Source: an uncultured Bacteroidales bacterium
GTDB taxonomy: Bacteria; Bacteroidota; Bacteroidia; Bacteroidales; Bacteroidaceae
DNA: 64,000 nt
Reading direction: 5' to 3'
NCBI GenBank assembly: GCA_902798615.1
Contig: CADBXL010000003.1
Span: 1-64,000, forward strand
This document shows, one piece after another, positions 1 to 64,000 of this stretch; the first letter of the stretch is position 1; every line of letters starts with the position of its first letter. The notes under the pieces were generated by a model that worked only from the letters and a program-made list of their open reading frames with translations, had not been told where the DNA came from and ran no database searches. The translations under genes and the position numbers were made by a program.

Positions 1-297
1 ATGTTTGCCGGCTGCACTTCACTTGAGGTTATTGAGTTCGACATGGCAGAATCAGCACAGGATGATATGTTTAGCCAATCTCGCGACAATTTCCTTACCT
101 GCAACGTAACAAACATGGCTGGTATGTTCGAGGGTTGCAAGTCATTGCATTATTTCGACCTTCAGAATCTTGATGTTCATAGCGTGAAGAATTTCAGCAA
201 TATGTTTGCTGGCTGTTCTTCTCTTGAGGACATGAACCTCACAGTAAACAAGAACGCTAACGACTCATCACTCACCGCTATCAACAGCATCGAATAA
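1..297 (+). CDS. BspA-like leucine-rich repeat surface protein, C-terminal fragment
   Basis: The reading frame is open from the first base and ends in TAA at 295-297, so the true start lies outside the window. The 98 visible residues contain two clear copies of the BspA/DUF285 repeat (MFAGCTSLE at the start and MFAGCSSLE near residue 68) and a third, MFEGCKSLH, near residue 42, spaced about 26-42 residues apart. This leucine-rich repeat family is found on exported surface proteins of Prevotella, Tannerella and relatives, where members bind host or microbial surfaces. No sorting domain is visible at the C-terminus; the protein simply ends after the last repeat with a polar tail. Confidence 0.75.
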   Translation: MFAGCTSLEVIEFDMAESAQDDMFSQSRDNFLTCNVTNMAGMFEGCKSLHYFDLQNLDVHSVKNFSNMFAGCSSLEDMNLTVNKNANDSSLTAINSIE

Positions 298-320
298 GAA
301 ATTAAGAGATTAATATATTA

Positions 321-376
321 AACGCAGAGACGCAAAGACGCAGAGCTTAAAAAACTTGCGACTTTGCGTCTTTTGC
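321..376. terminator. Hairpin of the 'aacgcagagacgcaaag' type after the BspA-like gene
   Basis: Bases 328-337 (agacgcaaag) pair with 362-371 (ctttgcgtct), followed by a short T-rich run. Similar 'acgcaaag' hairpins occur at 15142-15186, 18853-18907 and 40291-40350, so this is a dispersed repeat that probably also serves as a transcription end. The rest of the 298-582 spacer holds only the promoter described next. Confidence 0.5.
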
Positions 377-463
377 TATTTAACGAGAATTACTTCCCAA
401 ATCCATCCAAATTCCCTTCGCGTTTAATTCAATTCCCTTTCCCGTCTATTTTCCATTTGGAAA

Positions 464-495
464 TTTGGCGATTCAGAAATAAATCACTATCTTTG
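464..495 (+). promoter_or_regulatory. Bacteroidetes-type promoter for the 583 lipoprotein gene
   Basis: TTTG at 464-467 and TATCTTTG at 488-495 are separated by 20 bp, matching the Bacteroidetes -33/-7 consensus (TTTG, 19-21 bp, TAnnTTTG). Confidence 0.6.
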
Positions 496-582
496 TCCGC
501 AAATTATCAATCATTCGTATGAACAGGAATATAGGGAATTGCTTAATAAGCACCTCCCTTAACTACGAAAAAAGCAGACAAT

Positions 583-1011
583 ATGAAAAAGTTTATTATA
601 GCATGTTGCATTGGAATAGCACTCTATGTCGGTTGTTCTTTATTACCAGATTCCACAGAATTTGACGACAAGGCAACATTAGAGGATGTAATGGAAATGT
701 CTTTGCCCAACTACAAAGTGAAGCGATATGTTGCAGGCATTGCTGATCTTCATGGTGATTTCGATGATTCGATTTATATAGAATTCGATAACATCCCTTC
801 AAAAGCATTTATTGATAGTGTAAATCACAAAGTGAATGCTGCCGAAAATAAACGTTGGTCAAAACAGGATGAACATAGATATAGTTTCGAGGCGAGGTAT
901 GAAGATGGTGGAAGAACACCGAAATGCAGAGAAAAAGCAAACTGTTGGTATATCATTTTAGAATTCTCTGACAATTCCAAAGAAGCCATTATTAATTATG
1001 GATATTGGTAA
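583..1011 (+). CDS. Small predicted lipoprotein of unknown function
   Basis: This is a 142-residue protein with an N-terminal hydrophobic segment (residues 3-17) ending in a lipobox-like YVGC with Cys18, so it is probably a lipid-anchored envelope protein. The mature part is acidic and polar and has two extra cysteines near the C-terminus (CREKANC), which could form a disulfide. I recognise no family. A Bacteroidetes promoter lies 88 bp upstream, so it is likely a single-gene unit. It converges with the glycosidase operon on the other strand, with an 11-bp-periodic dyad between them. Confidence 0.65.
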   Translation: MKKFIIACCIGIALYVGCSLLPDSTEFDDKATLEDVMEMSLPNYKVKRYVAGIADLHGDFDDSIYIEFDNIPSKAFIDSVNHKVNAAENKRWSKQDEHRYSFEARYEDGGRTPKCREKANCWYIILEFSDNSKEAIINYGYW

Positions 1012-1081
1012 AAGCGCCAGAAACGTAATGCAGACTCATTTTTTTCTTGTAAATAACGTGATTTTTAGCGGAATAAATGGC

Positions 1082-1225
1082 TTGTAAATCCCAAGTAATT
1101 CCTATGTAAATCCGTTGTGTCTCCCATTTACTTAGGAACCAAACTCGGTGAAGGTCCGTTCTATGATAGGACTTAGAACGGACCTTCACCGAGTTTGGTT
1201 AGGAGGATCAACGGAGGAAGAGAGC
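1082..1225. repeat. 11-bp periodic dyad array (array 1)
   Basis: The spacer between the two convergent genes is built of 11-bp units. CC-containing units run through 1082-1125 (for example TTGTAAATCCC, AAGTAATTCCT, ATGTAAATCCG), then GG-containing units through 1171-1225. A 27-bp inverted repeat lies inside (1137-1163 with 1174-1200, arms beginning AACCAAACTCGGTGAAGG). It ends 2 bp before the stop codon of the GH36 gene, so it may act as a two-way terminator, though no T-tract is present. Confidence 0.7.
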
Positions 1226-1227
1226 AT

Positions 1228-3540
1228 TTACTGCGCCTCGAGCTCCAGCACTCTACTTGACCAGTCGTTGCGCTTGCCGTAGTCAACATTGTGGGCGTAA
1301 GGCATTTCGAGACCAGTCTGCATGAGATATGCTCCGCTGTATGTCTTGCCCTCGCAAGAGAGAGGCGTGTCGTCAACACGGTTGAGCTCGTGGATGCGAT
1401 ACATGCGGTTGGCATCGAGTCCCGACATGCGGATACGTGGCAGGTGCTGATTCTTGAATGTCTCGAGCTTCCACCAGAAGAACACGGCTTTCTGCTTGTC
1501 GGATGACACATACATGAGCGATGCGAGGTTATCGCCAGCGTATGGCGAATGAAGGCGATAGAGGTCGCCAAACTGAACGACAGGACGGATGCGCTTGTAG
1601 TCGGTTATTGCCTGTCGGCAGAATGCTTTCTCCTCGTCGGTCATGTTCTTAGGCTGTATCTCCATGCCCAGACGGCCAGACATAGCCACGTCGCAACGGA
1701 ACTTGATGGAGGTGGTGCGATATACGGCATGGTTAGGCACGGCAGAGATATGACTTGCCATTGCTATTGCAGGGAAGAAATAGCTGGTGCCCCATTGCAT
1801 GAAGATGCGCTGGAGGGCATCGGTATTGTCGCTTACCCAGAACTCGTCAAAGTATGGCAGGAGACCGTAGTTGGCACGTCCGCCTCCTGAGGCACAATCC
1901 TGAATGACCACGTCAGGGTACTTGGCACGCACTCGCTCGCACACGTTTATCAGTCCGCGGTGATACTCTATGTAGAGGTGGCTCTGGTCAGCCATAGGGA
2001 GATACTGCGAGCCGTGGTTCATAACAGGGGCATTGGCATCCCACTTGATATAGGCAATCTCCGGATACTTGGTGAGGAGGTTATCAACGATGGAGAAGAC
2101 ATAGTCCTGCACCTTCGGATTTGAGAGGTCGAGGACAACCTGCGTACCGCCTCGTCCCTGAACAGGCTCACGCCCTGGAGCCTTGATGATCCAGTCGGGA
2201 TGCTTCTCGTAGAGCTCGGAGGTGGTGTTAGCCATTTCTGGCTCAATCCAGATACCGAATTTCACGCCGTTCTTCTTCGCATCGGCAAGGAGTCGCTCAA
2301 TGCCTTCGGGCAGTTTCTTGGTATCAACAACCCAGTCGCCAAGGGCTGCGTTGTCGGTGATGCGGCGGTATTTATTGCCAAACCAACCGTCATCCATTAC
2401 GAAGAGCTCACCGCCCATTGATGCTATGTCGTGCATCATCTGATCCATGCCCTCGTGGTTGATGTCGAAATACACGCCTTCCCAAGAGTTGAGCAGAATC
2501 ATACGCTCCTTGTCGCCGTGACGGAGCATATACTTACGCGCCCATGAGTGGAATGTCTGGCTCACGCCGTTAGTTCCGCTGACGGAATAGGTATAGGCAG
2601 AGCGCGGTGTGGTGAAAGTCTCGCCTTTTTTGAGATGATACTCGGAGTTATCGGGATTGATACCTGCAAAATACTGGTGATAGTCGGTTTCGTCAGTATC
2701 AATAGTGATACGGAAGTTACCGCTGTAGCAGAGGGCGGCGCCTATGACATCGCCTGCATTCTCACGGGCAGGACCATCGAGTGAGAGCATCACCTCGTTG
2801 CGGTCGGAGGTGGCATTGCGGAGTCCGTCCTTGTTCTTTATCTCAAGCAGTCCGTTCTTCAGAGGCTGCTCAATGAGCTGTCCCTCACTTGCCCATGAGC
2901 CGTGGAAATGGGTGACGTGCACGTTGCCGCGACGCACAGGGAGGAGAGGGTTATAGAACTGCGTGAGAGTTACGGTTTTCTTCTCGTCGTTTCTGATATC
3001 CGTCCATGACTCAAGCATATCGAGGTCGCTGTATGCGAGATAGTAGAGGTGAACGGTTGTAGGATATAGAGGGTCTTTGAGGGTGACGGTGAGCAACTGC
3101 CCAGAGCGCGTTTCGCCATTAGGGGCTTTCTCGGTGTGGGTGGTTACCTTATAATCATCGATGACAAGGTTTGTTGACAGGTTGCCATCTGCATGGCGCA
3201 TGGCAAGGCACACCTCATTCATAGTATGCGTTGCGCCGTAGGCGGGATAGACCTCGGATCGTGTCCAGTTATCGTCCTTCAGCTTCTGGAGGTTGGCGAT
3301 GTCAGCATTGCCGATGGCAGGGCCATAGTAGAGGAACTGAGGCTCTGCGCCTTTGTCAAGGTCGAGGACAAAGGAGGTGTGAGGGGTGGAAAGGGAAACG
3401 TTTTCGGCGAAGGCGGGCATACAAAAGAACAACCCGAACACCACGACCCCTTTCTGCCCTATGGGCATCTTTCCCCGTGAAGGGGCAAGAAGCTGGCGCA
3501 GAACGGGCCATTCGTTAATTTTTTTTGATAGTATATTCAT
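1228..3540 (-). CDS. GH36 alpha-galactosidase, exported
   Basis: The 770-residue protein has the GH36 layout: N-terminal beta-sandwich, (beta/alpha)8 barrel and C-terminal beta domain. By family alignment the nucleophile is Asp501 in YIKWDANAP and the acid/base is Asp571 in FWVSDNTDA; the VMDDGWFG and CASGGGR motifs are also present. It should remove alpha-1,6-galactose from galactomannan or galactosylated oligosaccharides. The N-terminus is odd: between the start codon and the hydrophobic core (VVVFGLFFCMPAFA) are about 20 residues encoded by a dispersed palindromic repeat (LLAPSRGKMPIGQK), so the signal peptide n-region is unusually long. It is the last gene of the minus-strand operon, 101 bp after the epimerase. 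Confidence 0.9.
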   Translation of the reverse strand: MNILSKKINEWPVLRQLLAPSRGKMPIGQKGVVVFGLFFCMPAFAENVSLSTPHTSFVLDLDKGAEPQFLYYGPAIGNADIANLQKLKDDNWTRSEVYPAYGATHTMNEVCLAMRHADGNLSTNLVIDDYKVTTHTEKAPNGETRSGQLLTVTLKDPLYPTTVHLYYLAYSDLDMLESWTDIRNDEKKTVTLTQFYNPLLPVRRGNVHVTHFHGSWASEGQLIEQPLKNGLLEIKNKDGLRNATSDRNEVMLSLDGPARENAGDVIGAALCYSGNFRITIDTDETDYHQYFAGINPDNSEYHLKKGETFTTPRSAYTYSVSGTNGVSQTFHSWARKYMLRHGDKERMILLNSWEGVYFDINHEGMDQMMHDIASMGGELFVMDDGWFGNKYRRITDNAALGDWVVDTKKLPEGIERLLADAKKNGVKFGIWIEPEMANTTSELYEKHPDWIIKAPGREPVQGRGGTQVVLDLSNPKVQDYVFSIVDNLLTKYPEIAYIKWDANAPVMNHGSQYLPMADQSHLYIEYHRGLINVCERVRAKYPDVVIQDCASGGGRANYGLLPYFDEFWVSDNTDALQRIFMQWGTSYFFPAIAMASHISAVPNHAVYRTTSIKFRCDVAMSGRLGMEIQPKNMTDEEKAFCRQAITDYKRIRPVVQFGDLYRLHSPYAGDNLASLMYVSSDKQKAVFFWWKLETFKNQHLPRIRMSGLDANRMYRIHELNRVDDTPLSCEGKTYSGAYLMQTGLEMPYAHNVDYGKRNDWSSRVLELEAQ
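3446..3500. repeat. Palindromic repeat (family B) inside the GH36 signal region
   Basis: The segment acccctttctgccctatggg and onward to agctggcgc matches a copy at 52540-52593 and, inverted, 52622-52677. Here it is translated in frame as part of the GH36 leader; the other copies are intergenic. Confidence 0.7.
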
Positions 3541-3541
3541 T

Positions 3542-3641
3542 GCACTTTTAATTACTTATATTATTCTTAAAACTTTTGGCTAAACCCTTTTGCGCGGCTC
3601 TCCCTTCCCCATTACGGGGGAAGGGTTGGGGTTAGGGGTTG
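3542..3641. repeat. Short GC-rich palindrome in the GH36/epimerase spacer
   Basis: Around 3600-3635 the sequence cccttccccattacggggga folds on itself. It resembles the other GC-rich palindromes in the operon spacers. Nothing else is visible here. Confidence 0.5.
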
Positions 3642-4991
3642 CTATTGCAGAGTTCTCTCTATAATCTCCAAGCACATCCTTGAATTGTGGTAAGGGCATT
3701 TCCAGAAGCCGGCATGATCATCCTTGCGGTTGATGTTTCGCTCTGGGTCACGACTCCAGTACCACTCACCGAGGTCGTGGTCGATGAGATTATCCTTGAT
3801 ATACTGCCAGCAACGGAGAGCCTTCTGAAGAGCAGCCTCATCGCCAAAATGCTGATAGATGTTATAGAAGCCCACGACGGTTTCTGCCTGTACCCACCAA
3901 TGGCGGTCGGCATCCACATGTCCAGTATCGAGATTAGCCTCATGCGTCATAGAGCCGTCGGCATTGAGCCCTTTCTCAGAAGCCTTGGCAACAAGCTGCA
4001 CGATAGGCTCTACCTTCGCCAATACCTCCTCGTCACCAAGAACAAGGGCAGCCTCATGCAAGAGCCATGAACACTCTATGTCGTGACCGTAGGACTCCAG
4101 CCAACCAGCTCCGCGAGTCCAGTCTTTCTCAAAGAACAAGTCAAGATGATGCGTCTCTGGATTGAGGATCTTATCGCAGAAAATATTGATGAGGTTTCGG
4201 AGAGAGGTTTCTACCTTGAGGAGGAGACCCTCTAAATCTCCCTGCATAGGGAGACTTTTAGGCACTCCGGCTCCCTCCCTATGGGGGAGGGCGGGGGGAG
4301 AGGCCGTTTTTAACACCCTATACAGGTTGGCATAAGGTTCGATGATATGCAGATGCGTGTTCTGCGACTTAGGATAGTTGGCATCAAGCTCGGAGAGACG
4401 CATATCAGCAATTTCGCCCCACTCTCGGGTACATGCCTCTATATAGCCGTTATACACCTCGTCAAGGGAATGCTCCTCAATGCAGGTGAAGAGACTGATA
4501 CACACGCCGAGAGCCTTCTGAACATCTTCTTCACTTACGGAAGCATCAGGACGTTGACGAAGGGCACGGACATATTCGCTCATGCCATAGAGCATGAAGC
4601 CGAGGGCATAGAACTGCTTCTTTGTGTCGATGGGATTACCTTTATAGTCGAGTTCCCAGTATGTGCCTCCATACACGGTGTCGATGAAATGCTCAAGGAT
4701 ATAGTCCTTGGCACGGGTAGCCGCCGCGAGATACTCAGGCTTGCCGAGCACACGATAGGCAGCAGAGAAGCTCCACAGGATTCGGGCATTGAGTATTCCG
4801 CCCTTGCTTGCCTCCTTTACGAGCACTCCCTCACCTGTCATACGACCATAGAAGCCGCCGTTTTCCTCATCCTGAAACCTGAGCCAGAAAGGGAGGATGT
4901 TGTTCTCAAGGCAAGAAAGAAGTTCAGACCTAAGGTTCCCCTCCACCTCCCCCGAGGGGGAGAGATTTTTAGATAGTATTTTCTCGCACAT
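3642..4991 (-). CDS. AGE-family 2-epimerase (cellobiose/mannobiose 2-epimerase)
   Basis: The protein belongs to the N-acylglucosamine/cellobiose 2-epimerase family, an (alpha/alpha)6 barrel that interconverts Glc and Man at the reducing end of beta-1,4 disaccharides in the cytoplasm. Visible motifs include GGFYGRM, ARILWSFSAAYR, GGTYWELD, a His-rich region (GHVDADRHWWVQAE) and WKCPYHNSRM. I chose the ATG at 4991 (449 residues); a longer frame uses a GTG that overlaps the preceding GH74 gene. Two palindromic repeats are translated in frame: one near residues 10-20 (SPSGEVEG) and one of about 31 residues in mid-protein (ASPPALPHREGAG...) in a loop before SLRNLINIF. Next to GH130 and GH26 it should convert mannobiose to mannosylglucose, as in the described Bacteroides fragilis pathway. 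Confidence 0.88.
   Translation of the reverse strand: MCEKILSKNLSPSGEVEGNLRSELLSCLENNILPFWLRFQDEENGGFYGRMTGEGVLVKEASKGGILNARILWSFSAAYRVLGKPEYLAAATRAKDYILEHFIDTVYGGTYWELDYKGNPIDTKKQFYALGFMLYGMSEYVRALRQRPDASVSEEDVQKALGVCISLFTCIEEHSLDEVYNGYIEACTREWGEIADMRLSELDANYPKSQNTHLHIIEPYANLYRVLKTASPPALPHREGAGVPKSLPMQGDLEGLLLKVETSLRNLINIFCDKILNPETHHLDLFFEKDWTRGAGWLESYGHDIECSWLLHEAALVLGDEEVLAKVEPIVQLVAKASEKGLNADGSMTHEANLDTGHVDADRHWWVQAETVVGFYNIYQHFGDEAALQKALRCWQYIKDNLIDHDLGEWYWSRDPERNINRKDDHAGFWKCPYHNSRMCLEIIERTLQ
4220..4305. repeat. Palindromic repeats (family A) inserted in frame in the epimerase gene
   Basis: Bases 4267-4305 are a copy (minus orientation) of the 41-bp GC-rich palindrome, with a second small palindrome (ctccctgcatagggag) just before it at 4238-4253. 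Together they add about 31 residues without breaking the frame. Confidence 0.75.
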
Positions 4992-5031
4992 ATAAGATGT
5001 ATATAGGTAATTCGTAATTAGTAATTTGTAA

Positions 5032-7362
5032 TTATTTCTCTGTTCCCATGATTGTGCCGCGACCGTGAGTTCCGATATACACACGACCGAAATCCTGCAT
5101 ATCACCGACTATGTGGAGGAGCTTACCGAACTGATGTTCATCATCGTTGATTCTCATCCATGACTGAGCATTATCAACGGAACGGAAGATACCATACTGC
5201 CCATTGACCACTCCAATAAGATATAGAGTGGGATAGTTCTTGCCTTCAGCAGCCTTGCCTATGCCAGAACCAGTGATAAGGCGGACATGGTTCTTTTGTA
5301 CAATATTGATATTATTCCCTGAAGATGTGAGTACAGATGCGAGGTCAAGGAAATAAAGGCCGTCGTATGCAGCAAGCCATAACTCACCACTATGTCCGGG
5401 TATGCTATACACACGATCCTGACCGCCTCGTATATCGCCACGGTTCTCTCCTGTACGCGCATCGGTGGAATGCGTCACGATGTGGAGATTCAACTTATAT
5501 TCCCTGAAAGAGCGTGCGGCATCGGTACTTACATACAGCAGTTGCTTCCTTACATCCACGGCATAGAATAACTCGTCGTTCTCCTTATCGGCTATGACCT
5601 TGATATTTGCAGGCAAGCCCTGACATTGAGTCCAGGTAACGCCCTTGTCGGTAGTGAACGCTGGTTGCTTGCGCTCTGGAGTCCATACCCACGTAGTGCC
5701 ATCAGCCGACATTGCCACATGACCATGCTCAGGCTCGCCCTTCTCGCCCGGCTTGACATTACCAGGCACATTGGTACAAGCCACCCACGACTTTCCTCCG
5801 TCCTCAGAATAAGAGACAGGAGCATCCTTGGTGAGATGATTGAAGATATTGCCACAACGCAGCATCAACTCAGGCTTATGCCAGGCACCGCACACACCAT
5901 CGGTATTGCCGAATGAAGGATCATGGTTAGCACCAGTTTCAACAGGCTTGGTGAGGTCATAATATGTGAAGCCGCCATAATCGCCAACTCCAGTAAGGAG
6001 ATGAGCGCCAGACGGAGGACAGTAGAGCTCAAGAGGCACGGTTTCCTCTATGCCTGTTGACATTATCTGCCACTTCACCTTCTCATTCTTCTTCTCAACG
6101 CTACTGAGGTTGAATGTCTCCCAACCTCCAAAGCCGGTAGTGAAGATGGCATGCTCGGAGTTGAACGGATCAATCTCGATGTCAAACATCCAATGCAGAG
6201 GGGCAACCTTGGTGTATGGAGCAAGGGAGTTGTCATCCTCATAGCCATGCTTGTATATTGCTTTCCATGTCTTTCCTGCATCGGTAGAGCGGAATATCTC
6301 ATCCGTATGGTTGCCGCCCTTCTCCCAAAGGCAATGGGTAGTTACGACAACGTGCCTTGCATTACGTGGATCAACGCATACGGCAGCATATCCGAAACCA
6401 GCCTTACCGTTCTCACCAACTCGCAAAGGGGTTATATCCTGCCACTTGCCATTGAGGGTGTTGTATTTCCACACGGCACCATCGGTCATGTTAGAAGGGC
6501 CTGGAGTATCAGCGTAAGTGATATAGAGCTGACCATCAGAAGCCAATGACATGTGGGTTGGACGTAAGCCCAGAGGTTGCTTTGCCACAGGAGCCCATGT
6601 CTCTCCCCCATCCTTGCTCACGAAAACGCTCTCATATTCACGCTGCGAACAGGTGACATAGATTGTCTGGGTAACATTCTTGCCATTGTCAGCCTTGGCA
6701 TCGCTCACAAAGAGCACACCATTGACGCCACAGCCATTGAGACCCATCCAACCACCTCTGTCTCTTGGATCAAATTTCTCCTTGACATCAGGAAAGGCAG
6801 TTACCTTCTCCCAGTTCACGCCCCTGTCGGTTGAACGCCAGAGACCGTCAAGACGGGTGCCGAAATAGATTACATTCTCATTCAGAGGGTCAACCATCAT
6901 ACGCTCGCCATTGCCACGACCGCCCTCGTTTCCTCCCATGAGGATAGGAACATCCGTGCGCAGGAAAGTCTTGCCATAGTCATCAGAACGAAGGATAGAG
7001 CCTTGAAGCGTGGTGTAAGTGCCACAAGCCATATATACACGCTCAGGGTGCTTAGGATCGAGGGCAATGGACTCAACGCCTTGCAGATTGGAATCAGCCT
7101 CGGAAAGCCAATCCAATAGCTGCACCCAGCGTTTCTGAGAGTTATCCCAACGATAGGCACCACCCATATCTGTGCGACAATAACGAAGTCCCTCAACCGT
7201 AGGATGGCAGATTATGCCATCGACAAAGCCACCACCGACAACTGGCACACTCGTCCATGTGTAAGGAACAGAAACCGAACTCAGTTTCTGTGAAAACGTA
7301 GGGGTGACACCGCCGAACATAATCAGCAGTGCCACTCCAAACTTATTTAAATCCAAAAACAT
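5032..7362 (-). CDS. GH74 family endo-xyloglucanase-like glycosidase, exported
   Basis: The 776-residue protein has a signal peptide (MFLDLNKFGVALLIMFGG..., cleavage near SQ-KL) and repeated beta-propeller signatures (RSDDYGKTF, RSTDRGVNW, SKDGGETW, RSTDAGKTW, SEDGGKSW), as expected for the two seven-bladed propellers of GH74. The catalytic aspartates by family alignment are Asp65 in YCRTDMGGAYRWD and Asp461 in VGDYGGF. Family members cleave the beta-1,4-glucan backbone of xyloglucan, endo or from the reducing end. It lies 13 bp after the GH31 gene and 40 bp before the epimerase, so it is in the operon. The precise mode of action cannot be read from sequence. Confidence 0.87.
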   Translation of the reverse strand: MFLDLNKFGVALLIMFGGVTPTFSQKLSSVSVPYTWTSVPVVGGGFVDGIICHPTVEGLRYCRTDMGGAYRWDNSQKRWVQLLDWLSEADSNLQGVESIALDPKHPERVYMACGTYTTLQGSILRSDDYGKTFLRTDVPILMGGNEGGRGNGERMMVDPLNENVIYFGTRLDGLWRSTDRGVNWEKVTAFPDVKEKFDPRDRGGWMGLNGCGVNGVLFVSDAKADNGKNVTQTIYVTCSQREYESVFVSKDGGETWAPVAKQPLGLRPTHMSLASDGQLYITYADTPGPSNMTDGAVWKYNTLNGKWQDITPLRVGENGKAGFGYAAVCVDPRNARHVVVTTHCLWEKGGNHTDEIFRSTDAGKTWKAIYKHGYEDDNSLAPYTKVAPLHWMFDIEIDPFNSEHAIFTTGFGGWETFNLSSVEKKNEKVKWQIMSTGIEETVPLELYCPPSGAHLLTGVGDYGGFTYYDLTKPVETGANHDPSFGNTDGVCGAWHKPELMLRCGNIFNHLTKDAPVSYSEDGGKSWVACTNVPGNVKPGEKGEPEHGHVAMSADGTTWVWTPERKQPAFTTDKGVTWTQCQGLPANIKVIADKENDELFYAVDVRKQLLYVSTDAARSFREYKLNLHIVTHSTDARTGENRGDIRGGQDRVYSIPGHSGELWLAAYDGLYFLDLASVLTSSGNNINIVQKNHVRLITGSGIGKAAEGKNYPTLYLIGVVNGQYGIFRSVDNAQSWMRINDDEHQFGKLLHIVGDMQDFGRVYIGTHGRGTIMGTEK

Positions 7363-7375
7363 GAAAAGAATAGTA

Positions 7376-9832
7376 TTATTTGTTTACAGTCTCCACCTTG
7401 CTGTCACCAGGGCGATAAAGATAGCCAACAGAAGCAGCACCATTAGCAGAGTATGTCTTCCACTCTATGTTCTTCCAGTCAATCTGGTCAGTGCGCTGTG
7501 CAAGGGCGACATGAGGGATTGCAGAGCCGTTCTTCACAAGAACGACGATAGGCATCTGGTCGCCTGTCTTCTTCCATTGCGGAACATCAATCTTACGCCA
7601 TCCCGGCTGATAGACCTTACCTGTCTGATAGTCAATCCAAGGTTCTTCGCCTGGGAGATACATGGTACGTGAAGTGCCAGCCTCAAGCATCGGAGCTACG
7701 AGCATCTGACTGCCGAACATATATTCATCCTCTACAAGCCATGCGCCCGGATCATCAGGATATTCAAGAAGAAGGGCTCGCTGCATTGGAAGTCCCTGCT
7801 CGGTGCAGAGCTTTGCCTGTGCATAGATGTATGGCATGAGCTTATACTTCATCTCAGCAGACTGACGGAAGAAATCCATGAACTCCTGTCCCTTTGAATA
7901 GTCTGACTGTCCGTCGGTATAGAGCCAAGGCTCTGTCTCCACGCCATGAATACGTGAGTGTGAGGTGAAGAAACCGTATGGCAACCAACGACGGTAAAGT
8001 TCCTCTGGAGACTTGGTTACGAAACCTCCGATATCATTGCTCCAAAAAGAGAAGCCTGAGAGTCCGAAAGAAAGACCAGCACGCACAGTTCCGAGAAGTC
8101 CAGTATTCGTAGTGCAGGCATCACCTCCCCAATGAAGAGGATAGCGCTGAGAGCCAGCCCATGCAGAGCGAGCCCAGATAATGCCCTCGTTGTTAGCACC
8201 GTCGATAGCCTCGTATGCAGTCTTGTTATAGCGAACAGGATAGAGGTTGTGCTCATAGAAGCCTGTACGGCCGTTGCTGTATATACCATTATTCAAAGGT
8301 GCGCCCTCACCAAAGTCAACCTTTATGACGGAAACACCCTGCTTTATCAAACCCTGAAGCTTCTCGGTGTACCACTTACGGGTTTGAGGATTTGTGAAGT
8401 CGAGAACGGCATCCTCGAAAGGCAACTGTCCATTAGGACTCTTCACCGCCATTCCGTTTTCCACAAGTTCGTTGAAATAGCGGTTCTTCGGAGTGAAGTA
8501 AGGCAACTGCCACAAGCAGGTGTGGAAGCCGTCAGCCTTGAGGTCTTTCAGCATCTTAACTGGGTCCTTGAAGTTCTTCTTCGAGAACTGATAGTCGCAT
8601 TGCCAGTCAACCTCGAACCAACCAGTATCGAAATGGATTACATCTGACGGAATCTTGTTATCACGCAACTTCTTCGCAACGCTACGGCCTTCTGCCTCGG
8701 TGAAATAAGAGATACGCGACATCCATGTGCCGAAAGACCAGAGCGGTGGCAACGTAGGCTTACCTACAAGCTCGGTGTATTCATTCAGGATTTCCTTTGG
8801 AGAGCCGAGCATGATGAAGAGATCGGCATTCTCATCGCCCATGAAGAGCTGGGTAGAACCGATATATGAGCATCCGAAATCAATGGTGACAGGGGCTGCG
8901 GTGTGCATGAAGATGCCATAGCCACGATTAGAGAAGAAGAACGGGATAGGCTTATACATATCAGGTGTCTCTGGTCCCTGAGTATCGGTAACGAAGAGAT
9001 TGAGTTTCTGCCCTACGTGATTGAGTCCGCTTGGAGCCTCACCACATCCGTATATCCTTTCGCCCGGAGCAAGAGAGAATACAGGTTCGATGGCACGACT
9101 ATTGTCAACGCCACGCTTCATCCACATAAGCGGATGTGTCTTTACCTGAGTGGAATCATTATCCGACAAAGCACGGGTATGCGTCAGTTCCTTGCCATTC
9201 TTATCCTTCACGACAAGTCGCCAAGGATATTTCTGAATCTCAATGCTACCCTCGGAACTCTTGTATACGATAGCCTTTGCAGTCTCCGTGACATTCCATT
9301 GCGCACGACCATCGGCAGGCTTCCTTACGAGCATTACCTCATCGTCATAGTTATCCTTCGGAATGATAGGAGATGTATAGAGACGAACACGCACGGTACG
9401 GCTGTTTACGGGCTCTACCGTGAACTGCAATTCAGGACTCTGGTCGTATGCAGGTCCGGGGAAGTCGAGGTTCTCAAGAGGGATGATCCATTGTCCGTTG
9501 GCATTGAAAGCCTGACGGGCATGGAGCTGCTGACGCGTCCACTTAATCTTACCCACGCCTGTAGCCTTATCGAAAGCCGCAAGACTATCCGCCGTGAAGT
9601 AAGTGTTTGACATATCAAAGAACTGCTGGCTCATATCCAGAGCCTGATTAAGCAGATACTGCTGTCCGTTGTTGGTGGTTAGCTGTGCCGAAGCTCCTGT
9701 CACGCAAAGGGCAAGGGCAATAGAAGCAAACAGGCGGCCTCTCCCCCCGCTTTTCACATACTCCGATGTACTCAACATCGGACTTCCCTCCATAGGGAGG
9801 GAGCTGGAGCGCAAAAGTGAAGGAAACAACAT
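7376..9832 (-). CDS. GH31 glycosidase, probably alpha-xylosidase, exported
   Basis: The protein (818 residues from the ATG at 9832; a TTG further upstream is less likely) has a GH31 barrel with nucleophile Asp506 in VIKVDFGEGAP and acid/base Asp571 in LHWGGDA. The KxDFGE form resembles the YicI-type alpha-xylosidase subgroup, which fits its GH74 neighbour: both would act on xyloglucan fragments. The N-terminus is interrupted: MLFPSLL is followed by about 26 residues encoded by a repeat (SSLPMEGSPMLSTSEYVKSG) before the hydrophobic core LFASIALALCVTGASAQ. Translation from an internal ATG (MLSTSEYV) is possible. Substrate preference is inferred from context. Confidence 0.88.
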   Translation of the reverse strand: MLFPSLLRSSSLPMEGSPMLSTSEYVKSGGRGRLFASIALALCVTGASAQLTTNNGQQYLLNQALDMSQQFFDMSNTYFTADSLAAFDKATGVGKIKWTRQQLHARQAFNANGQWIIPLENLDFPGPAYDQSPELQFTVEPVNSRTVRVRLYTSPIIPKDNYDDEVMLVRKPADGRAQWNVTETAKAIVYKSSEGSIEIQKYPWRLVVKDKNGKELTHTRALSDNDSTQVKTHPLMWMKRGVDNSRAIEPVFSLAPGERIYGCGEAPSGLNHVGQKLNLFVTDTQGPETPDMYKPIPFFFSNRGYGIFMHTAAPVTIDFGCSYIGSTQLFMGDENADLFIMLGSPKEILNEYTELVGKPTLPPLWSFGTWMSRISYFTEAEGRSVAKKLRDNKIPSDVIHFDTGWFEVDWQCDYQFSKKNFKDPVKMLKDLKADGFHTCLWQLPYFTPKNRYFNELVENGMAVKSPNGQLPFEDAVLDFTNPQTRKWYTEKLQGLIKQGVSVIKVDFGEGAPLNNGIYSNGRTGFYEHNLYPVRYNKTAYEAIDGANNEGIIWARSAWAGSQRYPLHWGGDACTTNTGLLGTVRAGLSFGLSGFSFWSNDIGGFVTKSPEELYRRWLPYGFFTSHSRIHGVETEPWLYTDGQSDYSKGQEFMDFFRQSAEMKYKLMPYIYAQAKLCTEQGLPMQRALLLEYPDDPGAWLVEDEYMFGSQMLVAPMLEAGTSRTMYLPGEEPWIDYQTGKVYQPGWRKIDVPQWKKTGDQMPIVVLVKNGSAIPHVALAQRTDQIDWKNIEWKTYSANGAASVGYLYRPGDSKVETVNK
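9736..9808. repeat. Extended family A repeat in the GH31 leader
   Basis: Palindrome ends (ggcctctccccccg and ctccatagggagggag) enclose a second hairpin, tccgatgt...acatcgga. The same compound form recurs at 60792-60865 upstream of yidC. Here it is translated. Confidence 0.7.
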
Positions 9833-9893
9833 ATGTGTTATAGGATATTTCAAGATAGTTAATAATTAGTTATTAGTTTGTTGAGTCTTAGCC

Positions 9894-9934
9894 TTCCGGC
9901 TCCCTCCCTACGGGGGAGGGCGGGGGGAGAGGCC
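9894..9934. repeat. Family A palindromic repeat abutting the transporter stop codon
   Basis: A full 41-bp copy (ttccggctccctccctacgg and onward to gagaggcc) ends 1 bp before the transporter coding region and is identical to the copy at 21941-21981. Confidence 0.8.
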
Positions 9935-9935
9935 A

Positions 9936-11279
9936 CTACTTCTTCAACGGGAACTTATACGCAAGGAATCCCATCAGCGCAGCCATAATAGCAGGGAAGA
10001 TTGAGAAGAGTGCCCATACCATTGTCTTTACCGATTCCTCGTTGGTAATAGTCACGATTGTCTCGCCTGTTGCCTCATCTGTTGTAGAAACAAGACCTGC
10101 CATACCGAGAAGCATAGCGATGAGAGAACCAGAGATAGCACCACCGAACTTCTGTGCCATTGTGCCAGAAGAGAAGATGAGACCAGTAGATGATGCTCCG
10201 AACTTCTCTGTTGCAAAGTCGGCAACATCGGCATACATAGACCAGAGCAATGGAGAATAGAGTCCTGCTCCTACTGATGTGAGGATAGAGACGGTTATCA
10301 ATACCCAGATATACGAGCTATCCATCGGTATGAAGAAATAGAACACAGAGGTCACGAAGCATATTACCGATGCCCATACGAATGCCATGCGCTTTGAGCC
10401 AATCCACTTGGTGAATGCTGGTGACAAGCCACCGAATATCATACATGTAGCCTCGCCAATGCCCATGAATACGGTGAAGTTAATGATGAGACTGCCCATC
10501 GTGATGTCACCGCCAAGACAATATGTGAACATATATCCTGCTACGGCATAGCGGAAACCGTTGAAGAAGTTAGTGCATACGGCAACAAGAGTGATATAGC
10601 ACCAAGGCTTGTTCTTGAAGAGATCACCAAACTGACTGAAAGAGAAGCTCTCGGCACGCTTCGGTTTGATACGCTCCTTTGTCAGGAGTCCGCAAGCCAT
10701 CGTCATAAGGCAGGCTATCAATCCAAAGGAAGCTCCGAGCACCGCATACTGATGCTGCTCACTGCCTCCCACCATCTTCTGAAGGTAAGGGAAGATGAAC
10801 AATGTGATGAAGCCCATTGCGTAAGCTCCCACCATACGGAATGAAGAGAACTGGTTGCGCTCGTTGTCATCATCGGTCATAACACCGAGAAGCGAACCGT
10901 AAGGCACGTTTACGAGTGTGTACATCGCCATCATGAGGATATAGAATCCGTATGCCCACACACGCTTTGCCGTGATTCCAAAATCTGGGGTGAAAAGCAG
11001 GAGTGCGAATACAAGTCCGTAAGGTATTGCTCCAAAGATGAGCCAAGGGCGATATGTGCCCCAGCGTGTCTGTGTACGGTCGGCAAGCGATCCCATGATA
11101 GGGTCTGTTACTACATCAAACATACGGGCGATGAGCATCAACGCAGCCGTATCGGCAAACGTAAGACCGAATACGTTTGTGAAGAACAATGGGAAGGCAA
11201 TTGACATTATCTTCCATGTGATACCTCCGGCAGCCGCATCACCAAGAGCATAGCCGATTTTTTCCTTTAGTGTAGCCAT
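9936..11279 (-). CDS. GPH-family sugar:cation symporter
   Basis: The 447-residue protein has about 12 membrane segments and the glycoside-pentoside-hexuronide (GPH/MelB-type) signatures: KIGYALGDAAAGG at the N-terminus and FDVVTDPIMGSLADRTQTRWGTYRPW in the first cytoplasmic loop (quoted in part: DVVTDPIMGSLADRT). I use the ATG at 11279; the longer frame starts at TTG. In the matching Bacteroides fragilis cluster a transporter of this kind sits between the phosphorylase and the epimerase, and is thought to import mannobiose across the inner membrane. It may also import xyloglucan-derived sugars here. Confidence 0.9.
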   Translation of the reverse strand: MATLKEKIGYALGDAAAGGITWKIMSIAFPLFFTNVFGLTFADTAALMLIARMFDVVTDPIMGSLADRTQTRWGTYRPWLIFGAIPYGLVFALLLFTPDFGITAKRVWAYGFYILMMAMYTLVNVPYGSLLGVMTDDDNERNQFSSFRMVGAYAMGFITLFIFPYLQKMVGGSEQHQYAVLGASFGLIACLMTMACGLLTKERIKPKRAESFSFSQFGDLFKNKPWCYITLVAVCTNFFNGFRYAVAGYMFTYCLGGDITMGSLIINFTVFMGIGEATCMIFGGLSPAFTKWIGSKRMAFVWASVICFVTSVFYFFIPMDSSYIWVLITVSILTSVGAGLYSPLLWSMYADVADFATEKFGASSTGLIFSSGTMAQKFGGAISGSLIAMLLGMAGLVSTTDEATGETIVTITNEESVKTMVWALFSIFPAIMAALMGFLAYKFPLKK

Positions 11280-11295
11280 ATATGACAAAATTTTC

Positions 11296-11489
11296 GGCCT
11301 CTCCCTCCGCCCTCCCCCGTAGGGAGGGAGCCGGAAGGCGAAAGGCAGTTCAAATTATAAGCCTAACCAAGCCTTCCCAAAGGGAAGGATGTTTGATTGT
11401 ATAATCGCGAAAGGCATGTTAATTATTAATTGTTAGTTGTTTTTGGTTCTCCGGCTCCCTCTCTACGGGAGAGGGCGGGGGGAGAGGCC
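11296..11489. repeat. Three palindromic repeats filling the transporter/GH130 spacer
   Basis: 11296-11336 is a family A copy (plus orientation). 11359-11393 is a 35-bp element (aagcctaaccaagccttccc and onward) identical to 34441-34475. 11451-11489 is a family A copy in the opposite orientation. The spacer is almost entirely repeat, so these are likely transcribed hairpins inside the operon mRNA and could influence processing or stability between genes. Confidence 0.75.
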
Positions 11490-11491
11490 GT

Positions 11492-12652
11492 TCATCTATT
11501 CTTTCTTATCAATTTAATTATCTTCTCCACCGAACTTGCAGTTGTCAATCCATCTTCTGGAGTATTCTTACAATAGTCGATGAGCTTGTCGATAGTAGAG
11601 GTCGCAACGTGCATACGAGTATCGGAAGAAGCATAGTAGATGAACACCTTACCATCCTCGTCTGCTATCCAGCCATTGGCAAATGTTACGTTCATCACAT
11701 CGCCTATGTATTCCTCCCCCTGCGGAACGAGGAAATATCCACCCGGCTCTGCAATAACCTTTGTTGGATCTTCAAGACTCGTCATATACAGATACAGCAC
11801 ATAGCGCAAGCCCGAAGCACAGGCACGAACACCATGCGCAAGATGCAGCCAGCCCTCCTTGGTTTTGATAGGATGAGGTCCCTCACCATTCTTCACCTCC
11901 GTGATGGTGTGATAGTGGCGGGCATTTATTATCTTCTCTTCCTTTATCTCTGCATTCTCAATATCATCAACAAGTGCCCAACCGATACCGCCACCAGAAC
12001 CTGTATCGATAAAGCCATCCTGAGGACGAGTATAAAATGCATATTTGCCATCAACAAGCTCAGGATGCAAAACCACGTTACGCTGCTGTGACTTTGCCTT
12101 GAGGTCAGGCAGACGATACCAAGTTTTCAAATCCTTTGTACGGGCGATACCTGCCGCTGCAGTCGCAGCACTAAGGTCTCCCAGCTGTGAATCATCATGA
12201 CGCTCTGCACAGAACACGCCATATATCCAACCATCCTCATGAGCGGTCAAGCGCATATCATATACATTAGTAGCAGGAATGACATCCTCTGGCATGGTGA
12301 TAGGCTCATCCCAGAAACGGAAATTGTCTATACCATTAGGCGACTCCGCAATAGCAAAGAAGCTCTTACGGTCAGCGCCCTCCACTCTCACCACGAGCAG
12401 ATACTTGCCATTCCATTTTATCGCACCACTATTGAACGTAGCATTCATAATGATGCGCTGCATCAGGTATGGATTATCCTTCTCGCAGAAATCATATCGC
12501 CATTCAAGGGGAGTATGCTCTGCCGTAACGATAGGATATTCATACCTGTCATATATTCCGTTACCCCATTCCTTCTTCACATTAGGACGGGAAAGTAGCT
12601 CCTCATGACGAGCACGCAGAGCCGCAACTTTCATTTCAAATTCCTTACTCAT
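11492..12652 (-). CDS. GH130 4-O-beta-D-mannosyl-D-glucose phosphorylase
   Basis: This 386-residue protein matches the size and motifs of GH130 mannosylglucose phosphorylases: [52 protein letters not shown] and [19 protein letters not shown] (each quoted in part). It has no signal peptide, so it is cytoplasmic. It would phosphorolyse mannosylglucose made by the epimerase into mannose 1-phosphate and glucose. The five-bladed propeller family also includes mannobiose-acting members, but the close match in length and the epimerase gene favour the mannosylglucose type. It is the second gene of the operon, 199 bp after GH26. Confidence 0.9.
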
Positions 12653-12851
12653 TATTATATTGAGGGCTTTTTCAGCCTTATTATATCCATCTTATAACAA
12701 ATAGTCAACAGCCCCGCCCCCGGAATGATGATGTGGGGAAACATCGCATCAATCTGCGATAAAATAAGTAAAGTCAAGAAAGAGAACACGGAGGCTGGGG
12801 GCCATTGTACTATTTATATCTTTATACTTTCAACTTTAATCTTTATACTAT
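12653..12851. repeat. GH26/GH130 spacer with GC-rich inverted repeat
   Basis: ccccgcccccgg near 12713-12722 faces ggctgggggcc near 12794-12804, with a smaller hairpin (catcgc...gcgat) between. After it comes a run of ctttatactt-type short repeats at 12820-12860. No gene is visible. Confidence 0.45.
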
Positions 12852-14033
12852 CTACTTTATTCTAAGTATATCTTTCACAAACAACAATTTCTTTCCTTTT
12901 GCCCATGCCTTGAAATCATCGGCAGTCTTTGCATCCTTCGAAGCTCCAAAGTGCTCTTTAGAATAATTGCGCCAAGGAAGGAAGTAGCAAATAGGATATT
13001 TCTCGATAACAGGCTTGAAGACACGTTGCCACCACGTTGCGTCTGGCGAATTCTGATAACCGCACTCGGTCATAGCTATTAGCTTGCCATGCTTCTTTGC
13101 AATATCTGTTATCAGCTGAAGGTCCTTGTCAAGCTGAACCTTGAAGTCTGCCTCACTACCCCATTGGTAAGCATCCTCACCAATAAGATCCACTCGATCA
13201 TCACCGGGATATCTAACCATCCACTTCTCCTCTGTCCAGTTGCCCTGAAGGTTTGGAGAATAAGACCATACTATATAGTCGCGCAACGTCTGGCTATTGC
13301 CAACCTCAACGGCATTGATATAATCCTGCGTGAGATTCCAGAAAGCGTGAAAATCAGCATCCGAGCAGTTTGCCTGTCCCCACCAAAACCAGTTTCCGTT
13401 ATTCTCATGCCAAGGGCGGAAGATTATCGGCACCTGATTACCTTTTTTGTCTTTTAAGGTTACAAGGAAATCAGAAATCCGCTTAAGCCAAAGCTGATAC
13501 TTGTCTGCCATCTTGCCACCCGGAAGGAGAGATTTTACCGTATTTTGGGGATTGTCTATCTGCGAAACAAGGTCCTCACGTCCTATCTTCTTCAAGGCTG
13601 CAACAGCCTCGTTGTATGCATTAATATCCTTCTCTATCCAAGCTGTAGTACCGAGTAACGGATTACGAGGATGCCACGAAATAGTCACTATTCCACCACG
13701 TTCATGCTGTCGGATAATCTCCTGACGAATACGGTTGAAAGGCACAGAGTCGAGATTCTTCTCATCACCCACCTCTAGACCTCCTAGGTCAAAGCCCATC
13801 ACTCCGGGATAGTCGCCTACAAGGTCGTATGTATCAGAGCGGTTATCATCCCAATCCCATGTAATGCCATAGAAAGGATCATCCTGATGACCATACATAT
13901 AGCCTTTCTGCTGTATCTTTGCCAAGCGGTTTATGAGCTGCTGTCGAGGCAAAGGCTTTGCTGCACTTGCAGGAATATCCACAAGAACCAACAGAAACAA
14001 CACGCCAACGGATAGCGTCAGTAGTCTTTTCAT
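12852..14033 (-). CDS. GH26 beta-mannanase, exported
   Basis: The protein (393 residues from ATG 14033; the longer frame uses GTG) has a signal peptide MKRLLTLSVGVLFLLVLVDI ending near ASA-AK and a GH26 barrel. The acid/base is Glu210 in FRPWHENNGNWFWWG, and the nucleophile is Glu323 in AMTECGYQ. GH26 enzymes cut beta-1,4-mannan, and the Bacteroides fragilis counterpart releases mannobiose from non-reducing ends. As first gene of the operon it feeds the transporter, epimerase and phosphorylase. Mode (endo or exo mannobiohydrolase) is inferred only from synteny. Confidence 0.9.
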   Translation of the reverse strand: MKRLLTLSVGVLFLLVLVDIPASAAKPLPRQQLINRLAKIQQKGYMYGHQDDPFYGITWDWDDNRSDTYDLVGDYPGVMGFDLGGLEVGDEKNLDSVPFNRIRQEIIRQHERGGIVTISWHPRNPLLGTTAWIEKDINAYNEAVAALKKIGREDLVSQIDNPQNTVKSLLPGGKMADKYQLWLKRISDFLVTLKDKKGNQVPIIFRPWHENNGNWFWWGQANCSDADFHAFWNLTQDYINAVEVGNSQTLRDYIVWSYSPNLQGNWTEEKWMVRYPGDDRVDLIGEDAYQWGSEADFKVQLDKDLQLITDIAKKHGKLIAMTECGYQNSPDATWWQRVFKPVIEKYPICYFLPWRNYSKEHFGASKDAKTADDFKAWAKGKKLLFVKDILRIK

Positions 14034-14076
14034 AATGCAAAAATACACAGTTTTAGTTATGTTATTAATTCGGTTG

Positions 14077-14099
14077 CAAAATTAACGTGATTCAATCAC
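14077..14099 (-). promoter_or_regulatory. Candidate promoter and operator of the hemicellulose operon
   Basis: On the minus strand TAATTTTG (14084-14077) fits the Bacteroidetes -7 box, 43 bp ahead of the GH26 start. A perfect 13-bp palindrome GTGATTCAATCAC lies at 14087-14099, between the -7 box and the expected -33 position; no good TTTG is seen at -33. That combination suggests a site where a regulator binds. Confidence 0.45.
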
Positions 14100-14274
14100 A
14101 TAAACTTTGCTTTTTTTATCATTTCCTTGCACTCGCATATTTTATTGACAAAAAATCATCTAACCACCATATAGCTCCACTATAGAAATGGGGCTTACAC
14201 AGAATTCTCATACCACAATAGGGGATTCCCTAAAAGATTTAAGGGTTATATTTTTTCGTCTCATATATTTTTTG

Positions 14275-14282
14275 TACCTTTG
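14275..14282 (+). promoter_or_regulatory. Candidate -7 box for the barrel protein gene
   Basis: TACCTTTG matches TAnnTTTG; the -33 element is not clear. The 14100-14274 stretch is otherwise featureless and AT-rich. Confidence 0.4.
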
Positions 14283-14342
14283 TACTGAATTTATACCAAT
14301 CTACCTGTCGTTTTGAGTGATAGATTGTGTTTTGGAAAAAAG

Positions 14343-15068
14343 ATGATTATGAAAATAAGTAAGATAATTTGTTTATTCGCTGTATTGTCAGTAATATCTG
14401 CCGTCTATGCCCAAGATGAGCGGCGACAATGGGCAATTGATACTAATATTGGTTTTACGTTTTTCAACATCAAACAAAATCCCATCGACCACTTATCGTC
14501 AAAACATGGCAAGGTGACATATCTGGGTGCAGAGTATTACATTCCGGATACCCACTTCTCGTTGAGATTGGAGTATCAAAATGAGAAAATAAAAATAATC
14601 AGGGATATGGTCGCACCTATTCAAGAATCGGTATCAGCAGGTGGAAGATGGTATCCGGCACCTTACGAATGGCGTATCCAACCTTATTTGGGAGCAAATA
14701 CAAATGTTTATTTTAGCGGCAATCAAAATTCCAAATGGTGGAACCAAAACAAATGCATAACCACAGAATATAATTGCTCGGTCAAGAGGCCAGCAATTTC
14801 GCTTGCCCCTTCCGTGGGCATTGACTTATACATCTTTTCATCTATCGCCCTTTATATCAACTATTCGTACAACATTGGTATTGGTTCAAAGTATGACATA
14901 AACTATTCACAGAACAATCAAGAGCCAACAAGAATCACAGGCAATATTAATCATCAGAATCTTCAGTTGGGAATTAAAATCAACTTTCCTTTCATTTGGA
15001 GCGAGGAAGATAGTGAAGGACTTGGCGAGGCCTTGATGGATATATTATTTGGTATAGATCATTATTAA
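14343..15068 (+). CDS. Outer-membrane beta-barrel protein, unknown function
   Basis: From the ATG at 14343 (purine-rich GGAAAAAAG just upstream) the protein has 241 residues: a signal peptide (KISKIICLFAVLSVISAVYA, cleaved before QDE), then alternating hydrophobic/aromatic strands such as SLRLEYQNEKI, QPYLGANTNVYF, ISLAPSVGIDLYIF and LQLGIKINFPF. This pattern fits a small 8-stranded outer-membrane barrel (porin-like OMP_b-brl group). Specific role unknown. It is divergent from the GH26 operon and converges on htpG. Confidence 0.7.
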   Translation: MIMKISKIICLFAVLSVISAVYAQDERRQWAIDTNIGFTFFNIKQNPIDHLSSKHGKVTYLGAEYYIPDTHFSLRLEYQNEKIKIIRDMVAPIQESVSAGGRWYPAPYEWRIQPYLGANTNVYFSGNQNSKWWNQNKCITTEYNCSVKRPAISLAPSVGIDLYIFSSIALYINYSYNIGIGSKYDINYSQNNQEPTRITGNINHQNLQLGIKINFPFIWSEEDSEGLGEALMDILFGIDHY

Positions 15069-15141
15069 ATCCGAACAGGCTCACAATAACGTTTCTTCTT
15101 TTCATTGACAAGGCTTTTCATCAAACAGACAACAATATAAA

Positions 15142-15186
15142 AAGACGCGAAGGCATGAGCTTTTAAACTCTGTGTCTTCGCGTCTT
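15142..15186. terminator. Hairpin between convergent barrel gene and htpG
   Basis: aagacgcgaag (15142-15152) pairs with cttcgcgtctt (15176-15186); T- and A-rich flanks on either side would allow use from both strands. Confidence 0.6.
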
Positions 15187-15213
15187 GGCGTTTATAACTT
15201 ATTATTTATGCGA

Positions 15214-17274
15214 TTATCCCAAGAGACTTACTGTACGCTTGAGGAACTTGTCGAGAGCAGCTCCCTTCAACATACCGTTCTGGAGGAGGGCGATGTCGAT
15301 AAGCTGGTGAACCTTGTCGTTCTTTGAAGCATAGCCAGCGAGAACATCAGACTTCTTCTTCTGCTCAGCAGAGATGTTGTTGCGTGTGTCCTCAAGATCC
15401 TTCTTCTGTTCCTCAGTAATCTCGTCAGACTTCTTATCCTTCTGCTCAGCCTCAAGAACCATCTTACGAGCCTCAAGTCCCTTGATCTCTGAGAGGATAG
15501 GCTTGAGAGCCTCTGCTGTGTTAGCGTTGGTATCTGCAAGGATAGCCTTAACGACTGCGTGGTCAGAGTTGAGCACGAGGGTGTATGAGTCTGGCATCTG
15601 GCCATAGAAGCCCATACCGCTCTGGAAACGGCTTGCGTCCTTCATACGGCGCATATACTCGTTCTGGGTGAACATAACAGGGGCAGCCTCAGCTCCAAGT
15701 GCCTGAACCTGTACCATAAAGTCGGTCTTTTCGATTGCAGGCATCTGTGACTTGAACACCTCAGAGATGTTTGCAACCTCTTCCTCAGAGAAATCAACCT
15801 TCTTAACCTCGTCCTTGACAATAAGGCGGTCGATGATATCACCGTCAACACGTGTGAAGCGAGACTTCTCGAACTTCTGCTCGAACATATTGATTGTAGG
15901 AGTGTCAAGCTCGCCATCGAGCAAGAGAACAGAATATCCCTTTGCCTTTGCAGCCTCGATGTATGAATACTGTTCCTCCTTATTATTAGCGTAGAGGTAG
16001 ATGAGGTTGCCGTCCTTGTCGGTCTGGTTGTCCTTGATGAGAGTCTTGTACTCCTCGAATGTGAAGTACTTGCCTTCTGTGTCCTTGAAGAGAGAGAAGT
16101 CCTTTGCACGATCATAGAAAGACTCGTCGGTCAGCATTCCGTAGTTGATGAAGATCTTGAGCTTATCCCACTTCTCCTCATAGTCCTTGCGGTCGTTCTT
16201 GAAGATGCCGTTGAGACGGTCAGCCACCTTCTTTGTGATGTATGTTGAGATCTTCTTCACGTTAGCATCGCTCTGGAGATAAGAACGGCTTACGTTCAAT
16301 GGGATGTCTGGAGAATCGATAACACCATGAAGAAGTGTGAGGAAGTCAGGCACGATGCCCTCAACCTGATCAGTTACGAACACCTGATTGCAATAGAGCT
16401 GAATCTTGTTGCGCTGAAGGTCGATATTGCTCTGTATGCGTGGGAAATAGAGGATACCTGTGAGGTGGAATGGGAAGTCCACGTTAAGGTGAATCCAGAA
16501 CAGAGGCTCATCCTGCATAGGATAGAGTGTGCGGTAGAATGACTTGTAGTCCTCGTCCTTAAGTGAAGATGGGGCTTTTGTCCAAAGTGGCTCTACATCA
16601 TTGATGATGTTGTCCTTGTCGGTATCAACCATTTCCTTCTTCTCTGAACTCCACTCCTGCTTCTTGCCAAAGGCAACAGGTATAGCCATGAACTTACAAT
16701 ACTTGTTCAAGAGAGACTCTATCTTTGACTTCTCAAGGAACTCCTTGCAATCATCAGAGATATGGAGAACGATGTCTGTACCGCGGCTGTCGCGCTCAGC
16801 ATCTGAAATCTCGAACTCTGGACTACCGTCGCAAGTCCACTTCAGAGCCTTTGCGCCGTCCTTATATGAACGTGTGATGATATCCACACGGTCAGAAACC
16901 ATGAATGAAGAGTAGAAGCCAAGACCGAAGTGTCCGATGATGGCATTTGCGTTGTCCTTGTATTTCTCGAGGAAGTCTGTTACGCCTGAGAATGCAATCT
17001 GATTGATGTAGCGGTCAATCTCCTCCTCTGTCATACCAATACCACGGTCAGAGATTGTGAGAGTGCCAGCCTCCTTATCGAGAGAAACATGAACGGTAAG
17101 GTCACCAAGCTCGCCCTTGAACTCGCCACGCTCAGCCAATGTCTTGAGCTTCTGTGTAGCGTCAACGGCATTTGAAATCATCTCACGAAGGAAAATCTCA
17201 TGATCACTGTACAAGAACTTTTTGATAACGGGGAAGATGTTCTCGGTTGTAACCCCGATGTTACCTTTTTGCAT
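15214..17274 (-). CDS. htpG: Molecular chaperone HtpG (Hsp90)
   Basis: The 686-residue protein has the GHKL ATPase N-domain (REMISNAVDATQKL, DRGIGM, GHFGLGFYSSFMV), the middle domain and the C-terminal dimerisation domain of bacterial Hsp90. The family start MQKGNIGV at 17274 is used; a longer frame adds 29 residues encoded by an upstream palindromic repeat and is unlikely to be real. It acts as an ATP-dependent cytoplasmic chaperone. It appears monocistronic, with repeats upstream. Confidence 0.95.
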   Translation of the reverse strand: MQKGNIGVTTENIFPVIKKFLYSDHEIFLREMISNAVDATQKLKTLAERGEFKGELGDLTVHVSLDKEAGTLTISDRGIGMTEEEIDRYINQIAFSGVTDFLEKYKDNANAIIGHFGLGFYSSFMVSDRVDIITRSYKDGAKALKWTCDGSPEFEISDAERDSRGTDIVLHISDDCKEFLEKSKIESLLNKYCKFMAIPVAFGKKQEWSSEKKEMVDTDKDNIINDVEPLWTKAPSSLKDEDYKSFYRTLYPMQDEPLFWIHLNVDFPFHLTGILYFPRIQSNIDLQRNKIQLYCNQVFVTDQVEGIVPDFLTLLHGVIDSPDIPLNVSRSYLQSDANVKKISTYITKKVADRLNGIFKNDRKDYEEKWDKLKIFINYGMLTDESFYDRAKDFSLFKDTEGKYFTFEEYKTLIKDNQTDKDGNLIYLYANNKEEQYSYIEAAKAKGYSVLLLDGELDTPTINMFEQKFEKSRFTRVDGDIIDRLIVKDEVKKVDFSEEEVANISEVFKSQMPAIEKTDFMVQVQALGAEAAPVMFTQNEYMRRMKDASRFQSGMGFYGQMPDSYTLVLNSDHAVVKAILADTNANTAEALKPILSEIKGLEARKMVLEAEQKDKKSDEITEEQKKDLEDTRNNISAEQKKKSDVLAGYASKNDKVHQLIDIALLQNGMLKGAALDKFLKRTVSLLG

Positions 17275-17307
17275 AGTAAATATAATGAATAAACATCGCA
17301 AGGCTTC

Positions 17308-17347
17308 GGCCTCTCCCCCCGCCCTCTCCCGTAGAGAGGGAGCCGGA
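17308..17347. repeat. Family A palindromic repeat upstream of htpG
   Basis: A near-full copy beginning ggcctctccccccgccctct, 34 bp before the htpG start; probably in its 5' leader. Confidence 0.75.
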
Positions 17348-17466
17348 GCGCTTAAAGACATTCCTCTAAAGGATATTTAGAGCCGGCAAAAGCCATAAAA
17401 ACGATGATGCGTTAATATTTTTATTTATTTGCTATGCATAAAACAAAAGGTGTGCCAAAATATTAA

Positions 17467-17575
17467 AGCCCCCCATCCCCCAAAGGGGGAGTCCTTTATA
17501 TACATTTTCTTGCTACGGACTCTCTAATATGCTTTATTACTATCTAAAAAACTCCCCCTTGGGGGGCTGGGGGCT
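17467..17575. repeat. Inverted repeat pair in the htpG/yihY spacer
   Basis: agccccccatcccccaaagg (from 17467) faces ggggggctgggggct (ending 17575). The arms are about 25 bp with few mismatches and a 58-bp loop. It ends 2 bp before the YihY stop codon. Confidence 0.65.
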
Positions 17576-17577
17576 TT

Positions 17578-18834
17578 TTACAGGTTTTTGAGTTTTATCT
17601 CCCTCGCTTTCTCTATATACTCATCATATAGCAAAATGGCAGACTCCCACTCTTTTGATGCTGACAAGATGTCGGAATCTACGTTTGTTCCGAGCTTTGA
17701 AAGGCGTGAATGTAATTCGCCAATAGTGAGGATATGAAGGGCTTCTGCCGGTTGATAAAGCACTTCCTCTCCCTTGTCATCGTGCATTATCTCTGCAAGG
17801 AAATGTATCTGCTGAAGATCATAGAGGAGTTTCGACAATACACGCATCGAAATTCCAAGCTGCTCTTTCAACTGCATGGAACTATAAGCCAGCTTGCCTT
17901 CAGAGAAGCGTTTGCAGACAATAGACATTATCTTTATAGACAGCACCATCCTTGCCTTGTATGACAAGTCCGCCTGCGAATTATTTGAAAGGAAGTCATC
18001 ATGATTCTGTATGGTATATGACAACTCTGCACCTACAAGAATGATTGTCCAGGAAATCTGCATCCATAGCATGAAAAGAGGGATAACGGCAAAAGATCCA
18101 TAGATAGCGTTGTAGTTGCTCACCCATATCTGGGAGTTGATATATATGAGCTGGAACAACTGCATAGCAATACCAGCGGCAATACCTGGCCAAAGGGCTG
18201 AGCGGAATTTCACCTTGGTATTCGGCATAAAAACATACAGAGCCACAAATACAGCCGACATCACGACATAAGGGATGAGTTCTATGAAGAACTTCATCAA
18301 CGGACCTATGATTGTAATATCTATAAGGTGGCGGTTGAATGCCTGCATCCAGATACTCAAACCCGATATCGTCACAATAACTATAGGGAATGCGAAGAGC
18401 AAAGCCATATAGTCGGTAAAGGTGCGGAACATGGATCGAGGCTTTCGCACAAGCCAAATATCGTTGAAAGTCTCTTCTATCGTACTAATCAGCATCAGCA
18501 CAGTTCCGAGCATGAAAAGAAGACCAATGCCGAGGAAAACGCCTTTCTTAGTATTAATAAGGTATGAATTGACAAACCCTATTATTATCTCCGACACATC
18601 CGGCTGAGCCTTGAGCAAATCGCGGAACCACTCCTCTATGTAGATATTATAGCCGAAACCTCTCGCAATAGCAAATACTACCGCAAGGATAGGCACAGTA
18701 GCAAGCAAGGTTGAGTATGTCAACCGACTTGCAGAAGCCAGAACTCGCTTTGCCATAAAGTCATTATAGAGCGATATCAATATTTCCTTAATAGACTTTA
18801 GGCTAAGAGATCTTGTGACAAAAGGATTTTTCAT
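17578..18834 (-). CDS. YihY/BrkB family inner-membrane protein with C-terminal extension
   Basis: From ATG 18834 the protein has 418 residues. Residues 1-290 carry about six membrane segments and the YihY motifs (ASRLTYSTLLATVPILAV, FNDIWLVRKPRS, NYNAIYGSFAVIPLFMLW). The C-terminal ~125 residues are soluble and may form a winged-helix-like domain (SMQLKEQLGISMRVLSKLL). The family was once called ribonuclease BN in error; its role is unknown. The upstream GTG start is discarded because the added residues come from a repeat hairpin. Confidence 0.85.
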   Translation of the reverse strand: MKNPFVTRSLSLKSIKEILISLYNDFMAKRVLASASRLTYSTLLATVPILAVVFAIARGFGYNIYIEEWFRDLLKAQPDVSEIIIGFVNSYLINTKKGVFLGIGLLFMLGTVLMLISTIEETFNDIWLVRKPRSMFRTFTDYMALLFAFPIVIVTISGLSIWMQAFNRHLIDITIIGPLMKFFIELIPYVVMSAVFVALYVFMPNTKVKFRSALWPGIAAGIAMQLFQLIYINSQIWVSNYNAIYGSFAVIPLFMLWMQISWTIILVGAELSYTIQNHDDFLSNNSQADLSYKARMVLSIKIMSIVCKRFSEGKLAYSSMQLKEQLGISMRVLSKLLYDLQQIHFLAEIMHDDKGEEVLYQPAEALHILTIGELHSRLSKLGTNVDSDILSASKEWESAILLYDEYIEKAREIKLKNL

Positions 18835-18852
18835 TGTTCCATAATCTTTTAA

Positions 18853-18907
18853 ACGCAAAGACACAGAGACGCAAAGCTGATTTTTCCTTTCCTTTGTGTC
18901 TTTGCGT
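18853..18907. terminator. 'acgcaaag' hairpin between rnpB and yihY
   Basis: acgcaaagacaca (18853-18865) pairs with tgtgtctttgcgt (18895-18907). It lies downstream of rnpB on the minus strand and is probably its terminator; same family as 321-376 and 40291-40350. Confidence 0.55.
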
Positions 18908-18968
18908 CTTAGCGTTCATTACTATATAAAGTTCCCTCCCTCGGGGAGGGTTAGGGTGGGTCAAAGAA

Positions 18969-19396
18969 AGCAGCGCCCCTATAAGCCGGGTTCTGTACAT
19001 CCGCAAGCCTCTCGGCAAGCGGTGTGCCTTGTCATTTATCTAGTCCTGAGGTTACCCCCAGGCTCAAGCGTTCTACCCTCCACCGTAGTCGGATGACATC
19101 GGGCGAGCAACCCTCTGACGATGGTATACGCGAACTTGCAGCCTCCGGAAGACACAGCACCGATGTCACCACCGGCCTGGTGAGCTCTTACCTCACCTTC
19201 TCACCTTGACATCTCCACGGCAATGGCGATAAACGAGTTAGGGCTAAAGCCGAGAGATGCAGTCATTCTCTTCTGTCCGATCTTACCGTCACCGGTAACT
19301 CCTATTTTCGGGAGCGGAGCGCTCTATGCTGCCCGGACTTTCCTCTCGCCCAAGTCACAAGTGATAATGGACCAGCGACAAAGCCGGGGCGCTGCT
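18969..19396 (-). ncRNA. rnpB: RNase P RNA, bacterial type A
   Basis: The minus strand contains the universal signature GAGGAAAGTCCGGGC near the 5' end and ends with GAACCCGGCTTATAGGGGCG. The ends pair: agcagcgcccc (18969-18979) is complementary to ggggcgctgct (19386-19396), which is helix P1. The RNA of about 428 nt is the catalytic part of RNase P, which matures tRNA 5' ends. Exact ends are estimates from P1. Confidence 0.95.
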
Positions 19397-19413
19397 GTCT
19401 AAATATCTGACTG

Positions 19414-19445
19414 CAAAGGTACTATTATTTTTCTGATTATGCAAA
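19414..19445 (-). promoter_or_regulatory. rnpB promoter
   Basis: On the minus strand TTTG (19445-19442), a 20-bp gap, then TACCTTTG (19421-19414): a perfect Bacteroidetes promoter placed to start transcription just ahead of helix P1. Confidence 0.8.
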
Positions 19446-19472
19446 TCAAAGGGCAAATAATTTCTATATTCG

Positions 19473-19590
19473 TCCGTTCTCAGTCCGTTGATAGTCCGAT
19501 ATTCCTCCGTTGATAATACCATTATAATACCATTATATTACCATAATAATACCATTATAATACCATAAACTATTGTATTATTATGGTATT
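19473..19590. repeat. 11-bp periodic array (array 2)
   Basis: Nine units in exact register: TCCG at 19473, 19484, 19495 and 19506, then TACC at 19517, 19528, 19539, 19550 and 19561. The right flank carries the reverse motif (TTATGGTATT at 19581-19590). It lies between the divergent rnpB promoter and the 19746 gene promoter. Confidence 0.8.
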
Positions 19591-19695
19591 TGTATTGTGA
19601 TTTATATGTTTTTTAATCGGATTTACTTACTTGTCAGATAGGAATACCATTAAAGGCATGAGCTTATATCATCCTTGATTTTCTTGCGTATATTC

Positions 19696-19726
19696 TTTGT
19701 TATATTGAAAATTTTGTCTATCTTTG
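19696..19726 (+). promoter_or_regulatory. Promoter of the 19746 gene
   Basis: TTTG (19696-19699), 19 bp, TATCTTTG (19719-19726). Confidence 0.65.
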
Positions 19727-19745
19727 CCCTCAAAAATCAGACGTT

Positions 19746-20186
19746 ATGAAACATATAATATTTCTCATTTGTGCTCTCTTTGCCTGCACTTTCACCTCAA
19801 AGGCGCAGGTTAGGGTTTCTACTCGTGATTTGAATGGGACGAAGTGGCAATGTTTAAGTTCAATTTACGAATATAAAAATGGGAAAGAAATATGGCATCG
19901 CAAAGATGGTAGCTCTTTTACCTATCAGTATTATTTGTCTGACAAAATGCCCGAGGCATTTGATTTCTCAAAAGTAGGGAGAAGCACACAAGGAAGATAC
20001 CTTATAGTATATAATCCCAAATTAGACTCTTTCTTCACCTATGCCATTCTACGCTTTAACAAAAAGGAAAAGATAATGACCCTAAGACTGGATACAAAAA
20101 ACGTAATTGGAAATTCAGGCCCAGCTAGTTTTACATTAATATCTGACACTTCCCATCCTAAAAGGCAAAGAAATTCTAATAATTAA
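19746..20186 (+). CDS. Small secreted protein of unknown function
   Basis: The 146-residue protein has a clear signal peptide (KHIIFLICALFACTFTSKAQ). The mature part begins with LNGTKWQCLSS and has a predicted beta-rich, lipocalin-like strand pattern (SSFTYQYYLS, FTYAILRFNKKEKIMTLRL), but I cannot assign a family. It has its own promoter and a good downstream terminator, so it is a single-gene unit. Confidence 0.65.
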   Translation: MKHIIFLICALFACTFTSKAQVRVSTRDLNGTKWQCLSSIYEYKNGKEIWHRKDGSSFTYQYYLSDKMPEAFDFSKVGRSTQGRYLIVYNPKLDSFFTYAILRFNKKEKIMTLRLDTKNVIGNSGPASFTLISDTSHPKRQRNSNN

Positions 20187-20234
20187 ACAGGTATCTATAT
20201 ATGTGATAGAAGACTTCAGATAGTAATATGATAA

Positions 20235-20275
20235 AATCTCACACCTCTAAACAAATAAGTGGTGTGGGATTTTTC
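20235..20275 (+). terminator. Rho-independent terminator after the 19746 gene
   Basis: aatctcacacc (20235-20245) pairs with ggtgtgggatt (20261-20271), followed by TTTTC. Confidence 0.7.
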
Positions 20276-20341
20276 TATTATGGTCGCATAGAGGGGAAGT
20301 TTGTTCTTTCCTCACAACTTATTCCTCTTTAGGTTCGCTCT

Positions 20342-20452
20342 TCCTCCTATAATCCTCCTATGTTCCTCCTAACCAAACTCGATGAAGCTCTTATTCTGTA
20401 TAAGAGAAAGAGCGGAGGTTCATCGAGTTTGGTTCCTTGTATCAACGGAGGC
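20342..20452. repeat. 11-bp periodic dyad array (array 3)
   Basis: TTCCTCCT-type units at 11-bp steps (20343, 20354, 20365) lead into an inverted repeat whose arms (aaccaaactcgatgaa, 20371-20386; ttcatcgagtttggtt, 20419-20434) match the arms of array 1 with one change, then GG units to 20451. It lies upstream of the map promoter. Confidence 0.7.
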
Positions 20453-20497
20453 AGATACTTCTTGCTTGGGACAAAAACAAATATTTCCTGTGATTTA

Positions 20498-20529
20498 TTT
20501 GCAAGTGTGCGGAAAATGAATTAATTTTG
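20498..20529 (+). promoter_or_regulatory. map promoter
   Basis: TTTG (20498-20501), 20 bp, TAATTTTG (20522-20529). Confidence 0.7.
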
Positions 20530-20589
20530 CACTCAAATTTAAAAAAGTGCTTCAAACTTTATGGTTGAATTGCACAGAAAACGAATAAA

Positions 20590-21447
20590 ATGGTAAAGAA
20601 AAAACGTTGGCATTGTCTTCCCGGTCAGCCTCTCACCGAGATGGATAAGCAGGTGATGTACTGGGAGAGCAAAGGCAAACTTGTGCCTACTCGCGAGCTG
20701 ATTCTCAACGACGAGCAGATAGAAGGCATACGTCGTGCTGGTGTGGTTAATACTGGCGTGCTGGATGAAGTGGCAAAACAGATTCATGCAGGAATGAACA
20801 CTCAGGAGATTGATGATATCTGCATGCAATATTGCAAGGATCATAACGCTACTCCTGCCTGCCTCAACTATGAGGGATTCCCTAAGTCTGTATGCACAAG
20901 TATCAATGAGGTGGTATGTCACGGTATTCCGAAGGAAGAGGATGTTCTTGAGGAAGGTGATATTATAAATGTGGATTTCACCACTATCCTTGACGGCTAT
21001 TATGCAGATGCCTCTCGTATGTTCATCATAGGCAAGACAACTCCTGAGAAAGAACAGCTTGTGCGTGTTGCCAAGGAGTGCCTTGAGATTGGTATGGAGG
21101 CTGCAAAGCCTTACGGTTTCGTAGGTGATATTGGTCATGCCATCAAGAAACATTGCAAGAAATACGGCTATGGTATCGTGACAGACCTTTGCGGTCATGG
21201 TGTAGGCCTGAAATTCCATGAGGAGCCGGAGGTAATGCATACTGGCTATCGCGGAACTGGCATGCTTCTTGTTCCTGGTATGGTGTTCACCATTGAGCCT
21301 ATGATCAACATGAAATCGCCAAAGGTATTTATTGATGCTGACGACGAATATGGTTGGGAGGTTATCACGGAGGATGAGCTTCCTTCAGCACAATGGGAGC
21401 ACACGCTTCTTATGACTGAGCATGGAGTGGAAGTGCTGACGTATTAA
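20590..21447 (+). CDS. map: Methionine aminopeptidase, type I
   Basis: The 285-residue enzyme removes the initiator methionine from new proteins. The five metal ligands are visible in order: Asp in INVDFTT, Asp in YADASRMF, His in GHGVGLKFHE, Glu in TIEPM and Glu in WEHTLL. About 40 extra N-terminal residues (KKKRWHCLPGQPLTEMDKQV) precede the catalytic domain, longer than the E. coli enzyme. It has its own promoter. Confidence 0.94.
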   Translation: MVKKKRWHCLPGQPLTEMDKQVMYWESKGKLVPTRELILNDEQIEGIRRAGVVNTGVLDEVAKQIHAGMNTQEIDDICMQYCKDHNATPACLNYEGFPKSVCTSINEVVCHGIPKEEDVLEEGDIINVDFTTILDGYYADASRMFIIGKTTPEKEQLVRVAKECLEIGMEAAKPYGFVGDIGHAIKKHCKKYGYGIVTDLCGHGVGLKFHEEPEVMHTGYRGTGMLLVPGMVFTIEPMINMKSPKVFIDADDEYGWEVITEDELPSAQWEHTLLMTEHGVEVLTY

Positions 21448-21459
21448 AACGCGACCAGC

Positions 21460-21500
21460 GGCCTCTCCCCCCGCCCTCCCCCGTAGGGAGGGAGCCGGAA
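21460..21500. repeat. Left 41-bp family A repeat flanking the DUF559 gene
   Basis: Starts ggcctctccccccgccctcc. It is the exact reverse complement of 21941-21981, giving a perfect 41-bp inverted pair around the DUF559 gene. Confidence 0.85.
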
Positions 21501-21529
21501 GGCGAAGGTGGGATGCTAAAACAAGTTAT

Positions 21530-21898
21530 ATGAAGAACTGTTATAAGACAACATCGCCTGATAGATATCGCAATTTGGCTGATAAAGCAAAAGGGATGCG
21601 AACAAAGCCGACAGAAGCAGAAAAGTTGCTTTGGGAGTATTTGCGTGCTAATAGACTTGGGGCTAAGTTTAGAAGACAGCATCCTTTGGGCGATTATATT
21701 GCGGACTTTGTTTGTCTTGAAAAACGACTGGTCATAGAACTTGATGGAAAATGTCATGAACAAGACAGAGAACATGACGAGTTAAGAGATAATTTGTTGT
21801 TGAAACTTGGATATAGAACAGTTCGTTTCACAAATGAGGAATTGTTTGGCGAAATAGAATGTGTTCTTACAAAAATAAGGAATTGTCTTAATGGATAA
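21530..21898 (+). CDS. DUF559 endonuclease-fold protein
   Basis: The 122-residue protein carries the DUF559 motifs: MRTKPTEAEKLLWEYLR, FRRQHPLGDYIADFVCLEKR and LVIELDGKCH, plus a final YRTVRFTNEE. The fold is related to very-short-patch-repair and restriction endonucleases; GDYIADFV and IELDGKCHE would supply the D...ExD/K catalytic residues. The function of this family is not established. Its last eight bases overlap the start codon of tsaD, and perfect inverted copies of a dispersed palindrome flank it, so it looks like a small inserted cassette. Confidence 0.8.
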   Translation: MKNCYKTTSPDRYRNLADKAKGMRTKPTEAEKLLWEYLRANRLGAKFRRQHPLGDYIADFVCLEKRLVIELDGKCHEQDREHDELRDNLLLKLGYRTVRFTNEELFGEIECVLTKIRNCLNG

Positions 21899-23030
21899 AG
21901 AAAAATTACATACTGATAATATAGCGGAATGCCGTGCGACTTCCGGCTCCCTCCCTACGGGGGAGGGCGGGGGGAGAGGCCGAAACCTTATCCTTGCAAT
22001 AGAATCCTCTTGCGACGACACTTCGGCTGCTGTAATGGACGGAAGAGTCTTGTTGTCCAATGTTACCGCTTCACAGAAAGTACATGAGGCTTATGGCGGA
22101 GTTGTGCCAGAGTTGGCTTCAAGAGCACATCAGCAGAATGTGGTACCTGTAGTTGATCAGGCACTAAAACAGGCTGGTGTGAAGAAAGAAGAACTGTCGG
22201 CTGTTGCCTTTACTCGTGGTCCCGGACTTATGGGCTCGCTTCTTGTAGGCGTTAGCTTTGCCAAGGGATTCGCGCGTTCACTCGGCATACCTATGATTGA
22301 TGTCAACCACCTTCAAGGACACGTAATGGCTCATTTCATTCAAGAAAGAGTGGAGGATGAGACAGCCGAGGGCGGATATAAAATAGTGGATAACGCCCCA
22401 CCCTTCCCTTTCCTCTGCCTGTTGGTATCTGGAGGTAACTCGCAGATTGTCAAGGTGAATGCCTATAATGACATGGAGGTTCTCGGACAGACAATCGACG
22501 ATGCTGCCGGTGAGGCTATTGACAAGTGTTCAAAGGTGATGGGCTTGGGATATCCTGGTGGTCCTATCATTGACAGACTTGCCCGTCAGGGAAATCCGAA
22601 GGCTTATCAGTTTGCTGAGCCACACATCCCAGGACTTGACTATTCATTCTCTGGCTTGAAGACATCCTTCCTCTATTCACTTCAGAAATGGGTGAAGGAA
22701 GATCCTGATTTCGTGGAGCATCACAAGGAAGATATTGCAGCTTCTTTGGAATGGACGGTTGTTGATATCCTGATGAAGAAACTCCGTTTGGCCGTAAAGC
22801 AAACAGGCATCAAACATGTGGCCGTAGCAGGTGGTGTTTCAGCAAACAACGGTCTTAGAAATGCTTTCCACGACCATGCAAAGCGTTATGGCTGGACAAT
22901 CTACATTCCTAAGTTCTCATATACGACAGATAATGCCGCTATGATTGGCGTGGTTGGTTCTTATAAGTTGAAAGACAAGGACTTCTGCGGTATTGAGGTA
23001 CCGGCATTCTCAAAAGTAACATTTGAATAA
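21891..23030 (+). CDS. tsaD: tRNA N6-adenosine threonylcarbamoyltransferase TsaD
   Basis: TsaD transfers threonylcarbamoyl to A37 of ANN-decoding tRNAs. The protein shows ILAIESSCDDTSAAV, the metal-binding NHLQGHVMAHF, LLVSGGNSQIV and AVAGGVSANNGLR. It has 379 residues, about 30 more than usual, because the family start (normally just before ILAIESSCDD) is preceded by residues read through a palindromic repeat ([15 protein letters not shown]). No in-frame start lies between the repeat and the conserved core, so the repeat-encoded leader is probably translated. The start codon overlaps the DUF559 stop. Confidence 0.92.
   Translation: MDKEKLHTDNIAECRATSGSLPTGEGGGRGRNLILAIESSCDDTSAAVMDGRVLLSNVTASQKVHEAYGGVVPELASRAHQQNVVPVVDQALKQAGVKKEELSAVAFTRGPGLMGSLLVGVSFAKGFARSLGIPMIDVNHLQGHVMAHFIQERVEDETAEGGYKIVDNAPPFPFLCLLVSGGNSQIVKVNAYNDMEVLGQTIDDAAGEAIDKCSKVMGLGYPGGPIIDRLARQGNPKAYQFAEPHIPGLDYSFSGLKTSFLYSLQKWVKEDPDFVEHHKEDIAASLEWTVVDILMKKLRLAVKQTGIKHVAVAGGVSANNGLRNAFHDHAKRYGWTIYIPKFSYTTDNAAMIGVVGSYKLKDKDFCGIEVPAFSKVTFE
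21941..21981. repeat. Right 41-bp family A repeat, translated at the TsaD N-terminus
   Basis: Exact reverse complement of 21460-21500; read in frame as a Gly/Arg-rich linker of TsaD. Confidence 0.85.
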
Positions 23031-23042
23031 GAAAAGGTAATT

Positions 23043-23576
23043 ATGCAATTCGAAAATAAAGTATTAAGCAAAGAGATATTGTTCATCCTCTACGAGTCTG
23101 GCAAGACACTCTCTACTGCCGAGAGCTGCACATCAGGTAAGGTAGCAGAATCCATAACTCTCATGCCTGGTGCAAGCGCATACTTCACAGGAGGCATAGT
23201 GGCATACAGCGAGGAGGTGAAGAAGAGTCTGCTCAACGTTCCGGAAGAACTTATCGAGGAGAAAACTGTTGTCAGTGAAGAAGTTGCAATAAGGATGGCA
23301 GAGGGAGCCTGCGAGGTGCTTAATACCGACTATGCCATAGCAACAACAGGCGTTGCAGGTCCTGGCGGAGGAACGATAGAGAATCCAGTCGGTACAATAT
23401 GGATTGCCGCAGGTAAGAAAGGCGAGATGCGAACAGTAAAACTCACGGAGGATGATGGCCGAGACATAAATGTAACCCGCGCCACATTCCGCGCACTTCA
23501 ACTATTGCTTGAAGTTCTGAAAGAAGACTTCCCTCAACCCGATTTAAGCGAAGTACCTGTTCCTGAGGCAAAATAA
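23043..23576 (+). CDS. pncC: CinA C-terminal domain protein, nicotinamide-nucleotide amidase
   Basis: The 177-residue protein is the stand-alone CinA C-terminal (PncC) domain: LSTAESCTSGKVAESIT, YFTGGIVAYS and ATTGVAGPGGGT are diagnostic. Family members deamidate NMN to nicotinic acid mononucleotide in pyridine-nucleotide salvage. It starts 12 bp after tsaD and is likely co-transcribed. The last 15 residues are Pro/Glu-rich and not conserved. Confidence 0.88.
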   Translation: MQFENKVLSKEILFILYESGKTLSTAESCTSGKVAESITLMPGASAYFTGGIVAYSEEVKKSLLNVPEELIEEKTVVSEEVAIRMAEGACEVLNTDYAIATTGVAGPGGGTIENPVGTIWIAAGKKGEMRTVKLTEDDGRDINVTRATFRALQLLLEVLKEDFPQPDLSEVPVPEAK

Positions 23577-23666
23577 CTTTTCCGACAGTTTTTCCCTCTA
23601 TAGAGAATAAAGCAGCAAGAATATCTGTTAAAAAGTATTAAAATCAAACTTAAGGATAAAAGATAT

Positions 23667-23697
23667 TTTGTAGAATGGGAAAAAATGTGTAATTTTG
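23667..23697 (+). promoter_or_regulatory. Promoter of the rpmB-rpmG operon
   Basis: TTTG (23667-23670), 19 bp, TAATTTTG (23690-23697). Confidence 0.75.
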
Positions 23698-23749
23698 CAC
23701 GCTGTTTGGAATAAGTATCAATTAACGATTGTAAAAAACAAAGATAGCA

Positions 23750-24013
23750 ATGTCTAAAATTTGTCAGATTACAGGTAAGAAGGCTCAGATGGGAAACAAC
23801 GTTTCTCACTCTAAGCATCGCACAAAGCGCAGCTTCGATGTAAACCTGTTTAGCAAGAAGTTCTTCTATGTAGAGGAGAACTGCTGGATTAGCCTTAAGA
23901 TTTCTGCCGCTGGTCTTCGCATGATTAATAAGGTAGGTCTTGATGCAGCTCTGAAGCAGGCTGTAGCTAAAGGCTATCTTGATTGGAAGGATGTTAAAGT
24001 AATAGGAGAATAA
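23750..24013 (+). CDS. rpmB: 50S ribosomal protein L28
   Basis: The 87-residue protein has the L28 pattern ([39 protein letters not shown]). It is first in a three-gene run with 5-bp and 22-bp gaps. Confidence 0.95.
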
Positions 24014-24018
24014 TCAAC

Positions 24019-24207
24019 ATGGCAAAGAAAGCAAAAGGAAATCGCGTGCAGGTAATCCTTGAGTGCACCGAGCACAAGAATAGTGGTATGCCAGGCACAA
24101 GCCGTTATATCACAACAAAGAATCGTAAAAATACTCCTGAGCGTCTTGAGTTGATGAAGTACAATCCTATCCTCAAGAAGATGACTCTTCACAAGGAGAT
24201 CAAGTAA
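24019..24207 (+). CDS. rpmG: 50S ribosomal protein L33
   Basis: The 62-residue protein begins [19 protein letters not shown] and contains [17 protein letters not shown], both typical of L33. A single Cys remains, so the zinc-free form is likely. Confidence 0.95.
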
Positions 24208-24229
24208 TCATATAGATTTATAAGAAACT

Positions 24230-24385
24230 ATGGCAAAGAAAACCGTCGCATCCCTTCAGACTGGTAAGACTGATGGTCGTGCATACACAAAGGTAATCAA
24301 GATGGTTAAGAGCCCTAAGACTGGTGCTTACATTTTCGATGAGCAGATGGTTCCAAACGAGGCTGTTAAGTCATTCTTCAAGTAA
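24230..24385 (+). CDS. DUF4295 family small protein
   Basis: A 51-residue Lys-rich protein starting MAKKTVASLQTGK and ending AVKSFFK. Its place directly after rpmB-rpmG is conserved in Bacteroidetes, where it is listed as DUF4295. A ribosome-associated role is inferred only from this position. Confidence 0.85.
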   Translation: MAKKTVASLQTGKTDGRAYTKVIKMVKSPKTGAYIFDEQMVPNEAVKSFFK

Positions 24386-24411
24386 ATTTGAATTAAACTT
24401 ATAACAATATG

Positions 24412-24458
24412 AAAGAGACTGCATTCAGGCGATAAATGTTTGATTGTAGTCTCTTTTT
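24412..24458 (+). terminator. Terminator/attenuator between DUF4295 and the response regulator
   Basis: aaagagact (24412-24420) pairs with agtctcttt (24448-24456), and the stem can extend by three more pairs; it ends in a run of T. The next start codon is only 12 bp away, so it may also gate the regulator. Confidence 0.6.
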
Positions 24459-24470
24459 GGATAAACTGAT

Positions 24471-25196
24471 ATGGAGAATTTTAAAGTCATTATAGTAGAG
24501 GACGTGCCTCTTGAGCTCAAGGGCACCGAAGGACTGCTTCGCAATGAGGTTCCCGAAGCAGAGGTAATTGGTACTGCAAGCGATGAGACGCAGTTTATCC
24601 AACTCATGCGTTCCGGCAACCCTGACCTAATTCTCCTTGACCTCGGCCTAGGCGGTTCTACCACTATCGGTGTGGAGATCTGCCGAAGTGTGAAGGTTGA
24701 GCACCCTGAGGTGAAGGTGCTTATCTTTACGGGAGAGATATTGAATGAGAAATTGTGGGTTGACGCACTTGATGCAGGTGCAGACGGCATAATCCTAAAA
24801 ACAGGAGAGATGCTAACCCGAGCAGATGTCATAAGCGTGATGTCTGGAAGAAAATACGTATTCAACCAGCCTATCATGGATGCTATCGTAGGATCATTCC
24901 GCAAGAACGTAATGTCAACCGTACTTCGTCAGGAAGCATCCATAGGATATGAAATTGACGAGTATGACGAGAGATTTCTCCGCCATCTTGCTCTTGGTTA
25001 CACAAAAGACCAGATTGCTGGTCTCAGAGGCATGCCTTTCGGTGTCAAGAGCCTTGAGAAGCGCCAGATGGAACTCACCCAGAAGCTATTCCCAGGCGGA
25101 AATGGCAAGCAGAGCGTGAACGCAGTCCGCCTTGTCACGCGCGCGTTCCAGTTGCATATTCTTGATCCGGAGAATTTGTTTGCAGACGAAGAATAA
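24471..25196 (+). CDS. Response regulator, NarL-like receiver with C-terminal HTH-like domain
   Basis: The 241-residue protein has a receiver domain (residues 1-125) with acidic Glu10/Asp11, phospho-acceptor Asp57 in LILLDLGLG, Thr87 and Lys110. Residues 155-235 (DERFLRHLALGYTKDQIAGL, VNAVRLVTRAFQL) resemble a LuxR-type helix-turn-helix but are diverged. No sensor kinase is adjacent. The weak HTH makes the exact subclass uncertain. Confidence 0.78.
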   Translation: MENFKVIIVEDVPLELKGTEGLLRNEVPEAEVIGTASDETQFIQLMRSGNPDLILLDLGLGGSTTIGVEICRSVKVEHPEVKVLIFTGEILNEKLWVDALDAGADGIILKTGEMLTRADVISVMSGRKYVFNQPIMDAIVGSFRKNVMSTVLRQEASIGYEIDEYDERFLRHLALGYTKDQIAGLRGMPFGVKSLEKRQMELTQKLFPGGNGKQSVNAVRLVTRAFQLHILDPENLFADEE

Positions 25197-25247
25197 TTGA
25201 CGAAAGTAAAATTTAACGTCTCAGAAATGCAAATAGTTTGCTGAATA

Positions 25248-25279
25248 TTTGTTTTTCTCGAAAAATAGGAGTAATTTTG
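25248..25279 (+). promoter_or_regulatory. Promoter of the export-protein gene
   Basis: TTTG (25248-25251), 20 bp, TAATTTTG (25272-25279). Confidence 0.7.
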
Positions 25280-25321
25280 CAGAAAATTTTGCTTAATTGC
25301 ATATTTATTGTAACATAAACT

Positions 25322-26086
25322 ATGAAATTTAATATCAAGAGCTGTCTCAGCATAATGGCCGTATTTCAGAATGCAGAACAAGTAAGCCTTTCTGCTTCTC
25401 GTGGTATTCACGATGCTCGTATTATGCCAAAGGATGTCCTTACCATCAGCGTAACGACACCAGACAGAGAAATTTCCTCTCAGTTCAACCAACTTGTATA
25501 TAACACAATGCAGTCAGGTGGTAGCAGAGCGATCAGTTCTGGTTCAGGTACCATGATGCCTTACACAGTTGGTGCTGACGGAAACATCAATTTCCCTATC
25601 ATTGGAAAGATTAACGTTCAAGGGCTTACTCGTCGCCAGTGCGAAGATAAGATTGCTGGTCTTGTAAAGCCATATCTCTCAAACGACATTAATCCTGTTG
25701 TCGTCGTTGAGTTCCAGTCATACACCATTACCGTACTTGGTGAAGTGGCTCGTCCTGGAGCATACAATGTTAATTCTGAGAAATACAGCGTTCTTCAGGC
25801 TCTTGGTGCCGCAGGCGATATGACAATCTATGGTATACGTGATAATGTCCTGCTTATCAGAGAAAATGCCAATGGCGAGAAATCAACTCATCGTCTAGAT
25901 TTGAATGATGCAAACGTGATTAATTCACCATATTATTATTTGCAGCAGAATGATGTCGTCTATGTACAACCGAACAAGACAAAAGCAAGGAACTCTGATG
26001 TTGGTCAAAGTACATCGCTTTGGTTCTCTGCAACAAGTATTGTGATTTCATTGGCATCTCTGATGTATAACATCTTGAAAAAATAG
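25322..26086 (+). CDS. Wza-like polysaccharide export protein with shortened N-terminus
   Basis: The 254-residue protein has the Poly_export domain (RIMPKDVLTISV, GADGNINFPIIGKI, GLTRRQCEDKIAGLV) followed by an SLBB motif (ITVLGEVARPGAYNV) and a C-terminal hydrophobic segment (SATSIVISLASLMYNIL). Such proteins form the outer-membrane channel for capsule or exopolysaccharide. The expected lipoprotein signal is missing: residues 1-17 (KFNIKSCLSIMAVFQNAEQ) keep the post-Cys FQNAEQ-like stretch but lack the hydrophobic segment before the Cys. No Wzc or glycosyltransferase genes are adjacent. Confidence 0.8.
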   Translation: MKFNIKSCLSIMAVFQNAEQVSLSASRGIHDARIMPKDVLTISVTTPDREISSQFNQLVYNTMQSGGSRAISSGSGTMMPYTVGADGNINFPIIGKINVQGLTRRQCEDKIAGLVKPYLSNDINPVVVVEFQSYTITVLGEVARPGAYNVNSEKYSVLQALGAAGDMTIYGIRDNVLLIRENANGEKSTHRLDLNDANVINSPYYYLQQNDVVYVQPNKTKARNSDVGQSTSLWFSATSIVISLASLMYNILKK

Positions 26087-26098
26087 GAAATAAGAAAT

Positions 26099-26145
26099 AG
26101 AGTTAATACGACTGGGCTAAATTCCCTGTCTTATTAACTCTTTTT
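26099..26145 (+). terminator. Rho-independent terminator after the export-protein gene
   Basis: agagttaata (26099-26108) pairs with tattaactct (26132-26141), followed by TTTT. Confidence 0.75.
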
Positions 26146-26186
26146 CTAAAATAGAAACACGAACAGAAAAAAACAAATAAAGATTT

Positions 26187-28082
26187 ATGTGCGGAATAGT
26201 TGGCTATATAGGAACAAAAGACTCCTACCCTATACTTATCAAAGGATTGAAGCGACTGGAATATCGTGGTTATGATTCTGCCGGTTGCGCAATGCTTTCA
26301 GCATCAGACAACACCCTGAATGTATATAAGGCAAAGGGAAAGGTATCTGATCTTGAGAAAGTAGCGGAAGGCAAGGATACAACAGGAACAATCGGTATTG
26401 CTCATACCCGTTGGGCTACCCACGGTGTTCCAAGTGAGGTGAACGCACATCCACATGTAAGTAACTCAGGAAACCTTACACTTGTTCATAACGGAATCAT
26501 CGAGAACTATGCCACTCTTCGCGAACAGTTGAAACAGCGTGGTTTTACATTCAAGAGTGAGACTGATACTGAGGTTCTTGTACAGCTTATAGAATATACC
26601 CAGCAGAAACTAAACTGCGGTCTTGGGAATGCAGTTCGTAATGCCCTCCAAGTGGCAATCGGAGCATACGCTATCGCAGTAATAGACAAACGCTACCCAA
26701 ATCAGCTTGTATGTGCACGTAAGTCTTCTCCATTAGCAGTTGGTATTGTAGAAGACAATTCTGAATTCTTCATTGCTTCTGACGCATCTCCTATTGCAGA
26801 ATACACAAAACATATCGTTTATCTCAAGGATGAGGAAATTGCTGTTATCGAGCGTGGCAAGGAAATGAAGGTTTATAACCTCAACGGTGAAGAGGCAGAT
26901 GCAGAGATAAAGGAAGTTGATCTCGATCTCTCAATGCTCGACCATGAGGGATATCCTCATTTCATGCTGAAGGAGATTTTCGACCAGCCAAACGTACTGA
27001 AAGATTGTATGCGCGGTCGTATCGTTGAGTCTCCATATTCATCATGTACAATGGGTAAGGATTGCCCTGAGATGGGACTTCAAGTTGTACTTAGTGCCGT
27101 TACCCAACATCGTCGTGAACTTCTTCGTGCAAGACGTATAATCATTGTTTCCTGCGGTACTTCGTGGCATGCTGGCCTTATCGGCAAACAATTGATAGAG
27201 CAGTTCTGTCGTATTCCTGTTGAAGTGGCTTATGCTTCAGAATTCCGTTACAGTAACCCAGTCATAGAGCATGATGATGTCGTGATGGCAATCTCTCAGT
27301 CAGGTGAGACTGCAGATACACTTGCTGCCATTCAGATGGCAAAGGAAAATGGTGCAATGGTATTCGGAATCGTGAACGGTGTAGGTTCAAGCATTGCCCG
27401 CGAATCAGATACAGGTATCTATATCCACGTAGGACCGGAAATCGGTGTAGCCTCAACAAAGGCATTTACAGGTCAGGTTACAGTTCTTGTCATGCTATCT
27501 CTTGCCCTTGGTATGGCAAAGGGTACGATTTCACAGGCAGAATATGAGAAGACCATCAAGGAACTGCTCCTTATCCCTGAGAAAATCGAGAAGGTTCTTG
27601 AGCAGAATGACAAGATAAAGGAGCTCTCAACAAAGTTCACCTTCGCACATAACTTCCTATATCTCGGACGTGGATTCAACTATCCTGTAGCCCTTGAGGG
27701 AGCTTTGAAACTGAAGGAAATCTCTTATATCCATGCAGAGGGCTATCCAGCTGCAGAGATGAAACACGGACCTATCGCCCTTGTAGATGAGGAAATGCCA
27801 GTTGTCTTCATTGCAACCCATCATCAGTTGTACCAGAAGATCATCTCTAACATGCAGGAGGTAATTTCTCGTGGCGGTCATATCATCGCAGTTGTCACAG
27901 AAGGTGACGAGCAGGTTAAGAGTATGGTTGACGAGGTTATCGAGATACCAGAGACTCTTGGTTGTCTTGCTCCGTTGCTCAGTGTCATCCCATTGCAGTT
28001 GCTATCTTATCACGTAGCTGTGGCAAAGGGGCTCAACGTTGACCAGCCTCGTAATCTGGCTAAATCAGTAACAGTGGAATAA
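26187..28082 (+). CDS. glmS: Glutamine--fructose-6-phosphate aminotransferase (isomerizing)
   Basis: GlmS makes glucosamine 6-phosphate for cell-wall and LPS synthesis. The 631-residue protein starts MCGIVGYIG (Cys2 nucleophile), contains HTRWATHG and HNGIIENY of the Ntn glutaminase domain, two SIS domains (SCGTSWHAGL, SQSGETADT, GRGFNYPVALEGALKLKE) and the C-terminal DQPRNLAKSVTVE. It opens a run of glutamine amidotransferase genes (glmS, purF, carA, carB). Confidence 0.97.
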   Translation: MCGIVGYIGTKDSYPILIKGLKRLEYRGYDSAGCAMLSASDNTLNVYKAKGKVSDLEKVAEGKDTTGTIGIAHTRWATHGVPSEVNAHPHVSNSGNLTLVHNGIIENYATLREQLKQRGFTFKSETDTEVLVQLIEYTQQKLNCGLGNAVRNALQVAIGAYAIAVIDKRYPNQLVCARKSSPLAVGIVEDNSEFFIASDASPIAEYTKHIVYLKDEEIAVIERGKEMKVYNLNGEEADAEIKEVDLDLSMLDHEGYPHFMLKEIFDQPNVLKDCMRGRIVESPYSSCTMGKDCPEMGLQVVLSAVTQHRRELLRARRIIIVSCGTSWHAGLIGKQLIEQFCRIPVEVAYASEFRYSNPVIEHDDVVMAISQSGETADTLAAIQMAKENGAMVFGIVNGVGSSIARESDTGIYIHVGPEIGVASTKAFTGQVTVLVMLSLALGMAKGTISQAEYEKTIKELLLIPEKIEKVLEQNDKIKELSTKFTFAHNFLYLGRGFNYPVALEGALKLKEISYIHAEGYPAAEMKHGPIALVDEEMPVVFIATHHQLYQKIISNMQEVISRGGHIIAVVTEGDEQVKSMVDEVIEIPETLGCLAPLLSVIPLQLLSYHVAVAKGLNVDQPRNLAKSVTVE

Positions 28083-28132
28083 GGGATATAAAAGATTGGT
28101 AAGGATAATTAGTCATAACACAATACACAGAA

Positions 28133-30016
28133 ATGGAACCACTGAAGCATGAATGTGGCGTTGCAATGATACGCCTTCTCAAGCCACTAGAGTACTATCA
28201 GGAGAAGTATGGCACGTGGATGTATGGACTCAACAAGCTCTATCTGATGATGGAGAAACAGCATAATCGCGGTCAGGAGGGTGCTGGTATGGCAGCCGTC
28301 AAACTGAACGTGAAGCCTGGTAATGAGTATATGTTCCGTGAACGTGCTGAAGGCAAGGATGCTATCACCGAGATCTTCGGTCTTGTGCATGGAAGCATGA
28401 AGGGACTGACATCAGAGCAGCTGAATAATGCTGACTATGCAAGAAAGCATATCTCTTTTGCCGGAGAACTCTATATGGGGCATCTTCGCTACTCAACAAC
28501 GGGAAAGTCAGGTCTTCAATATGTGCATCCATTCCTGCGTCGAAATAACTGGAAAGCGAAGAATCTCTGTCTGTGTGGTAACTTCAACATGACAAACATA
28601 GACGAGATTTTTGAGCGTCTTACAAGTCAAGGACAGTACCCACGTATATATTCTGACTCCTACATCATGCTTGAGCTCATGGGGCATCGCCTTGACAGAG
28701 AGGTAGAGCGTAACTACACTCTGGCTACCGAACAGGGACTTGAAGGTCGTGAGGTGACGGAGTTCATCGACAATAACGTGGATATGAGTAATGTGCTCGA
28801 TACCACTATGCAGTATTTCGATGGCGGTTATGTGGTATGTGGCGTAACAGGTAGTGGTGAGATGTTCGCTATGCGAGACCCTTGGGGTATCCGTCCTGCT
28901 TTCTACTATGTGTCAGACGAGGTTATGGCTCTAGCAAGCGAGCGTCCTGTGCTTCAGACAACCTTCGACCTTGAAGCAGGTCAGATTATCGAATTGCAGC
29001 CAGGTCAGGCAATACTCGTAAACCGTCAGGGGCATGTCCGTTTCAAGCAGGTTATCGAGCAGAAAGGTGATTCCAAGTGTTCATTTGAGAGAATATATTT
29101 CTCACGCGGTTCAGACAAGGATATCTACAACGAAAGAAAGAAACTGGGAGAGCAGTTGACAGCCCCAATTCTGAAGGCTATTGACAATGATCATCGCCAC
29201 ACGGTATTCTCTTTCATTCCAAATACGGCAGAGGTGGCATTCTATGGAATGCTGACAGGCTTTAAGAACTATATCAATGCCCAGAAGGTAGAAACCATAG
29301 TAAATATGGATCATAAACCTACTCGCGAGGAACTCATGGAAATCCTTGATGAGTATGTAAGGTCCGAGAAGGTTGCATGGAAGGACATCAAGCTCCGCAC
29401 ATTCATCTCTGAGGGTTCTACAAGAAACGACCTTGCATCCCATGTTTATGACGTGACATACAATGTCCTTGAACCTGGAGTTGATAACCTTGTGGTAATC
29501 GATGACTCTATCGTAAGAGGTACGACATTGCGTGAGAGTATCTTCCGAATTCTCGACCGTCTGCATCCAAAGAAAATAGTCATGGTATCAAGTGCTCCAC
29601 AGATCCGTTATCCTGACTACTACGGCATTGATATGGCAAAGCTTGAGGAGTTCTGCGTGTTCAGGGCTGCAATACAGTTGCTCAAGGACAGACACAAGAC
29701 AAGTGTCATTGACAATGTATATAAGGCTTGTAAAGCTGAACTAATGAAGCCTCGTGCAGAGATGAAGAACTGCGTACGGGATATCTACGCACCATTTACT
29801 GTTGAGGAAATCAATGCCAAGGTTGTTGAAATGCTTCGTCCTTCTGGTATGAAAACACCAGTTGAGATTGTATTCCAGTCAATAGAAGGTCTTCACAAGG
29901 CTATTCCAGAGCATAGGGGAGACTGGTACTTTACAGGAGAATATCCTACCCCGGGCGGCACACGCCTCTGCTTGCAGGCATTCGTCAACTTCTATGAGAA
30001 AGTTTACGGGTTGTAG
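28133..30016 (+). CDS. purF: Amidophosphoribosyltransferase, long Bacteroidetes form
   Basis: The 627-residue protein has an Ntn-glutaminase domain beginning MEPLKHECGVAMI (Cys8 after a short propeptide) and a phosphoribosyltransferase domain with the PRPP loop VVIDDSIVRGTT. It commits PRPP to purine synthesis. It is about 120 residues longer than E. coli PurF, with added segments in both halves; such long forms are usual in Bacteroidetes. It starts 50 bp after glmS. Confidence 0.9.
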   Translation: MEPLKHECGVAMIRLLKPLEYYQEKYGTWMYGLNKLYLMMEKQHNRGQEGAGMAAVKLNVKPGNEYMFRERAEGKDAITEIFGLVHGSMKGLTSEQLNNADYARKHISFAGELYMGHLRYSTTGKSGLQYVHPFLRRNNWKAKNLCLCGNFNMTNIDEIFERLTSQGQYPRIYSDSYIMLELMGHRLDREVERNYTLATEQGLEGREVTEFIDNNVDMSNVLDTTMQYFDGGYVVCGVTGSGEMFAMRDPWGIRPAFYYVSDEVMALASERPVLQTTFDLEAGQIIELQPGQAILVNRQGHVRFKQVIEQKGDSKCSFERIYFSRGSDKDIYNERKKLGEQLTAPILKAIDNDHRHTVFSFIPNTAEVAFYGMLTGFKNYINAQKVETIVNMDHKPTREELMEILDEYVRSEKVAWKDIKLRTFISEGSTRNDLASHVYDVTYNVLEPGVDNLVVIDDSIVRGTTLRESIFRILDRLHPKKIVMVSSAPQIRYPDYYGIDMAKLEEFCVFRAAIQLLKDRHKTSVIDNVYKACKAELMKPRAEMKNCVRDIYAPFTVEEINAKVVEMLRPSGMKTPVEIVFQSIEGLHKAIPEHRGDWYFTGEYPTPGGTRLCLQAFVNFYEKVYGL

Positions 30017-30093
30017 TAGAAGGAGTAAAGTGTAAAGTGTAAAGTTGAAAGAGGAAAGTTGAAAGAGTAAGGAAATTATATCACAATAGATAA
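30017..30093. repeat. A/G-rich short tandem repeats between purF and carA
   Basis: gtaaagtgtaaagtgtaaag and related units (gttgaaagaggaaagttgaaag) fill 30025-30070. Similar text occurs at 43863-43895 and 46790-46885. Confidence 0.5.
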
Positions 30094-31179
30094 ATGAGAA
30101 ACGTTACATTAGTACTTAATGATGGAACTAAGTTCCACGGAAAGTCCTTTGGTTATGATGCACCTGTTGCAGGCGAGGTAGTCTTCAACACTGCTATGAT
30201 GGGTTATCCTGAGAGTCTCACGGATCCTTCATACGCAGGTCAGTTGATGGTTCTGACATATCCTCTCGTTGGTAACTATGGTGTACCACCATTTACATTC
30301 GAGGATAACGGACTTCCTACATTCATGGAGAGCGATAAGATTTACGCCTCTGCAATCATCGTTGCTGACTATTCAGAGAAGAACTCACACTGGAATTCCA
30401 ACGAGAGCCTTGCTGACTGGTTGAAGCGTGAGAAGGTGCCAGGAATCACAGGTATCGACACTCGTGAGCTTACCAAGGTTCTTCGTGAGCATGGTGTTAT
30501 GATGGGTAAGATCTTATTCGATGATGAGCCTGATAACATCCCAGAGGCAAACTATGAGGGAGTGAATTTCGTTGATCAGGTTTCTGTGAAGGAAATCATT
30601 ACTTACAAGCCTGCAGAAGGCACATCTATCAATAAGAAGGTGGTGCTCGTTGACTGTGGCGTTAAGGCTAATATCATTCGTTGTCTTATCAAGAGAGGTT
30701 GTGAGGTTGTACGTGTGCCTTGGAACTATGACTATACTGACATGGAATTCGATGGTCTTTTCCTTGCTAACGGTCCTGGCGACCCTGATATGTGTGAGGA
30801 TGCAGTAAAGATTATCCGTAAGCAGATGGAAAAGAGCGATAAGCCTATATGCGGTATATGTATGGGAAACCAGTTGCTTTCAAAGGCTGCGGGTGCAAAG
30901 ATTTATAAGTTGAAGTACGGTCATCGCTCTCACAACCAGCCAGTTCGCATGGTAGGTACAGAGAAGTGTTTCGTGACATCTCAGAACCACGGCTATGCTG
31001 TTGATGCCAAGACTCTCGGTGCAGACTGGGAAGAGCTCTTCGTTAATATGAACGATGGTTCAAACGAGGGTATCCGTCATAAGACAAAGCCTTGGTTCTC
31101 AAGCCAGTTCCACCCAGAGGCATGTTCTGGTCCTGTGGATACAGAGTTTATGTTTGACAAGTTTGTTGAAACTCTCTAG
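30094..31179 (+). CDS. carA: Carbamoyl-phosphate synthase small subunit
   Basis: The 361-residue protein has the CarA N-domain (DGTKFHGKSFGYDAPVAGEV, FNTAMMGYPESLTDPSYAGQ) and a class I glutaminase domain with catalytic Cys in GICMGNQLL and His-Glu in FHPEACSGP. It supplies ammonia to CarB for pyrimidine and arginine synthesis. Its TAG stop lies in the first of five regularly spaced CTAG sites. Confidence 0.95.
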   Translation: MRNVTLVLNDGTKFHGKSFGYDAPVAGEVVFNTAMMGYPESLTDPSYAGQLMVLTYPLVGNYGVPPFTFEDNGLPTFMESDKIYASAIIVADYSEKNSHWNSNESLADWLKREKVPGITGIDTRELTKVLREHGVMMGKILFDDEPDNIPEANYEGVNFVDQVSVKEIITYKPAEGTSINKKVVLVDCGVKANIIRCLIKRGCEVVRVPWNYDYTDMEFDGLFLANGPGDPDMCEDAVKIIRKQMEKSDKPICGICMGNQLLSKAAGAKIYKLKYGHRSHNQPVRMVGTEKCFVTSQNHGYAVDAKTLGADWEELFVNMNDGSNEGIRHKTKPWFSSQFHPEACSGPVDTEFMFDKFVETL

Positions 31180-31215
31180 ATTATCTAGAATAACTAGAAC
31201 TACTAGAATAACTAG
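31176..31215. repeat. Five CTAG sites at 9-bp steps between carA and carB
   Basis: CTAG occurs at 31176, 31185, 31194, 31203 and 31212, in units such as CTAGAATAA and CTAGAACTA. The first includes the carA stop. Confidence 0.7.
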
Positions 31216-31232
31216 AAAAAAGACAAGAAAAA

Positions 31233-34200
31233 ATGAAAGATCAAAATATTAAGAAAGTTCTTCTCCTTGGTTCCGGTGCTCTGAAGATTGGTGAGGCTGG
31301 TGAGTTCGACTATTCTGGTTCACAGGCTTTGAAGGCTCTTCGTGAGGAGGGTGTTGAGACAATCCTCATCAACCCTAACATTGCTACCGTGCAGACATCT
31401 GAGGGTGTTGCCGACCGAGTATATTTCCTCCCTGTTCAGCCTTATTTCGTTGAGCGCGTAATCCAGAAGGAACAGCCAGACGGCATCCTTCTCGCATTCG
31501 GTGGTCAGACCGCCCTCAACTGCGGTGTTGAGCTTTACAAGAGTGGTGTGCTTGAAAAGTATAACGTGCGTGTGCTCGGTACTCCAGTTCAGGCTATCAT
31601 GGATACAGAGGATCGTGAGCTTTTCGTTGAGAAGCTTGATGAGATCAATGTCAAGACTATCAAGTCACAGGCTTGTGAGAACATCGAGGAGGCTCGTAAG
31701 GCAGCCGCAGAACTTGGCTATCCTGTCATCATCCGTGCTGCATACGCTCTCGGTGGTCTCGGTTCTGGTTTCTGCGACAATGAGGAGGAACTCAACAAAC
31801 TTGCAGAAAAGGCATTCTCATTCTCTCCACAGGTACTCGTTGAGAAATCACTCAAGGGTTGGAAGGAGATTGAGTATGAGGTTGTACGTGACCGTTACGA
31901 CAACTGTATCACAGTTTGTAACATGGAGAACTTCGACCCACTCGGCATCCATACTGGTGAGTCTATCGTTATCGCTCCTTCACAGACACTCACAAACTCA
32001 GAATATCATAAGCTCCGTGCTCTCGCTATAAAGATCATCCGTCACATCGGTATTGTTGGTGAGTGTAACGTGCAGTATGCCTTCGACCCTCAGTCTGAGG
32101 ATTATCGCGTAATCGAGGTTAATGCCCGTCTTAGCCGTTCTTCTGCCCTTGCATCAAAGGCAACAGGTTATCCTCTTGCTTTCGTAGCTGCAAAGCTCGG
32201 TATGGGATATGGTCTCTTCGAACTGAAGAACTCTGTAACAAAGACTACAAGTGCATTCTTCGAGCCTGCCCTTGACTATGTTGTATGTAAGATTCCACGC
32301 TGGGACCTTTCTAAGTTCCGTGGCGTAGATAAGGAACTCGGTTCTTCTATGAAGTCCGTAGGTGAGGTTATGGCTATCGGTCGTAACTTCGAGGAAGCTA
32401 TCCAGAAGGGTCTCCGTATGATCGGACAGGGTATGCACGGATTCGTTGAGAACAAGGAACTTGAGGTTCCAGATATCAAGGAAGCTCTTCATGCTCCAAC
32501 AGATAAGCGTATCTTCGTCATTGCAAAGGCAATGCAGAGGAAGATATACAGCGTTGACGAGATCCATGAGATAACAAAGATTGACAAGTGGTTCCTTGAC
32601 AAACTCCGTCATATCGTTGATATTGATGACGAACTCCGCAAGTGTACCTCTATAAATGTTCTCAGCAAGGAACTCCTCCGTACCGCTAAGGTATATGGCT
32701 ATACCGATTTCCAGATTGCCCGTGCGGTAGGTCTTGAGAAGGAACTCGGCAACATGCACAAGGCTACCCTTGCTGTTCGTGCGCTCCGTAAGAGCTACGG
32801 TATTGTTCCTTATGTTAAGCAGATTGACACACTTGCTGCCGAGTATCCTGCACAGACAAACTATCTGTACCTCACATACGCAGGTGTTGCTCATGATATT
32901 AAGTTCGAGAAGGATAAGAACTCAATCGTAGTTCTCGGTTCTGGTGCTTATCGTATCGGTTCTTCCGTAGAGTTCGACTGGTGTGGTGTTCAGGCACTCA
33001 TATCGCTCTGTAATGATCAACTACAACCCAGAGACAGTATCTACCGACTATGATATGTGTGACCGTCTCTACTTCGACGAGCTGACATTCGAGCGCGTGA
33101 TGGATATCATCGACCTTGAGACTCCTCACGGCGTTATCGTATCTACCGGTGGTCAGATACCTAACAACCTCGCCATGAAGCTCGATGCCCAGAACGTGCC
33201 AATCCTCGGTACTACTGCCAAGGATATTGACAACTGTGAGGATCGTGACCAGTTCTCTTCAATGCTCGACCGTATCGGTGTTGATCAGCCGGAATGGGCT
33301 GCACTCACATCTATGGATGACATGAACTCATTCATCGACCGTGTAGGCTTCCCTGTGCTCGTCCGTCCATCTTATGTGCTTTCCGGTGCAGCTATGAACG
33401 TATGTTCAAACCGTGAGGAGCTTGAGAAGTTCCTTCAGCTTGCAGCCAACATCTCTCAGGAGCACCCTGTTGTTGTTAGTAAGTTCATCGAACATGCCAA
33501 GGAAATCGACTTCGACGGTGTTGCCAAGGATGGTGAGATCATAGCATACGCTATCTCTGAGCACGTTGAGTTCGCTGGTGTTCACTCTGGTGACGCTACA
33601 CTTCAGTTCCCTCCACAGAAGCTCTATGTAGAGACTGTACGCCGTATCAAGCGTATCTCTAAGCAGATTGCGAAGGAACTCCACATATCAGGTCCGTTCA
33701 ACTGCCAGTATATGGCGAAGGATAACGACATCCTCGTTATTGAGACCAACCTCCGTGCATCACGCTCATTCCCATTCGTAAGTAAGGTGTTGAAGTATAA
33801 CTTCATCGACCTCGCTACAAAGATCATGCTCGGTGTTCCATTCGAGAAGCCAAACAAGAACCTCTTCGACCTCGACTACGTAGGTATCAAGGCAAGTCAG
33901 TTCTCATTCAACCGCCTTCAGAAGGCTGACCCTGTACTCGGTGTCGATATGGCATCTACAGGTGAGGTAGGATGTATCGGTGATGATACCTCATGCGCGC
34001 TCCTCAAGAGTATGCTTTCCGTAGGTCTCCGTATTCCTAAGAAGACAATCCTTCTCTCTACGGGTGACGCAAAGCAGAAGGCAGAGATGCTTGATGCTGC
34101 AAAGGAACTCTTCAAGAACGGATATGAGCTCTTCGCTACTGGCGGTACTTACAAGTACCTTACAGAGCAGGGCATCGAGTGTAAGGAAGTGTTCTGGCCA

Positions 34201-34440
34201 TCTGAGGAGAAGCAGCCACAGGCTCTCGACATGCTCCGCAACAAGGAGATTGACATGGTTGTGAACATTCCTAAGAACCACTCTGTAAGTGAGCTTAGCA
34301 ACGGCTACAAGATTCGTCGTGCCGCTATCGACCTCAACGTGCCATTGCTCACAAACTCACGCCTTGCGTCTGCGTTCATCCACGCATTCTGCACCATGAG
34401 CCTTGATGATATCAACATCAGGTCTTGGCAAGAGTATTAA
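31233..34440 (+). pseudogene. carB: Carbamoyl-phosphate synthase large subunit, frameshifted
   Basis: The first frame (31233-33053) covers the N-terminal carboxyphosphate half and the oligomerisation domain up to [14 protein letters not shown]; the second (in frame from 33001, ends 34440) resumes at [19 protein letters not shown] and covers the carbamate half and the MGS-like domain. Both halves are well conserved. About seven residues (usually NTIRKEG) are missing at the junction near 32998-33001, and only one of their 21 bases remains: a 20-bp deletion that shifts the frame. Either the gene is broken in this strain or the assembly lost 20 bases. Codon use stays strongly biased in both parts, so any inactivation is recent. 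Confidence 0.88.
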
Positions 34441-34475
34441 AAGCCTAACCAAGCCTTCCCAAAGGGAAGGATGTT
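34441..34475. repeat. 35-bp dispersed hairpin repeat after carB
   Basis: Identical to 11359-11393; contains ccttcccaaagggaagg and starts directly after the carB stop. Confidence 0.75.
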
Positions 34476-34524
34476 AGATAGTATTGCCGCTTATGAAAAG
34501 ACGTTCATAAGCGGCATTTTATGT

Positions 34525-34950
34525 AAATGATTATCCGCAATTACGAGATAAGCGGGCTGATAGCCCAATAAGCTCATAGCCTAGGGCATCGCCCTAGGTG
34601 GATATATGTTGGTAATTTCGCCCTGTAGGGGCAAAAGCTTTATTATATTAACGTGAGTTCGACGAAAACAAATAAGGAGCAGCTTTGCTTTCAAAACATT
34701 AATTAAGACGAGAATTAAAACATTAATTGAGACAAAAATTTATGAGTATTTAAATTAATGTTTCATTAATGTCCTATATTAATGTTATGCGACAGCAAAA
34801 GCTAATTCGTCGAACTCACGTTATATTAGTGCTTTTGCCCTTGCAGGGCGTTATTTACCTCCTTCAATTTACCACAGGGCGTTGCCCTGGGCTAGTAGTT
34901 TTTTGCCCCTTCAGGGCGTTATCTCGTAATTGCGTATGATCATTATTTAT
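34525..34950. mobile_element. MITE-like nested inverted-repeat element upstream of uxaC
   Basis: Outer ends (gcaattacgagataa at 34538-34552 and ttatctcgtaattgc from 34920) are inverted copies. Inner arms aacgtgagttcgacga (from 34650) and tcgtcgaactcacgtt (to 34822) form a second pair. Between them are small hairpins (cctagggcatcgccctagg; cagggcgttgccctgg). No transposase is encoded; it resembles non-autonomous or REP-like elements. Confidence 0.6.
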
Positions 34951-35001
34951 GTATTTACGCAAATTTCCGTGGAAAAATGCGATTATTTCAAAAAAAAATC
35001 G

Positions 35002-35009
35002 TACTTTTG
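35002..35009 (+). promoter_or_regulatory. Candidate -7 box of uxaC
   Basis: TACTTTTG fits TAnnTTTG, 43 bp before the start; the -33 site is weak. Confidence 0.45.
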
Positions 35010-35052
35010 CAGACATAACTAACATAAAATAGAATAATTTTAAATCTAAAAA

Positions 35053-36468
35053 ATGAAACAATTCAACGATCCTGATTTCCTTCTCGAAAACGAGACTGCG
35101 AAAGATCTTTATCACAACCATGCTGAGAAGATGCCTATCATCGACTATCATTGTCACCTCAGTCCACAGATGGTAGCAGAGAACAAGAAGTTTGACTCTA
35201 TCGCTCAGATATGGCTCATGGGCGACCACTACAAGTGGCGTGCTATGCGCTCTAACAGCATCGCAGAGAAATACTGCACAGGCAAGGACACTTCCGACTG
35301 GGAGAAGTTCGAGAAATGGGCAGAAACAGTTCCTTATACATTCCGCAACCCTCTCTATCATTGGACTCACCTCGAGCTCAAGACTGCTTTCGGCATAGAG
35401 AAGCGCCTGAATCCAGAGACAGCTCGCGAGATATTCGACAACTGCAACGAGCAGATCAAGAATGATCCTAAGTTCTGTCCTCGTGGCATGATGGAGCACT
35501 ACAACGTAAAGGTTGTATGTACTACCGACGACCCAGCCGATTCTCTTGAGTGGCATAAGATCGTAAAGGACGATCCTACGGCAAAGACACGTATGCTCCC
35601 TACATGGCGTCCTGATGCTGCAATGAACATCGAGGCTCCTACATGGGCAGACTACATCAAGAAACTCTCTGCTGTCAGCGAGACAGAAATCTGTTGCTTT
35701 GCTTCACTCAACGCAGCTCTCCAGAAGCGTCACGACTTCTTCGCTTCAATGGGTTGTAAGCTCTCTGACCACGGCATTGAGGAGTTCTACGACGACCCTT
35801 ACACAGAGGCAGAGATCAACGCTATCATAAAGAAGGCTCTCAATGGCGAGACTATCACCAAGGAAGAAGAGCGCAAGTACAAGCACGCATATATGTACGA
35901 GCAGGGCAAGATGGATTACGCTTCTGGCTGGACACAGCAGTACCACTATGGTGCTATCCGCAATAACAACTCAAAGATGTTCGCACAGCTCGGTCCTGAT
36001 ACCGGTTTCGACTCTATCGGTGAGTTCAACACAGCCAAGGCTATGTCACATTTCCTTGACGAACTCAACTCTAACGGTACGCTCGCAAAGACAATCCTCT
36101 ACAACCTCAACCCATGTGCCAACGAGGTTATCGCAACAATGCTCGGTAACTTCCAGGACGGCAGCGTAGCAGGTAAGATTCAGTTCGGTTCAGGCTGGTG
36201 GTTCCTTGACCAGAAGGATGGCATGGAGAAGCAGATGAATGCCCTCTCTGTACTCGGTCTTCTCAGCCGTTTCGTAGGTATGCTCACCGATTCACGCTCA
36301 TTCCTCTCTTATCCACGCCATGAGTACTTCCGTCGTACACTCTGTAACCTCGTAGGCAGAGACATCGAGAACGGACTTATCCCATTCACAGGCTATGAGG
36401 AGAAGCGTGTCCGTCAGATGATTGAGGACATCAGCTACAACAACGCTAAGAACTACTTCCAGTTCTAA
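35053..36468 (+). CDS. uxaC: Uronate isomerase
   Basis: The 471-residue protein has the UxaC metal-binding start PIIDYHCHLSP and the family motifs WLMGDHYKWRAMRSN, VVCTTDDPADSLEWH and FLSYPRHEYFRRTLCNLVG (quoted in part). It converts glucuronate to fructuronate or galacturonate to tagaturonate in uronic-acid catabolism. It stands alone here, without uxuA or uxaB nearby. Codon use is strongly biased, as in carB and pyrG. Confidence 0.95.
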   Translation: MKQFNDPDFLLENETAKDLYHNHAEKMPIIDYHCHLSPQMVAENKKFDSIAQIWLMGDHYKWRAMRSNSIAEKYCTGKDTSDWEKFEKWAETVPYTFRNPLYHWTHLELKTAFGIEKRLNPETAREIFDNCNEQIKNDPKFCPRGMMEHYNVKVVCTTDDPADSLEWHKIVKDDPTAKTRMLPTWRPDAAMNIEAPTWADYIKKLSAVSETEICCFASLNAALQKRHDFFASMGCKLSDHGIEEFYDDPYTEAEINAIIKKALNGETITKEEERKYKHAYMYEQGKMDYASGWTQQYHYGAIRNNNSKMFAQLGPDTGFDSIGEFNTAKAMSHFLDELNSNGTLAKTILYNLNPCANEVIATMLGNFQDGSVAGKIQFGSGWWFLDQKDGMEKQMNALSVLGLLSRFVGMLTDSRSFLSYPRHEYFRRTLCNLVGRDIENGLIPFTGYEEKRVRQMIEDISYNNAKNYFQF

Positions 36469-36578
36469 TCAATAATAATTACGAATTACAAATTACGAAT
36501 TATCAGTTTAGTCTGCAAACGCAAATAAGGCAAACAAGGTAATTCGTAACTCGTAATTCGTAATTTTTTTGTGAAATG

Positions 36579-36609
36579 TTTGTTTTTTATGAAAAATAAT
36601 ATATCTTTG
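36579..36609 (+). promoter_or_regulatory. Promoter and leader of TlpA-like paralog 1
   Basis: TTTG (36579-36582), 19 bp, TATCTTTG (36602-36609). The 50 bp from here to the start codon are nearly identical to those before paralog 2. Confidence 0.7.
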
Positions 36610-36653
36610 CAGACGAATTAAGATTATCAACTAATTTCACTAACATAAACGAA

Positions 36654-37874
36654 ATGAAAAGAAACTTATTAGCATCGTTGCTTGCACTATGCGCTATAGC
36701 AGGTCAGGCACAAGGAACTCAAAATTCAAACTCTGCACCTCTTGACTCTGTTATCATTGAAGGTATTGTCACAAACATTCTAGAAGGTACATGCTTTCAA
36801 ATTTTGTACAAAGAAAAAGAAGATAAATATCTTAAGAAATATCAGGATGTGGTTGTCAAAAAAGAAATGTTCCGTTTTGCTATTCTTCCAAAGAAGAAAG
36901 AAGAACTTTATTATCTTGCCTATTCTGATAATCTGTTACAAATCTATGTGGAGCCAGGATTGAAAAAAATCAGGGTTACTGGTAATGGTGCATGTGCTCC
37001 CCATTATTGGTACGTAGAAAGTGAAAACTTTGAGCAGCAAGAAATTAATGCCTATAATCAGTTTGTTAAGGAAAACCTATCGGATTATTACGAACTGACG
37101 AACAAAGAATCTCTTGCATCCATGAGACGTTTCGATACATCATTAACACAAGAAGAGCGTGACAAGGCAGCTCAGGAGTTCAGAGAATTGTTTCCAATGG
37201 TTGTGGAATTGAAAAAAGAAAAATACAATGCTGCAATGATAGATTACTTGAAGGACAGACCTTTCAGCAAACTAATGGCAGCAGAACTATACTTCATACT
37301 ACTTATTAATAAAAACCAAACAATCGTAGAAAAAGCACATGAGATATTCAAGAAATACCCCCAGGAGGCTATGGATGAGCAATATGTCGCAGAAACAAAG
37401 ACTTTACTAAATGCTGACAAAGCAAAAATCGGACGTCAGTTGAAGGATTTTACCCTATTTGATCGTAAAGGCAACAAACATCAGCTTAGTGAATTCAAGG
37501 GAAAATATACGATATTGGAGTTTACCTACGTTGGCTGTGTGGCATGTCAATTGGTTAAACCAGTTCTTGATGATTTTTACAAACGCAATAAGGATAAGGT
37601 GGAAGTTGTTGCAATATATTATGATACAGAAAAGGATTGGATGGCAGAAGGGGTAAAGCACAAGGTAAGCTTTCATGAATGGAATGACCACGCACGTTCA
37701 GCAGAGCCTGTTGCTGCCTATGGCGTAAGAGCATATCCTACCTTTGTTATCATTGACCCTAATGGTAAGATTCTTGATATAAAAGAGAGTGCATCTGGTT
37801 TCTATGAGATATTAAAAAAGTACATTCCCGACGCAGAAGTTGAGAAGAAGTTAGAGAATGCCCGCAATTCATAA
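36654..37874 (+). CDS. Secreted TlpA-like thioredoxin-fold protein, paralog 1 (CVAC)
   Basis: The 406-residue protein has a signal peptide (KRNLLASLLALCAIAGQAQ), a beta-rich N-domain like DUF4369 (about residues 30-125), a helical linker, and a C-terminal AhpC/TSA-TlpA thioredoxin domain from about residue 258. The active site is Cys295-Val-Ala-Cys298, and the cis-Pro loop is RAYPTFVIID. Proteins of this layout act in the periplasm or on the outer membrane as thiol-disulfide reductases. First of three closely related genes in tandem (with 39079 and 40377). Confidence 0.85.
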   Translation: MKRNLLASLLALCAIAGQAQGTQNSNSAPLDSVIIEGIVTNILEGTCFQILYKEKEDKYLKKYQDVVVKKEMFRFAILPKKKEELYYLAYSDNLLQIYVEPGLKKIRVTGNGACAPHYWYVESENFEQQEINAYNQFVKENLSDYYELTNKESLASMRRFDTSLTQEERDKAAQEFRELFPMVVELKKEKYNAAMIDYLKDRPFSKLMAAELYFILLINKNQTIVEKAHEIFKKYPQEAMDEQYVAETKTLLNADKAKIGRQLKDFTLFDRKGNKHQLSEFKGKYTILEFTYVGCVACQLVKPVLDDFYKRNKDKVEVVAIYYDTEKDWMAEGVKHKVSFHEWNDHARSAEPVAAYGVRAYPTFVIIDPNGKILDIKESASGFYEILKKYIPDAEVEKKLENARNS

Positions 37875-38156
37875 ACCAGCTATAAGATTGAGTTCTATGG
37901 TAACCCGAGTTCGAGAAACTAAAAGGGAAGCGGATTTATCCGATTTATCTGAATAATTTACTGAATATAATTTATTGATGATTTACTTTCAGTCAAAGGG
38001 CGCAAACCATCCTTTCAGATACATCAGATACATCCGTTTCTTTTTTATTGACCACAGATAGCAGGGATCTCACAGATGTTAATCACGAGCGCATGCGAGC
38101 CTATCCGTTTAATCCGTGCAATCTGTGTTCGAAAAAGACAAAATGAGATACGCTGA

Positions 38157-38693
38157 CACTAAAATCCTTATTGTTACCTGTTACTTGTTACCGATGGGCC
38201 ATGTCTGTCGCTCTGCCTTCGTTCTGCCCTCGTTCTGCCTTCGCTATGCCTCCGCTTCAGGTTCGCTCCCATCGATGGAGTATCAACGGACTTACAACGG
38301 ACTTATAACGGAGGTAGAACGGAACTGCATCGGATGGGGTACCAGAGCTTTTTCGCGTCTTTACATCGTTTTCTATGCAGAGTAAACGAATTCAGTATGA
38401 TGTCAACGAAATCAGGATTGTGTAAACCTTTCCAGGAAAACGACAACCTTTCAAGCGTGACGTCAACGAATGCAGTATAAGAATAACTAAAAACTGTAAA
38501 CCAAAATCAGGAAAAGACAAAGATAATCTGCCCAGAATTAATGCCTATTATTATGTTATTGAGACTATCTGCCGCCCACACCTCGCCCTCCGATTTGCGT
38601 TAACAGCCTCATTATCTTTACCTTAGGCAGCTACAATAAGCAAGCAAAACCACGACCAGTAACAAGTAACAGGTAACAATAAGGATTTTAGTG
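38157..38693. repeat. Perfect 35-bp inverted repeat enclosing 467 bp
   Basis: Left arm begins cactaaaatccttattgtta at 38157; the right arm, 38659-38693, is its exact reverse complement. No coding sequence lies between. Confidence 0.8.
38214..38338. repeat. 11-bp periodic dyad array (array 4)
   Basis: TGCC at 38214, 38225, 38236 and 38247, then CAGG at 38258 and CCAT at 38269, then GG at 38277, 38288, 38299, 38310, 38321 and 38332: each half is in strict 11-bp steps with CC to GG inversion at the centre (ccatcgatgg). Confidence 0.85.
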
Positions 38694-39003
38694 CATGCCA
38701 AAATTTTACTAAATATTTCTAAGGAGTTTATATACCTTATTATATATATAAATAATAAATATGGGCATAAGTTTACACTATTTTTCTTATTGTTACCCGT
38801 TACCTGTTACTGACACGTTTTCAGGAATTATTTTGACACACAACAGATTCTATTAGGGGCAAACTCATAGTCAGCCGTAATTCTCTCTCATGATTTTGAA
38901 AGCATTTTTCATTTTAATTCAAATTATATTATTGATATCCTACAAGTTACATTATTTTGTGAAAAGAAAACTATTTTCAAACTTTAAAATTCAAGCCTAA
39001 TAT

Positions 39004-39034
39004 TTTGGATTTTAAAGAAAAAATATTATCTTTG
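39004..39034 (+). promoter_or_regulatory. Promoter and leader of TlpA-like paralog 2
   Basis: TTTG (39004-39007), 19 bp, TATCTTTG (39027-39034); leader duplicated from paralog 1. Confidence 0.7.
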
Positions 39035-39078
39035 CAGACGAATTAAGATTATCAACTAATTTCACTAACATAAACGAA

Positions 39079-40281
39079 ATGAAAAGAAACATTTTAGCAT
39101 CGTTGCTTGCACTATGCGCTATGGCTGGTCAGGCACAGGAATCTCAAAATTCAAGCTCTGCACCTCTTGATTCTGCCATTATTGAAGGTGTTGTTACAAA
39201 CATGCCTGATGGAACTCTTCTAAGCATTACACGAGATTATGACAATTCAAGAAAGGACATTATCATAAAAGACGGGAAGTTCCGTGTTGCAGTTCTTCCT
39301 AAGCAGAAAGAGGACACTTATTATCTTTCTCATTATAGCAAGTTACAAACCTTATACGTAGAACCAGGATTAAAAATCAAGGTAAAAGGAGATGGTGCCA
39401 CTACCATATCCAATTGGTATGTAGAAAGTACGAACCATGATCAGAAGGAATATAATGCTTACGTTCAGTTTGCCAAGGAGAATGTACCAGACTACTATGA
39501 ACTGGAGAATAAGAATAGCTTGGCATACGAAAAGCGTTTTGATGGCTCTTTGACACAAGAGGAACGCAACAAGGCGACCCAAGAAGATCGTGCATCACGT
39601 CCACAACTTGAAGCTTTGAAAAAAGAAAAATACAATGCAGCGATTATAGAATTCATGAAAGGAAGACCTTTCAGCAAGCGAATGATTACTGAACTATACT
39701 TTATACTTCTTCGTGATGATAGTCCTGCAATCATAGAAAATGCGCGTGAGGTATTCAAGAAATACCCACAGGAGGCAATGAACGAGCGTTATGTCGCAGA
39801 GACAAAGGCTCTACTATATGCCGACAAAGCAAAAATAGGAGAACAAATGAAGGACTTTACCCTCTTTGACCGCGAAGGCAAAAAACATCAGCTTAGTGAG
39901 TTCAAGGGTAAATATTCAGTATTAGAATTTACATCTATTGGCTGCGGTCCTTGCAAAATGTCAAAACCAATTCTTGATGAACTTTACAAACGCAACAAGG
40001 ACAAGATGGAAATTATTGCAATCTCGAAAGACCCTGAAAAGATATGGATGGGAGAAGAACGTGAAGTAAGCTATCACGAATGGAATGACCACCAACGTGC
40101 AGCAGAGCCTTCTGTTGCCTATGGTGTGACTGCAATTCCAACTTTCGTACTTGTAGATCCTAATGGTAAAGTGCTTGACATTAATACTGGATTACATGAT
40201 TTCTTTGTGACATTAATCAAATACATTCCAGATGAAGAGGCACAAAAGATGCTGACGGAATACAATAGCCATAAACATTAA
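39079..40281 (+). CDS. Secreted TlpA-like thioredoxin-fold protein, paralog 2 (CGPC)
   Basis: The 400-residue protein has the same layout as paralog 1: signal peptide (KRNILASLLALCAMAGQAQ), DUF4369-like domain, helical linker and thioredoxin domain. The active site here is the canonical CGPC (in SIGCGPCKMSKP) with cis-Pro in TAIPTFVLVD. It is the member of this trio most like a standard disulfide reductase. Confidence 0.85.
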   Translation: MKRNILASLLALCAMAGQAQESQNSSSAPLDSAIIEGVVTNMPDGTLLSITRDYDNSRKDIIIKDGKFRVAVLPKQKEDTYYLSHYSKLQTLYVEPGLKIKVKGDGATTISNWYVESTNHDQKEYNAYVQFAKENVPDYYELENKNSLAYEKRFDGSLTQEERNKATQEDRASRPQLEALKKEKYNAAIIEFMKGRPFSKRMITELYFILLRDDSPAIIENAREVFKKYPQEAMNERYVAETKALLYADKAKIGEQMKDFTLFDREGKKHQLSEFKGKYSVLEFTSIGCGPCKMSKPILDELYKRNKDKMEIIAISKDPEKIWMGEEREVSYHEWNDHQRAAEPSVAYGVTAIPTFVLVDPNGKVLDINTGLHDFFVTLIKYIPDEEAQKMLTEYNSHKH

Positions 40282-40290
40282 TTATAGAAC

Positions 40291-40350
40291 AAACACTAAG
40301 GCACAAAGATGCAAAGCTATCAAAACTTAGCGCCTTTGTGCCTTTGCGTT
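40291..40350. repeat. 'aaggcacaaag' hairpin between paralogs 2 and 3
   Basis: aaggcacaaag (40298-40308) pairs with ctttgtgcctt (40334-40344). Belongs to the acgcaaag hairpin family; may end or attenuate transcription between the two genes. Confidence 0.55.
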
Positions 40351-40376
40351 CAATATTAATCTGTTCACAAACAAGA

Positions 40377-41594
40377 ATGAAAAGAACAATTTTAGCATCG
40401 TTGCTTGCACTATGCGCTATAGCTGGTCAGGCACAAGAAACGAAGAATTCAAACTCTGTATCTACAGATTCAGTTATCATTGAAGGTGTTGTAAAAAACA
40501 TTCCTGATGGCACACGCTTTCGATTTATGCCAGGCCTTTCATGTGTACAAGATATAAATTCTTTACCGCAAGCCGTTGTTAAAGATGGAAAATTCCGCAT
40601 TGCACTTCTTCCACAGCAGGAAGAAGTAAATTACAATCTTGTTTATCAAGCCTGTTTTCTATCTATATACGCTAAACCTGGGATGAAAATCAAGGTTCAA
40701 GGAGATGATGCCACAGTCGTTAACTATTGGTCTGTAGAAAGTGACCACTTTGATCAGAAAGAAAATAATGCCTATAACCGGTTCATTAAAGATAAACTAT
40801 CGGACTACTATGAACTGGATAATAAGTGGGGATTGGCATACGGAAGAACATCTGATCAGTCATTATCACAGGAGGAGCGCGATAAGGCAACTCAGGAGTA
40901 TCGCGAATTACTTCAACAACGCGAAGCATTGAGAAAAGAAAAGTACAATGCCGCTATACTGGAATTCATGGCAAGCAGACCATTCAGTAAGCGAATGATC
41001 TCTGAGATATGGATGATATCTATTTATGACCATACCCCTGCAATCGTGGAAAAAGCGCGTGAGATTTTCAAGAAAACCCCACAGGAAGCTATGAATATCC
41101 CGCTTGTATTAGAAACAAAAGCAAAACTATATGCCGAAAAAGTGAAAATCGGAGAACAAATGAAGGACTTTACCCTCTTTGACCGTGAATTTAAAACACA
41201 TCAGCTTAGTGAATTCAAGGGGAAATACACGATACTGGAGTTTACCTTCAGGGGCTGTGGTGGTTGCATATTTGTAAAGCCATTCCTTGAGGAATTTTAC
41301 AAGCGCAATAAAGACAAAGCTGAAGTTATTGCAATTTATAGGGACACGAAAGAGAACTGGATGAAAGAAGGACAAGAACACAAGGTAAGCTATCATGAAT
41401 GGAGTGACCCGACACAAGCTTCAGAGCCTGTTGCTGCCTATGACGTGTATGCATTTCCTACCTTTGTTATCATTGACTCTAACGGTAAGGTTCTTGATAA
41501 AAAAGAAGGTGCATCTGGTTTCTATGAGATAATAAAGAAATACATTCCAGATGCAGAAGTTGAGAAGAATCTAAAGGAGGCACTCAAATCATAA
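40377..41594 (+). CDS. Secreted TlpA-like thioredoxin-fold protein, paralog 3 (CGGC)
   Basis: Starting at ATG 40377 (an earlier ATG at 40338 would put a polar stretch before the signal peptide), the protein has 405 residues with the same domains as paralogs 1 and 2. The active site is CGGC (RGCGGCIFVKP) and the cis-Pro loop YAFPTFVIID. It has no Bacteroidetes promoter of its own that I can see and may be read from paralog 2. Confidence 0.85.
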   Translation: MKRTILASLLALCAIAGQAQETKNSNSVSTDSVIIEGVVKNIPDGTRFRFMPGLSCVQDINSLPQAVVKDGKFRIALLPQQEEVNYNLVYQACFLSIYAKPGMKIKVQGDDATVVNYWSVESDHFDQKENNAYNRFIKDKLSDYYELDNKWGLAYGRTSDQSLSQEERDKATQEYRELLQQREALRKEKYNAAILEFMASRPFSKRMISEIWMISIYDHTPAIVEKAREIFKKTPQEAMNIPLVLETKAKLYAEKVKIGEQMKDFTLFDREFKTHQLSEFKGKYTILEFTFRGCGGCIFVKPFLEEFYKRNKDKAEVIAIYRDTKENWMKEGQEHKVSYHEWSDPTQASEPVAAYDVYAFPTFVIIDSNGKVLDKKEGASGFYEIIKKYIPDAEVEKNLKEALKS

Positions 41595-41737
41595 GCCAGG
41601 ATTTATTCTCGCGCCAGATACAAATCTATCTACAATTACAAATTACAATAATTACAATAAAATATGGGCATACATACCATAGGCTATGTCCGTTTTTATT
41701 GCAATTATTGTAATTGTAATCCCCCCCCAATGTACCT

Positions 41738-41823
41738 CCCATGTAAGTCCGTAGTAAATCCCTTGTAAATCCCATTTTCGTCCATTCTATGAAACGGACT
41801 TGGAAGCGAAGGTAGAAATTCGG
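41738..41823. repeat. 11-bp periodic array (array 5)
   Basis: CC at 41738, 41749, 41760, 41771 and 41782 in exact 11-bp steps, then GG at 41796, 41802, 41811 and 41822, less regular. The rest of 41595-41996 is AT-rich, with aattacaataatt-type repeats at 41630-41720. Confidence 0.7.
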
Positions 41824-41996
41824 TGAAATACCCTTGAAAAATAAAAAAGTTTTCCATTTTTATGCCTCAAAGTATTACACCACCCTATTTTTTGCGTTTT
41901 TACGAGAAGAAAACACAATAAAGTAACAATTCGTGCGTTATTTTAAATGACAATCTGTAAAAGTCCATTTGATAATCTATAAAAAACACTAGAATT

Positions 41997-42599
41997 ATGA
42001 AGCGCTTAAATACTATCATATTCCTATGCGCGATATGCACTTCCATTTTCGCACAGGGAATAAACGAACTCGACAAACAGACCAAGAAGTATCTGGAAAC
42101 CGCAGAGAAATATATTGAAGATTTCCATTGCGATTCTGTTATAAAGGCATATCCTATATTCAACGTGTTCAGAAAGAAAGAATACAGGAACAAGACGTTT
42201 GACAAAATTCCGACATTAGCGGAACTTGAACAGTTTCTTGACTTTAAGCACCCTGTAATTGACCATGTCCTTGTAAAGACCACCGACAACAAAGTGTGGG
42301 CACTAATAGGTAAATATAAGGATATGGACTATTATGCCTACATAAAAGGCAACAAGAAAGATGCTTCTTTCTTCGAGTATCTTGAAACGCTGAAACCGGA
42401 AAAGATTTACTCTCTCTTTGGCAAGGGCTATCTCACCTTTGAAAAGGATGGCAAACGAAACCTATACAACAGAAAACGTCAGATAAGCGACCTGCCTGAT
42501 ATTTACAATGAGTATAATTTAGATCTTGACCATTTCAATCACTACGACTTCCCAAGAGACCAGCATACGCCGTTAATGATAGATTATAGTAAGGACTAA
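41997..42599 (+). CDS. Secreted protein of unknown function, related to the 43464 gene
   Basis: The 200-residue protein has a signal peptide (KRLNTIIFLCAICTSIFAQ). The mature part shares several blocks with the protein at 43464: CDSVIKAYPI against CDSVMTEYPI, VLVKTTDNKVWAL against VLVKTSDGVVWYL, and LKPEKIYSLF against IKPDKIYLLP. The two are thus diverged paralogs, this one with an added middle and tail. No known family is recognised. Confidence 0.65.
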   Translation: MKRLNTIIFLCAICTSIFAQGINELDKQTKKYLETAEKYIEDFHCDSVIKAYPIFNVFRKKEYRNKTFDKIPTLAELEQFLDFKHPVIDHVLVKTTDNKVWALIGKYKDMDYYAYIKGNKKDASFFEYLETLKPEKIYSLFGKGYLTFEKDGKRNLYNRKRQISDLPDIYNEYNLDLDHFNHYDFPRDQHTPLMIDYSKD

Positions 42600-42756
42600 G
42601 GACTAAGGTCAAAGGGCTAAAGGCTAAAGTCAAAAGGCAAAAAGATAGATGCAGAAAAAGGATTTTCATTGGCAAAAATGCTTTGTCTGACATGAACATT
42701 CTAATTTATGATGTGAATTCGACGACTTGCTTTTGCTTGATGAACTTCGCGAAAAA
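42600..42756. repeat. Short-repeat spacer with a dispersed ttcgcgaagttcatcaagc element
   Basis: ggctaaaggctaaag-type units at 42600-42640, then (on the minus strand) ttaatttttcgcgaagttca at 42760-42741, which is related to the copies near 48424 and 52448. Confidence 0.4.
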
Positions 42757-43272
42757 TTAAAGTGAAGAGAAACTGTTTTTACAGGATTCTATAACTTTGC
42801 CCTTTAAACTGTTATATTTCCTGCTATTTCTCAGTTTCTTAAACGTCACCTTTGAAGTTCTATAATCATATTCCATTTTTATAGGCTGTTCATTATAGAA
42901 GAAAAGATATGCCTCTTTTCCATTATTATTCAAGCACATACTATGCTCGTAATCATTCCTGATAATCTTTCCGTTATTTACCTGAAATGTTATCAATAGC
43001 CTAAAATGCTGACCATAACCAAGCATGAAGAGCAAGCAATCCTTATACCTTCCTTGAAATTTAGGAATTGGAATATTCTCATCATTATTTGCTTTTGAAT
43101 AGTCAGCCGTTGCATTCATGCCATTAATAGAAACACGTAGTTCCACTATACTGTCATTTTTCTCTATAAATTCATAATTGCATCTTTCATCGCATTTTGT
43201 CTGTGCGACAACATTGTCAATCCATAAGAATAAAACTGACAATATCAGAAATGTATATTTTATCTTCTTCAT
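42757..43272 (-). CDS. Small secreted protein of unknown function
   Basis: The 171-residue protein has a signal peptide (KKIKYTFLILSVLFLWIDNV) and a beta-rich mature part with three cysteines. I recognise no family. It is transcribed against its neighbours from its own promoter. Confidence 0.6.
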   Translation of the reverse strand: MKKIKYTFLILSVLFLWIDNVVAQTKCDERCNYEFIEKNDSIVELRVSINGMNATADYSKANNDENIPIPKFQGRYKDCLLFMLGYGQHFRLLITFQVNNGKIIRNDYEHSMCLNNNGKEAYLFFYNEQPIKMEYDYRTSKVTFKKLRNSRKYNSLKGKVIESCKNSFSSL

Positions 43273-43326
43273 TTTGAAAACGTATTCGAGATATTGAATT
43301 TCGTAATTACATGTTTATTCCGAGAG

Positions 43327-43358
43327 CAAAAGTAAACAAAATTTCCAATACTGCCAAA
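43327..43358 (-). promoter_or_regulatory. Promoter of the 42757-43272 gene
   Basis: Minus strand: TTTG (43358-43355), 20 bp, TACTTTTG (43334-43327). Confidence 0.7.
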
Positions 43359-43463
43359 GAAACCAGAAGAAAATTTGAATGTTAGAAAATACTCATGGCC
43401 AAAGGACTTCGGTATGATAATAATTCGTGTTGCGATGCGTTATATTGTAAAAAGAATCAAGAA

Positions 43464-43874
43464 ATGAAGAGATTTACAATTATCATGATATTATGCCTTG
43501 CGTGGGCTTCATCATTCGCGCAAGGTGTTTGTGGGCATCCGAAGGCTGAGAGACAGCTTATGAGATTTGCAGAGGTGGAGATTGATGGATTCTTCTGCGA
43601 TTCAGTAATGACTGAATATCCAATTTATACGGATGGGGAGCACGCAGAACTTGATGCTGTCTTGGTAAAGACAAGTGATGGTGTAGTGTGGTATCTCAGG
43701 GAAGATAAAAGTAGCGACGGGATATCCTACAAGAAAAACTCAGAAAAAGATGTCAGGCTATTCAAGCAATTAGAAGACATAAAACCCGATAAAATATACC
43801 TTCTTCCTAATGAGCCGCAATTCTTTATTGCAGAAAAAGACGGGAAGAAATCAAGAATTAAAAGTGTAAAGTAG
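43464..43874 (+). CDS. Small secreted protein, paralog of the 41997 gene
   Basis: From ATG 43464 the 136-residue protein starts with a signal peptide (KRFTIIMILCLAWASSFAQ); an upstream ATG at 43395 would add 23 polar residues. It shares the CDSV..YPI, VLVKTSD.VW and KPDKIYLLP blocks with the 41997 protein and looks like a short version of it. Function unknown. Confidence 0.65.
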   Translation: MKRFTIIMILCLAWASSFAQGVCGHPKAERQLMRFAEVEIDGFFCDSVMTEYPIYTDGEHAELDAVLVKTSDGVVWYLREDKSSDGISYKKNSEKDVRLFKQLEDIKPDKIYLLPNEPQFFIAEKDGKKSRIKSVK

Positions 43875-43964
43875 AAAGTGTAAAGAGTAATGTAGATAGA
43901 TACATCAGGTACAAAATATCATCCTGACAAACTACATTACACTTTACACTTTCTACTTTACACT
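43863..43964. terminator. Long AT-rich inverted repeat between convergent genes
   Basis: The 33-bp arms (43863-43895 and 43932-43964, starting agtgtaaagtagaaagtgta) differ at one position. The dyad separates the 43464 gene from glyA and would work as a bidirectional terminator. Confidence 0.6.
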
Positions 43965-43979
43965 ATATAATCAAAAGAT

Positions 43980-45260
43980 TTACCAAGCGAAGAGAGGATA
44001 GTTCTTCATCTTAGCATTAACCTCACCACGAACCTTAGCAATTACAGCCTCGTTCTCTGGATCGTTGAGAACCTCCTCAATCCAAGCAGCAATCTGAACC
44101 ATCAGATCCTCCTTAGCACCACGAGTTGTGATAGCTGGAGTTCCGAGACGGATACCTGATGTCTGGAATGCAGAACGAGAGTCGAATGGTACCATGTTCT
44201 TGTTTACTGTGATATCAGCAGCAACGAGAGCGTTCTCAGCAACCTTACCAGTAAGGTCTGGGTACTTAGAACGGAGGTCAACGAGCATAGAGTGGTTGTC
44301 TGTACCACCAGATACGATCATGAAGCCACGCTTTGTGAGTTCGTCAGCGAGAACAGCAGCGTTCTTCTTGATCTGAGTAGCGTACTCCTTCCATTCTGGC
44401 TTGAGACACTCACCGAAGGCAACAGCCTTAGCAGCGATAACGTGCTCAAGAGGACCACCCTGCTGACCTGGGAATACAGCAGAGTTGAGGAGCTGTGACA
44501 TCTTCTTAACAACACCCTTTGGAGTTGTGTAACCCCATGGGTTGTCGAAGTCCTTACCGAGAAGGATAAGACCACCACGAGGACCACGGAGAGTCTTGTG
44601 AGTAGTTGTCGTAACGATGTGAGCGTACTTAACAGGGTTCTCAAGAAGACCAGCAGCGATAAGACCTGCTGGGTGAGCCATATCGATCATGAGAAGAGCA
44701 CCAACCTCATCAGCAATCTTACGCATACGAGCGTAATCCCACTCACGGCTGTAAGCAGAACCACCACCGATGATGAGCTTTGGCTTGTGCTCCTTAGCGA
44801 GCTTCTCCATCTCGTCATAGTCAACACGACCTGTCTCCTTGTTGAGGTTGTAACCTACTGGCTTGTAGAGGATACCAGATGTGTTAACGAGTGAACCGTG
44901 AGAGAGGTGACCACCGTGATCAAGGTTAAGGCCCATGAATACGTCGCCTGGCTTAAGAACAGCGAGGAGAACGGCAGCGTTAGCCTGAGCACCTGAGTGA
45001 GGCTGTACGTTAGCATACTCAGCACCGAAGAGCTTACAAGCACGATCAATAGCAAGCTGCTCAATCTGGTCAACAACCTGACAACCGCCATAGTAACGCT
45101 TGCCTGGATAACCCTCAGCATACTTGTTTGTGCAATAACTACCCATAGCCTCCATCACCTGATCGCTGACGAAGTTCTCTGAGGCGATAAGCTCGATTCC
45201 CTTGAGCTGACGCTGATGCTCCTGCTCAATGAGGTCAAAAATCTTCTGGTCTCTTTCCAT
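43980..45260 (-). CDS. glyA: Serine hydroxymethyltransferase
   Basis: The 426-residue PLP enzyme makes glycine and 5,10-methylene-tetrahydrofolate from serine. Visible: [34 protein letters not shown], the PLP-Lys motif [14 protein letters not shown] and SGTDNHS (here [13 protein letters not shown]). Strongly biased codon use suggests high expression. Confidence 0.97.
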
Positions 45261-45283
45261 AATTTTTAAAGATTTGTTTAAAA

Positions 45284-45324
45284 GGCCTCTCCCCCCGCCC
45301 TCCCCCGTAGGGAGGGAGCCGGAA
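45284..45324. repeat. Family A palindromic repeat upstream of glyA
   Basis: Copy starting ggcctctccccccgccctcc, 23 bp before the glyA start codon. Confidence 0.8.
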
Positions 45325-45379
45325 TGCGAAAGGCATGTTAATATTTAATTTAAATTCTTTTCAAAAACCTAAGCCTTCT

Positions 45380-45412
45380 AATTGTACTTTGTAAATGGTA
45401 CATTGTACATGC
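45380..45412. repeat. 33-bp dispersed repeat, copy 1
   Basis: Exact reverse complement of 62801-62833 (gcatgtacaatgtaccattt and onward). It begins 2 bp after the stop of the small membrane protein. Confidence 0.8.
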
Positions 45413-45414
45413 TT

Positions 45415-45567
45415 TTATCTCAAATACATGAAATACACGTAGGCAAGTATTGCAACAACAATCAAGCCAACAATTGCACGTATCATGCAACTCACCACCT
45501 TCTTGACAATGAATATGCCGATGATGATGACTATAAGACATGCTATGTAATATCCGAAGTTACTCAT
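45415..45567 (-). CDS. Small membrane protein, 50 residues
   Basis: The minus-strand frame encodes a start SNFGYYIACLIVIIIGIFI, then VKKVVSCMIRA and a second hydrophobic stretch IVGLIVVAILAYVYFMYLR: two membrane segments joined by a short basic loop, which suggests a real inner-membrane miniprotein. It sits between rluA and glyA on the same strand. Function unknown. Confidence 0.65.
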   Translation of the reverse strand: MSNFGYYIACLIVIIIGIFIVKKVVSCMIRAIVGLIVVAILAYVYFMYLR

Positions 45568-45581
45568 AAAAGCCTAATCAC

Positions 45582-45740
45582 GACCCTTCACCCGCCCTTC
45601 GGGCACCCTCTCCCCCAAAGGGCGAGGGAAAAGTTATACTTTTGAGCTACAAGCCTTTGTTTAACTTATTTCCTATGAAATTTAATACATACTTCCCCCT
45701 CGCCCCTAGGAGAGAGGATGCCCGCAGGGCAGGTGAGGGG
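45582..45740. repeat. GC-rich inverted repeat between rluA and the small membrane protein
   Basis: Left arm 45582-45628 (gacccttcacccgcccttcg...) and right arm 45697-45740 (ccctcgcccctaggagagag...) are imperfect reverse complements with a 68-bp AT-rich loop; MITE-like. Confidence 0.6.
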
Positions 45741-45752
45741 CCGTTGGCCATC

Positions 45753-46634
45753 TTACTTAAACAGCGACCTGAACTGTGCTGGAATAGGTGTCTCAAACTC
45801 CATCGGCTTGCCTGTTACCGGATGGTAGAAGCAAAGCACGTAGGCGTGGAGACAAAGCCTGTGAAGAGGATCATCACCATTGCCGTACTTTATATCACCA
45901 CACACAGGATGCCCCATATCCGAGGTATGAACACGTATCTGGTTCTTACGACCAGTCTCCAGACGGAATTCTACGAGCGAATGCTCCGTTGTGCGCTTTA
46001 ACGTATGGAAATGAGTAACGGCATACTTACCACCATTATCTACAGGAGAAGAGTATGTAACGTATGCAGCATTATCCTTGAGCCAATTGGCTATCGTTCC
46101 CTCATCTTCTTCCATCTCACCACTTACCACAGCAACGTAGCGACGGTCATAAACCGTTCCATGCCAGTCACGCTCAAGGAGCTGCTCTGTCTGCATATCC
46201 TTTGCGTAAATCATCAGACCGCTTGTATCGCGGTCAAGACGATGCACCACATGGGCATTACATTTCTGACGTGTACGCTTGAAATAGTCATCAAGAACGC
46301 TCTTCACGTTCAGCGAACTATGCCCAGCAGCCATAGAGAGAATGCCAACCTTCTTCTCAACGACAATGAGCCAGCGATCCTCATATACAATGTTCACATA
46401 GCGACTCTTGAACGTATCGTTCTTCTTTGACTTGCTGACACTTACCTTCATCCCTGGTTTGAGAGGAAAATCAAACTGGGTAATCTGTTTACCATCGACC
46501 TTGATACCACGTCCCTGAAGAATAGCCTTTATCTTGGTTCTTGAGCCAGGAAGAACGGAAAGCATCCAGTCGAGAAGCGGGGCTTCCCGATCTACTACAT
46601 ACTGATCGTATTGATTTTTATTTGAATCGTACAT
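45753..46634 (-). CDS. RluA-family pseudouridine synthase
   Basis: The 293-residue protein has an S4 RNA-binding domain (about residues 20-70) and the RluA catalytic domain with Asp in VHRLDRDTSGLM, plus LETGRKNQIRVH and HRLCLHAYVL. It isomerises uridine in rRNA or tRNA; the target (RluA, RluC or RluD type) cannot be fixed from sequence. It has a good promoter. Confidence 0.9.
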   Translation of the reverse strand: MYDSNKNQYDQYVVDREAPLLDWMLSVLPGSRTKIKAILQGRGIKVDGKQITQFDFPLKPGMKVSVSKSKKNDTFKSRYVNIVYEDRWLIVVEKKVGILSMAAGHSSLNVKSVLDDYFKRTRQKCNAHVVHRLDRDTSGLMIYAKDMQTEQLLERDWHGTVYDRRYVAVVSGEMEEDEGTIANWLKDNAAYVTYSSPVDNGGKYAVTHFHTLKRTTEHSLVEFRLETGRKNQIRVHTSDMGHPVCGDIKYGNGDDPLHRLCLHAYVLCFYHPVTGKPMEFETPIPAQFRSLFK

Positions 46635-46694
46635 TAATGCTTATATCCTGTTGGCGGAAAAATTCATTACGTCCCTATTGTTGTATTGAAGTTG

Positions 46695-46726
46695 CAAAAT
46701 TACTAGAAAAATCCGAAAAAACCAAA
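46695..46726 (-). promoter_or_regulatory. rluA-like gene promoter
   Basis: Minus strand: TTTG (46726-46723), 20 bp, TAATTTTG (46702-46695). Confidence 0.7.
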
Positions 46727-47134
46727 GGAATGAGTGACAAAACACTTTTTTATCTGAAAATAGTCTGATTTATATGCAAAAACTTGTAAAATCAAGAAGA
46801 AAAACTGAATGTAGAAAGAGTCAGGTTTAAAGTGGAAAGCATAAGGCTAAAAGTAGGGAGAGTAAGGGAAAAATGAATAAAGTTGAAAGAAATTTCATCA
46901 AAAAGATAATAAACGAACATTTGACACGTTATTTAAGAATAACTTATATATTTAATCCGTACCCACAAAAGACTATGGAATATTTATATAGAAAAAAATA
47001 AATGAAAACAAGAGGCCCCGGGCATCTCATAAGCCTAGGGGATTTATTTGTGTTTGTGTTGTTGTTCCCCTTCGTTGTGAAACGAGGGGGAATTTTTAGA
47101 AAAGAGTAAAGGGCTAAGTTTAAAGTATAAAGTC
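46727..47134. other. Spacer upstream of the MFS gene with repeats and a hairpin
   Basis: 46790-46885 is A/G-rich short repeat text. 46900-47000 is AT-rich. 47002-47109 is an open frame of 35 codons (start KTRGPGHLISLGDLFVFVLL) which overlaps a hairpin, ccccttcgtt/aacgaggggg (47070-47092), followed by aattttt. This could be a leader peptide with an attenuator ahead of the MFS gene, or simply a terminator. Confidence 0.35.
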
Positions 47135-48355
47135 ATGCAAAAGGAAAAACTTTGGAACAAGAACTACAACAAGGTGATGCTTACAAACTTCACCCTGTTC
47201 TTCTCGTTCTATCTTATAACTCCACTCCTGCCTCTCTATCTTAGCGAGACATTCTCAGCCTCAAAGGACACTATCGGACTTGTCCTTTCTGGCTACACTC
47301 TCGTTGCCCTTGTCATACGACTATTCAGCGGTTATATGGTAGATAACTTTGCACGCAAGACTGTTCTCCTCGTGGTTCTCTTCGTGTATTTCATATTCTT
47401 TGGAAGCTATCTCATAGCCGGAAGCCTTCTTGCTTTCGCCTTATTCAGAACACTTCACGGAGGTCCTTTCGGGGCTACAACCGTAGCAAACTCCACAATG
47501 GCTATTGATGTTCTTCCTGCCTCTCGACGAAATGAGGGCATAGGTTTCTATGGAATGAGCAACAACCTCGCATCTGCCATAGCTCCTACCGTAGGACTTT
47601 TCATCTATACTCACACACACGATTTTCAACTTATGTTCTGGCTTGCCTTCATTATTGCTGGTATAGGTTTTGTGAACACCTACACGCTTGATGTAAAGAA
47701 CGAGAAGCCAAAGGACAGGATGAAATTCAAATTCTCTCTCGACCGTTTCTTCCTCGTGCGAGGATGGTTTCTTGCCGTAAACATCTGTTTCTTCGGTTTC
47801 TGCTGGGGAGTGTTGAGCAACTACCTTGCTATATATGGCAAGGAGCATCTCGGAATAACAAGTGGTACTGGAACATATTTTCTCCTTCTCTCCATAGGTC
47901 TTATCGTATCTCGTCTTATCGGTAACAAGGCTCTTCGTCAGGGAAAACTCACGCATAATGCTATGGAAGGTATTGTGCTTTCCACTTTCGGCTTTGGAAT
48001 CTTCATAGCAGGTCCTTACATCCTCGGACTTTTCTCTTGCGACCCGGACTTGAACTTCATCCCATACTATGCCTCTGCCATTCTCATAGGCTTTGGCAAC
48101 GGTCACATGTGGCCAGCTTTCCAGAACATGATTATTGCCATAGCGCATCATAATGAAAGAGGTACTGCCAACAGCACAATCCTTACCTCATGGGATTTCG
48201 GTTTAGGCCTTGGCATTCTCCTCGGAGGTGTAATAGCCGAGTATCTGGGTTATGATGCTATGTTCTGGGTAATGGCAGGAATCCACGTTATAGGACTTGC
48301 GATGTATATCTTTACCACACAAAGCAAATTTGAAAAATTGACAATTAACAATTAA
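47135..48355 (+). CDS. Major facilitator superfamily transporter
   Basis: The 406-residue protein has 12 predicted membrane segments and MFS loop motifs (RLFSGYMVDNFARKTVLL, RTLHGGPFGATTVANS, PASRRNEGIGFYG). It most resembles the drug-efflux/arabinose-efflux branch; the substrate is unknown. The final residues (KLTINN) are encoded by an AATTAACAATTAAT-type repeat that crosses the stop codon. Confidence 0.85.
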   Translation: MQKEKLWNKNYNKVMLTNFTLFFSFYLITPLLPLYLSETFSASKDTIGLVLSGYTLVALVIRLFSGYMVDNFARKTVLLVVLFVYFIFFGSYLIAGSLLAFALFRTLHGGPFGATTVANSTMAIDVLPASRRNEGIGFYGMSNNLASAIAPTVGLFIYTHTHDFQLMFWLAFIIAGIGFVNTYTLDVKNEKPKDRMKFKFSLDRFFLVRGWFLAVNICFFGFCWGVLSNYLAIYGKEHLGITSGTGTYFLLLSIGLIVSRLIGNKALRQGKLTHNAMEGIVLSTFGFGIFIAGPYILGLFSCDPDLNFIPYYASAILIGFGNGHMWPAFQNMIIAIAHHNERGTANSTILTSWDFGLGLGILLGGVIAEYLGYDAMFWVMAGIHVIGLAMYIFTTQSKFEKLTINN

Positions 48356-48485
48356 TAATTAACAATTAACACGGAAGTGTATTGGCGTCACATTCCATAC
48401 GGAAGGTTTGCACGGACAGGCATGTTAATTTTTCGCTGAAGCTCAACAAGCTAAAGCAAGTGTTAATTATTAATTGTTAATTGTC
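48340..48485. repeat. aattaacaatt repeats joining the MFS and helicase 3' ends
   Basis: acaattaacaattaataatt (48341-48372) and its inverse near 48465-48482 form the tails of both convergent genes. Between them lies aagctcaacaagctaaagca (48437-48458), related to 52450-52475. Confidence 0.55.
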
Positions 48486-50772
48486 TTACCGCCATACAGC
48501 ATTTCACTATTCCATATCCATATTCATCTCTTCCCAAGGCATCGACAATATCCTTGGCTGTTGCTGAAGGATTGGCTTCAAGACATTTGTTTACTGCATC
48601 TATCTTCTTCTGCTCAAAGAGATGATTCAAAGGGAGTTTTCCGTTTAATACCGAAGGCAGCAGATAGCTATAAACAGTACTTTCTACAACGCCCATCTCC
48701 TTTGCAATATCCTCCACGAGTTTGCCGTCAAGGTACATCGCAAGAGCCTTTTCTTGCTTCATATCCATCGTCACCTTTGGCTTCTTAGCGGCCTCTCCCC
48801 CCGCCCTCCCCCGTAGGGAGGGAGCAGAGTTACCCTCTGACTTTTTACTCTTTCTACTTTCCCCTTTACCCTTTTCTACATCCTCATCAAGTGAAAGTGA
48901 AATCTTTGCCTTTGCCTGAAGGAAAGGCTGAAGTTTCAATCCGTTGTGAGCCACATAATGTAGTAGCTGTATCTTGAACTTTACAAGGTCGTTAAAGTTC
49001 TGGGTAAGGTTATCCACACGCTCTTTGACAGCCTTATTGTTAGTTTCAAGGGCTGTCTTTGTAAGAAGTCTAAAGGTATCGCATAACTGTTGCTCGAAAT
49101 AATCAGCACCTTTTTTCAATCGTTCCTGAAGCAACTCAGAATTCTGATAGTCAACCTCCGTGAGAACGATATTCTGATACTGGTTATGGAACTTCACAGC
49201 CACATCATCCACCTTCTGTTTGAACGTTTCTGAAGACTCTACCCAAGCATTATATTGCTTGTTCGCAGACGAATAGAAATGCTCTCGCATAAGGCGAACC
49301 ATATCACCATAGCCAAACTTTATCTGCGCAAAGGAGAACAAATCCTCGATTGTCCTAAGCAGATAATGCCTCTGCATCTGGTCAAGTTTCTGCTCATCAG
49401 GCGACTTATGCCTTGGATCTTCCTGAAACGTCTCAACCGTCTTGTCATTTATGATAGCATATTGAGGAATGGGAGCAGCAAGAACCATTCCCTCCAAAGA
49501 CTTGCAACGGGATAGAGCCACGTATGTCTGTCCGTGCGCAAAACTATGCTGAACATCTATAATAGCGTGCTCGAAGGTGAGACCTTGAGACTTATGTACG
49601 GTTATTGCCCAAGCCGTTTTCAAAGGGTATTGGGTAAAGGTGCCGACAACGGTCTCGTGTATCTCTTTCGTCTTCTCGTCAAGCTCATATTTCATGTTCT
49701 GCCACTCCTCAGGAGTAACATCTATAACCTCTGATTGACCAGAAGGGCGCACTTGTATGTGGTCGTCATCAATATCGACAATCTCACCAATCATACCGTT
49801 ATAATACTTCTTATCTGCTGATGAATCGTTCTTTATGAACATCACCTGAGCTCCAAGTTTCAAGGTAAGAGTCTTATCCGTAGGGAATGAGAGTTCCGGG
49901 AAATCCTTCCAGATAGTTGCATCATAATGATAGGCAGGAGTTGGAAGAGCATCAAGTTCCTTCTGATTGATATTATCAGCCTGAGCATTGTGGGTTACAA
50001 GTCGGATATAGCCTTCCTGTTTCGGGGGATTGAAGTCTGCAACAAACCTCTGGTTAAGAGCTTGCAAGTCAGAAGCATCGGCGGTATTTGTACGAACCTT
50101 ATTAAGAAGACTGACAAACAACGGATCACTCTGACGATACACATGCTGAAGCTCTACGGTAACGAAATCCGTCTGTTGAAGTGCCTTGCTTGAGAAGAAA
50201 TATGGAGTATCATAATAAGGACGGAGCATAGCCCATTCATCCTCACGAGCCACAGGAGCAAGCTGTTGCATATCGCCAATCATAAGCATCTGCACCCCAC
50301 CAAAGGCACGATTCCTATCGCGATACTGCCTCAACACAGAGTCTATGGCATCAAGCAAATCAGCCCTTACCATCGAAATCTCGTCAATAACAATAAGGTC
50401 AACGGTACGGATAAGCCTCAGCTTCGACCTACGAAAGGCATAACGCTTGCTATTGCCATATTGAGTTCCGGGAATCTGAGGACCGAAGGGCAACTGAAAG
50501 AAAGAATGTATCGTAACTCCCTCTGCATTAATAGCGGCAATACCCGTAGGAGCCACAACAATCATACGCTTAGGCACTTTCCTGCGCAGTTCTCGAAGGA
50601 AAGTGGTCTTACCCGTTCCTGCCTTTCCCGTCAGGAACAAGTGCGTATCAGTATTAGCTATGATATTCCAAGCTAAATCAAGCTCGGGATTGAGGCGGCC
50701 CCCCTCCCCGCTCCCCCGAGGGGGAGTGCCGGAAGGCGAAAGAGCCGTTATATCATTTTTGAAATCAGTCAT
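48463..50772 (-). CDS. PIF1/RecD-like superfamily 1 helicase with C-terminal HTH
   Basis: The 769-residue protein has Walker A LTGKAGTGKTTFLRE, Walker B VIDEISM, motif GDMQQLAPV and VHKSQGLTF, as in PIF1-like 5'-3' DNA helicases. The C-terminal third holds a helical region and a winged/HTH domain (LVEDIAKEMGVVESTVYSYL) of the type found on RecQ-like proteins. Two repeats are read in frame: near the N-terminus (SPSGTPPRGSGEGG, residues 12-25) and in the linker before the HTH ([14 protein letters not shown]). The C-terminus LTINN comes from an intergenic repeat. Role in replication or repair is inferred from the family. Confidence 0.87.
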   Translation of the reverse strand: MTDFKNDITALSPSGTPPRGSGEGGRLNPELDLAWNIIANTDTHLFLTGKAGTGKTTFLRELRRKVPKRMIVVAPTGIAAINAEGVTIHSFFQLPFGPQIPGTQYGNSKRYAFRRSKLRLIRTVDLIVIDEISMVRADLLDAIDSVLRQYRDRNRAFGGVQMLMIGDMQQLAPVAREDEWAMLRPYYDTPYFFSSKALQQTDFVTVELQHVYRQSDPLFVSLLNKVRTNTADASDLQALNQRFVADFNPPKQEGYIRLVTHNAQADNINQKELDALPTPAYHYDATIWKDFPELSFPTDKTLTLKLGAQVMFIKNDSSADKKYYNGMIGEIVDIDDDHIQVRPSGQSEVIDVTPEEWQNMKYELDEKTKEIHETVVGTFTQYPLKTAWAITVHKSQGLTFEHAIIDVQHSFAHGQTYVALSRCKSLEGMVLAAPIPQYAIINDKTVETFQEDPRHKSPDEQKLDQMQRHYLLRTIEDLFSFAQIKFGYGDMVRLMREHFYSSANKQYNAWVESSETFKQKVDDVAVKFHNQYQNIVLTEVDYQNSELLQERLKKGADYFEQQLCDTFRLLTKTALETNNKAVKERVDNLTQNFNDLVKFKIQLLHYVAHNGLKLQPFLQAKAKISLSLDEDVEKGKGESRKSKKSEGNSAPSLRGRAGGEAAKKPKVTMDMKQEKALAMYLDGKLVEDIAKEMGVVESTVYSYLLPSVLNGKLPLNHLFEQKKIDAVNKCLEANPSATAKDIVDALGRDEYGYGIVKCCMAVRQLTINN
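48790..48825. repeat. Family A repeat (shortened) in frame in the helicase gene
   Basis: ggcctctccccccgccctcc and onward to gggagggagc; the ccggaa end is missing. Encodes a Gly/Arg-rich linker. Confidence 0.75.
50697..50735. repeat. Family A variant in frame at the helicase N-terminus
   Basis: cggcccccctccccgctccc and onward to ggagtgccggaagg; encodes residues before the conserved core LNPELDLAW. Confidence 0.65.
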
Positions 50773-50806
50773 TTTTCACTTTTCATTTTCCTCATTTTTA
50801 GGTTCT

Positions 50807-50845
50807 CCGGCTCCCTCCCTACGGGGGAGGGCGGGGGGAGAGGCC
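50807..50845. repeat. Family A repeat between the DUF3078 gene and the helicase
   Basis: Copy ccggctccctccctacgggg and onward to gagaggcc, ending 5 bp before the DUF3078 stop codon. Confidence 0.8.
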
Positions 50846-50850
50846 GCCTT

Positions 50851-52092
50851 TTACATCGAATACGAGAATCCGAGCGACAGATACTCCTTGATCTGCCAAT
50901 AGCTGTGGTTCTCCATCTTCTGAACGCCATCGTCAAAGCGAGGATAGAGGAACAACTGAGCAGAGATATATCTGCTGAAGGCGAAAGTGAAGGTATTCTC
51001 CCACTCTATCACAGCCCTTGAATATGTGGTATAGGCATATAGACGAGTTCCCCACTTGAACTTATCCGTAGGTTTCCACGTTATGTTGGCTGTAAACTGC
51101 GAACCCCAGTCATTCATACCATGATGCCCTTCGGGAAGACCATAGCGTGTGGCAAGAGCCAGACGAGACACATGCTTGAAGTTATGGGCTAAAGGAGCTA
51201 TGTGAAGCGAGCCCGTAAGTCGTTTGTTGTATGCCTCGATGTTATAATCCATACCGACAGAGAAGTTCAACTCAAAAGGTGAGAAGAAATCTGAATATAC
51301 GTTAGGATCATTACTCTTATAGCCTCTTACAAACTGGGATGTGGCAAGAATCTGGAAGGTATAGTACCATTTCTTCGTTGCCTGCAAGCCAAGCTTACCG
51401 GTATAACGCAGAAGGTCGGAGGTTGTCTTCAGCTTATGAATGGTATCTGAAGGCGAATTCTGAATACCCACCTTCATCTCAAGCATATTTTCCCACTTTA
51501 TCTTCTGCTGATTATTGTAGTTGTATCGCAGGATAACATTTGCCACAGCCGAGAGGTTGTCGTCACCACTCTTATACCAGTTTCTTGAGAAATGGCTCTG
51601 CATGAACTGAAGGTTATAGTCGCCCGAGAACTTCCAGAAATTAGGCTTGAATATCTCAAGACTTACAGGAGAATCTGCCACGAGTGCCGGCTCATTCTCG
51701 AATGACTCCTCACGGGCAACCTCCACCTTTCTCTGAACAGGAACCGTTGGAGCCGACTCAGCAGCAGAAGCCACCTTATGCAACTTACAAGCCGTTGTCT
51801 CTATAAGCTCCGGATGCTTCAGATAGTTCTGCATCAGAATATTATTTATGATACTATCCGAAGAGTTCTTCTCCATCACGCTCTTCACCACGTCAGGATA
51901 AAAGGTCATGGGAGAAAACAGACGGAAGAACTGCCCATTCACATTGCTGCTCCTGAGAGAATCAAGCGAACGCTGCAAGGAGTCAATACGAGCCTTGCAG
52001 ATGGAAAGGGAGTCCATATAATGTTGTAACTGTGCATTGGCTGAGAATGTTATGAACAATGTCATCACAATGCAAACAAGTTTCTTAGTCAT
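50851..52092 (-). CDS. DUF3078 domain outer-membrane protein
   Basis: The 413-residue protein has a signal peptide (TKKLVCIVMTLFITFSANA), a short coiled region (SICKARIDSLQRSLDSLRSS), and a beta-barrel-like C-terminal domain of alternating aromatic strands (WKFSGDYNLQFMQSHFSRNW, NWYKSGDDNLSA) ending in Met after LSLGFSYS. These are features of DUF3078, a Bacteroidetes outer-membrane family of unknown function. It is 78 bp upstream of the helicase and probably co-transcribed with it. Confidence 0.82.
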   Translation of the reverse strand: MTKKLVCIVMTLFITFSANAQLQHYMDSLSICKARIDSLQRSLDSLRSSNVNGQFFRLFSPMTFYPDVVKSVMEKNSSDSIINNILMQNYLKHPELIETTACKLHKVASAAESAPTVPVQRKVEVAREESFENEPALVADSPVSLEIFKPNFWKFSGDYNLQFMQSHFSRNWYKSGDDNLSAVANVILRYNYNNQQKIKWENMLEMKVGIQNSPSDTIHKLKTTSDLLRYTGKLGLQATKKWYYTFQILATSQFVRGYKSNDPNVYSDFFSPFELNFSVGMDYNIEAYNKRLTGSLHIAPLAHNFKHVSRLALATRYGLPEGHHGMNDWGSQFTANITWKPTDKFKWGTRLYAYTTYSRAVIEWENTFTFAFSRYISAQLFLYPRFDDGVQKMENHSYWQIKEYLSLGFSYSM

Positions 52093-52123
52093 ATTATATA
52101 CCTGTATGTGTGGAAATTAGCTG

Positions 52124-52155
52124 CAAAGTTACAAAAAGAATCCGCAATATGCAAA
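52124..52155 (-). promoter_or_regulatory. DUF3078 gene promoter
   Basis: Minus strand: TTTG (52155-52152), 20 bp, TAACTTTG (52131-52124). Confidence 0.75.
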
Positions 52156-52790
52156 TGTTTGGCGTTTTTTTTCAACATGAATCCTCATTCCCTACCATAA
52201 CCATCACTAACAATTCGTTTTTTTTCTATTACTGTCCGATAAACCTCTGTAACTTACCTTCCATCAAGAAATTGAATCTTGGTAAGCCTATGAATAATAC
52301 AAAAACAATAAAAACCCCTTAATGTCTATGCGTATTTCTTTTTTCTGGTAAGCCATTAGGCTTCCCGAAAAAACAAATCCACATATCAGGCCTACGGCAA
52401 GACATTAAGGTAAAAAACAGGAAAAAGCCGCATGTTAATTGTTAATTATTCGCAAGCTCATCAAGCTAAAGCAAGTGTTAATTGATTAGCTTTTTTATGT
52501 TTTTTCATTTATGTTCCGACCCTCGCAGAGGGGAATGATACCCCTTTCTGTCCTGCGGACATCTTTCCCCTTAAAGGGGCAAGAAGCTGCCGCCGTTTGG
52601 ACATTCTCGTTAGGCCTTTCTGCGCTAGCCTTTCCTGCCCCTTCACGGGGAAGGATGCCTGCAAGGCAGGAAGGGGTCTTTACTAAAAGGCTTTCAGACA
52701 AGCAATACATTATGAAGGCTGAAAGCCTTTTAGAACATAAATGTTTTTTCTGGTTTTTGTTTTTATCGGACAGCAATATTTTTTTTCTTC
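52156..52790. repeat. Repeat-filled spacer, including a family B inverted pair
   Basis: 52430-52490 carries cgcaagctcatcaagctaaa with flanking gttaatt. 52540-52593 and 52622-52677 are inverted family B copies (acccctttctgtcctgcgga; ggaaggatgcctgcaaggca). An open frame crosses this region on each strand, but both consist of repeat sequence. Confidence 0.6.
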
Positions 52791-52799
52791 GTAGATACT

Positions 52800-52880
52800 C
52801 CATCGCTACTCCATCGTTACTCCATCGCAAGTCCATCGTTTCGATGGAGTATCGATGGACAATCGATGGATTATCGATGG
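52800..52880. repeat. 11-bp periodic dyad array (array 6)
   Basis: CCATCG at 52800, 52811, 52822 and 52833, then CGATGG at 52842, 52853, 52864 and 52875: four against four units, all in 11-bp steps. It lies upstream of paralog 4. Confidence 0.9.
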
Positions 52881-52998
52881 ATTATCTTATGAGGAACAAG
52901 GGACTTTCATAGGATTATCAACAAAGGGAAAATGCTTAAGAATACCAACAATTTTATTGAAATTTGAAAAAAATGTCGAGTTTTTAAATCTTTTTTCT

Positions 52999-53006
52999 TA
53001 ATTTTG
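52999..53006 (+). promoter_or_regulatory. Candidate -7 box of TlpA-like paralog 4
   Basis: TAATTTTG, 48 bp before the start codon; no clear TTTG at -33. Confidence 0.45.
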
Positions 53007-53054
53007 CGCCATTAATAGTAAAGACAAGTGTAAAAAACAAAATTTATTCATTCT

Positions 53055-54704
53055 ATGAAACTAAATATAATATCATTATTGTTATTGCTCATAGCTACTT
53101 GCTCTTGGGGACAAGTTAAGAACACATCATCCTCTGATGAAAAGCAGAGAATCCCCATTAAGCCTATTGTCGTTGAAGGCGAAGTTTCTGGTGTTCCTGA
53201 CGGAGCCCTTGTATTCTTTAGTTACAATATTAATAAATCCTATGCCTATTCGGCCGCTAATGGTATTTTGGCAGATACTGTAAGGAATGGGAAATTCCAT
53301 ATAGAAAAGAGATTTATATATAAGGATCTAGAAGATAGTGAAGACAATGAAAAGTATTCGCTTGTACTTAACGGAGGTAATTTATTTGTATATGCATATC
53401 CTGGTTCAACGGTGAAGGTGACAGGCACACCTGACCCTGAGTTTTTGAACTGGAGGGCGGAGAGTGATCATCCTTTACAAAAAGAATTGAATGAATATAT
53501 AGATCACAGACGTAAGAATGTAGCAAATGTCAAGAAAAAGATACAAGAAGCATACGAGGCAGATGATGTTCACGATGATTTGGTAGAAAAACTGAACAGG
53601 GAAAAAGATTCTATCCATGTGGTGGCTATGCTCGACTTTATGAAGAACAGGGAATGTGATGATGTTTTTGCTGATGAGGTTTGCAGAATTTCCAATATCG
53701 CTTTTTTCCTTAAGAACGAGGAGCTAAGTGGTAAAATACGCGATTTCATTAAAGAGAAAGTTCCTGCTGAATATAATGATAATCAGGCTATTATTCTGTC
53801 AAAACGATATCTTGCTCCATCAAGTGGGTATCTGCATGTTGGTGACAAAATGATGGACTTCACGTTTTATGACCGTGATGACAAGGTACACAAACTTTCA
53901 GAGTTCGTAGGAAAGAAACCTGTAGTATTACAATTTTCTACTAAAGGCTGTGGTGCATGTCATGCCATAAGGCCAGAGATTGAAGAGTTCTACGCGAAAC
54001 ACAAGGATGAGGTTGAGGTCATTACCATTTCTATGGATAATGAAAAGGCATGGAAAAGTGATGAGAAAGTAAGTTGGCAAGATTGGAATGATCATGCTTC
54101 CGGCTCAACCATAGGAGCAAAATTCCCTTTACAGGGATACCCTTACTATGTGATTATAAGTGCTGACGGGACAATCTCCTCAACCTTCCTCGGCAATGGG
54201 GAATTACTTAATTATTTCAAGACATTCAAGAATCCTCAGACACAACAACCCTCAACAGGCAATCAAGCGCAACTTTATAGCCCGACAAAAGATTTCACTC
54301 TTCATGACCGTAAAGGTAAGGAGCATAAACTATCTGATTTTAAGGGGAAATACATAGTGCTTATGTTTACCTATGAAGGCTGTGAGCCTTGTCTTGAGGC
54401 GATGCCCATCCTTGACGGATTCTACAAGCGCAACAAAGACAAAGTTGAAGTGATTGCCATTTCTGGAGTTTCAAAGGAAGACTGGTTGGCACAAAAAAGT
54501 ACAGTAAGTTTTCATGAATGGAATGAACGTGCAAGTGACATAGGACTTTATTACGGATTAGATACTAGCTTTGTGATCATACATCCGAATGGTAACATTC
54601 TTCATATGTCGCGAGCTCGTTTAGGGTCTTTTTTCAAGGAATTAATTGAGCATGTGCCTGATGAGGAAATAAAGAATTTGCTAAAGCAAAAAAGCAGGAA
54701 ATAG
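53055..54704 (+). CDS. Secreted TlpA-like protein with two thioredoxin domains, paralog 4
   Basis: The 549-residue protein has an N-terminal export signal (KLNIISLLLLLIATCSWGQ), a DUF4369-like domain, and a first thioredoxin domain with CGAC (STKGCGACHAIRP), close to paralogs 5-7. An extra C-terminal thioredoxin domain has CEPC (YEGCEPCLEAMP), followed by LDGFYKRNKDKVEVIAIS; that second domain is closest to paralogs 1-3. It therefore looks like a fusion of the two subfamilies. The final domain lacks a normal cis-Pro (DTSFVIIHPNG). Confidence 0.85.
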   Translation: MKLNIISLLLLLIATCSWGQVKNTSSSDEKQRIPIKPIVVEGEVSGVPDGALVFFSYNINKSYAYSAANGILADTVRNGKFHIEKRFIYKDLEDSEDNEKYSLVLNGGNLFVYAYPGSTVKVTGTPDPEFLNWRAESDHPLQKELNEYIDHRRKNVANVKKKIQEAYEADDVHDDLVEKLNREKDSIHVVAMLDFMKNRECDDVFADEVCRISNIAFFLKNEELSGKIRDFIKEKVPAEYNDNQAIILSKRYLAPSSGYLHVGDKMMDFTFYDRDDKVHKLSEFVGKKPVVLQFSTKGCGACHAIRPEIEEFYAKHKDEVEVITISMDNEKAWKSDEKVSWQDWNDHASGSTIGAKFPLQGYPYYVIISADGTISSTFLGNGELLNYFKTFKNPQTQQPSTGNQAQLYSPTKDFTLHDRKGKEHKLSDFKGKYIVLMFTYEGCEPCLEAMPILDGFYKRNKDKVEVIAISGVSKEDWLAQKSTVSFHEWNERASDIGLYYGLDTSFVIIHPNGNILHMSRARLGSFFKELIEHVPDEEIKNLLKQKSRK

Positions 54705-55094
54705 TAATCCCAAGTACAAAAACCAAGATTTTATTCATTCTATGAATCGGAATATTTGAGTTTCCTTGATAAGGAAACGGCGTAAGCAAAGGTTATTCAC
54801 CCCCAAATCGCATTTTCTTAGTAGATACTCCATCGCTACTCCATCGTTACTCCATCGCAAGTCCATCGTTTCGATGGAGTATCGATGGATTATCGATGGA
54901 TTACTGATGGATTATCTTAGGAGGAAGAGCGTAGAAACAAAGGTGTGTCAGCATTGAAAATTACCAGAAAAAAGCAGACAGGGGAAACGCAAAAAAGGAG
55001 GAAATAAAGAAAAAGTAGTCTTCTTAAATCTTTTTTTACACTTTTGCGTCTTTATCATTAAAAGCATTAGTACAAAACTAAAATTAAGACAAAC
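54705..55094. repeat. 11-bp periodic dyad array (array 7) in the paralog 4/5 spacer
   Basis: CCATCG at 54830, 54841, 54852 and 54863; CGATGG at 54872, 54883 and 54894; TGATGG at 54905. About 100 bp (54821-54920) are nearly identical to array 6. The rest of the spacer is AT-rich, with a weak promoter-like ACACTTTTG near 55040. Confidence 0.85.
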
Positions 55095-56309
55095 ATGATA
55101 AGAACTATGACTAAACTTTTCGTTCTCCCTCTGTTGCTATTCGCAACCCTAAGTTCGTGGGCACAATCCCACAATACATCTGTAGAAAATAAGCAGAGAA
55201 TCCCCATCAAGCCTATTGTCGTTGAAGGCGAAGTTACTGGTGTTCCTGACGGAACTCCTGTTGATATATGCTTTCGAGTAAGGAAGACAAATCTGTTCCG
55301 AAACCCAGAATTAAAGTTCTTGGCAGACAATCCAAGCACAAAAGCGACAATGGTTGATACTATCAGAAATGGCAAATTTCATTTGGAAAAGAAATTTGTA
55401 TATAAGGATTTTGAGGATAATGAAGATAATGTAGAATATTATCTTGTAGTAAACGGAAACAGCTTAAATATCTATGCAACTCCTGGCACAAATATCAAGG
55501 TGACAGGTCAAGGACAAAACTGTCATGATTGGCATGCAGAGAGCAACAATCCTTTGCAGAAGGAATACAACGAATATGCAACTTATATAAGCAACAAACT
55601 GATTCCTATTAATAAAAAAATACAAGAAGCATATGATGAGGATGATGTTGATGACGAATTGATTGAGAAACTTCAAAAAGAAAAGCGTTCTATACATGTA
55701 TCTTCTATGATTGATTTCATGAAAAACAAGGATTTTAATACTGTTTTTGCAGAAGAACTACGCAGAATATCATTAATGACTAACAAACTGCATGACCAAC
55801 AGTTAAGTGACAGAATACGCAATCTTTTCACAGAGAAAGTTCCAGCAGATTATCTTGACGACTCAAATATAAATGAGGCAAAAGGATTTCTTATTCCATC
55901 GAGCGAACATCTGCATATAGGTGATAAAATGAAAGATTTCACGCTTTATGACCGTGAAAATAAGGAACATAAGCTTTCGGAGTATGTAGGAAAGAAAATC
56001 GTCATATTGCAATTTTCAACAAAAGCCTGTGGTCCTTGTCATGCTATAAGGCCAACAATTGAGAATTTCTATGCAAAACACAAGGATGAGGTTGAAATAA
56101 TAACCATTTCATGTGATGATGAAAAGACATGGAAGACAGAGCAAAAGGTGAATTGGTGCGATTGGAATGACCATGCCTCTGGCTCTACCATAAGAGGAAA
56201 ATTCGACATGTTGGGATACCCTTATTATGTTATTATAAGACCAGATGGGGTGATAAGTTCAACTTTCCCCGGCAATAAGGAATTGCTTGATTATTTCAAG
56301 ACTTTCTAA
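55095..56309 (+). CDS. Secreted TlpA-like thioredoxin-fold protein, paralog 5 (CGPC)
   Basis: The 404-residue protein has a signal peptide (TKLFVLPLLLFATLSSWAQ; no lipobox Cys), a DUF4369-like domain (RIPIKPIVVEGEVTGVPDGT), a helical linker and a thioredoxin domain with CGPC (TKACGPCHAIRP) and cis-Pro in LGYPYYVII. Its 5' part is a mosaic: one block matches paralog 7 and the next matches paralog 4 at the DNA level, which suggests gene conversion. Confidence 0.85.
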   Translation: MIRTMTKLFVLPLLLFATLSSWAQSHNTSVENKQRIPIKPIVVEGEVTGVPDGTPVDICFRVRKTNLFRNPELKFLADNPSTKATMVDTIRNGKFHLEKKFVYKDFEDNEDNVEYYLVVNGNSLNIYATPGTNIKVTGQGQNCHDWHAESNNPLQKEYNEYATYISNKLIPINKKIQEAYDEDDVDDELIEKLQKEKRSIHVSSMIDFMKNKDFNTVFAEELRRISLMTNKLHDQQLSDRIRNLFTEKVPADYLDDSNINEAKGFLIPSSEHLHIGDKMKDFTLYDRENKEHKLSEYVGKKIVILQFSTKACGPCHAIRPTIENFYAKHKDEVEIITISCDDEKTWKTEQKVNWCDWNDHASGSTIRGKFDMLGYPYYVIIRPDGVISSTFPGNKELLDYFKTF

Positions 56310-56406
56310 ATGTGATAGAAATAATTCCGACTTTTTAAAACTATTTCAGAAGTTTTTGCGTATATAATAGTAAAGACAAGTGTAAAAAACAAAATATATT
56401 CATTCT

Positions 56407-57576
56407 GTGAAACTAAATATAATATCATTATTGTTATTGCTCATAGCTACTTGCTCTTGGGCACAGGACAAGAACACGTCAGCTTCAGCCGAAATGCAGA
56501 GGATCCCCATTGATCCTATCATTATTGATGGAGAAGTTACAGGTGTGCCCGATGGAACTCGTGTTATGTTTGCTTTTCGAATAAAGAAATCAGACATCTA
56601 TAGTACCGCCCATTACACATTGATTGATACAATTAGGAATGGAAAATTCCATATAGAAAAGAAATTCATATACTTAGACGAAAAAGATAGTAAAGATAAT
56701 GTAGACTATATGCTGGACATCAACGGGTGTGACTTATATATTTATGCATATCAAGGAGCAAACGTAAAAGTTACAGGTCGTCCTGATATGCAGTCTTTAC
56801 ATTGGCGTGCAGAGAGTAATCATCCCTTACAAAAAGAATTGGATGAATATACTGATTACAAACGCAAGTTACTAACAGGAATTAACGAAAAGACACAAGA
56901 AAAGGAAGAATCAGGCAATGATGATGAGATGTTGGTAAAACTGCAAAACGAAAAAGATTCTATCTATATTGTGTCTATGTTAGACTTCATGAAGAATAAG
57001 GAATGCAATTCTGTTTTTGCACATGAACTATGGGGTATTTCATTTCGCTCTCATAGGTTAGGTAGTGAGATGTTAAGTAACAGAATACGTAATCTAATAA
57101 AAGAAAAGGTTCCTAATGAATTTAATGATCAATTCATAAGCCGATCTAAGCAAGAACTTGTTCCTTCAAGCGAGCACCTGCATGTTGGTGATAAAATGAT
57201 AGATTTTACGCTTTATGACCGTAATGACAAGGAACATAGGCTTTCGGAATTTGCCGGGAAGAAAATAGTTGTATTACAGTTCTCTACCGTTAGTTGTGGC
57301 CCTTGTCAGGCTATAAAACCGACGATTGAGGAATTCTATGCAAAACACAAGAATGAGGTTGAAGTCATAACCATTTCTTGTGACGGTACGGAAACGTGGA
57401 AGAAAGAAAAAAGGGTAAGTTGGCCCGACTGGAATGACCATGCTTCTGGCTCTACCGTAGGATCTAAATTCGAGATACCTGGATGGCCATTCTATGTGAT
57501 TATAAGACCAGACGGAATAATCGGCTCAACATTCCTCGGTACAGAGGAAATGCGAAAATACATCGCCACGTTCTAA
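56407..57576 (+). CDS. Secreted TlpA-like thioredoxin-fold protein, paralog 6 (CGPC)
   Basis: The 389-residue protein probably starts at GTG 56407: the leader and first 60 bases are almost identical to those of paralog 4, where the same codon is ATG. Layout as paralog 5; active site CGPC in VSCGPCQAIKP, cis-Pro in GWPFYVII. The 35 bp before the start duplicate the paralog 4 leader. Confidence 0.85.
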   Translation: MKLNIISLLLLLIATCSWAQDKNTSASAEMQRIPIDPIIIDGEVTGVPDGTRVMFAFRIKKSDIYSTAHYTLIDTIRNGKFHIEKKFIYLDEKDSKDNVDYMLDINGCDLYIYAYQGANVKVTGRPDMQSLHWRAESNHPLQKELDEYTDYKRKLLTGINEKTQEKEESGNDDEMLVKLQNEKDSIYIVSMLDFMKNKECNSVFAHELWGISFRSHRLGSEMLSNRIRNLIKEKVPNEFNDQFISRSKQELVPSSEHLHVGDKMIDFTLYDRNDKEHRLSEFAGKKIVVLQFSTVSCGPCQAIKPTIEEFYAKHKNEVEVITISCDGTETWKKEKRVSWPDWNDHASGSTVGSKFEIPGWPFYVIIRPDGIIGSTFLGTEEMRKYIATF

Positions 57577-57667
57577 GTAACAGGAAAAACGAAATTTTAA
57601 AACTATTTCTAAAATTTCGCGTCTTAACATAAAAGAAACATTTAAAATCAAAAGTCAATTCATTCGT

Positions 57668-58903
57668 ATGAAACGAAACATCATATCATTATTGCTATTA
57701 CTCATTACTTCTTGCACGTGGGCACAATCCCACAATACATCTGTAGAAAATAAGCAGAGAATCCCCATAGATCCTATTGTAATTGACGGTGAGGTTACGG
57801 ATGTTCCCGATGGAACAGTTGTCGGTTTATTTTATCGTGTAAATAAATCGAAAGAGATGATTAACCCTGAAATGATAGAAAAAAAGGGAAATCCGAATAC
57901 AGGTATCACGATGGTTGATACCATCAAAAATGGAAAGTTCCATTTAGAAAAGAAATTTATATACAAAGACCTTAAAGATAGCGAATCAAATTATGAATAT
58001 TTTGTCATCGCAGAAGGGTACAGTTTGAAAGTATTTGCAAATCCTGGAACAAAAGTAAAGATAACAGGTAAGGGATTGGGCAATATTGGTCTTACTTGGC
58101 GTGCTGAGAGTAATCATCCTTTGCAAAAGGAATTAAACGAATATGTTGCCTATGGTAACAAAAAACTTGCAACTATCAGAAAAAAGATACAAGAGGCACA
58201 CGAAGCAGACGATGTTGACGACGAGTTATTGAAGAAACTAGAAAAGGAAAGATACTATATTGATATAACTTCCATGCTCGATTTCATGAAGGATAGGAAA
58301 TACAATGATGTTTTTGCGTCTGAGCTTAGAAGAATTTCTTTTCTGACTATGGTGCTCGACGACAGGCAATTAAGGGCAAGAGTTCGGAATCTTTTTAGGG
58401 ATAAAGTCCCAAATGATTATCATAACGACTCACACATATATGAAACAAAGGAATTCCTTTTTCCATCAAGAGAACAATTGCAAATCGGAGATCAAATGAC
58501 AGATTTTACCCTATACGATCGTGATGGCAAGGAACATAAGTTGTCAGAGTTCAAGAATAGAGGTAAGTATGTATTGCTGGAATTTATTTGCAGAGCATGT
58601 GGAGATACCAAGTTAAGGCCAAGCGATGATATGGCAGAGATATACAGCAAGTATTCAGATAAGGTACAGATAGTCAGCATAAACCTTGATCCAAAAAACA
58701 TTTGGGACGAGGAATGCAAGAAAGGTAAAAACATAGAGAAATGGGCAGAATGGAATGACTATAACAGAGCAGAAAAGATAATCGAGAGATATGGTGTTTT
58801 CGGTTATACCCTTGCCTTAATTTCTCCAGATGGTCTCCTTATGGATAGAACTGGAGGCATAGGCTTATTGGAAAAAGTCAAGAAAACAATATTTACGAAA
58901 TAA
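57668..58903 (+). CDS. Secreted TlpA-like thioredoxin-fold protein, paralog 7 (CRAC)
   Basis: The 411-residue protein has a lipobox-like end to its signal (LLLLITSCTWAQ), so it may be lipid-anchored. The DUF4369-like domain and linker match paralogs 4-6, but the thioredoxin domain is diverged: active site CRAC in FICRACGDTKLR, and the cis-Pro position reads GYTLALISPDG, without proline. Redox function is therefore less certain. It ends the second tandem set and is followed by a strong terminator. Confidence 0.82.
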   Translation: MKRNIISLLLLLITSCTWAQSHNTSVENKQRIPIDPIVIDGEVTDVPDGTVVGLFYRVNKSKEMINPEMIEKKGNPNTGITMVDTIKNGKFHLEKKFIYKDLKDSESNYEYFVIAEGYSLKVFANPGTKVKITGKGLGNIGLTWRAESNHPLQKELNEYVAYGNKKLATIRKKIQEAHEADDVDDELLKKLEKERYYIDITSMLDFMKDRKYNDVFASELRRISFLTMVLDDRQLRARVRNLFRDKVPNDYHNDSHIYETKEFLFPSREQLQIGDQMTDFTLYDRDGKEHKLSEFKNRGKYVLLEFICRACGDTKLRPSDDMAEIYSKYSDKVQIVSINLDPKNIWDEECKKGKNIEKWAEWNDYNRAEKIIERYGVFGYTLALISPDGLLMDRTGGIGLLEKVKKTIFTK

Positions 58904-58938
58904 GGTGTTTGGCATCAAAGCCGAACACCTTTATTTTT
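58902..58938 (+). terminator. Rho-independent terminator after paralog 7
   Basis: aaggtgtttggc (58902-58913) pairs with gccgaacacctt (58920-58931), followed by tattttt. Confidence 0.85.
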
Positions 58939-59032
58939 GCGTTTACACATGTTTTATGGTCGATTTTTCGTACATTATTATAAAATATCTCATAAAAAAT
59001 GATTATTTTTTCTTGATGTGAAAAATTTTATG

Positions 59033-59040
59033 TAACTTTG
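59033..59040 (+). promoter_or_regulatory. Candidate -7 box of pyrG
   Basis: TAACTTTG, 54 bp before the start; a CTTG at 59012-59015 is slightly too close for a typical -33. Confidence 0.45.
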
Positions 59041-59094
59041 CAACTTGTTTTGAGGATAAACAAATAATTAACAACACATAAATACACAAACATC

Positions 59095-60693
59095 ATGGCA
59101 GATACAAAGTACATCTTCGTGACGGGCGGCGTGGTTTCGTCCCTCGGTAAAGGTATTATTTCGTCTTCAATCGGTAAGTTGCTGCAAGCTCGCGGCTACA
59201 AGATTACGATTCAGAAGTTCGATCCGTACATCAACATTGACCCGGGAACCCTCAACCCTTACGAGCATGGAGAGTGCTATGTGACCGCTGACGGTATGGA
59301 GACCGACCTCGACCTCGGTCACTACGAGCGATTCACAGGCATACAGACAACCCGCGCCAACTCTATGACCACGGGTCGTATATATAAGTCTGTCATCGAC
59401 AAGGAGCGCAGAGGCGACTACCTCGGCAAGACCATACAGGTTGTGCCTCACATCACCGACGAGATTAAGCGTTGCATAATGTATCTCGGCACAAAGGGAC
59501 AGTACGACTTCGTAATCACGGAGATTGGCGGTACTATCGGCGATATTGAGAGTGCTCCGTTCCTTGAGGCTATACGTCAGCTCCGCTGGGAGATGGGACG
59601 TAACGCCATCAACATTCACCTCACATACGTGCCATACCTCAAGGCTGCTGGCGAGTTGAAGACAAAGCCTACTCAGCATTCCGTAAAGGAATTGCAGTCA
59701 GTAGGTATTCAGCCAGACATCCTCGTTCTCCGCACGGAGAAGCATCTCTCCGACGGCTTGCGCATGAAGGTAGCATCCTTCTGTAACGTGGATTTGGAAT
59801 GCGTGGTTCAGTCAGAAGACCTTCCAAGCATCTACGAGGTTCCGGTAAGTATGCAGCAACAGGGACTTGACGCTGCAATCCTCCGCAAGCTCGGAATACC
59901 AGTTGGCGAGACCCCGGCTCTCGGTCCTTGGAAAGCATATCTCGAGCGTCGTCGCAACGCAAAGGAAGAGGTGCATATCGGTCTTGTGGGCAAATACGAC
60001 CTTCAGGACGCTTACAAGTCAATACGAGAGTCTCTGCTCCATGCAGGTGTGTATAACGACCGCAAGACGGTTATCACATACATCAACTCTGAACTTATCA
60101 CAAAGGAGAACGTAGCAGAGAAGCTTGCAGGTCAGGATGGTATCCTCATCTGTCCGGGCTTCGGTCACAGAGGCATAGAAGGCAAGATAATCGCAGCACA
60201 ATATACCCGTGAGCATGACATTCCGACATTCGGTATCTGCTTGGGTATGCAGATGATGGTAATCGAGTTTGCCCGTAACGTGCTCGGCTATCAGGATGCC
60301 GACTCTCGCGAAATGAACGAGAATACTCCACATAATGTCATCGACATCATGGAGGATCAGAAGAATATCTCTAACATGGGTGGCACCATGCGACTCGGAG
60401 CATACGAGTGCGTACTTCGCAAGAACAGTCGCACACAGGCTATCTACGACGCAGAGGAAATAAAGGAGCGTCACCGTCACCGCTATGAGTTCAACAACCA
60501 ATATATAAAGGAATACGAGCAGAACGGTATGCAATGCGTAGGTCGCAACCCAGAGTCAGACCTCATCGAGATTGTTGAGATACCAGAGCTCAAGTGGTAC
60601 ATCGGAACACAGTTCCATCCAGAGTACCAGAGCACAGTTCTCAAACCGCATCCGCTGTTCCTTGACTTTGTGAAGACTTGCATAAAGAAATAA
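59095..60693 (+). CDS. pyrG: CTP synthase
   Basis: The 532-residue enzyme makes CTP from UTP and glutamine. The synthetase domain shows FVTGGVVSSLGKGI and FDPYINIDPGTLNPYEHGE (in part); the glutaminase domain has Cys in GICLGMQMM and His-Glu in TQFHPEYQS. Strong codon bias. The stop codon is followed at 1 bp by a family A repeat. Confidence 0.97.
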   Translation: MADTKYIFVTGGVVSSLGKGIISSSIGKLLQARGYKITIQKFDPYINIDPGTLNPYEHGECYVTADGMETDLDLGHYERFTGIQTTRANSMTTGRIYKSVIDKERRGDYLGKTIQVVPHITDEIKRCIMYLGTKGQYDFVITEIGGTIGDIESAPFLEAIRQLRWEMGRNAINIHLTYVPYLKAAGELKTKPTQHSVKELQSVGIQPDILVLRTEKHLSDGLRMKVASFCNVDLECVVQSEDLPSIYEVPVSMQQQGLDAAILRKLGIPVGETPALGPWKAYLERRRNAKEEVHIGLVGKYDLQDAYKSIRESLLHAGVYNDRKTVITYINSELITKENVAEKLAGQDGILICPGFGHRGIEGKIIAAQYTREHDIPTFGICLGMQMMVIEFARNVLGYQDADSREMNENTPHNVIDIMEDQKNISNMGGTMRLGAYECVLRKNSRTQAIYDAEEIKERHRHRYEFNNQYIKEYEQNGMQCVGRNPESDLIEIVEIPELKWYIGTQFHPEYQSTVLKPHPLFLDFVKTCIKK

Positions 60694-60694
60694 C

Positions 60695-60865
60695 GGCCTC
60701 TCCCCCCGCCCTCCCCCATAGGGAGGGAGCCGGAGAGCAGACACGATTGATAATTGAAAATTGATAATTAATAACAAAAACGCCTTTTGCCTTCCGGCCG
60801 ACACATACTCCGATGTTATCAACATCGGACTTCCCTCTCTACGGGAGAGGGCGGGGGGAGAGGCC
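60695..60865. repeat. Two family A repeats between pyrG and yidC
   Basis: 60695-60734 is a plus-orientation copy next to the pyrG stop. 60792-60865 is the compound form with the tccgatgt/acatcgga inner hairpin, in the opposite orientation, ending 12 bp before yidC. An inverted pair thus fills the spacer. Confidence 0.8.
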
Positions 60866-60877
60866 AAATTAAATTAA

Positions 60878-62797
60878 ATGGATAAAAACACTATCACAGG
60901 CTTTGTGCTCATAGCCGCAGTACTTTTCGGATTCAGCTGGTTTAGCCGTCCATCCGAGGAGGAGATTCGTGCACAGCACCAGCAGGACTCCATTGCAGCC
61001 GTAAACAAGGCAAAGCAGGAGAATGAGCGCAAGCAAGCAGAAGCTAAGAAACAAGAACAAGCTAAGGCTGTCCTCGAGAATCAGGACACCACGGTTCTTT
61101 TCTACTCAGCCCTCAACGGCAAGGCACAGGACATCGTTCTTGAGAATGAGAAACTGGCTCTTACTCTCAGCAGCAAGGGCGCAACCGTTAGCAAGGCAGT
61201 AGTAAAAGACTACAAAGACCGTAACGGCAACAAGGATATAACCCTCTTCGCAGGCAACGACCAGCAGTTGAACTACATCCTCGTGGCTAAGCAGATGAAC
61301 ATCTCCACTAAGGATATGTTCTTCACCCCTACCGCCCAGAGCGATTCAACGGTGACTTTCGTGGCAAAGGCTGCCGAGGGTAAGACACTTGAAATTTCAT
61401 ACAAGCTCGGTAAGGACTACCTTCTCAGCTGCTCTATAAAGGCAAGCGGAATGGCAGGTCTCTTCGACCCTAACAACTCCCAGATCAACATCGACTGGAA
61501 GGACCGTGTTCGTCAGCAGGAGAGAGGCTTCATCTTTGAGAACAACCGTTCTGCCCTCACATACCACTTCCCTGATGGTGGCTCAGACGAACTTAGCGAG
61601 ACAAGTGAAGAAATTGACGAGGCTATTGATGAGAAGATTGACTGGGTAGCATTCAAGAACCAGTATTTCTCTGCCGTGATGATCTCAAAGAGCGACTTTG
61701 CGGATAATGCCCTGCTCACCTCTATTCCTTATAAGAAGGAGAACGGCAACGGCTACCTCAAGCAGTATGAGGCAAAGCTCAAGACAGCGTTTGATCCATC
61801 AGGTGTAAATCCAACTCAGTTTGAGTTCTACTATGGTCCGAATGATTTCCGTCTTCTTCAGGACGTAGAGGAGGGATCGGCATTCGGCAAGGACCTTCAG
61901 CTCGAGCGTCTTGTATATCTCGGATGGACAATCTTCCACTATATCAACCGCTGGTTCACACTCTATCTCTTCGAGTGGTTGAAGGACTTGGCTATCCCTA
62001 TGGGTGTAGTGCTTATCCTTATCACCTTGATTCTCAAGGTTCTCACCTACCCTATGGTGAAGAAGAGCTATATGTCAAGTGCGAAGATGCGAGTACTCCG
62101 TCCAAAGCTCGACGAGGCAACAAAGCAGTATGACAAGCCGGAGGATCAGATGCAGAAACAGCAGGCAATGATGCAGCTCTACTCAGAGTATGGCGTAAGT
62201 CCGCTTTCAGGCTGTCTGCCAATGCTCATTCAGATGCCTGTGTGGATTGCGATGTTCAACTTCGTGCCAAACGCAATACAGCTTCGTGGTGAGTCATTCC
62301 TTTGGATGGATGATCTCTCAACATACGATCCTATCTGGGAATGGTCTTCAAACATCTGGCTGATTGGTGATCACCTCTCACTCACATGTATTCTCTTCTG
62401 CGCAGCAAACCTTGTTTATTCATGGATGTCAATGCGTCAGCAGAAAGATAGTATGGTTGGTCAGCAGGCACAGCAGATGAAGATGATGCAGTACATGATG
62501 TTCCTCATGCCTCTGATGTTCTTCTTCATATTCAACGATTATTCATCAGGCCTCAACTTCTACTACTTCATCTCATTGTTCTGCTCTGCAGCAATTATGT
62601 GGACTCTTCGCAAGACCACTAACGATGAGAAACTTCTCGCAATTCTTGAGGCAAAGCGTGCAGAGAACAAGGCGAACCCTAACCGCAAGGTAAGCGGTCT
62701 CGCTGCTCGTATGCAGGCTATGCAGAAAGAGGCAGAGGAACTGCGCAAGAAGCGTGAGGAACTCGCAAGGAAGAACGCTCGCCTCAGAGGAGAATAA
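60878..62797 (+). CDS. yidC: Membrane protein insertase YidC
   Basis: The 639-residue protein has an N-terminal membrane anchor (ITGFVLIAAVLFGFSWF), a large periplasmic beta domain (about residues 60-350), then the conserved five-segment insertase core (MGVVLILITLILKVLTYPM, PLSGCLPMLIQMPVWIAMF, LNFYYFISLFCSAAIMW). The tail is long and basic. It inserts proteins into the inner membrane with or without SecYEG. Confidence 0.95.
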   Translation: MDKNTITGFVLIAAVLFGFSWFSRPSEEEIRAQHQQDSIAAVNKAKQENERKQAEAKKQEQAKAVLENQDTTVLFYSALNGKAQDIVLENEKLALTLSSKGATVSKAVVKDYKDRNGNKDITLFAGNDQQLNYILVAKQMNISTKDMFFTPTAQSDSTVTFVAKAAEGKTLEISYKLGKDYLLSCSIKASGMAGLFDPNNSQINIDWKDRVRQQERGFIFENNRSALTYHFPDGGSDELSETSEEIDEAIDEKIDWVAFKNQYFSAVMISKSDFADNALLTSIPYKKENGNGYLKQYEAKLKTAFDPSGVNPTQFEFYYGPNDFRLLQDVEEGSAFGKDLQLERLVYLGWTIFHYINRWFTLYLFEWLKDLAIPMGVVLILITLILKVLTYPMVKKSYMSSAKMRVLRPKLDEATKQYDKPEDQMQKQQAMMQLYSEYGVSPLSGCLPMLIQMPVWIAMFNFVPNAIQLRGESFLWMDDLSTYDPIWEWSSNIWLIGDHLSLTCILFCAANLVYSWMSMRQQKDSMVGQQAQQMKMMQYMMFLMPLMFFFIFNDYSSGLNFYYFISLFCSAAIMWTLRKTTNDEKLLAILEAKRAENKANPNRKVSGLAARMQAMQKEAEELRKKREELARKNARLRGE

Positions 62798-62800
62798 GAC

Positions 62801-62833
62801 GCATGTACAATGTACCATTTACAAAGTACAATT
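62801..62833. repeat. 33-bp dispersed repeat, copy 2
   Basis: Exact inverse of 45380-45412; starts 3 bp after the yidC stop. The following 62845-62880 (aaattgtaaattgtacatgg) is a related inverted stretch. Confidence 0.8.
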
Positions 62834-62925
62834 TCTTACGCCACACGGCAAATTGTAAATTGTACATGGTAAATTGTAAATCGAAATTACACATATTCCG
62901 AAGATAAACTAAAAATCCAAATAAA

Positions 62926-62959
62926 AGCCAAGCCTTCCTTTCACGAGGGAGGCTTGGTT
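62926..62959 (+). repeat. Hairpin before the S9 peptidase gene
   Basis: agccaagccttcct (62926-62939) pairs with agggaggcttggtt (62946-62959), 12 of 14. It resembles the 35-bp repeat at 11359 and 34441, and ends 8 bp from the start codon, so in mRNA it could limit ribosome access. Confidence 0.5.
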
Positions 62960-62967
62960 AGATTAAA

Positions 62968-64000
62968 ATGATAAAAGAACTGGCACTTTCCGCCATTATG
63001 GCTACAACCCTAACAACATCTCCAGCCGAGGCAAAAGTAAATATAGGCAAGAGTGACATCTCACTCAAAAGCAATCTCATGACTCCTGAAGCCCTATGGG
63101 CTATGGGACGTATCGGTGGCGTAGCAGCATCTCCCGATGGTTCGAAGATTGCATATACAGTATCTTATTACAGCGTGAAGGAGAATGCATCCCATACCGT
63201 TATATATGTAATGAACGCTGACGGAACTGATAACCATCAGCTTACCACCTCCGCAGACTCAGAGAGTGAACCTGCATGGATACAGACAACTAACGGAATG
63301 GTTCTCGCATTTATCACAAATGGTCAGATATGGACTATGAATGCCGACGGTTCCAACCGCAAGCAACTGACCAAGGATGATGACGGCATAGAGGGTTTCA
63401 AGTTCTCTCCCGATGGCAAACAGGTAATCATCGTCAAGTCTTTACCTTTCCATGAGATTATTCAGAAGAATCCCGATGACCTTCCAAAGGCTACAGGACG
63501 AAAGATAACCGACCTTATGTATCGCCATTGGGATCACTATGTGGAATCTATTCAGCATCCGTTCCTTGCTTCCGTTTCAGAAGATGGAACTATCGCCACA
63601 ACAAATGCAAAGGACATTCTCGCAGGAGAGCCTTACGAATGCCCTGGCGAGCCTTTCGGTGGAATGGAGCAGATAAACTGGAGTCCTGACTCTAAATCAA
63701 TAGCATATACCTGCCGTAAGAAGATAGGTCGTGACTATGCAGTTTCAACCGATACCGACATCTTCCTCTATGACATTGCTACAGGAACAACTCGCAACCT
63801 CTGCAAGCCTACCGACTACAAGGCTCCTGCTATTGACTATACCAAGACTCTCGCAACACAGAGCGTTAACAAGACATCGCAAGATCTCAACCTCGGCTAC
63901 GACGTGAACCCTCAGTTCTCACCAGATGGCACTTTTGTAGCATGGCTTAGCATGGAGCGCGACGGTTACGAGTCTGATCGCAACCGCCTCTGCATCTACA
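62968..64000 (+). CDS. S9-family (prolyl oligopeptidase-like) peptidase, N-terminal part
   Basis: The frame stays open to the window edge (344 codons). It has a signal peptide (IKELALSAIMATTLTTSPAEA) and WD/PD40-type propeller repeats (AASPDGSKIAYTVSYY, YVMNADGTDNHQLTT, FKFSPDGKQVIIVKS, INWSPDSKSIAYTCR, PQFSPDGTFVAWLS). These belong to the N-terminal beta-propeller of dipeptidyl-peptidase 5/acylaminoacyl-peptidase type S9 enzymes. The catalytic alpha/beta-hydrolase domain lies beyond the window. Confidence 0.85.
   Translation, partial: MIKELALSAIMATTLTTSPAEAKVNIGKSDISLKSNLMTPEALWAMGRIGGVAASPDGSKIAYTVSYYSVKENASHTVIYVMNADGTDNHQLTTSADSESEPAWIQTTNGMVLAFITNGQIWTMNADGSNRKQLTKDDDGIEGFKFSPDGKQVIIVKSLPFHEIIQKNPDDLPKATGRKITDLMYRHWDHYVESIQHPFLASVSEDGTIATTNAKDILAGEPYECPGEPFGGMEQINWSPDSKSIAYTCRKKIGRDYAVSTDTDIFLYDIATGTTRNLCKPTDYKAPAIDYTKTLATQSVNKTSQDLNLGYDVNPQFSPDGTFVAWLSMERDGYESDRNRLCIY

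Follow-up and report, generated by a model that had tools for sequence, protein, structure and literature searches.

Intergenic arrays with an 11-bp step and opposed TCC and GGA arms in a Bacteroidaceae genome

Seven intergenic arrays of short units lie in the 64,000-nucleotide stretch of DNA analysed here (the window), which comes from an uncultured Bacteroidales bacterium related to Prevotella, and they raise the question of what holds units of differing sequence to a common step of 11 bp. The initial annotation had described a family with a fixed step and a CC-to-GG flip, and had proposed that its transcripts fold into long stems. All seven arrays were found at the positions it claimed (Table 1), and CC/GG runs, lag-11 counts and TCC pattern matches show the family, with its differing unit sequences, to be real. 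The arrays are interspersed intergenic repeats, and the data fit docking sites on DNA, or a repeat that spreads itself, better than an RNA stem.

Table 1. The seven arrays of the window; limits are from a trained 11-mer profile scan.
Class	Position	Units and arms	Locus	Source
II	1078..1226	TCC arm 1078-1165; GGA arm 1161-1226	between convergent genes (gene calls)	profile scan
III	19462..19560	TCC units, then ATAATACCATT units; one arm by profile	adjoins RNase P RNA gene (18966-19395, minus strand; Rfam)	profile scan
II	20312..20471		upstream of M24 peptidase gene 20590-21447	profile scan, Pfam
IV	38204..38334	TGCC-type left arm 38204-38258 (weak, profile score 11.3); GGA arm 38269-38334		profile scan
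IV	41726..41791	single TCC arm by profile		profile scan
I	52788..52925	TCCATCG + 4 free bases; TCC arm 52788-52842; GGA arm 52838-52925; arms join at TTT		profile scan
I	54818..54944	TCC arm 54818-54872; GGA arm 54868-54944	close copy of array 52788..52925	profile scan

The 11-bp step and its controls

When eight CC/GG trinucleotides were followed through the 64-kb window, step 11 gave ten runs of at least four markers, step 6 gave two, and all other steps from 5 to 30 gave none. Lag-11 self-similarity was scored across 456,649 bases of the genome and marks 33 places between genes and none within them. This set covers about 13% of the assembly, joins the window to stretches of three other contigs and is not random, since those contigs were chosen from a list of pattern matches. 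In the same bases, lag 7 is the sole other strong basic lag (19 intergenic and 2 genic places), and the trained 11-mer profile finds 65 arms, compared with 1 after one Markov shuffle of that DNA. Lag-spectrum controls taken beyond the family are of small size, 77,210 and 50,000 bases. Genome-wide, four TCC markers at step 11 match 399 times and the reversed pattern 30 times, and the independent program TRF reports 97 intergenic arrays of period 11, 13 of period 10, 20 of period 12 and 74 of period 7. The refuting condition set out with the initial annotation does not hold: the arrays recur both in other intergenic regions and in six close relatives, which hold 166-333 matches each to the step-11 TCC pattern.

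Architecture, placement and spread

Each 11-bp unit joins a core of roughly six bases, which in most cases opens with TCC, to a freer spacer of roughly five. The earlier proposal that spacing rather than sequence is conserved holds in part: the step is kept while the units vary, but the marker in the clade is mostly TCC/GGA, with CTC, GTC, TTC, ACC and GCC variants in the same phase, so the sequence is not free. Both arms pass the profile in five of the seven window arrays, those at 19462 and 41726 having one passing arm each. Three sets of stretches yielded 150 elements, 98 of them two-armed, every one with the TCC arm first and the GGA arm second, and 52 one-armed; class IV accounts for 48 of the 98. 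By the profile, the arm offset modulo 11 is 3 at 27/27 class I and 17/20 class II junctions and 3-5 at 36/49 class IV junctions, although same-class copies are related and these counts are not independent events.

Classes of identical architecture recur at dispersed sites. The 150 elements are multi-copy and intergenic, 2 lying mostly inside genes as called by a simple in-house script that performs poorly on short pieces, such as the 74-locus set. BLAST matches of array 1078..1226 to dispersed copies cover 1083-1222, and the genome also holds sequences similar to the class III array. Copy similarity stops near the array edges; the copies differ in their number of units, and fixed ends were not seen. 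Array 38204..38334 has one unit more in the relative G180, and the array at the M24 locus is present in place in three relatives, absent in two, and one relative has a class I array there.

Placement and density roughly track intergenic length, not gene starts or gene strand. Judged by open reading frames, six of the seven window arrays do lie upstream of a plus-strand gene, as had been noted, but this is not a genome-wide rule, and a promoter role was rejected because the arrays prefer no gene arrangement. Pattern matches run to hundreds in seven related genomes and are few elsewhere. The cultured rumen Prevotella P. communis E15-14 carries 11-bp TCCTAGGCTGC arrays, and unrelated sequences with steps of 11 and 22 are found elsewhere in the family. 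One class I array, compared with 72,556 plasmid and 50,697 phage records, met no similar sequence, leaving a phage or plasmid origin unsupported for the single array tried. The triple-unit pattern of that array is present in a single viral contig, where it stops 45 bases short of the contig end.

Sequence change, proposed docking rows and possible spreading repeats

Between genomes G000 and G180, changes number 50/720 at core positions 1-6, 87/556 in spacers and 3703/30354 in intergenic DNA; with elements defined in G180 instead, the values are 34/633, 65/506 and 4075/31428. Gap-free arms, of which there are only 10 and 9, give 6/276 in the core, 14/230 in the spacer and 84/1028 in the flank, and reciprocally 5/270, 16/225 and 74/917; counted per arm, the core changes more slowly in 5, faster in 2 and equally in 3, and the corresponding reciprocal counts are 4, 3 and 2. 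Positions 4-6 change little between species in class IV (3/129 and 8/148) and are unconserved in class II (16/104 and 6/57), and positions 1-3 of class I are conserved only mildly (12/122 and 8/111). Single-arm arrays, which lack a partner arm for pairing, show zero core change (0/60 in two elements and 0/84 in three), a point in favour of docking. Indels of exactly 11 bp make up 6/20 in the arrays, where this is the commonest length, against 6/457 in other intergenic DNA; the remaining 14/20 array indels have other lengths.

On this sequence evidence, we tentatively favour a reading in which the arrays serve as rows of half-sites for a DNA-binding protein, one per helical turn. We infer that the reader would be a protein, would read DNA and not RNA, and would bind cooperatively, with half-sites occupied once per turn on a single face of the helix. 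Consistency with such docking is seen in the step, the order of the arms and their preferred offset, the slow core change in pooled counts, the 11-bp indels, the intergenic placement and the clade-wide spread, and likewise in step 11 standing alone in the CC/GG runs, the confinement of lag-11 places to intergenic DNA, the swapped-arm control described below and the lack of terminator-like sites in the seven arrays. Weighing against docking are the failure to identify a reader protein, the pairing excess of classes I and II, the small number of gap-free arms, the poor conservation of class II positions 4-6 and class I positions 1-3, and the array indels of other lengths. A repeat restricted to a single clade, present in hundreds of copies and indifferent to gene context, looks equally selfish.

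It is indeed quite possible that the arrays are palindromic intergenic repeats of the REP, ERIC or MITE kind, a family that is selfish or neutral, with units gained and lost by slippage and no host job. The dispersed same-architecture classes, the spread through seven related genomes, the variable presence at the M24 locus, the density following intergenic length and the 11-bp indels all fit such a family, whereas the slower pooled change of the core relative to flanks, the fixed arm order and the preferred offset do not. Nor was a clean empty site or target-site duplication seen in alignments of three G180 intervals classed as element-free, one of which contains masked bases and a stretch that is class II-like by eye, so that absence there is not certain. 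REP/BIME and ERIC elements are short imperfect palindromes between genes, present in many copies; the arrays share these traits but add an internal 11-bp register, a conserved core and a freer spacer. An origin of the RAYT/REP type is unsupported, since Y1_Tnp matches do not track the arrays (2, 1, 0, 2, 2, 1 and 3 in seven array-bearing genomes; 1, 2, 1, 1, 0, 1 and 3 in seven others) and arrays lie near 3/8 of the clade Y1 transposase loci examined, about as overall density predicts. The BrickBuilt MITE of Porphyromonas gingivalis is likewise intergenic, multi-copy and of the Bacteroidales, with tandem units and predicted long stem-loops; as described in PMC4596501, it has a 23-nt unit, 19 copies, a leader, a tail and IS5-like terminal inverted repeats, whereas the arrays have 11-bp units and opposed arms, give pattern matches by the hundred and showed neither leader nor tail.

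Arm pairing and the wider reading of the step

The original proposal that transcribed arrays fold into long stems, with pairs on the same face binding a protein, is weak and in our view unlikely, because own-arm pairing mostly equals that with other arms and placement follows intergenic length. In the swapped-arm control, each arm was paired with its own partner or with arms of other elements, the centre being picked to maximise pairing. Even so, class I spacer positions 8-11 showed no gain (own/other 33/34, 63/68, 43/47 and 40/47 percent), and class IV, whose positions 4-6 nevertheless vary little among species, is unmatched at positions 4-5 (35/36 and 46/49 percent). The single-armed elements, the indifference of placement to gene strand and the fact that RNase P is the window's only hit to an Rfam family at gathering score likewise argue against a stem. 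What stands of the proposal is that folds beat shuffles (median z -2.5 in 29 two-armed elements of the same genome), that pairing exceeds swapped arms at most positions of class II and at positions 5-7 of class I (82/74, 78/63 and 73/65), and that a double change in L053 preserves a class II palindrome. Palindromic candidate RNAs have been reported in Bacteroidetes, most of them predicted terminators (PMC8040213). A terminator role was rejected here, as none of 43 terminator-like sites (15 + 28; simple consensus scan for a GC-rich hairpin and T run) lies inside the seven arrays. By the swapped-arm control, an RNA stem as the main constraint is not supported for most elements.

The iterons of ribbon-helix-helix (RHH) proteins repeat every 11 bp for ParR and, as heptads, every 7 bp for omega. 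These are the two outstanding unit lengths here, and such sites too stand head to tail, but that the arrays are centromere-like iterons bound by an RHH protein is highly improbable: RHH iterons are plasmid centromeres with few copies, the plasmid and phage records gave no match to the class I array tried, and RHH_1 (PF01402), the one RHH family searched, matched 0/14 genomes and 8/14 control genomes. An RHH_1 reader was rejected on this search, and no reader protein was identified.

An 11-bp period also suits negatively supercoiled bacterial DNA, to whose pitch the ~11-bp periodicity of bacterial genomes is commonly tied (PMC4132750); PMC516772 also treats this periodicity. That genome-wide signal shares the period but is a statistical bias of AT motifs, whereas the arrays are discrete elements whose units have a CC/GG core and whose arms are opposed. 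More broadly, and as a doubtful extension, Prevotella and Bacteroidaceae intergenic DNA may have a general helical-pitch architecture, with unrelated arrays, at times several to a genome, quantised at 11, 22, 33 and 44 bp, in which one or more fast-evolving nucleoid proteins would read one face of negatively supercoiled DNA, register before letters, and the clade of the window would have expanded one code to hundreds of copies.

Should the arrays prove to be docking sites, they would lead to a chromosome-organising or regulatory protein in an abundant group of gut and rumen bacteria, with a binding code that sequence alone could disclose. Should they instead be selfish, they would represent a repeat family that holds its helical register while its letters change, with a bearing on the survival and growth of palindromes in bacteria. 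On either reading, 11- and 22-bp steps in unrelated sequences call for a cause.

The 11-bp step and the anatomy of the arrays

Laid out in rows of 11 bases, all seven loci in the window agree with the 11-bp register described in the initial annotation. A search for runs of at least four of the eight CC/GG trinucleotides, at steps of 5 to 30, gave 10 at step 11 and two at step 6; every other step was empty. Over 456,649 bases of the same genome (G000), lag-11 self-similarity marked 33 intergenic places and no genic one; lag 7 gave 19 and 2, multiples of 7 and 11 were also prominent, and the remaining lags had only 0–3 intergenic places. TCC-type elements are overlapped by 30 of the 33 lag-11 windows, the others being two (CATAAGAGCWR)n arrays and one AT-rich window. 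TRF concurs, placing 97 intergenic arrays at period 11, 13 at 10 and 20 at 12.

An 11-mer profile detected 44 elements in G000 (456,649 bases), 72 in the close relative G180 (797,000) and 34 in the close relative G185 (389,196), densities that are no representative sample because the stretches were picked mainly from contigs with hits. Arms numbered 65 in real DNA versus one in a single shuffle, and only 2 of 150 elements lie mostly inside called genes. Both arms are present in 98 of the 150; every two-armed element opens with a TCC arm and continues with a GGA arm, an extra arm is present in one TGT and one TGTG element, and none of the 150 has solely the order GGA then TCC.

Each unit comprises a core (positions 1–6) and a freer spacer (positions 7–11), and simple string rules assign the elements to four classes. 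In class I the unit is TCCATCG with four freer bases after it, an arm has about four such units and the arms join at TTT; class II has the core ACCAAACTCGATGAA and variants; class III has ATAATACCATT; and class IV takes all others, mainly TCCGTTGTAAG with TCC-CAA/CTT/TAT/CAT-G units in varied order. The arm offset modulo 11 is 3 at 27/27 class I and 17/20 class II junctions, 3–5 at 36/49 class IV junctions, and 2, 2 and 3 in class III. Within the own stretches, BLAST matches among dispersed copies roughly follow array extents, except at duplicated neighbouring genes; array 38204 lies amid other repeats.

Features in and around the arrays (window coordinates unless a contig is named)
Feature	Coordinates	Observation
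BLAST match extents, own stretches	1083-1222; 20327-20455; 52784-52908	Examples approximating array extents
RNase P RNA gene	18966-19395, minus strand	Adjoined by class III array
7-bp-step arrays	36477-36565; 41634-41660; 48336-48371	Examples of a second intergenic array class
Thioredoxin/AhpC-TSA-like genes	36654-58903	Several consecutive paralogs
Class I arrays (both in window)		In duplicated stretch amid these paralogs
Repeated segments	38141-38850	Match many places in 5/6 close relatives, few in G185
Inverted pair	38157-38191; 38659-38693	Exact reverse complements
Class I triple unit	L277:13489-13517	Near contig end; sole such viral-collection contig

Placement was counted for the 141 elements with both flanking genes called. 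Convergent intergenic DNA has 0.51 elements per kb (30 in 59.1 kb); divergent (25 in 63.1 kb) and same-direction intergenic DNA (86 in 214.5 kb) have 0.40 each. The position upstream of plus-strand genes noted earlier is seen in the window and, by these densities, is no general rule.

Distribution among genomes

The assembly (3,455,388 bases) holds 399 matches to four TCC at step 11 and 30 to the reversed pattern, several matches being possible in a single array. Six close-relative MAGs, defined by M24 peptidase identity of 97–99%, gave 333, 283, 281, 166, 222 and 314 (reversed controls 15–36), and 14 further genomes in that comparison gave 0–16. Among 120 other family genomes drawn, counts were 0–18 except in G023 (130), G049 (71) and G102 (27), which carry arrays of other units (reversed controls 221, 109 and 10). 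Two TCCGTT followed by TCC at step 11 had 204 matches in the window's genome, against 0 for the control, and 59 other genus genomes drawn gave two in total; a class-level draw of 40 genomes gave 0–3 matches everywhere except this genome.

A longer step appears elsewhere in the family. An M24 scan of other Prevotellaceae supplied 74 loci, in which intergenic and genic places numbered 18 and 1 at lag 22, 10 and 6 at lag 7, 6 and 0 at lag 8, and 2 and 0 at lag 11. Stretches from 20 family genomes (344,837 bases), in which a single array may score at several lags, had nine intergenic places at lag 22, four each at 33 and 44, two at 11, three at 7 and at most two at every remaining lag. TRF at low threshold found periods 22 (16), 15 (18), 11 (12) and 21 (10) in this set; given periods 15 and 21 beside 22 and 11, the quantisation is therefore plainest in strong arrays. 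Unrelated 22-bp arrays lie beside the M24 peptidase gene, either upstream or downstream, at L068, L073, L074, L094, L095, L109 and other Prevotellaceae loci, and array sequences are unrelated even inside one genome, as at L094 with three distinct 22-bp arrays. Many 22-bp units contain a small palindrome, and at L109 the palindromes differ on both sides simultaneously. Additional 11-bp units occur in P. communis and in the hit-selected stretches of G023. An outside-family control (127,210 bases) contained 7-bp places, a single lag-22 place and no lag-11 place.

Core conservation and arm pairing

Flanks of 23 of the 44 own elements were matched in G180 stretches; 19 of these intervals (some up to 2.3 kb) contain an element, and four lack one above threshold, one of the four being doubtful. 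Three relatives carry the array at its site upstream of the M24 peptidase, and two lack it; in one relative a class I array occupies this region, and in one a double change preserves the core palindrome. Between G000 and G180, differences numbered 50/720 at positions 1–6, 87/556 at positions 7–11 and 3703/30354 in other intergenic DNA; with elements defined in G180, the figures were 34/633, 65/506 and 4075/31428. Since a one-unit slip would raise the spacer figure, gap-free arms were analysed separately: ten arms gave core 6/276, spacer 14/230 and flank 84/1028, and nine in the other direction gave 5/270, 16/225 and 74/917 (core versus flank p ~1e-4; core versus spacer 0.037 and 0.006). By arm, the core was slower in five, faster in two and equal in three (4, 3 and 2 in the other direction), so the slow-core result depends on pooled sites. 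It is true of class IV (positions 4–6 changed at 3/129 and 8/148) and partly of class I; class II positions 4–6 showed no conservation in the between-species comparison by class, and single-arm arrays had core changes at 0/60 and 0/84. Of 20 array indels, six were of 11 bp, 13 of 1–7 bp and one of 21 bp; 11-bp indels made up 6/457 in other intergenic DNA.

The initial annotation envisaged an array transcript folded as a long stem, in which case an element's own arms should pair better than arms swapped between elements. In raw percentages, with pairing centres picked for maximal pairing and hence biased towards a stem, own/swapped pairing in class I (27 elements) was 33/34, 63/68, 43/47 and 40/47 at positions 8–11, and in class IV (48) 35/36, 46/49 and 79/82 at positions 4–6, equal to the swapped control. 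An excess in the stem's favour appeared at class I positions 5–7 (82/74, 78/63, 73/65) and at several class II positions (20 elements; 66/46 at 9, 57/46 at 7, 79/70 at 6). The median fold z-score of -2.5 (29 elements) arises because the arms are opposed. Together with the slow class IV positions 4–6 and single-arm cores, swapped-arm pairing thus indicates that letters are conserved more than pairs, class II cores perhaps excepted. The 11-bp pitch fits the A-form RNA turn suggested earlier and equally fits negatively supercoiled DNA, an ~11-bp period being commonly tied to its pitch (PMC4132750).

Candidate docking arrays

Titles and abstract starts in the open-access literature yielded no description of such arrays in Prevotella. 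Among the papers listed, the nearest element is the BrickBuilt MITE of Porphyromonas gingivalis (PMC4596501; PMC5771137), and PMC8040213 lists 250 palindromic candidate RNAs, of which 230 are predicted terminators and some occur solely in Bacteroidetes. An RNA scaffold is improbable. We tentatively prefer candidate DNA docking arrays to a selfish palindromic repeat, itself a reading only slightly less probable. Docking arrays and a selfish repeat are compatible, and both can hold together.
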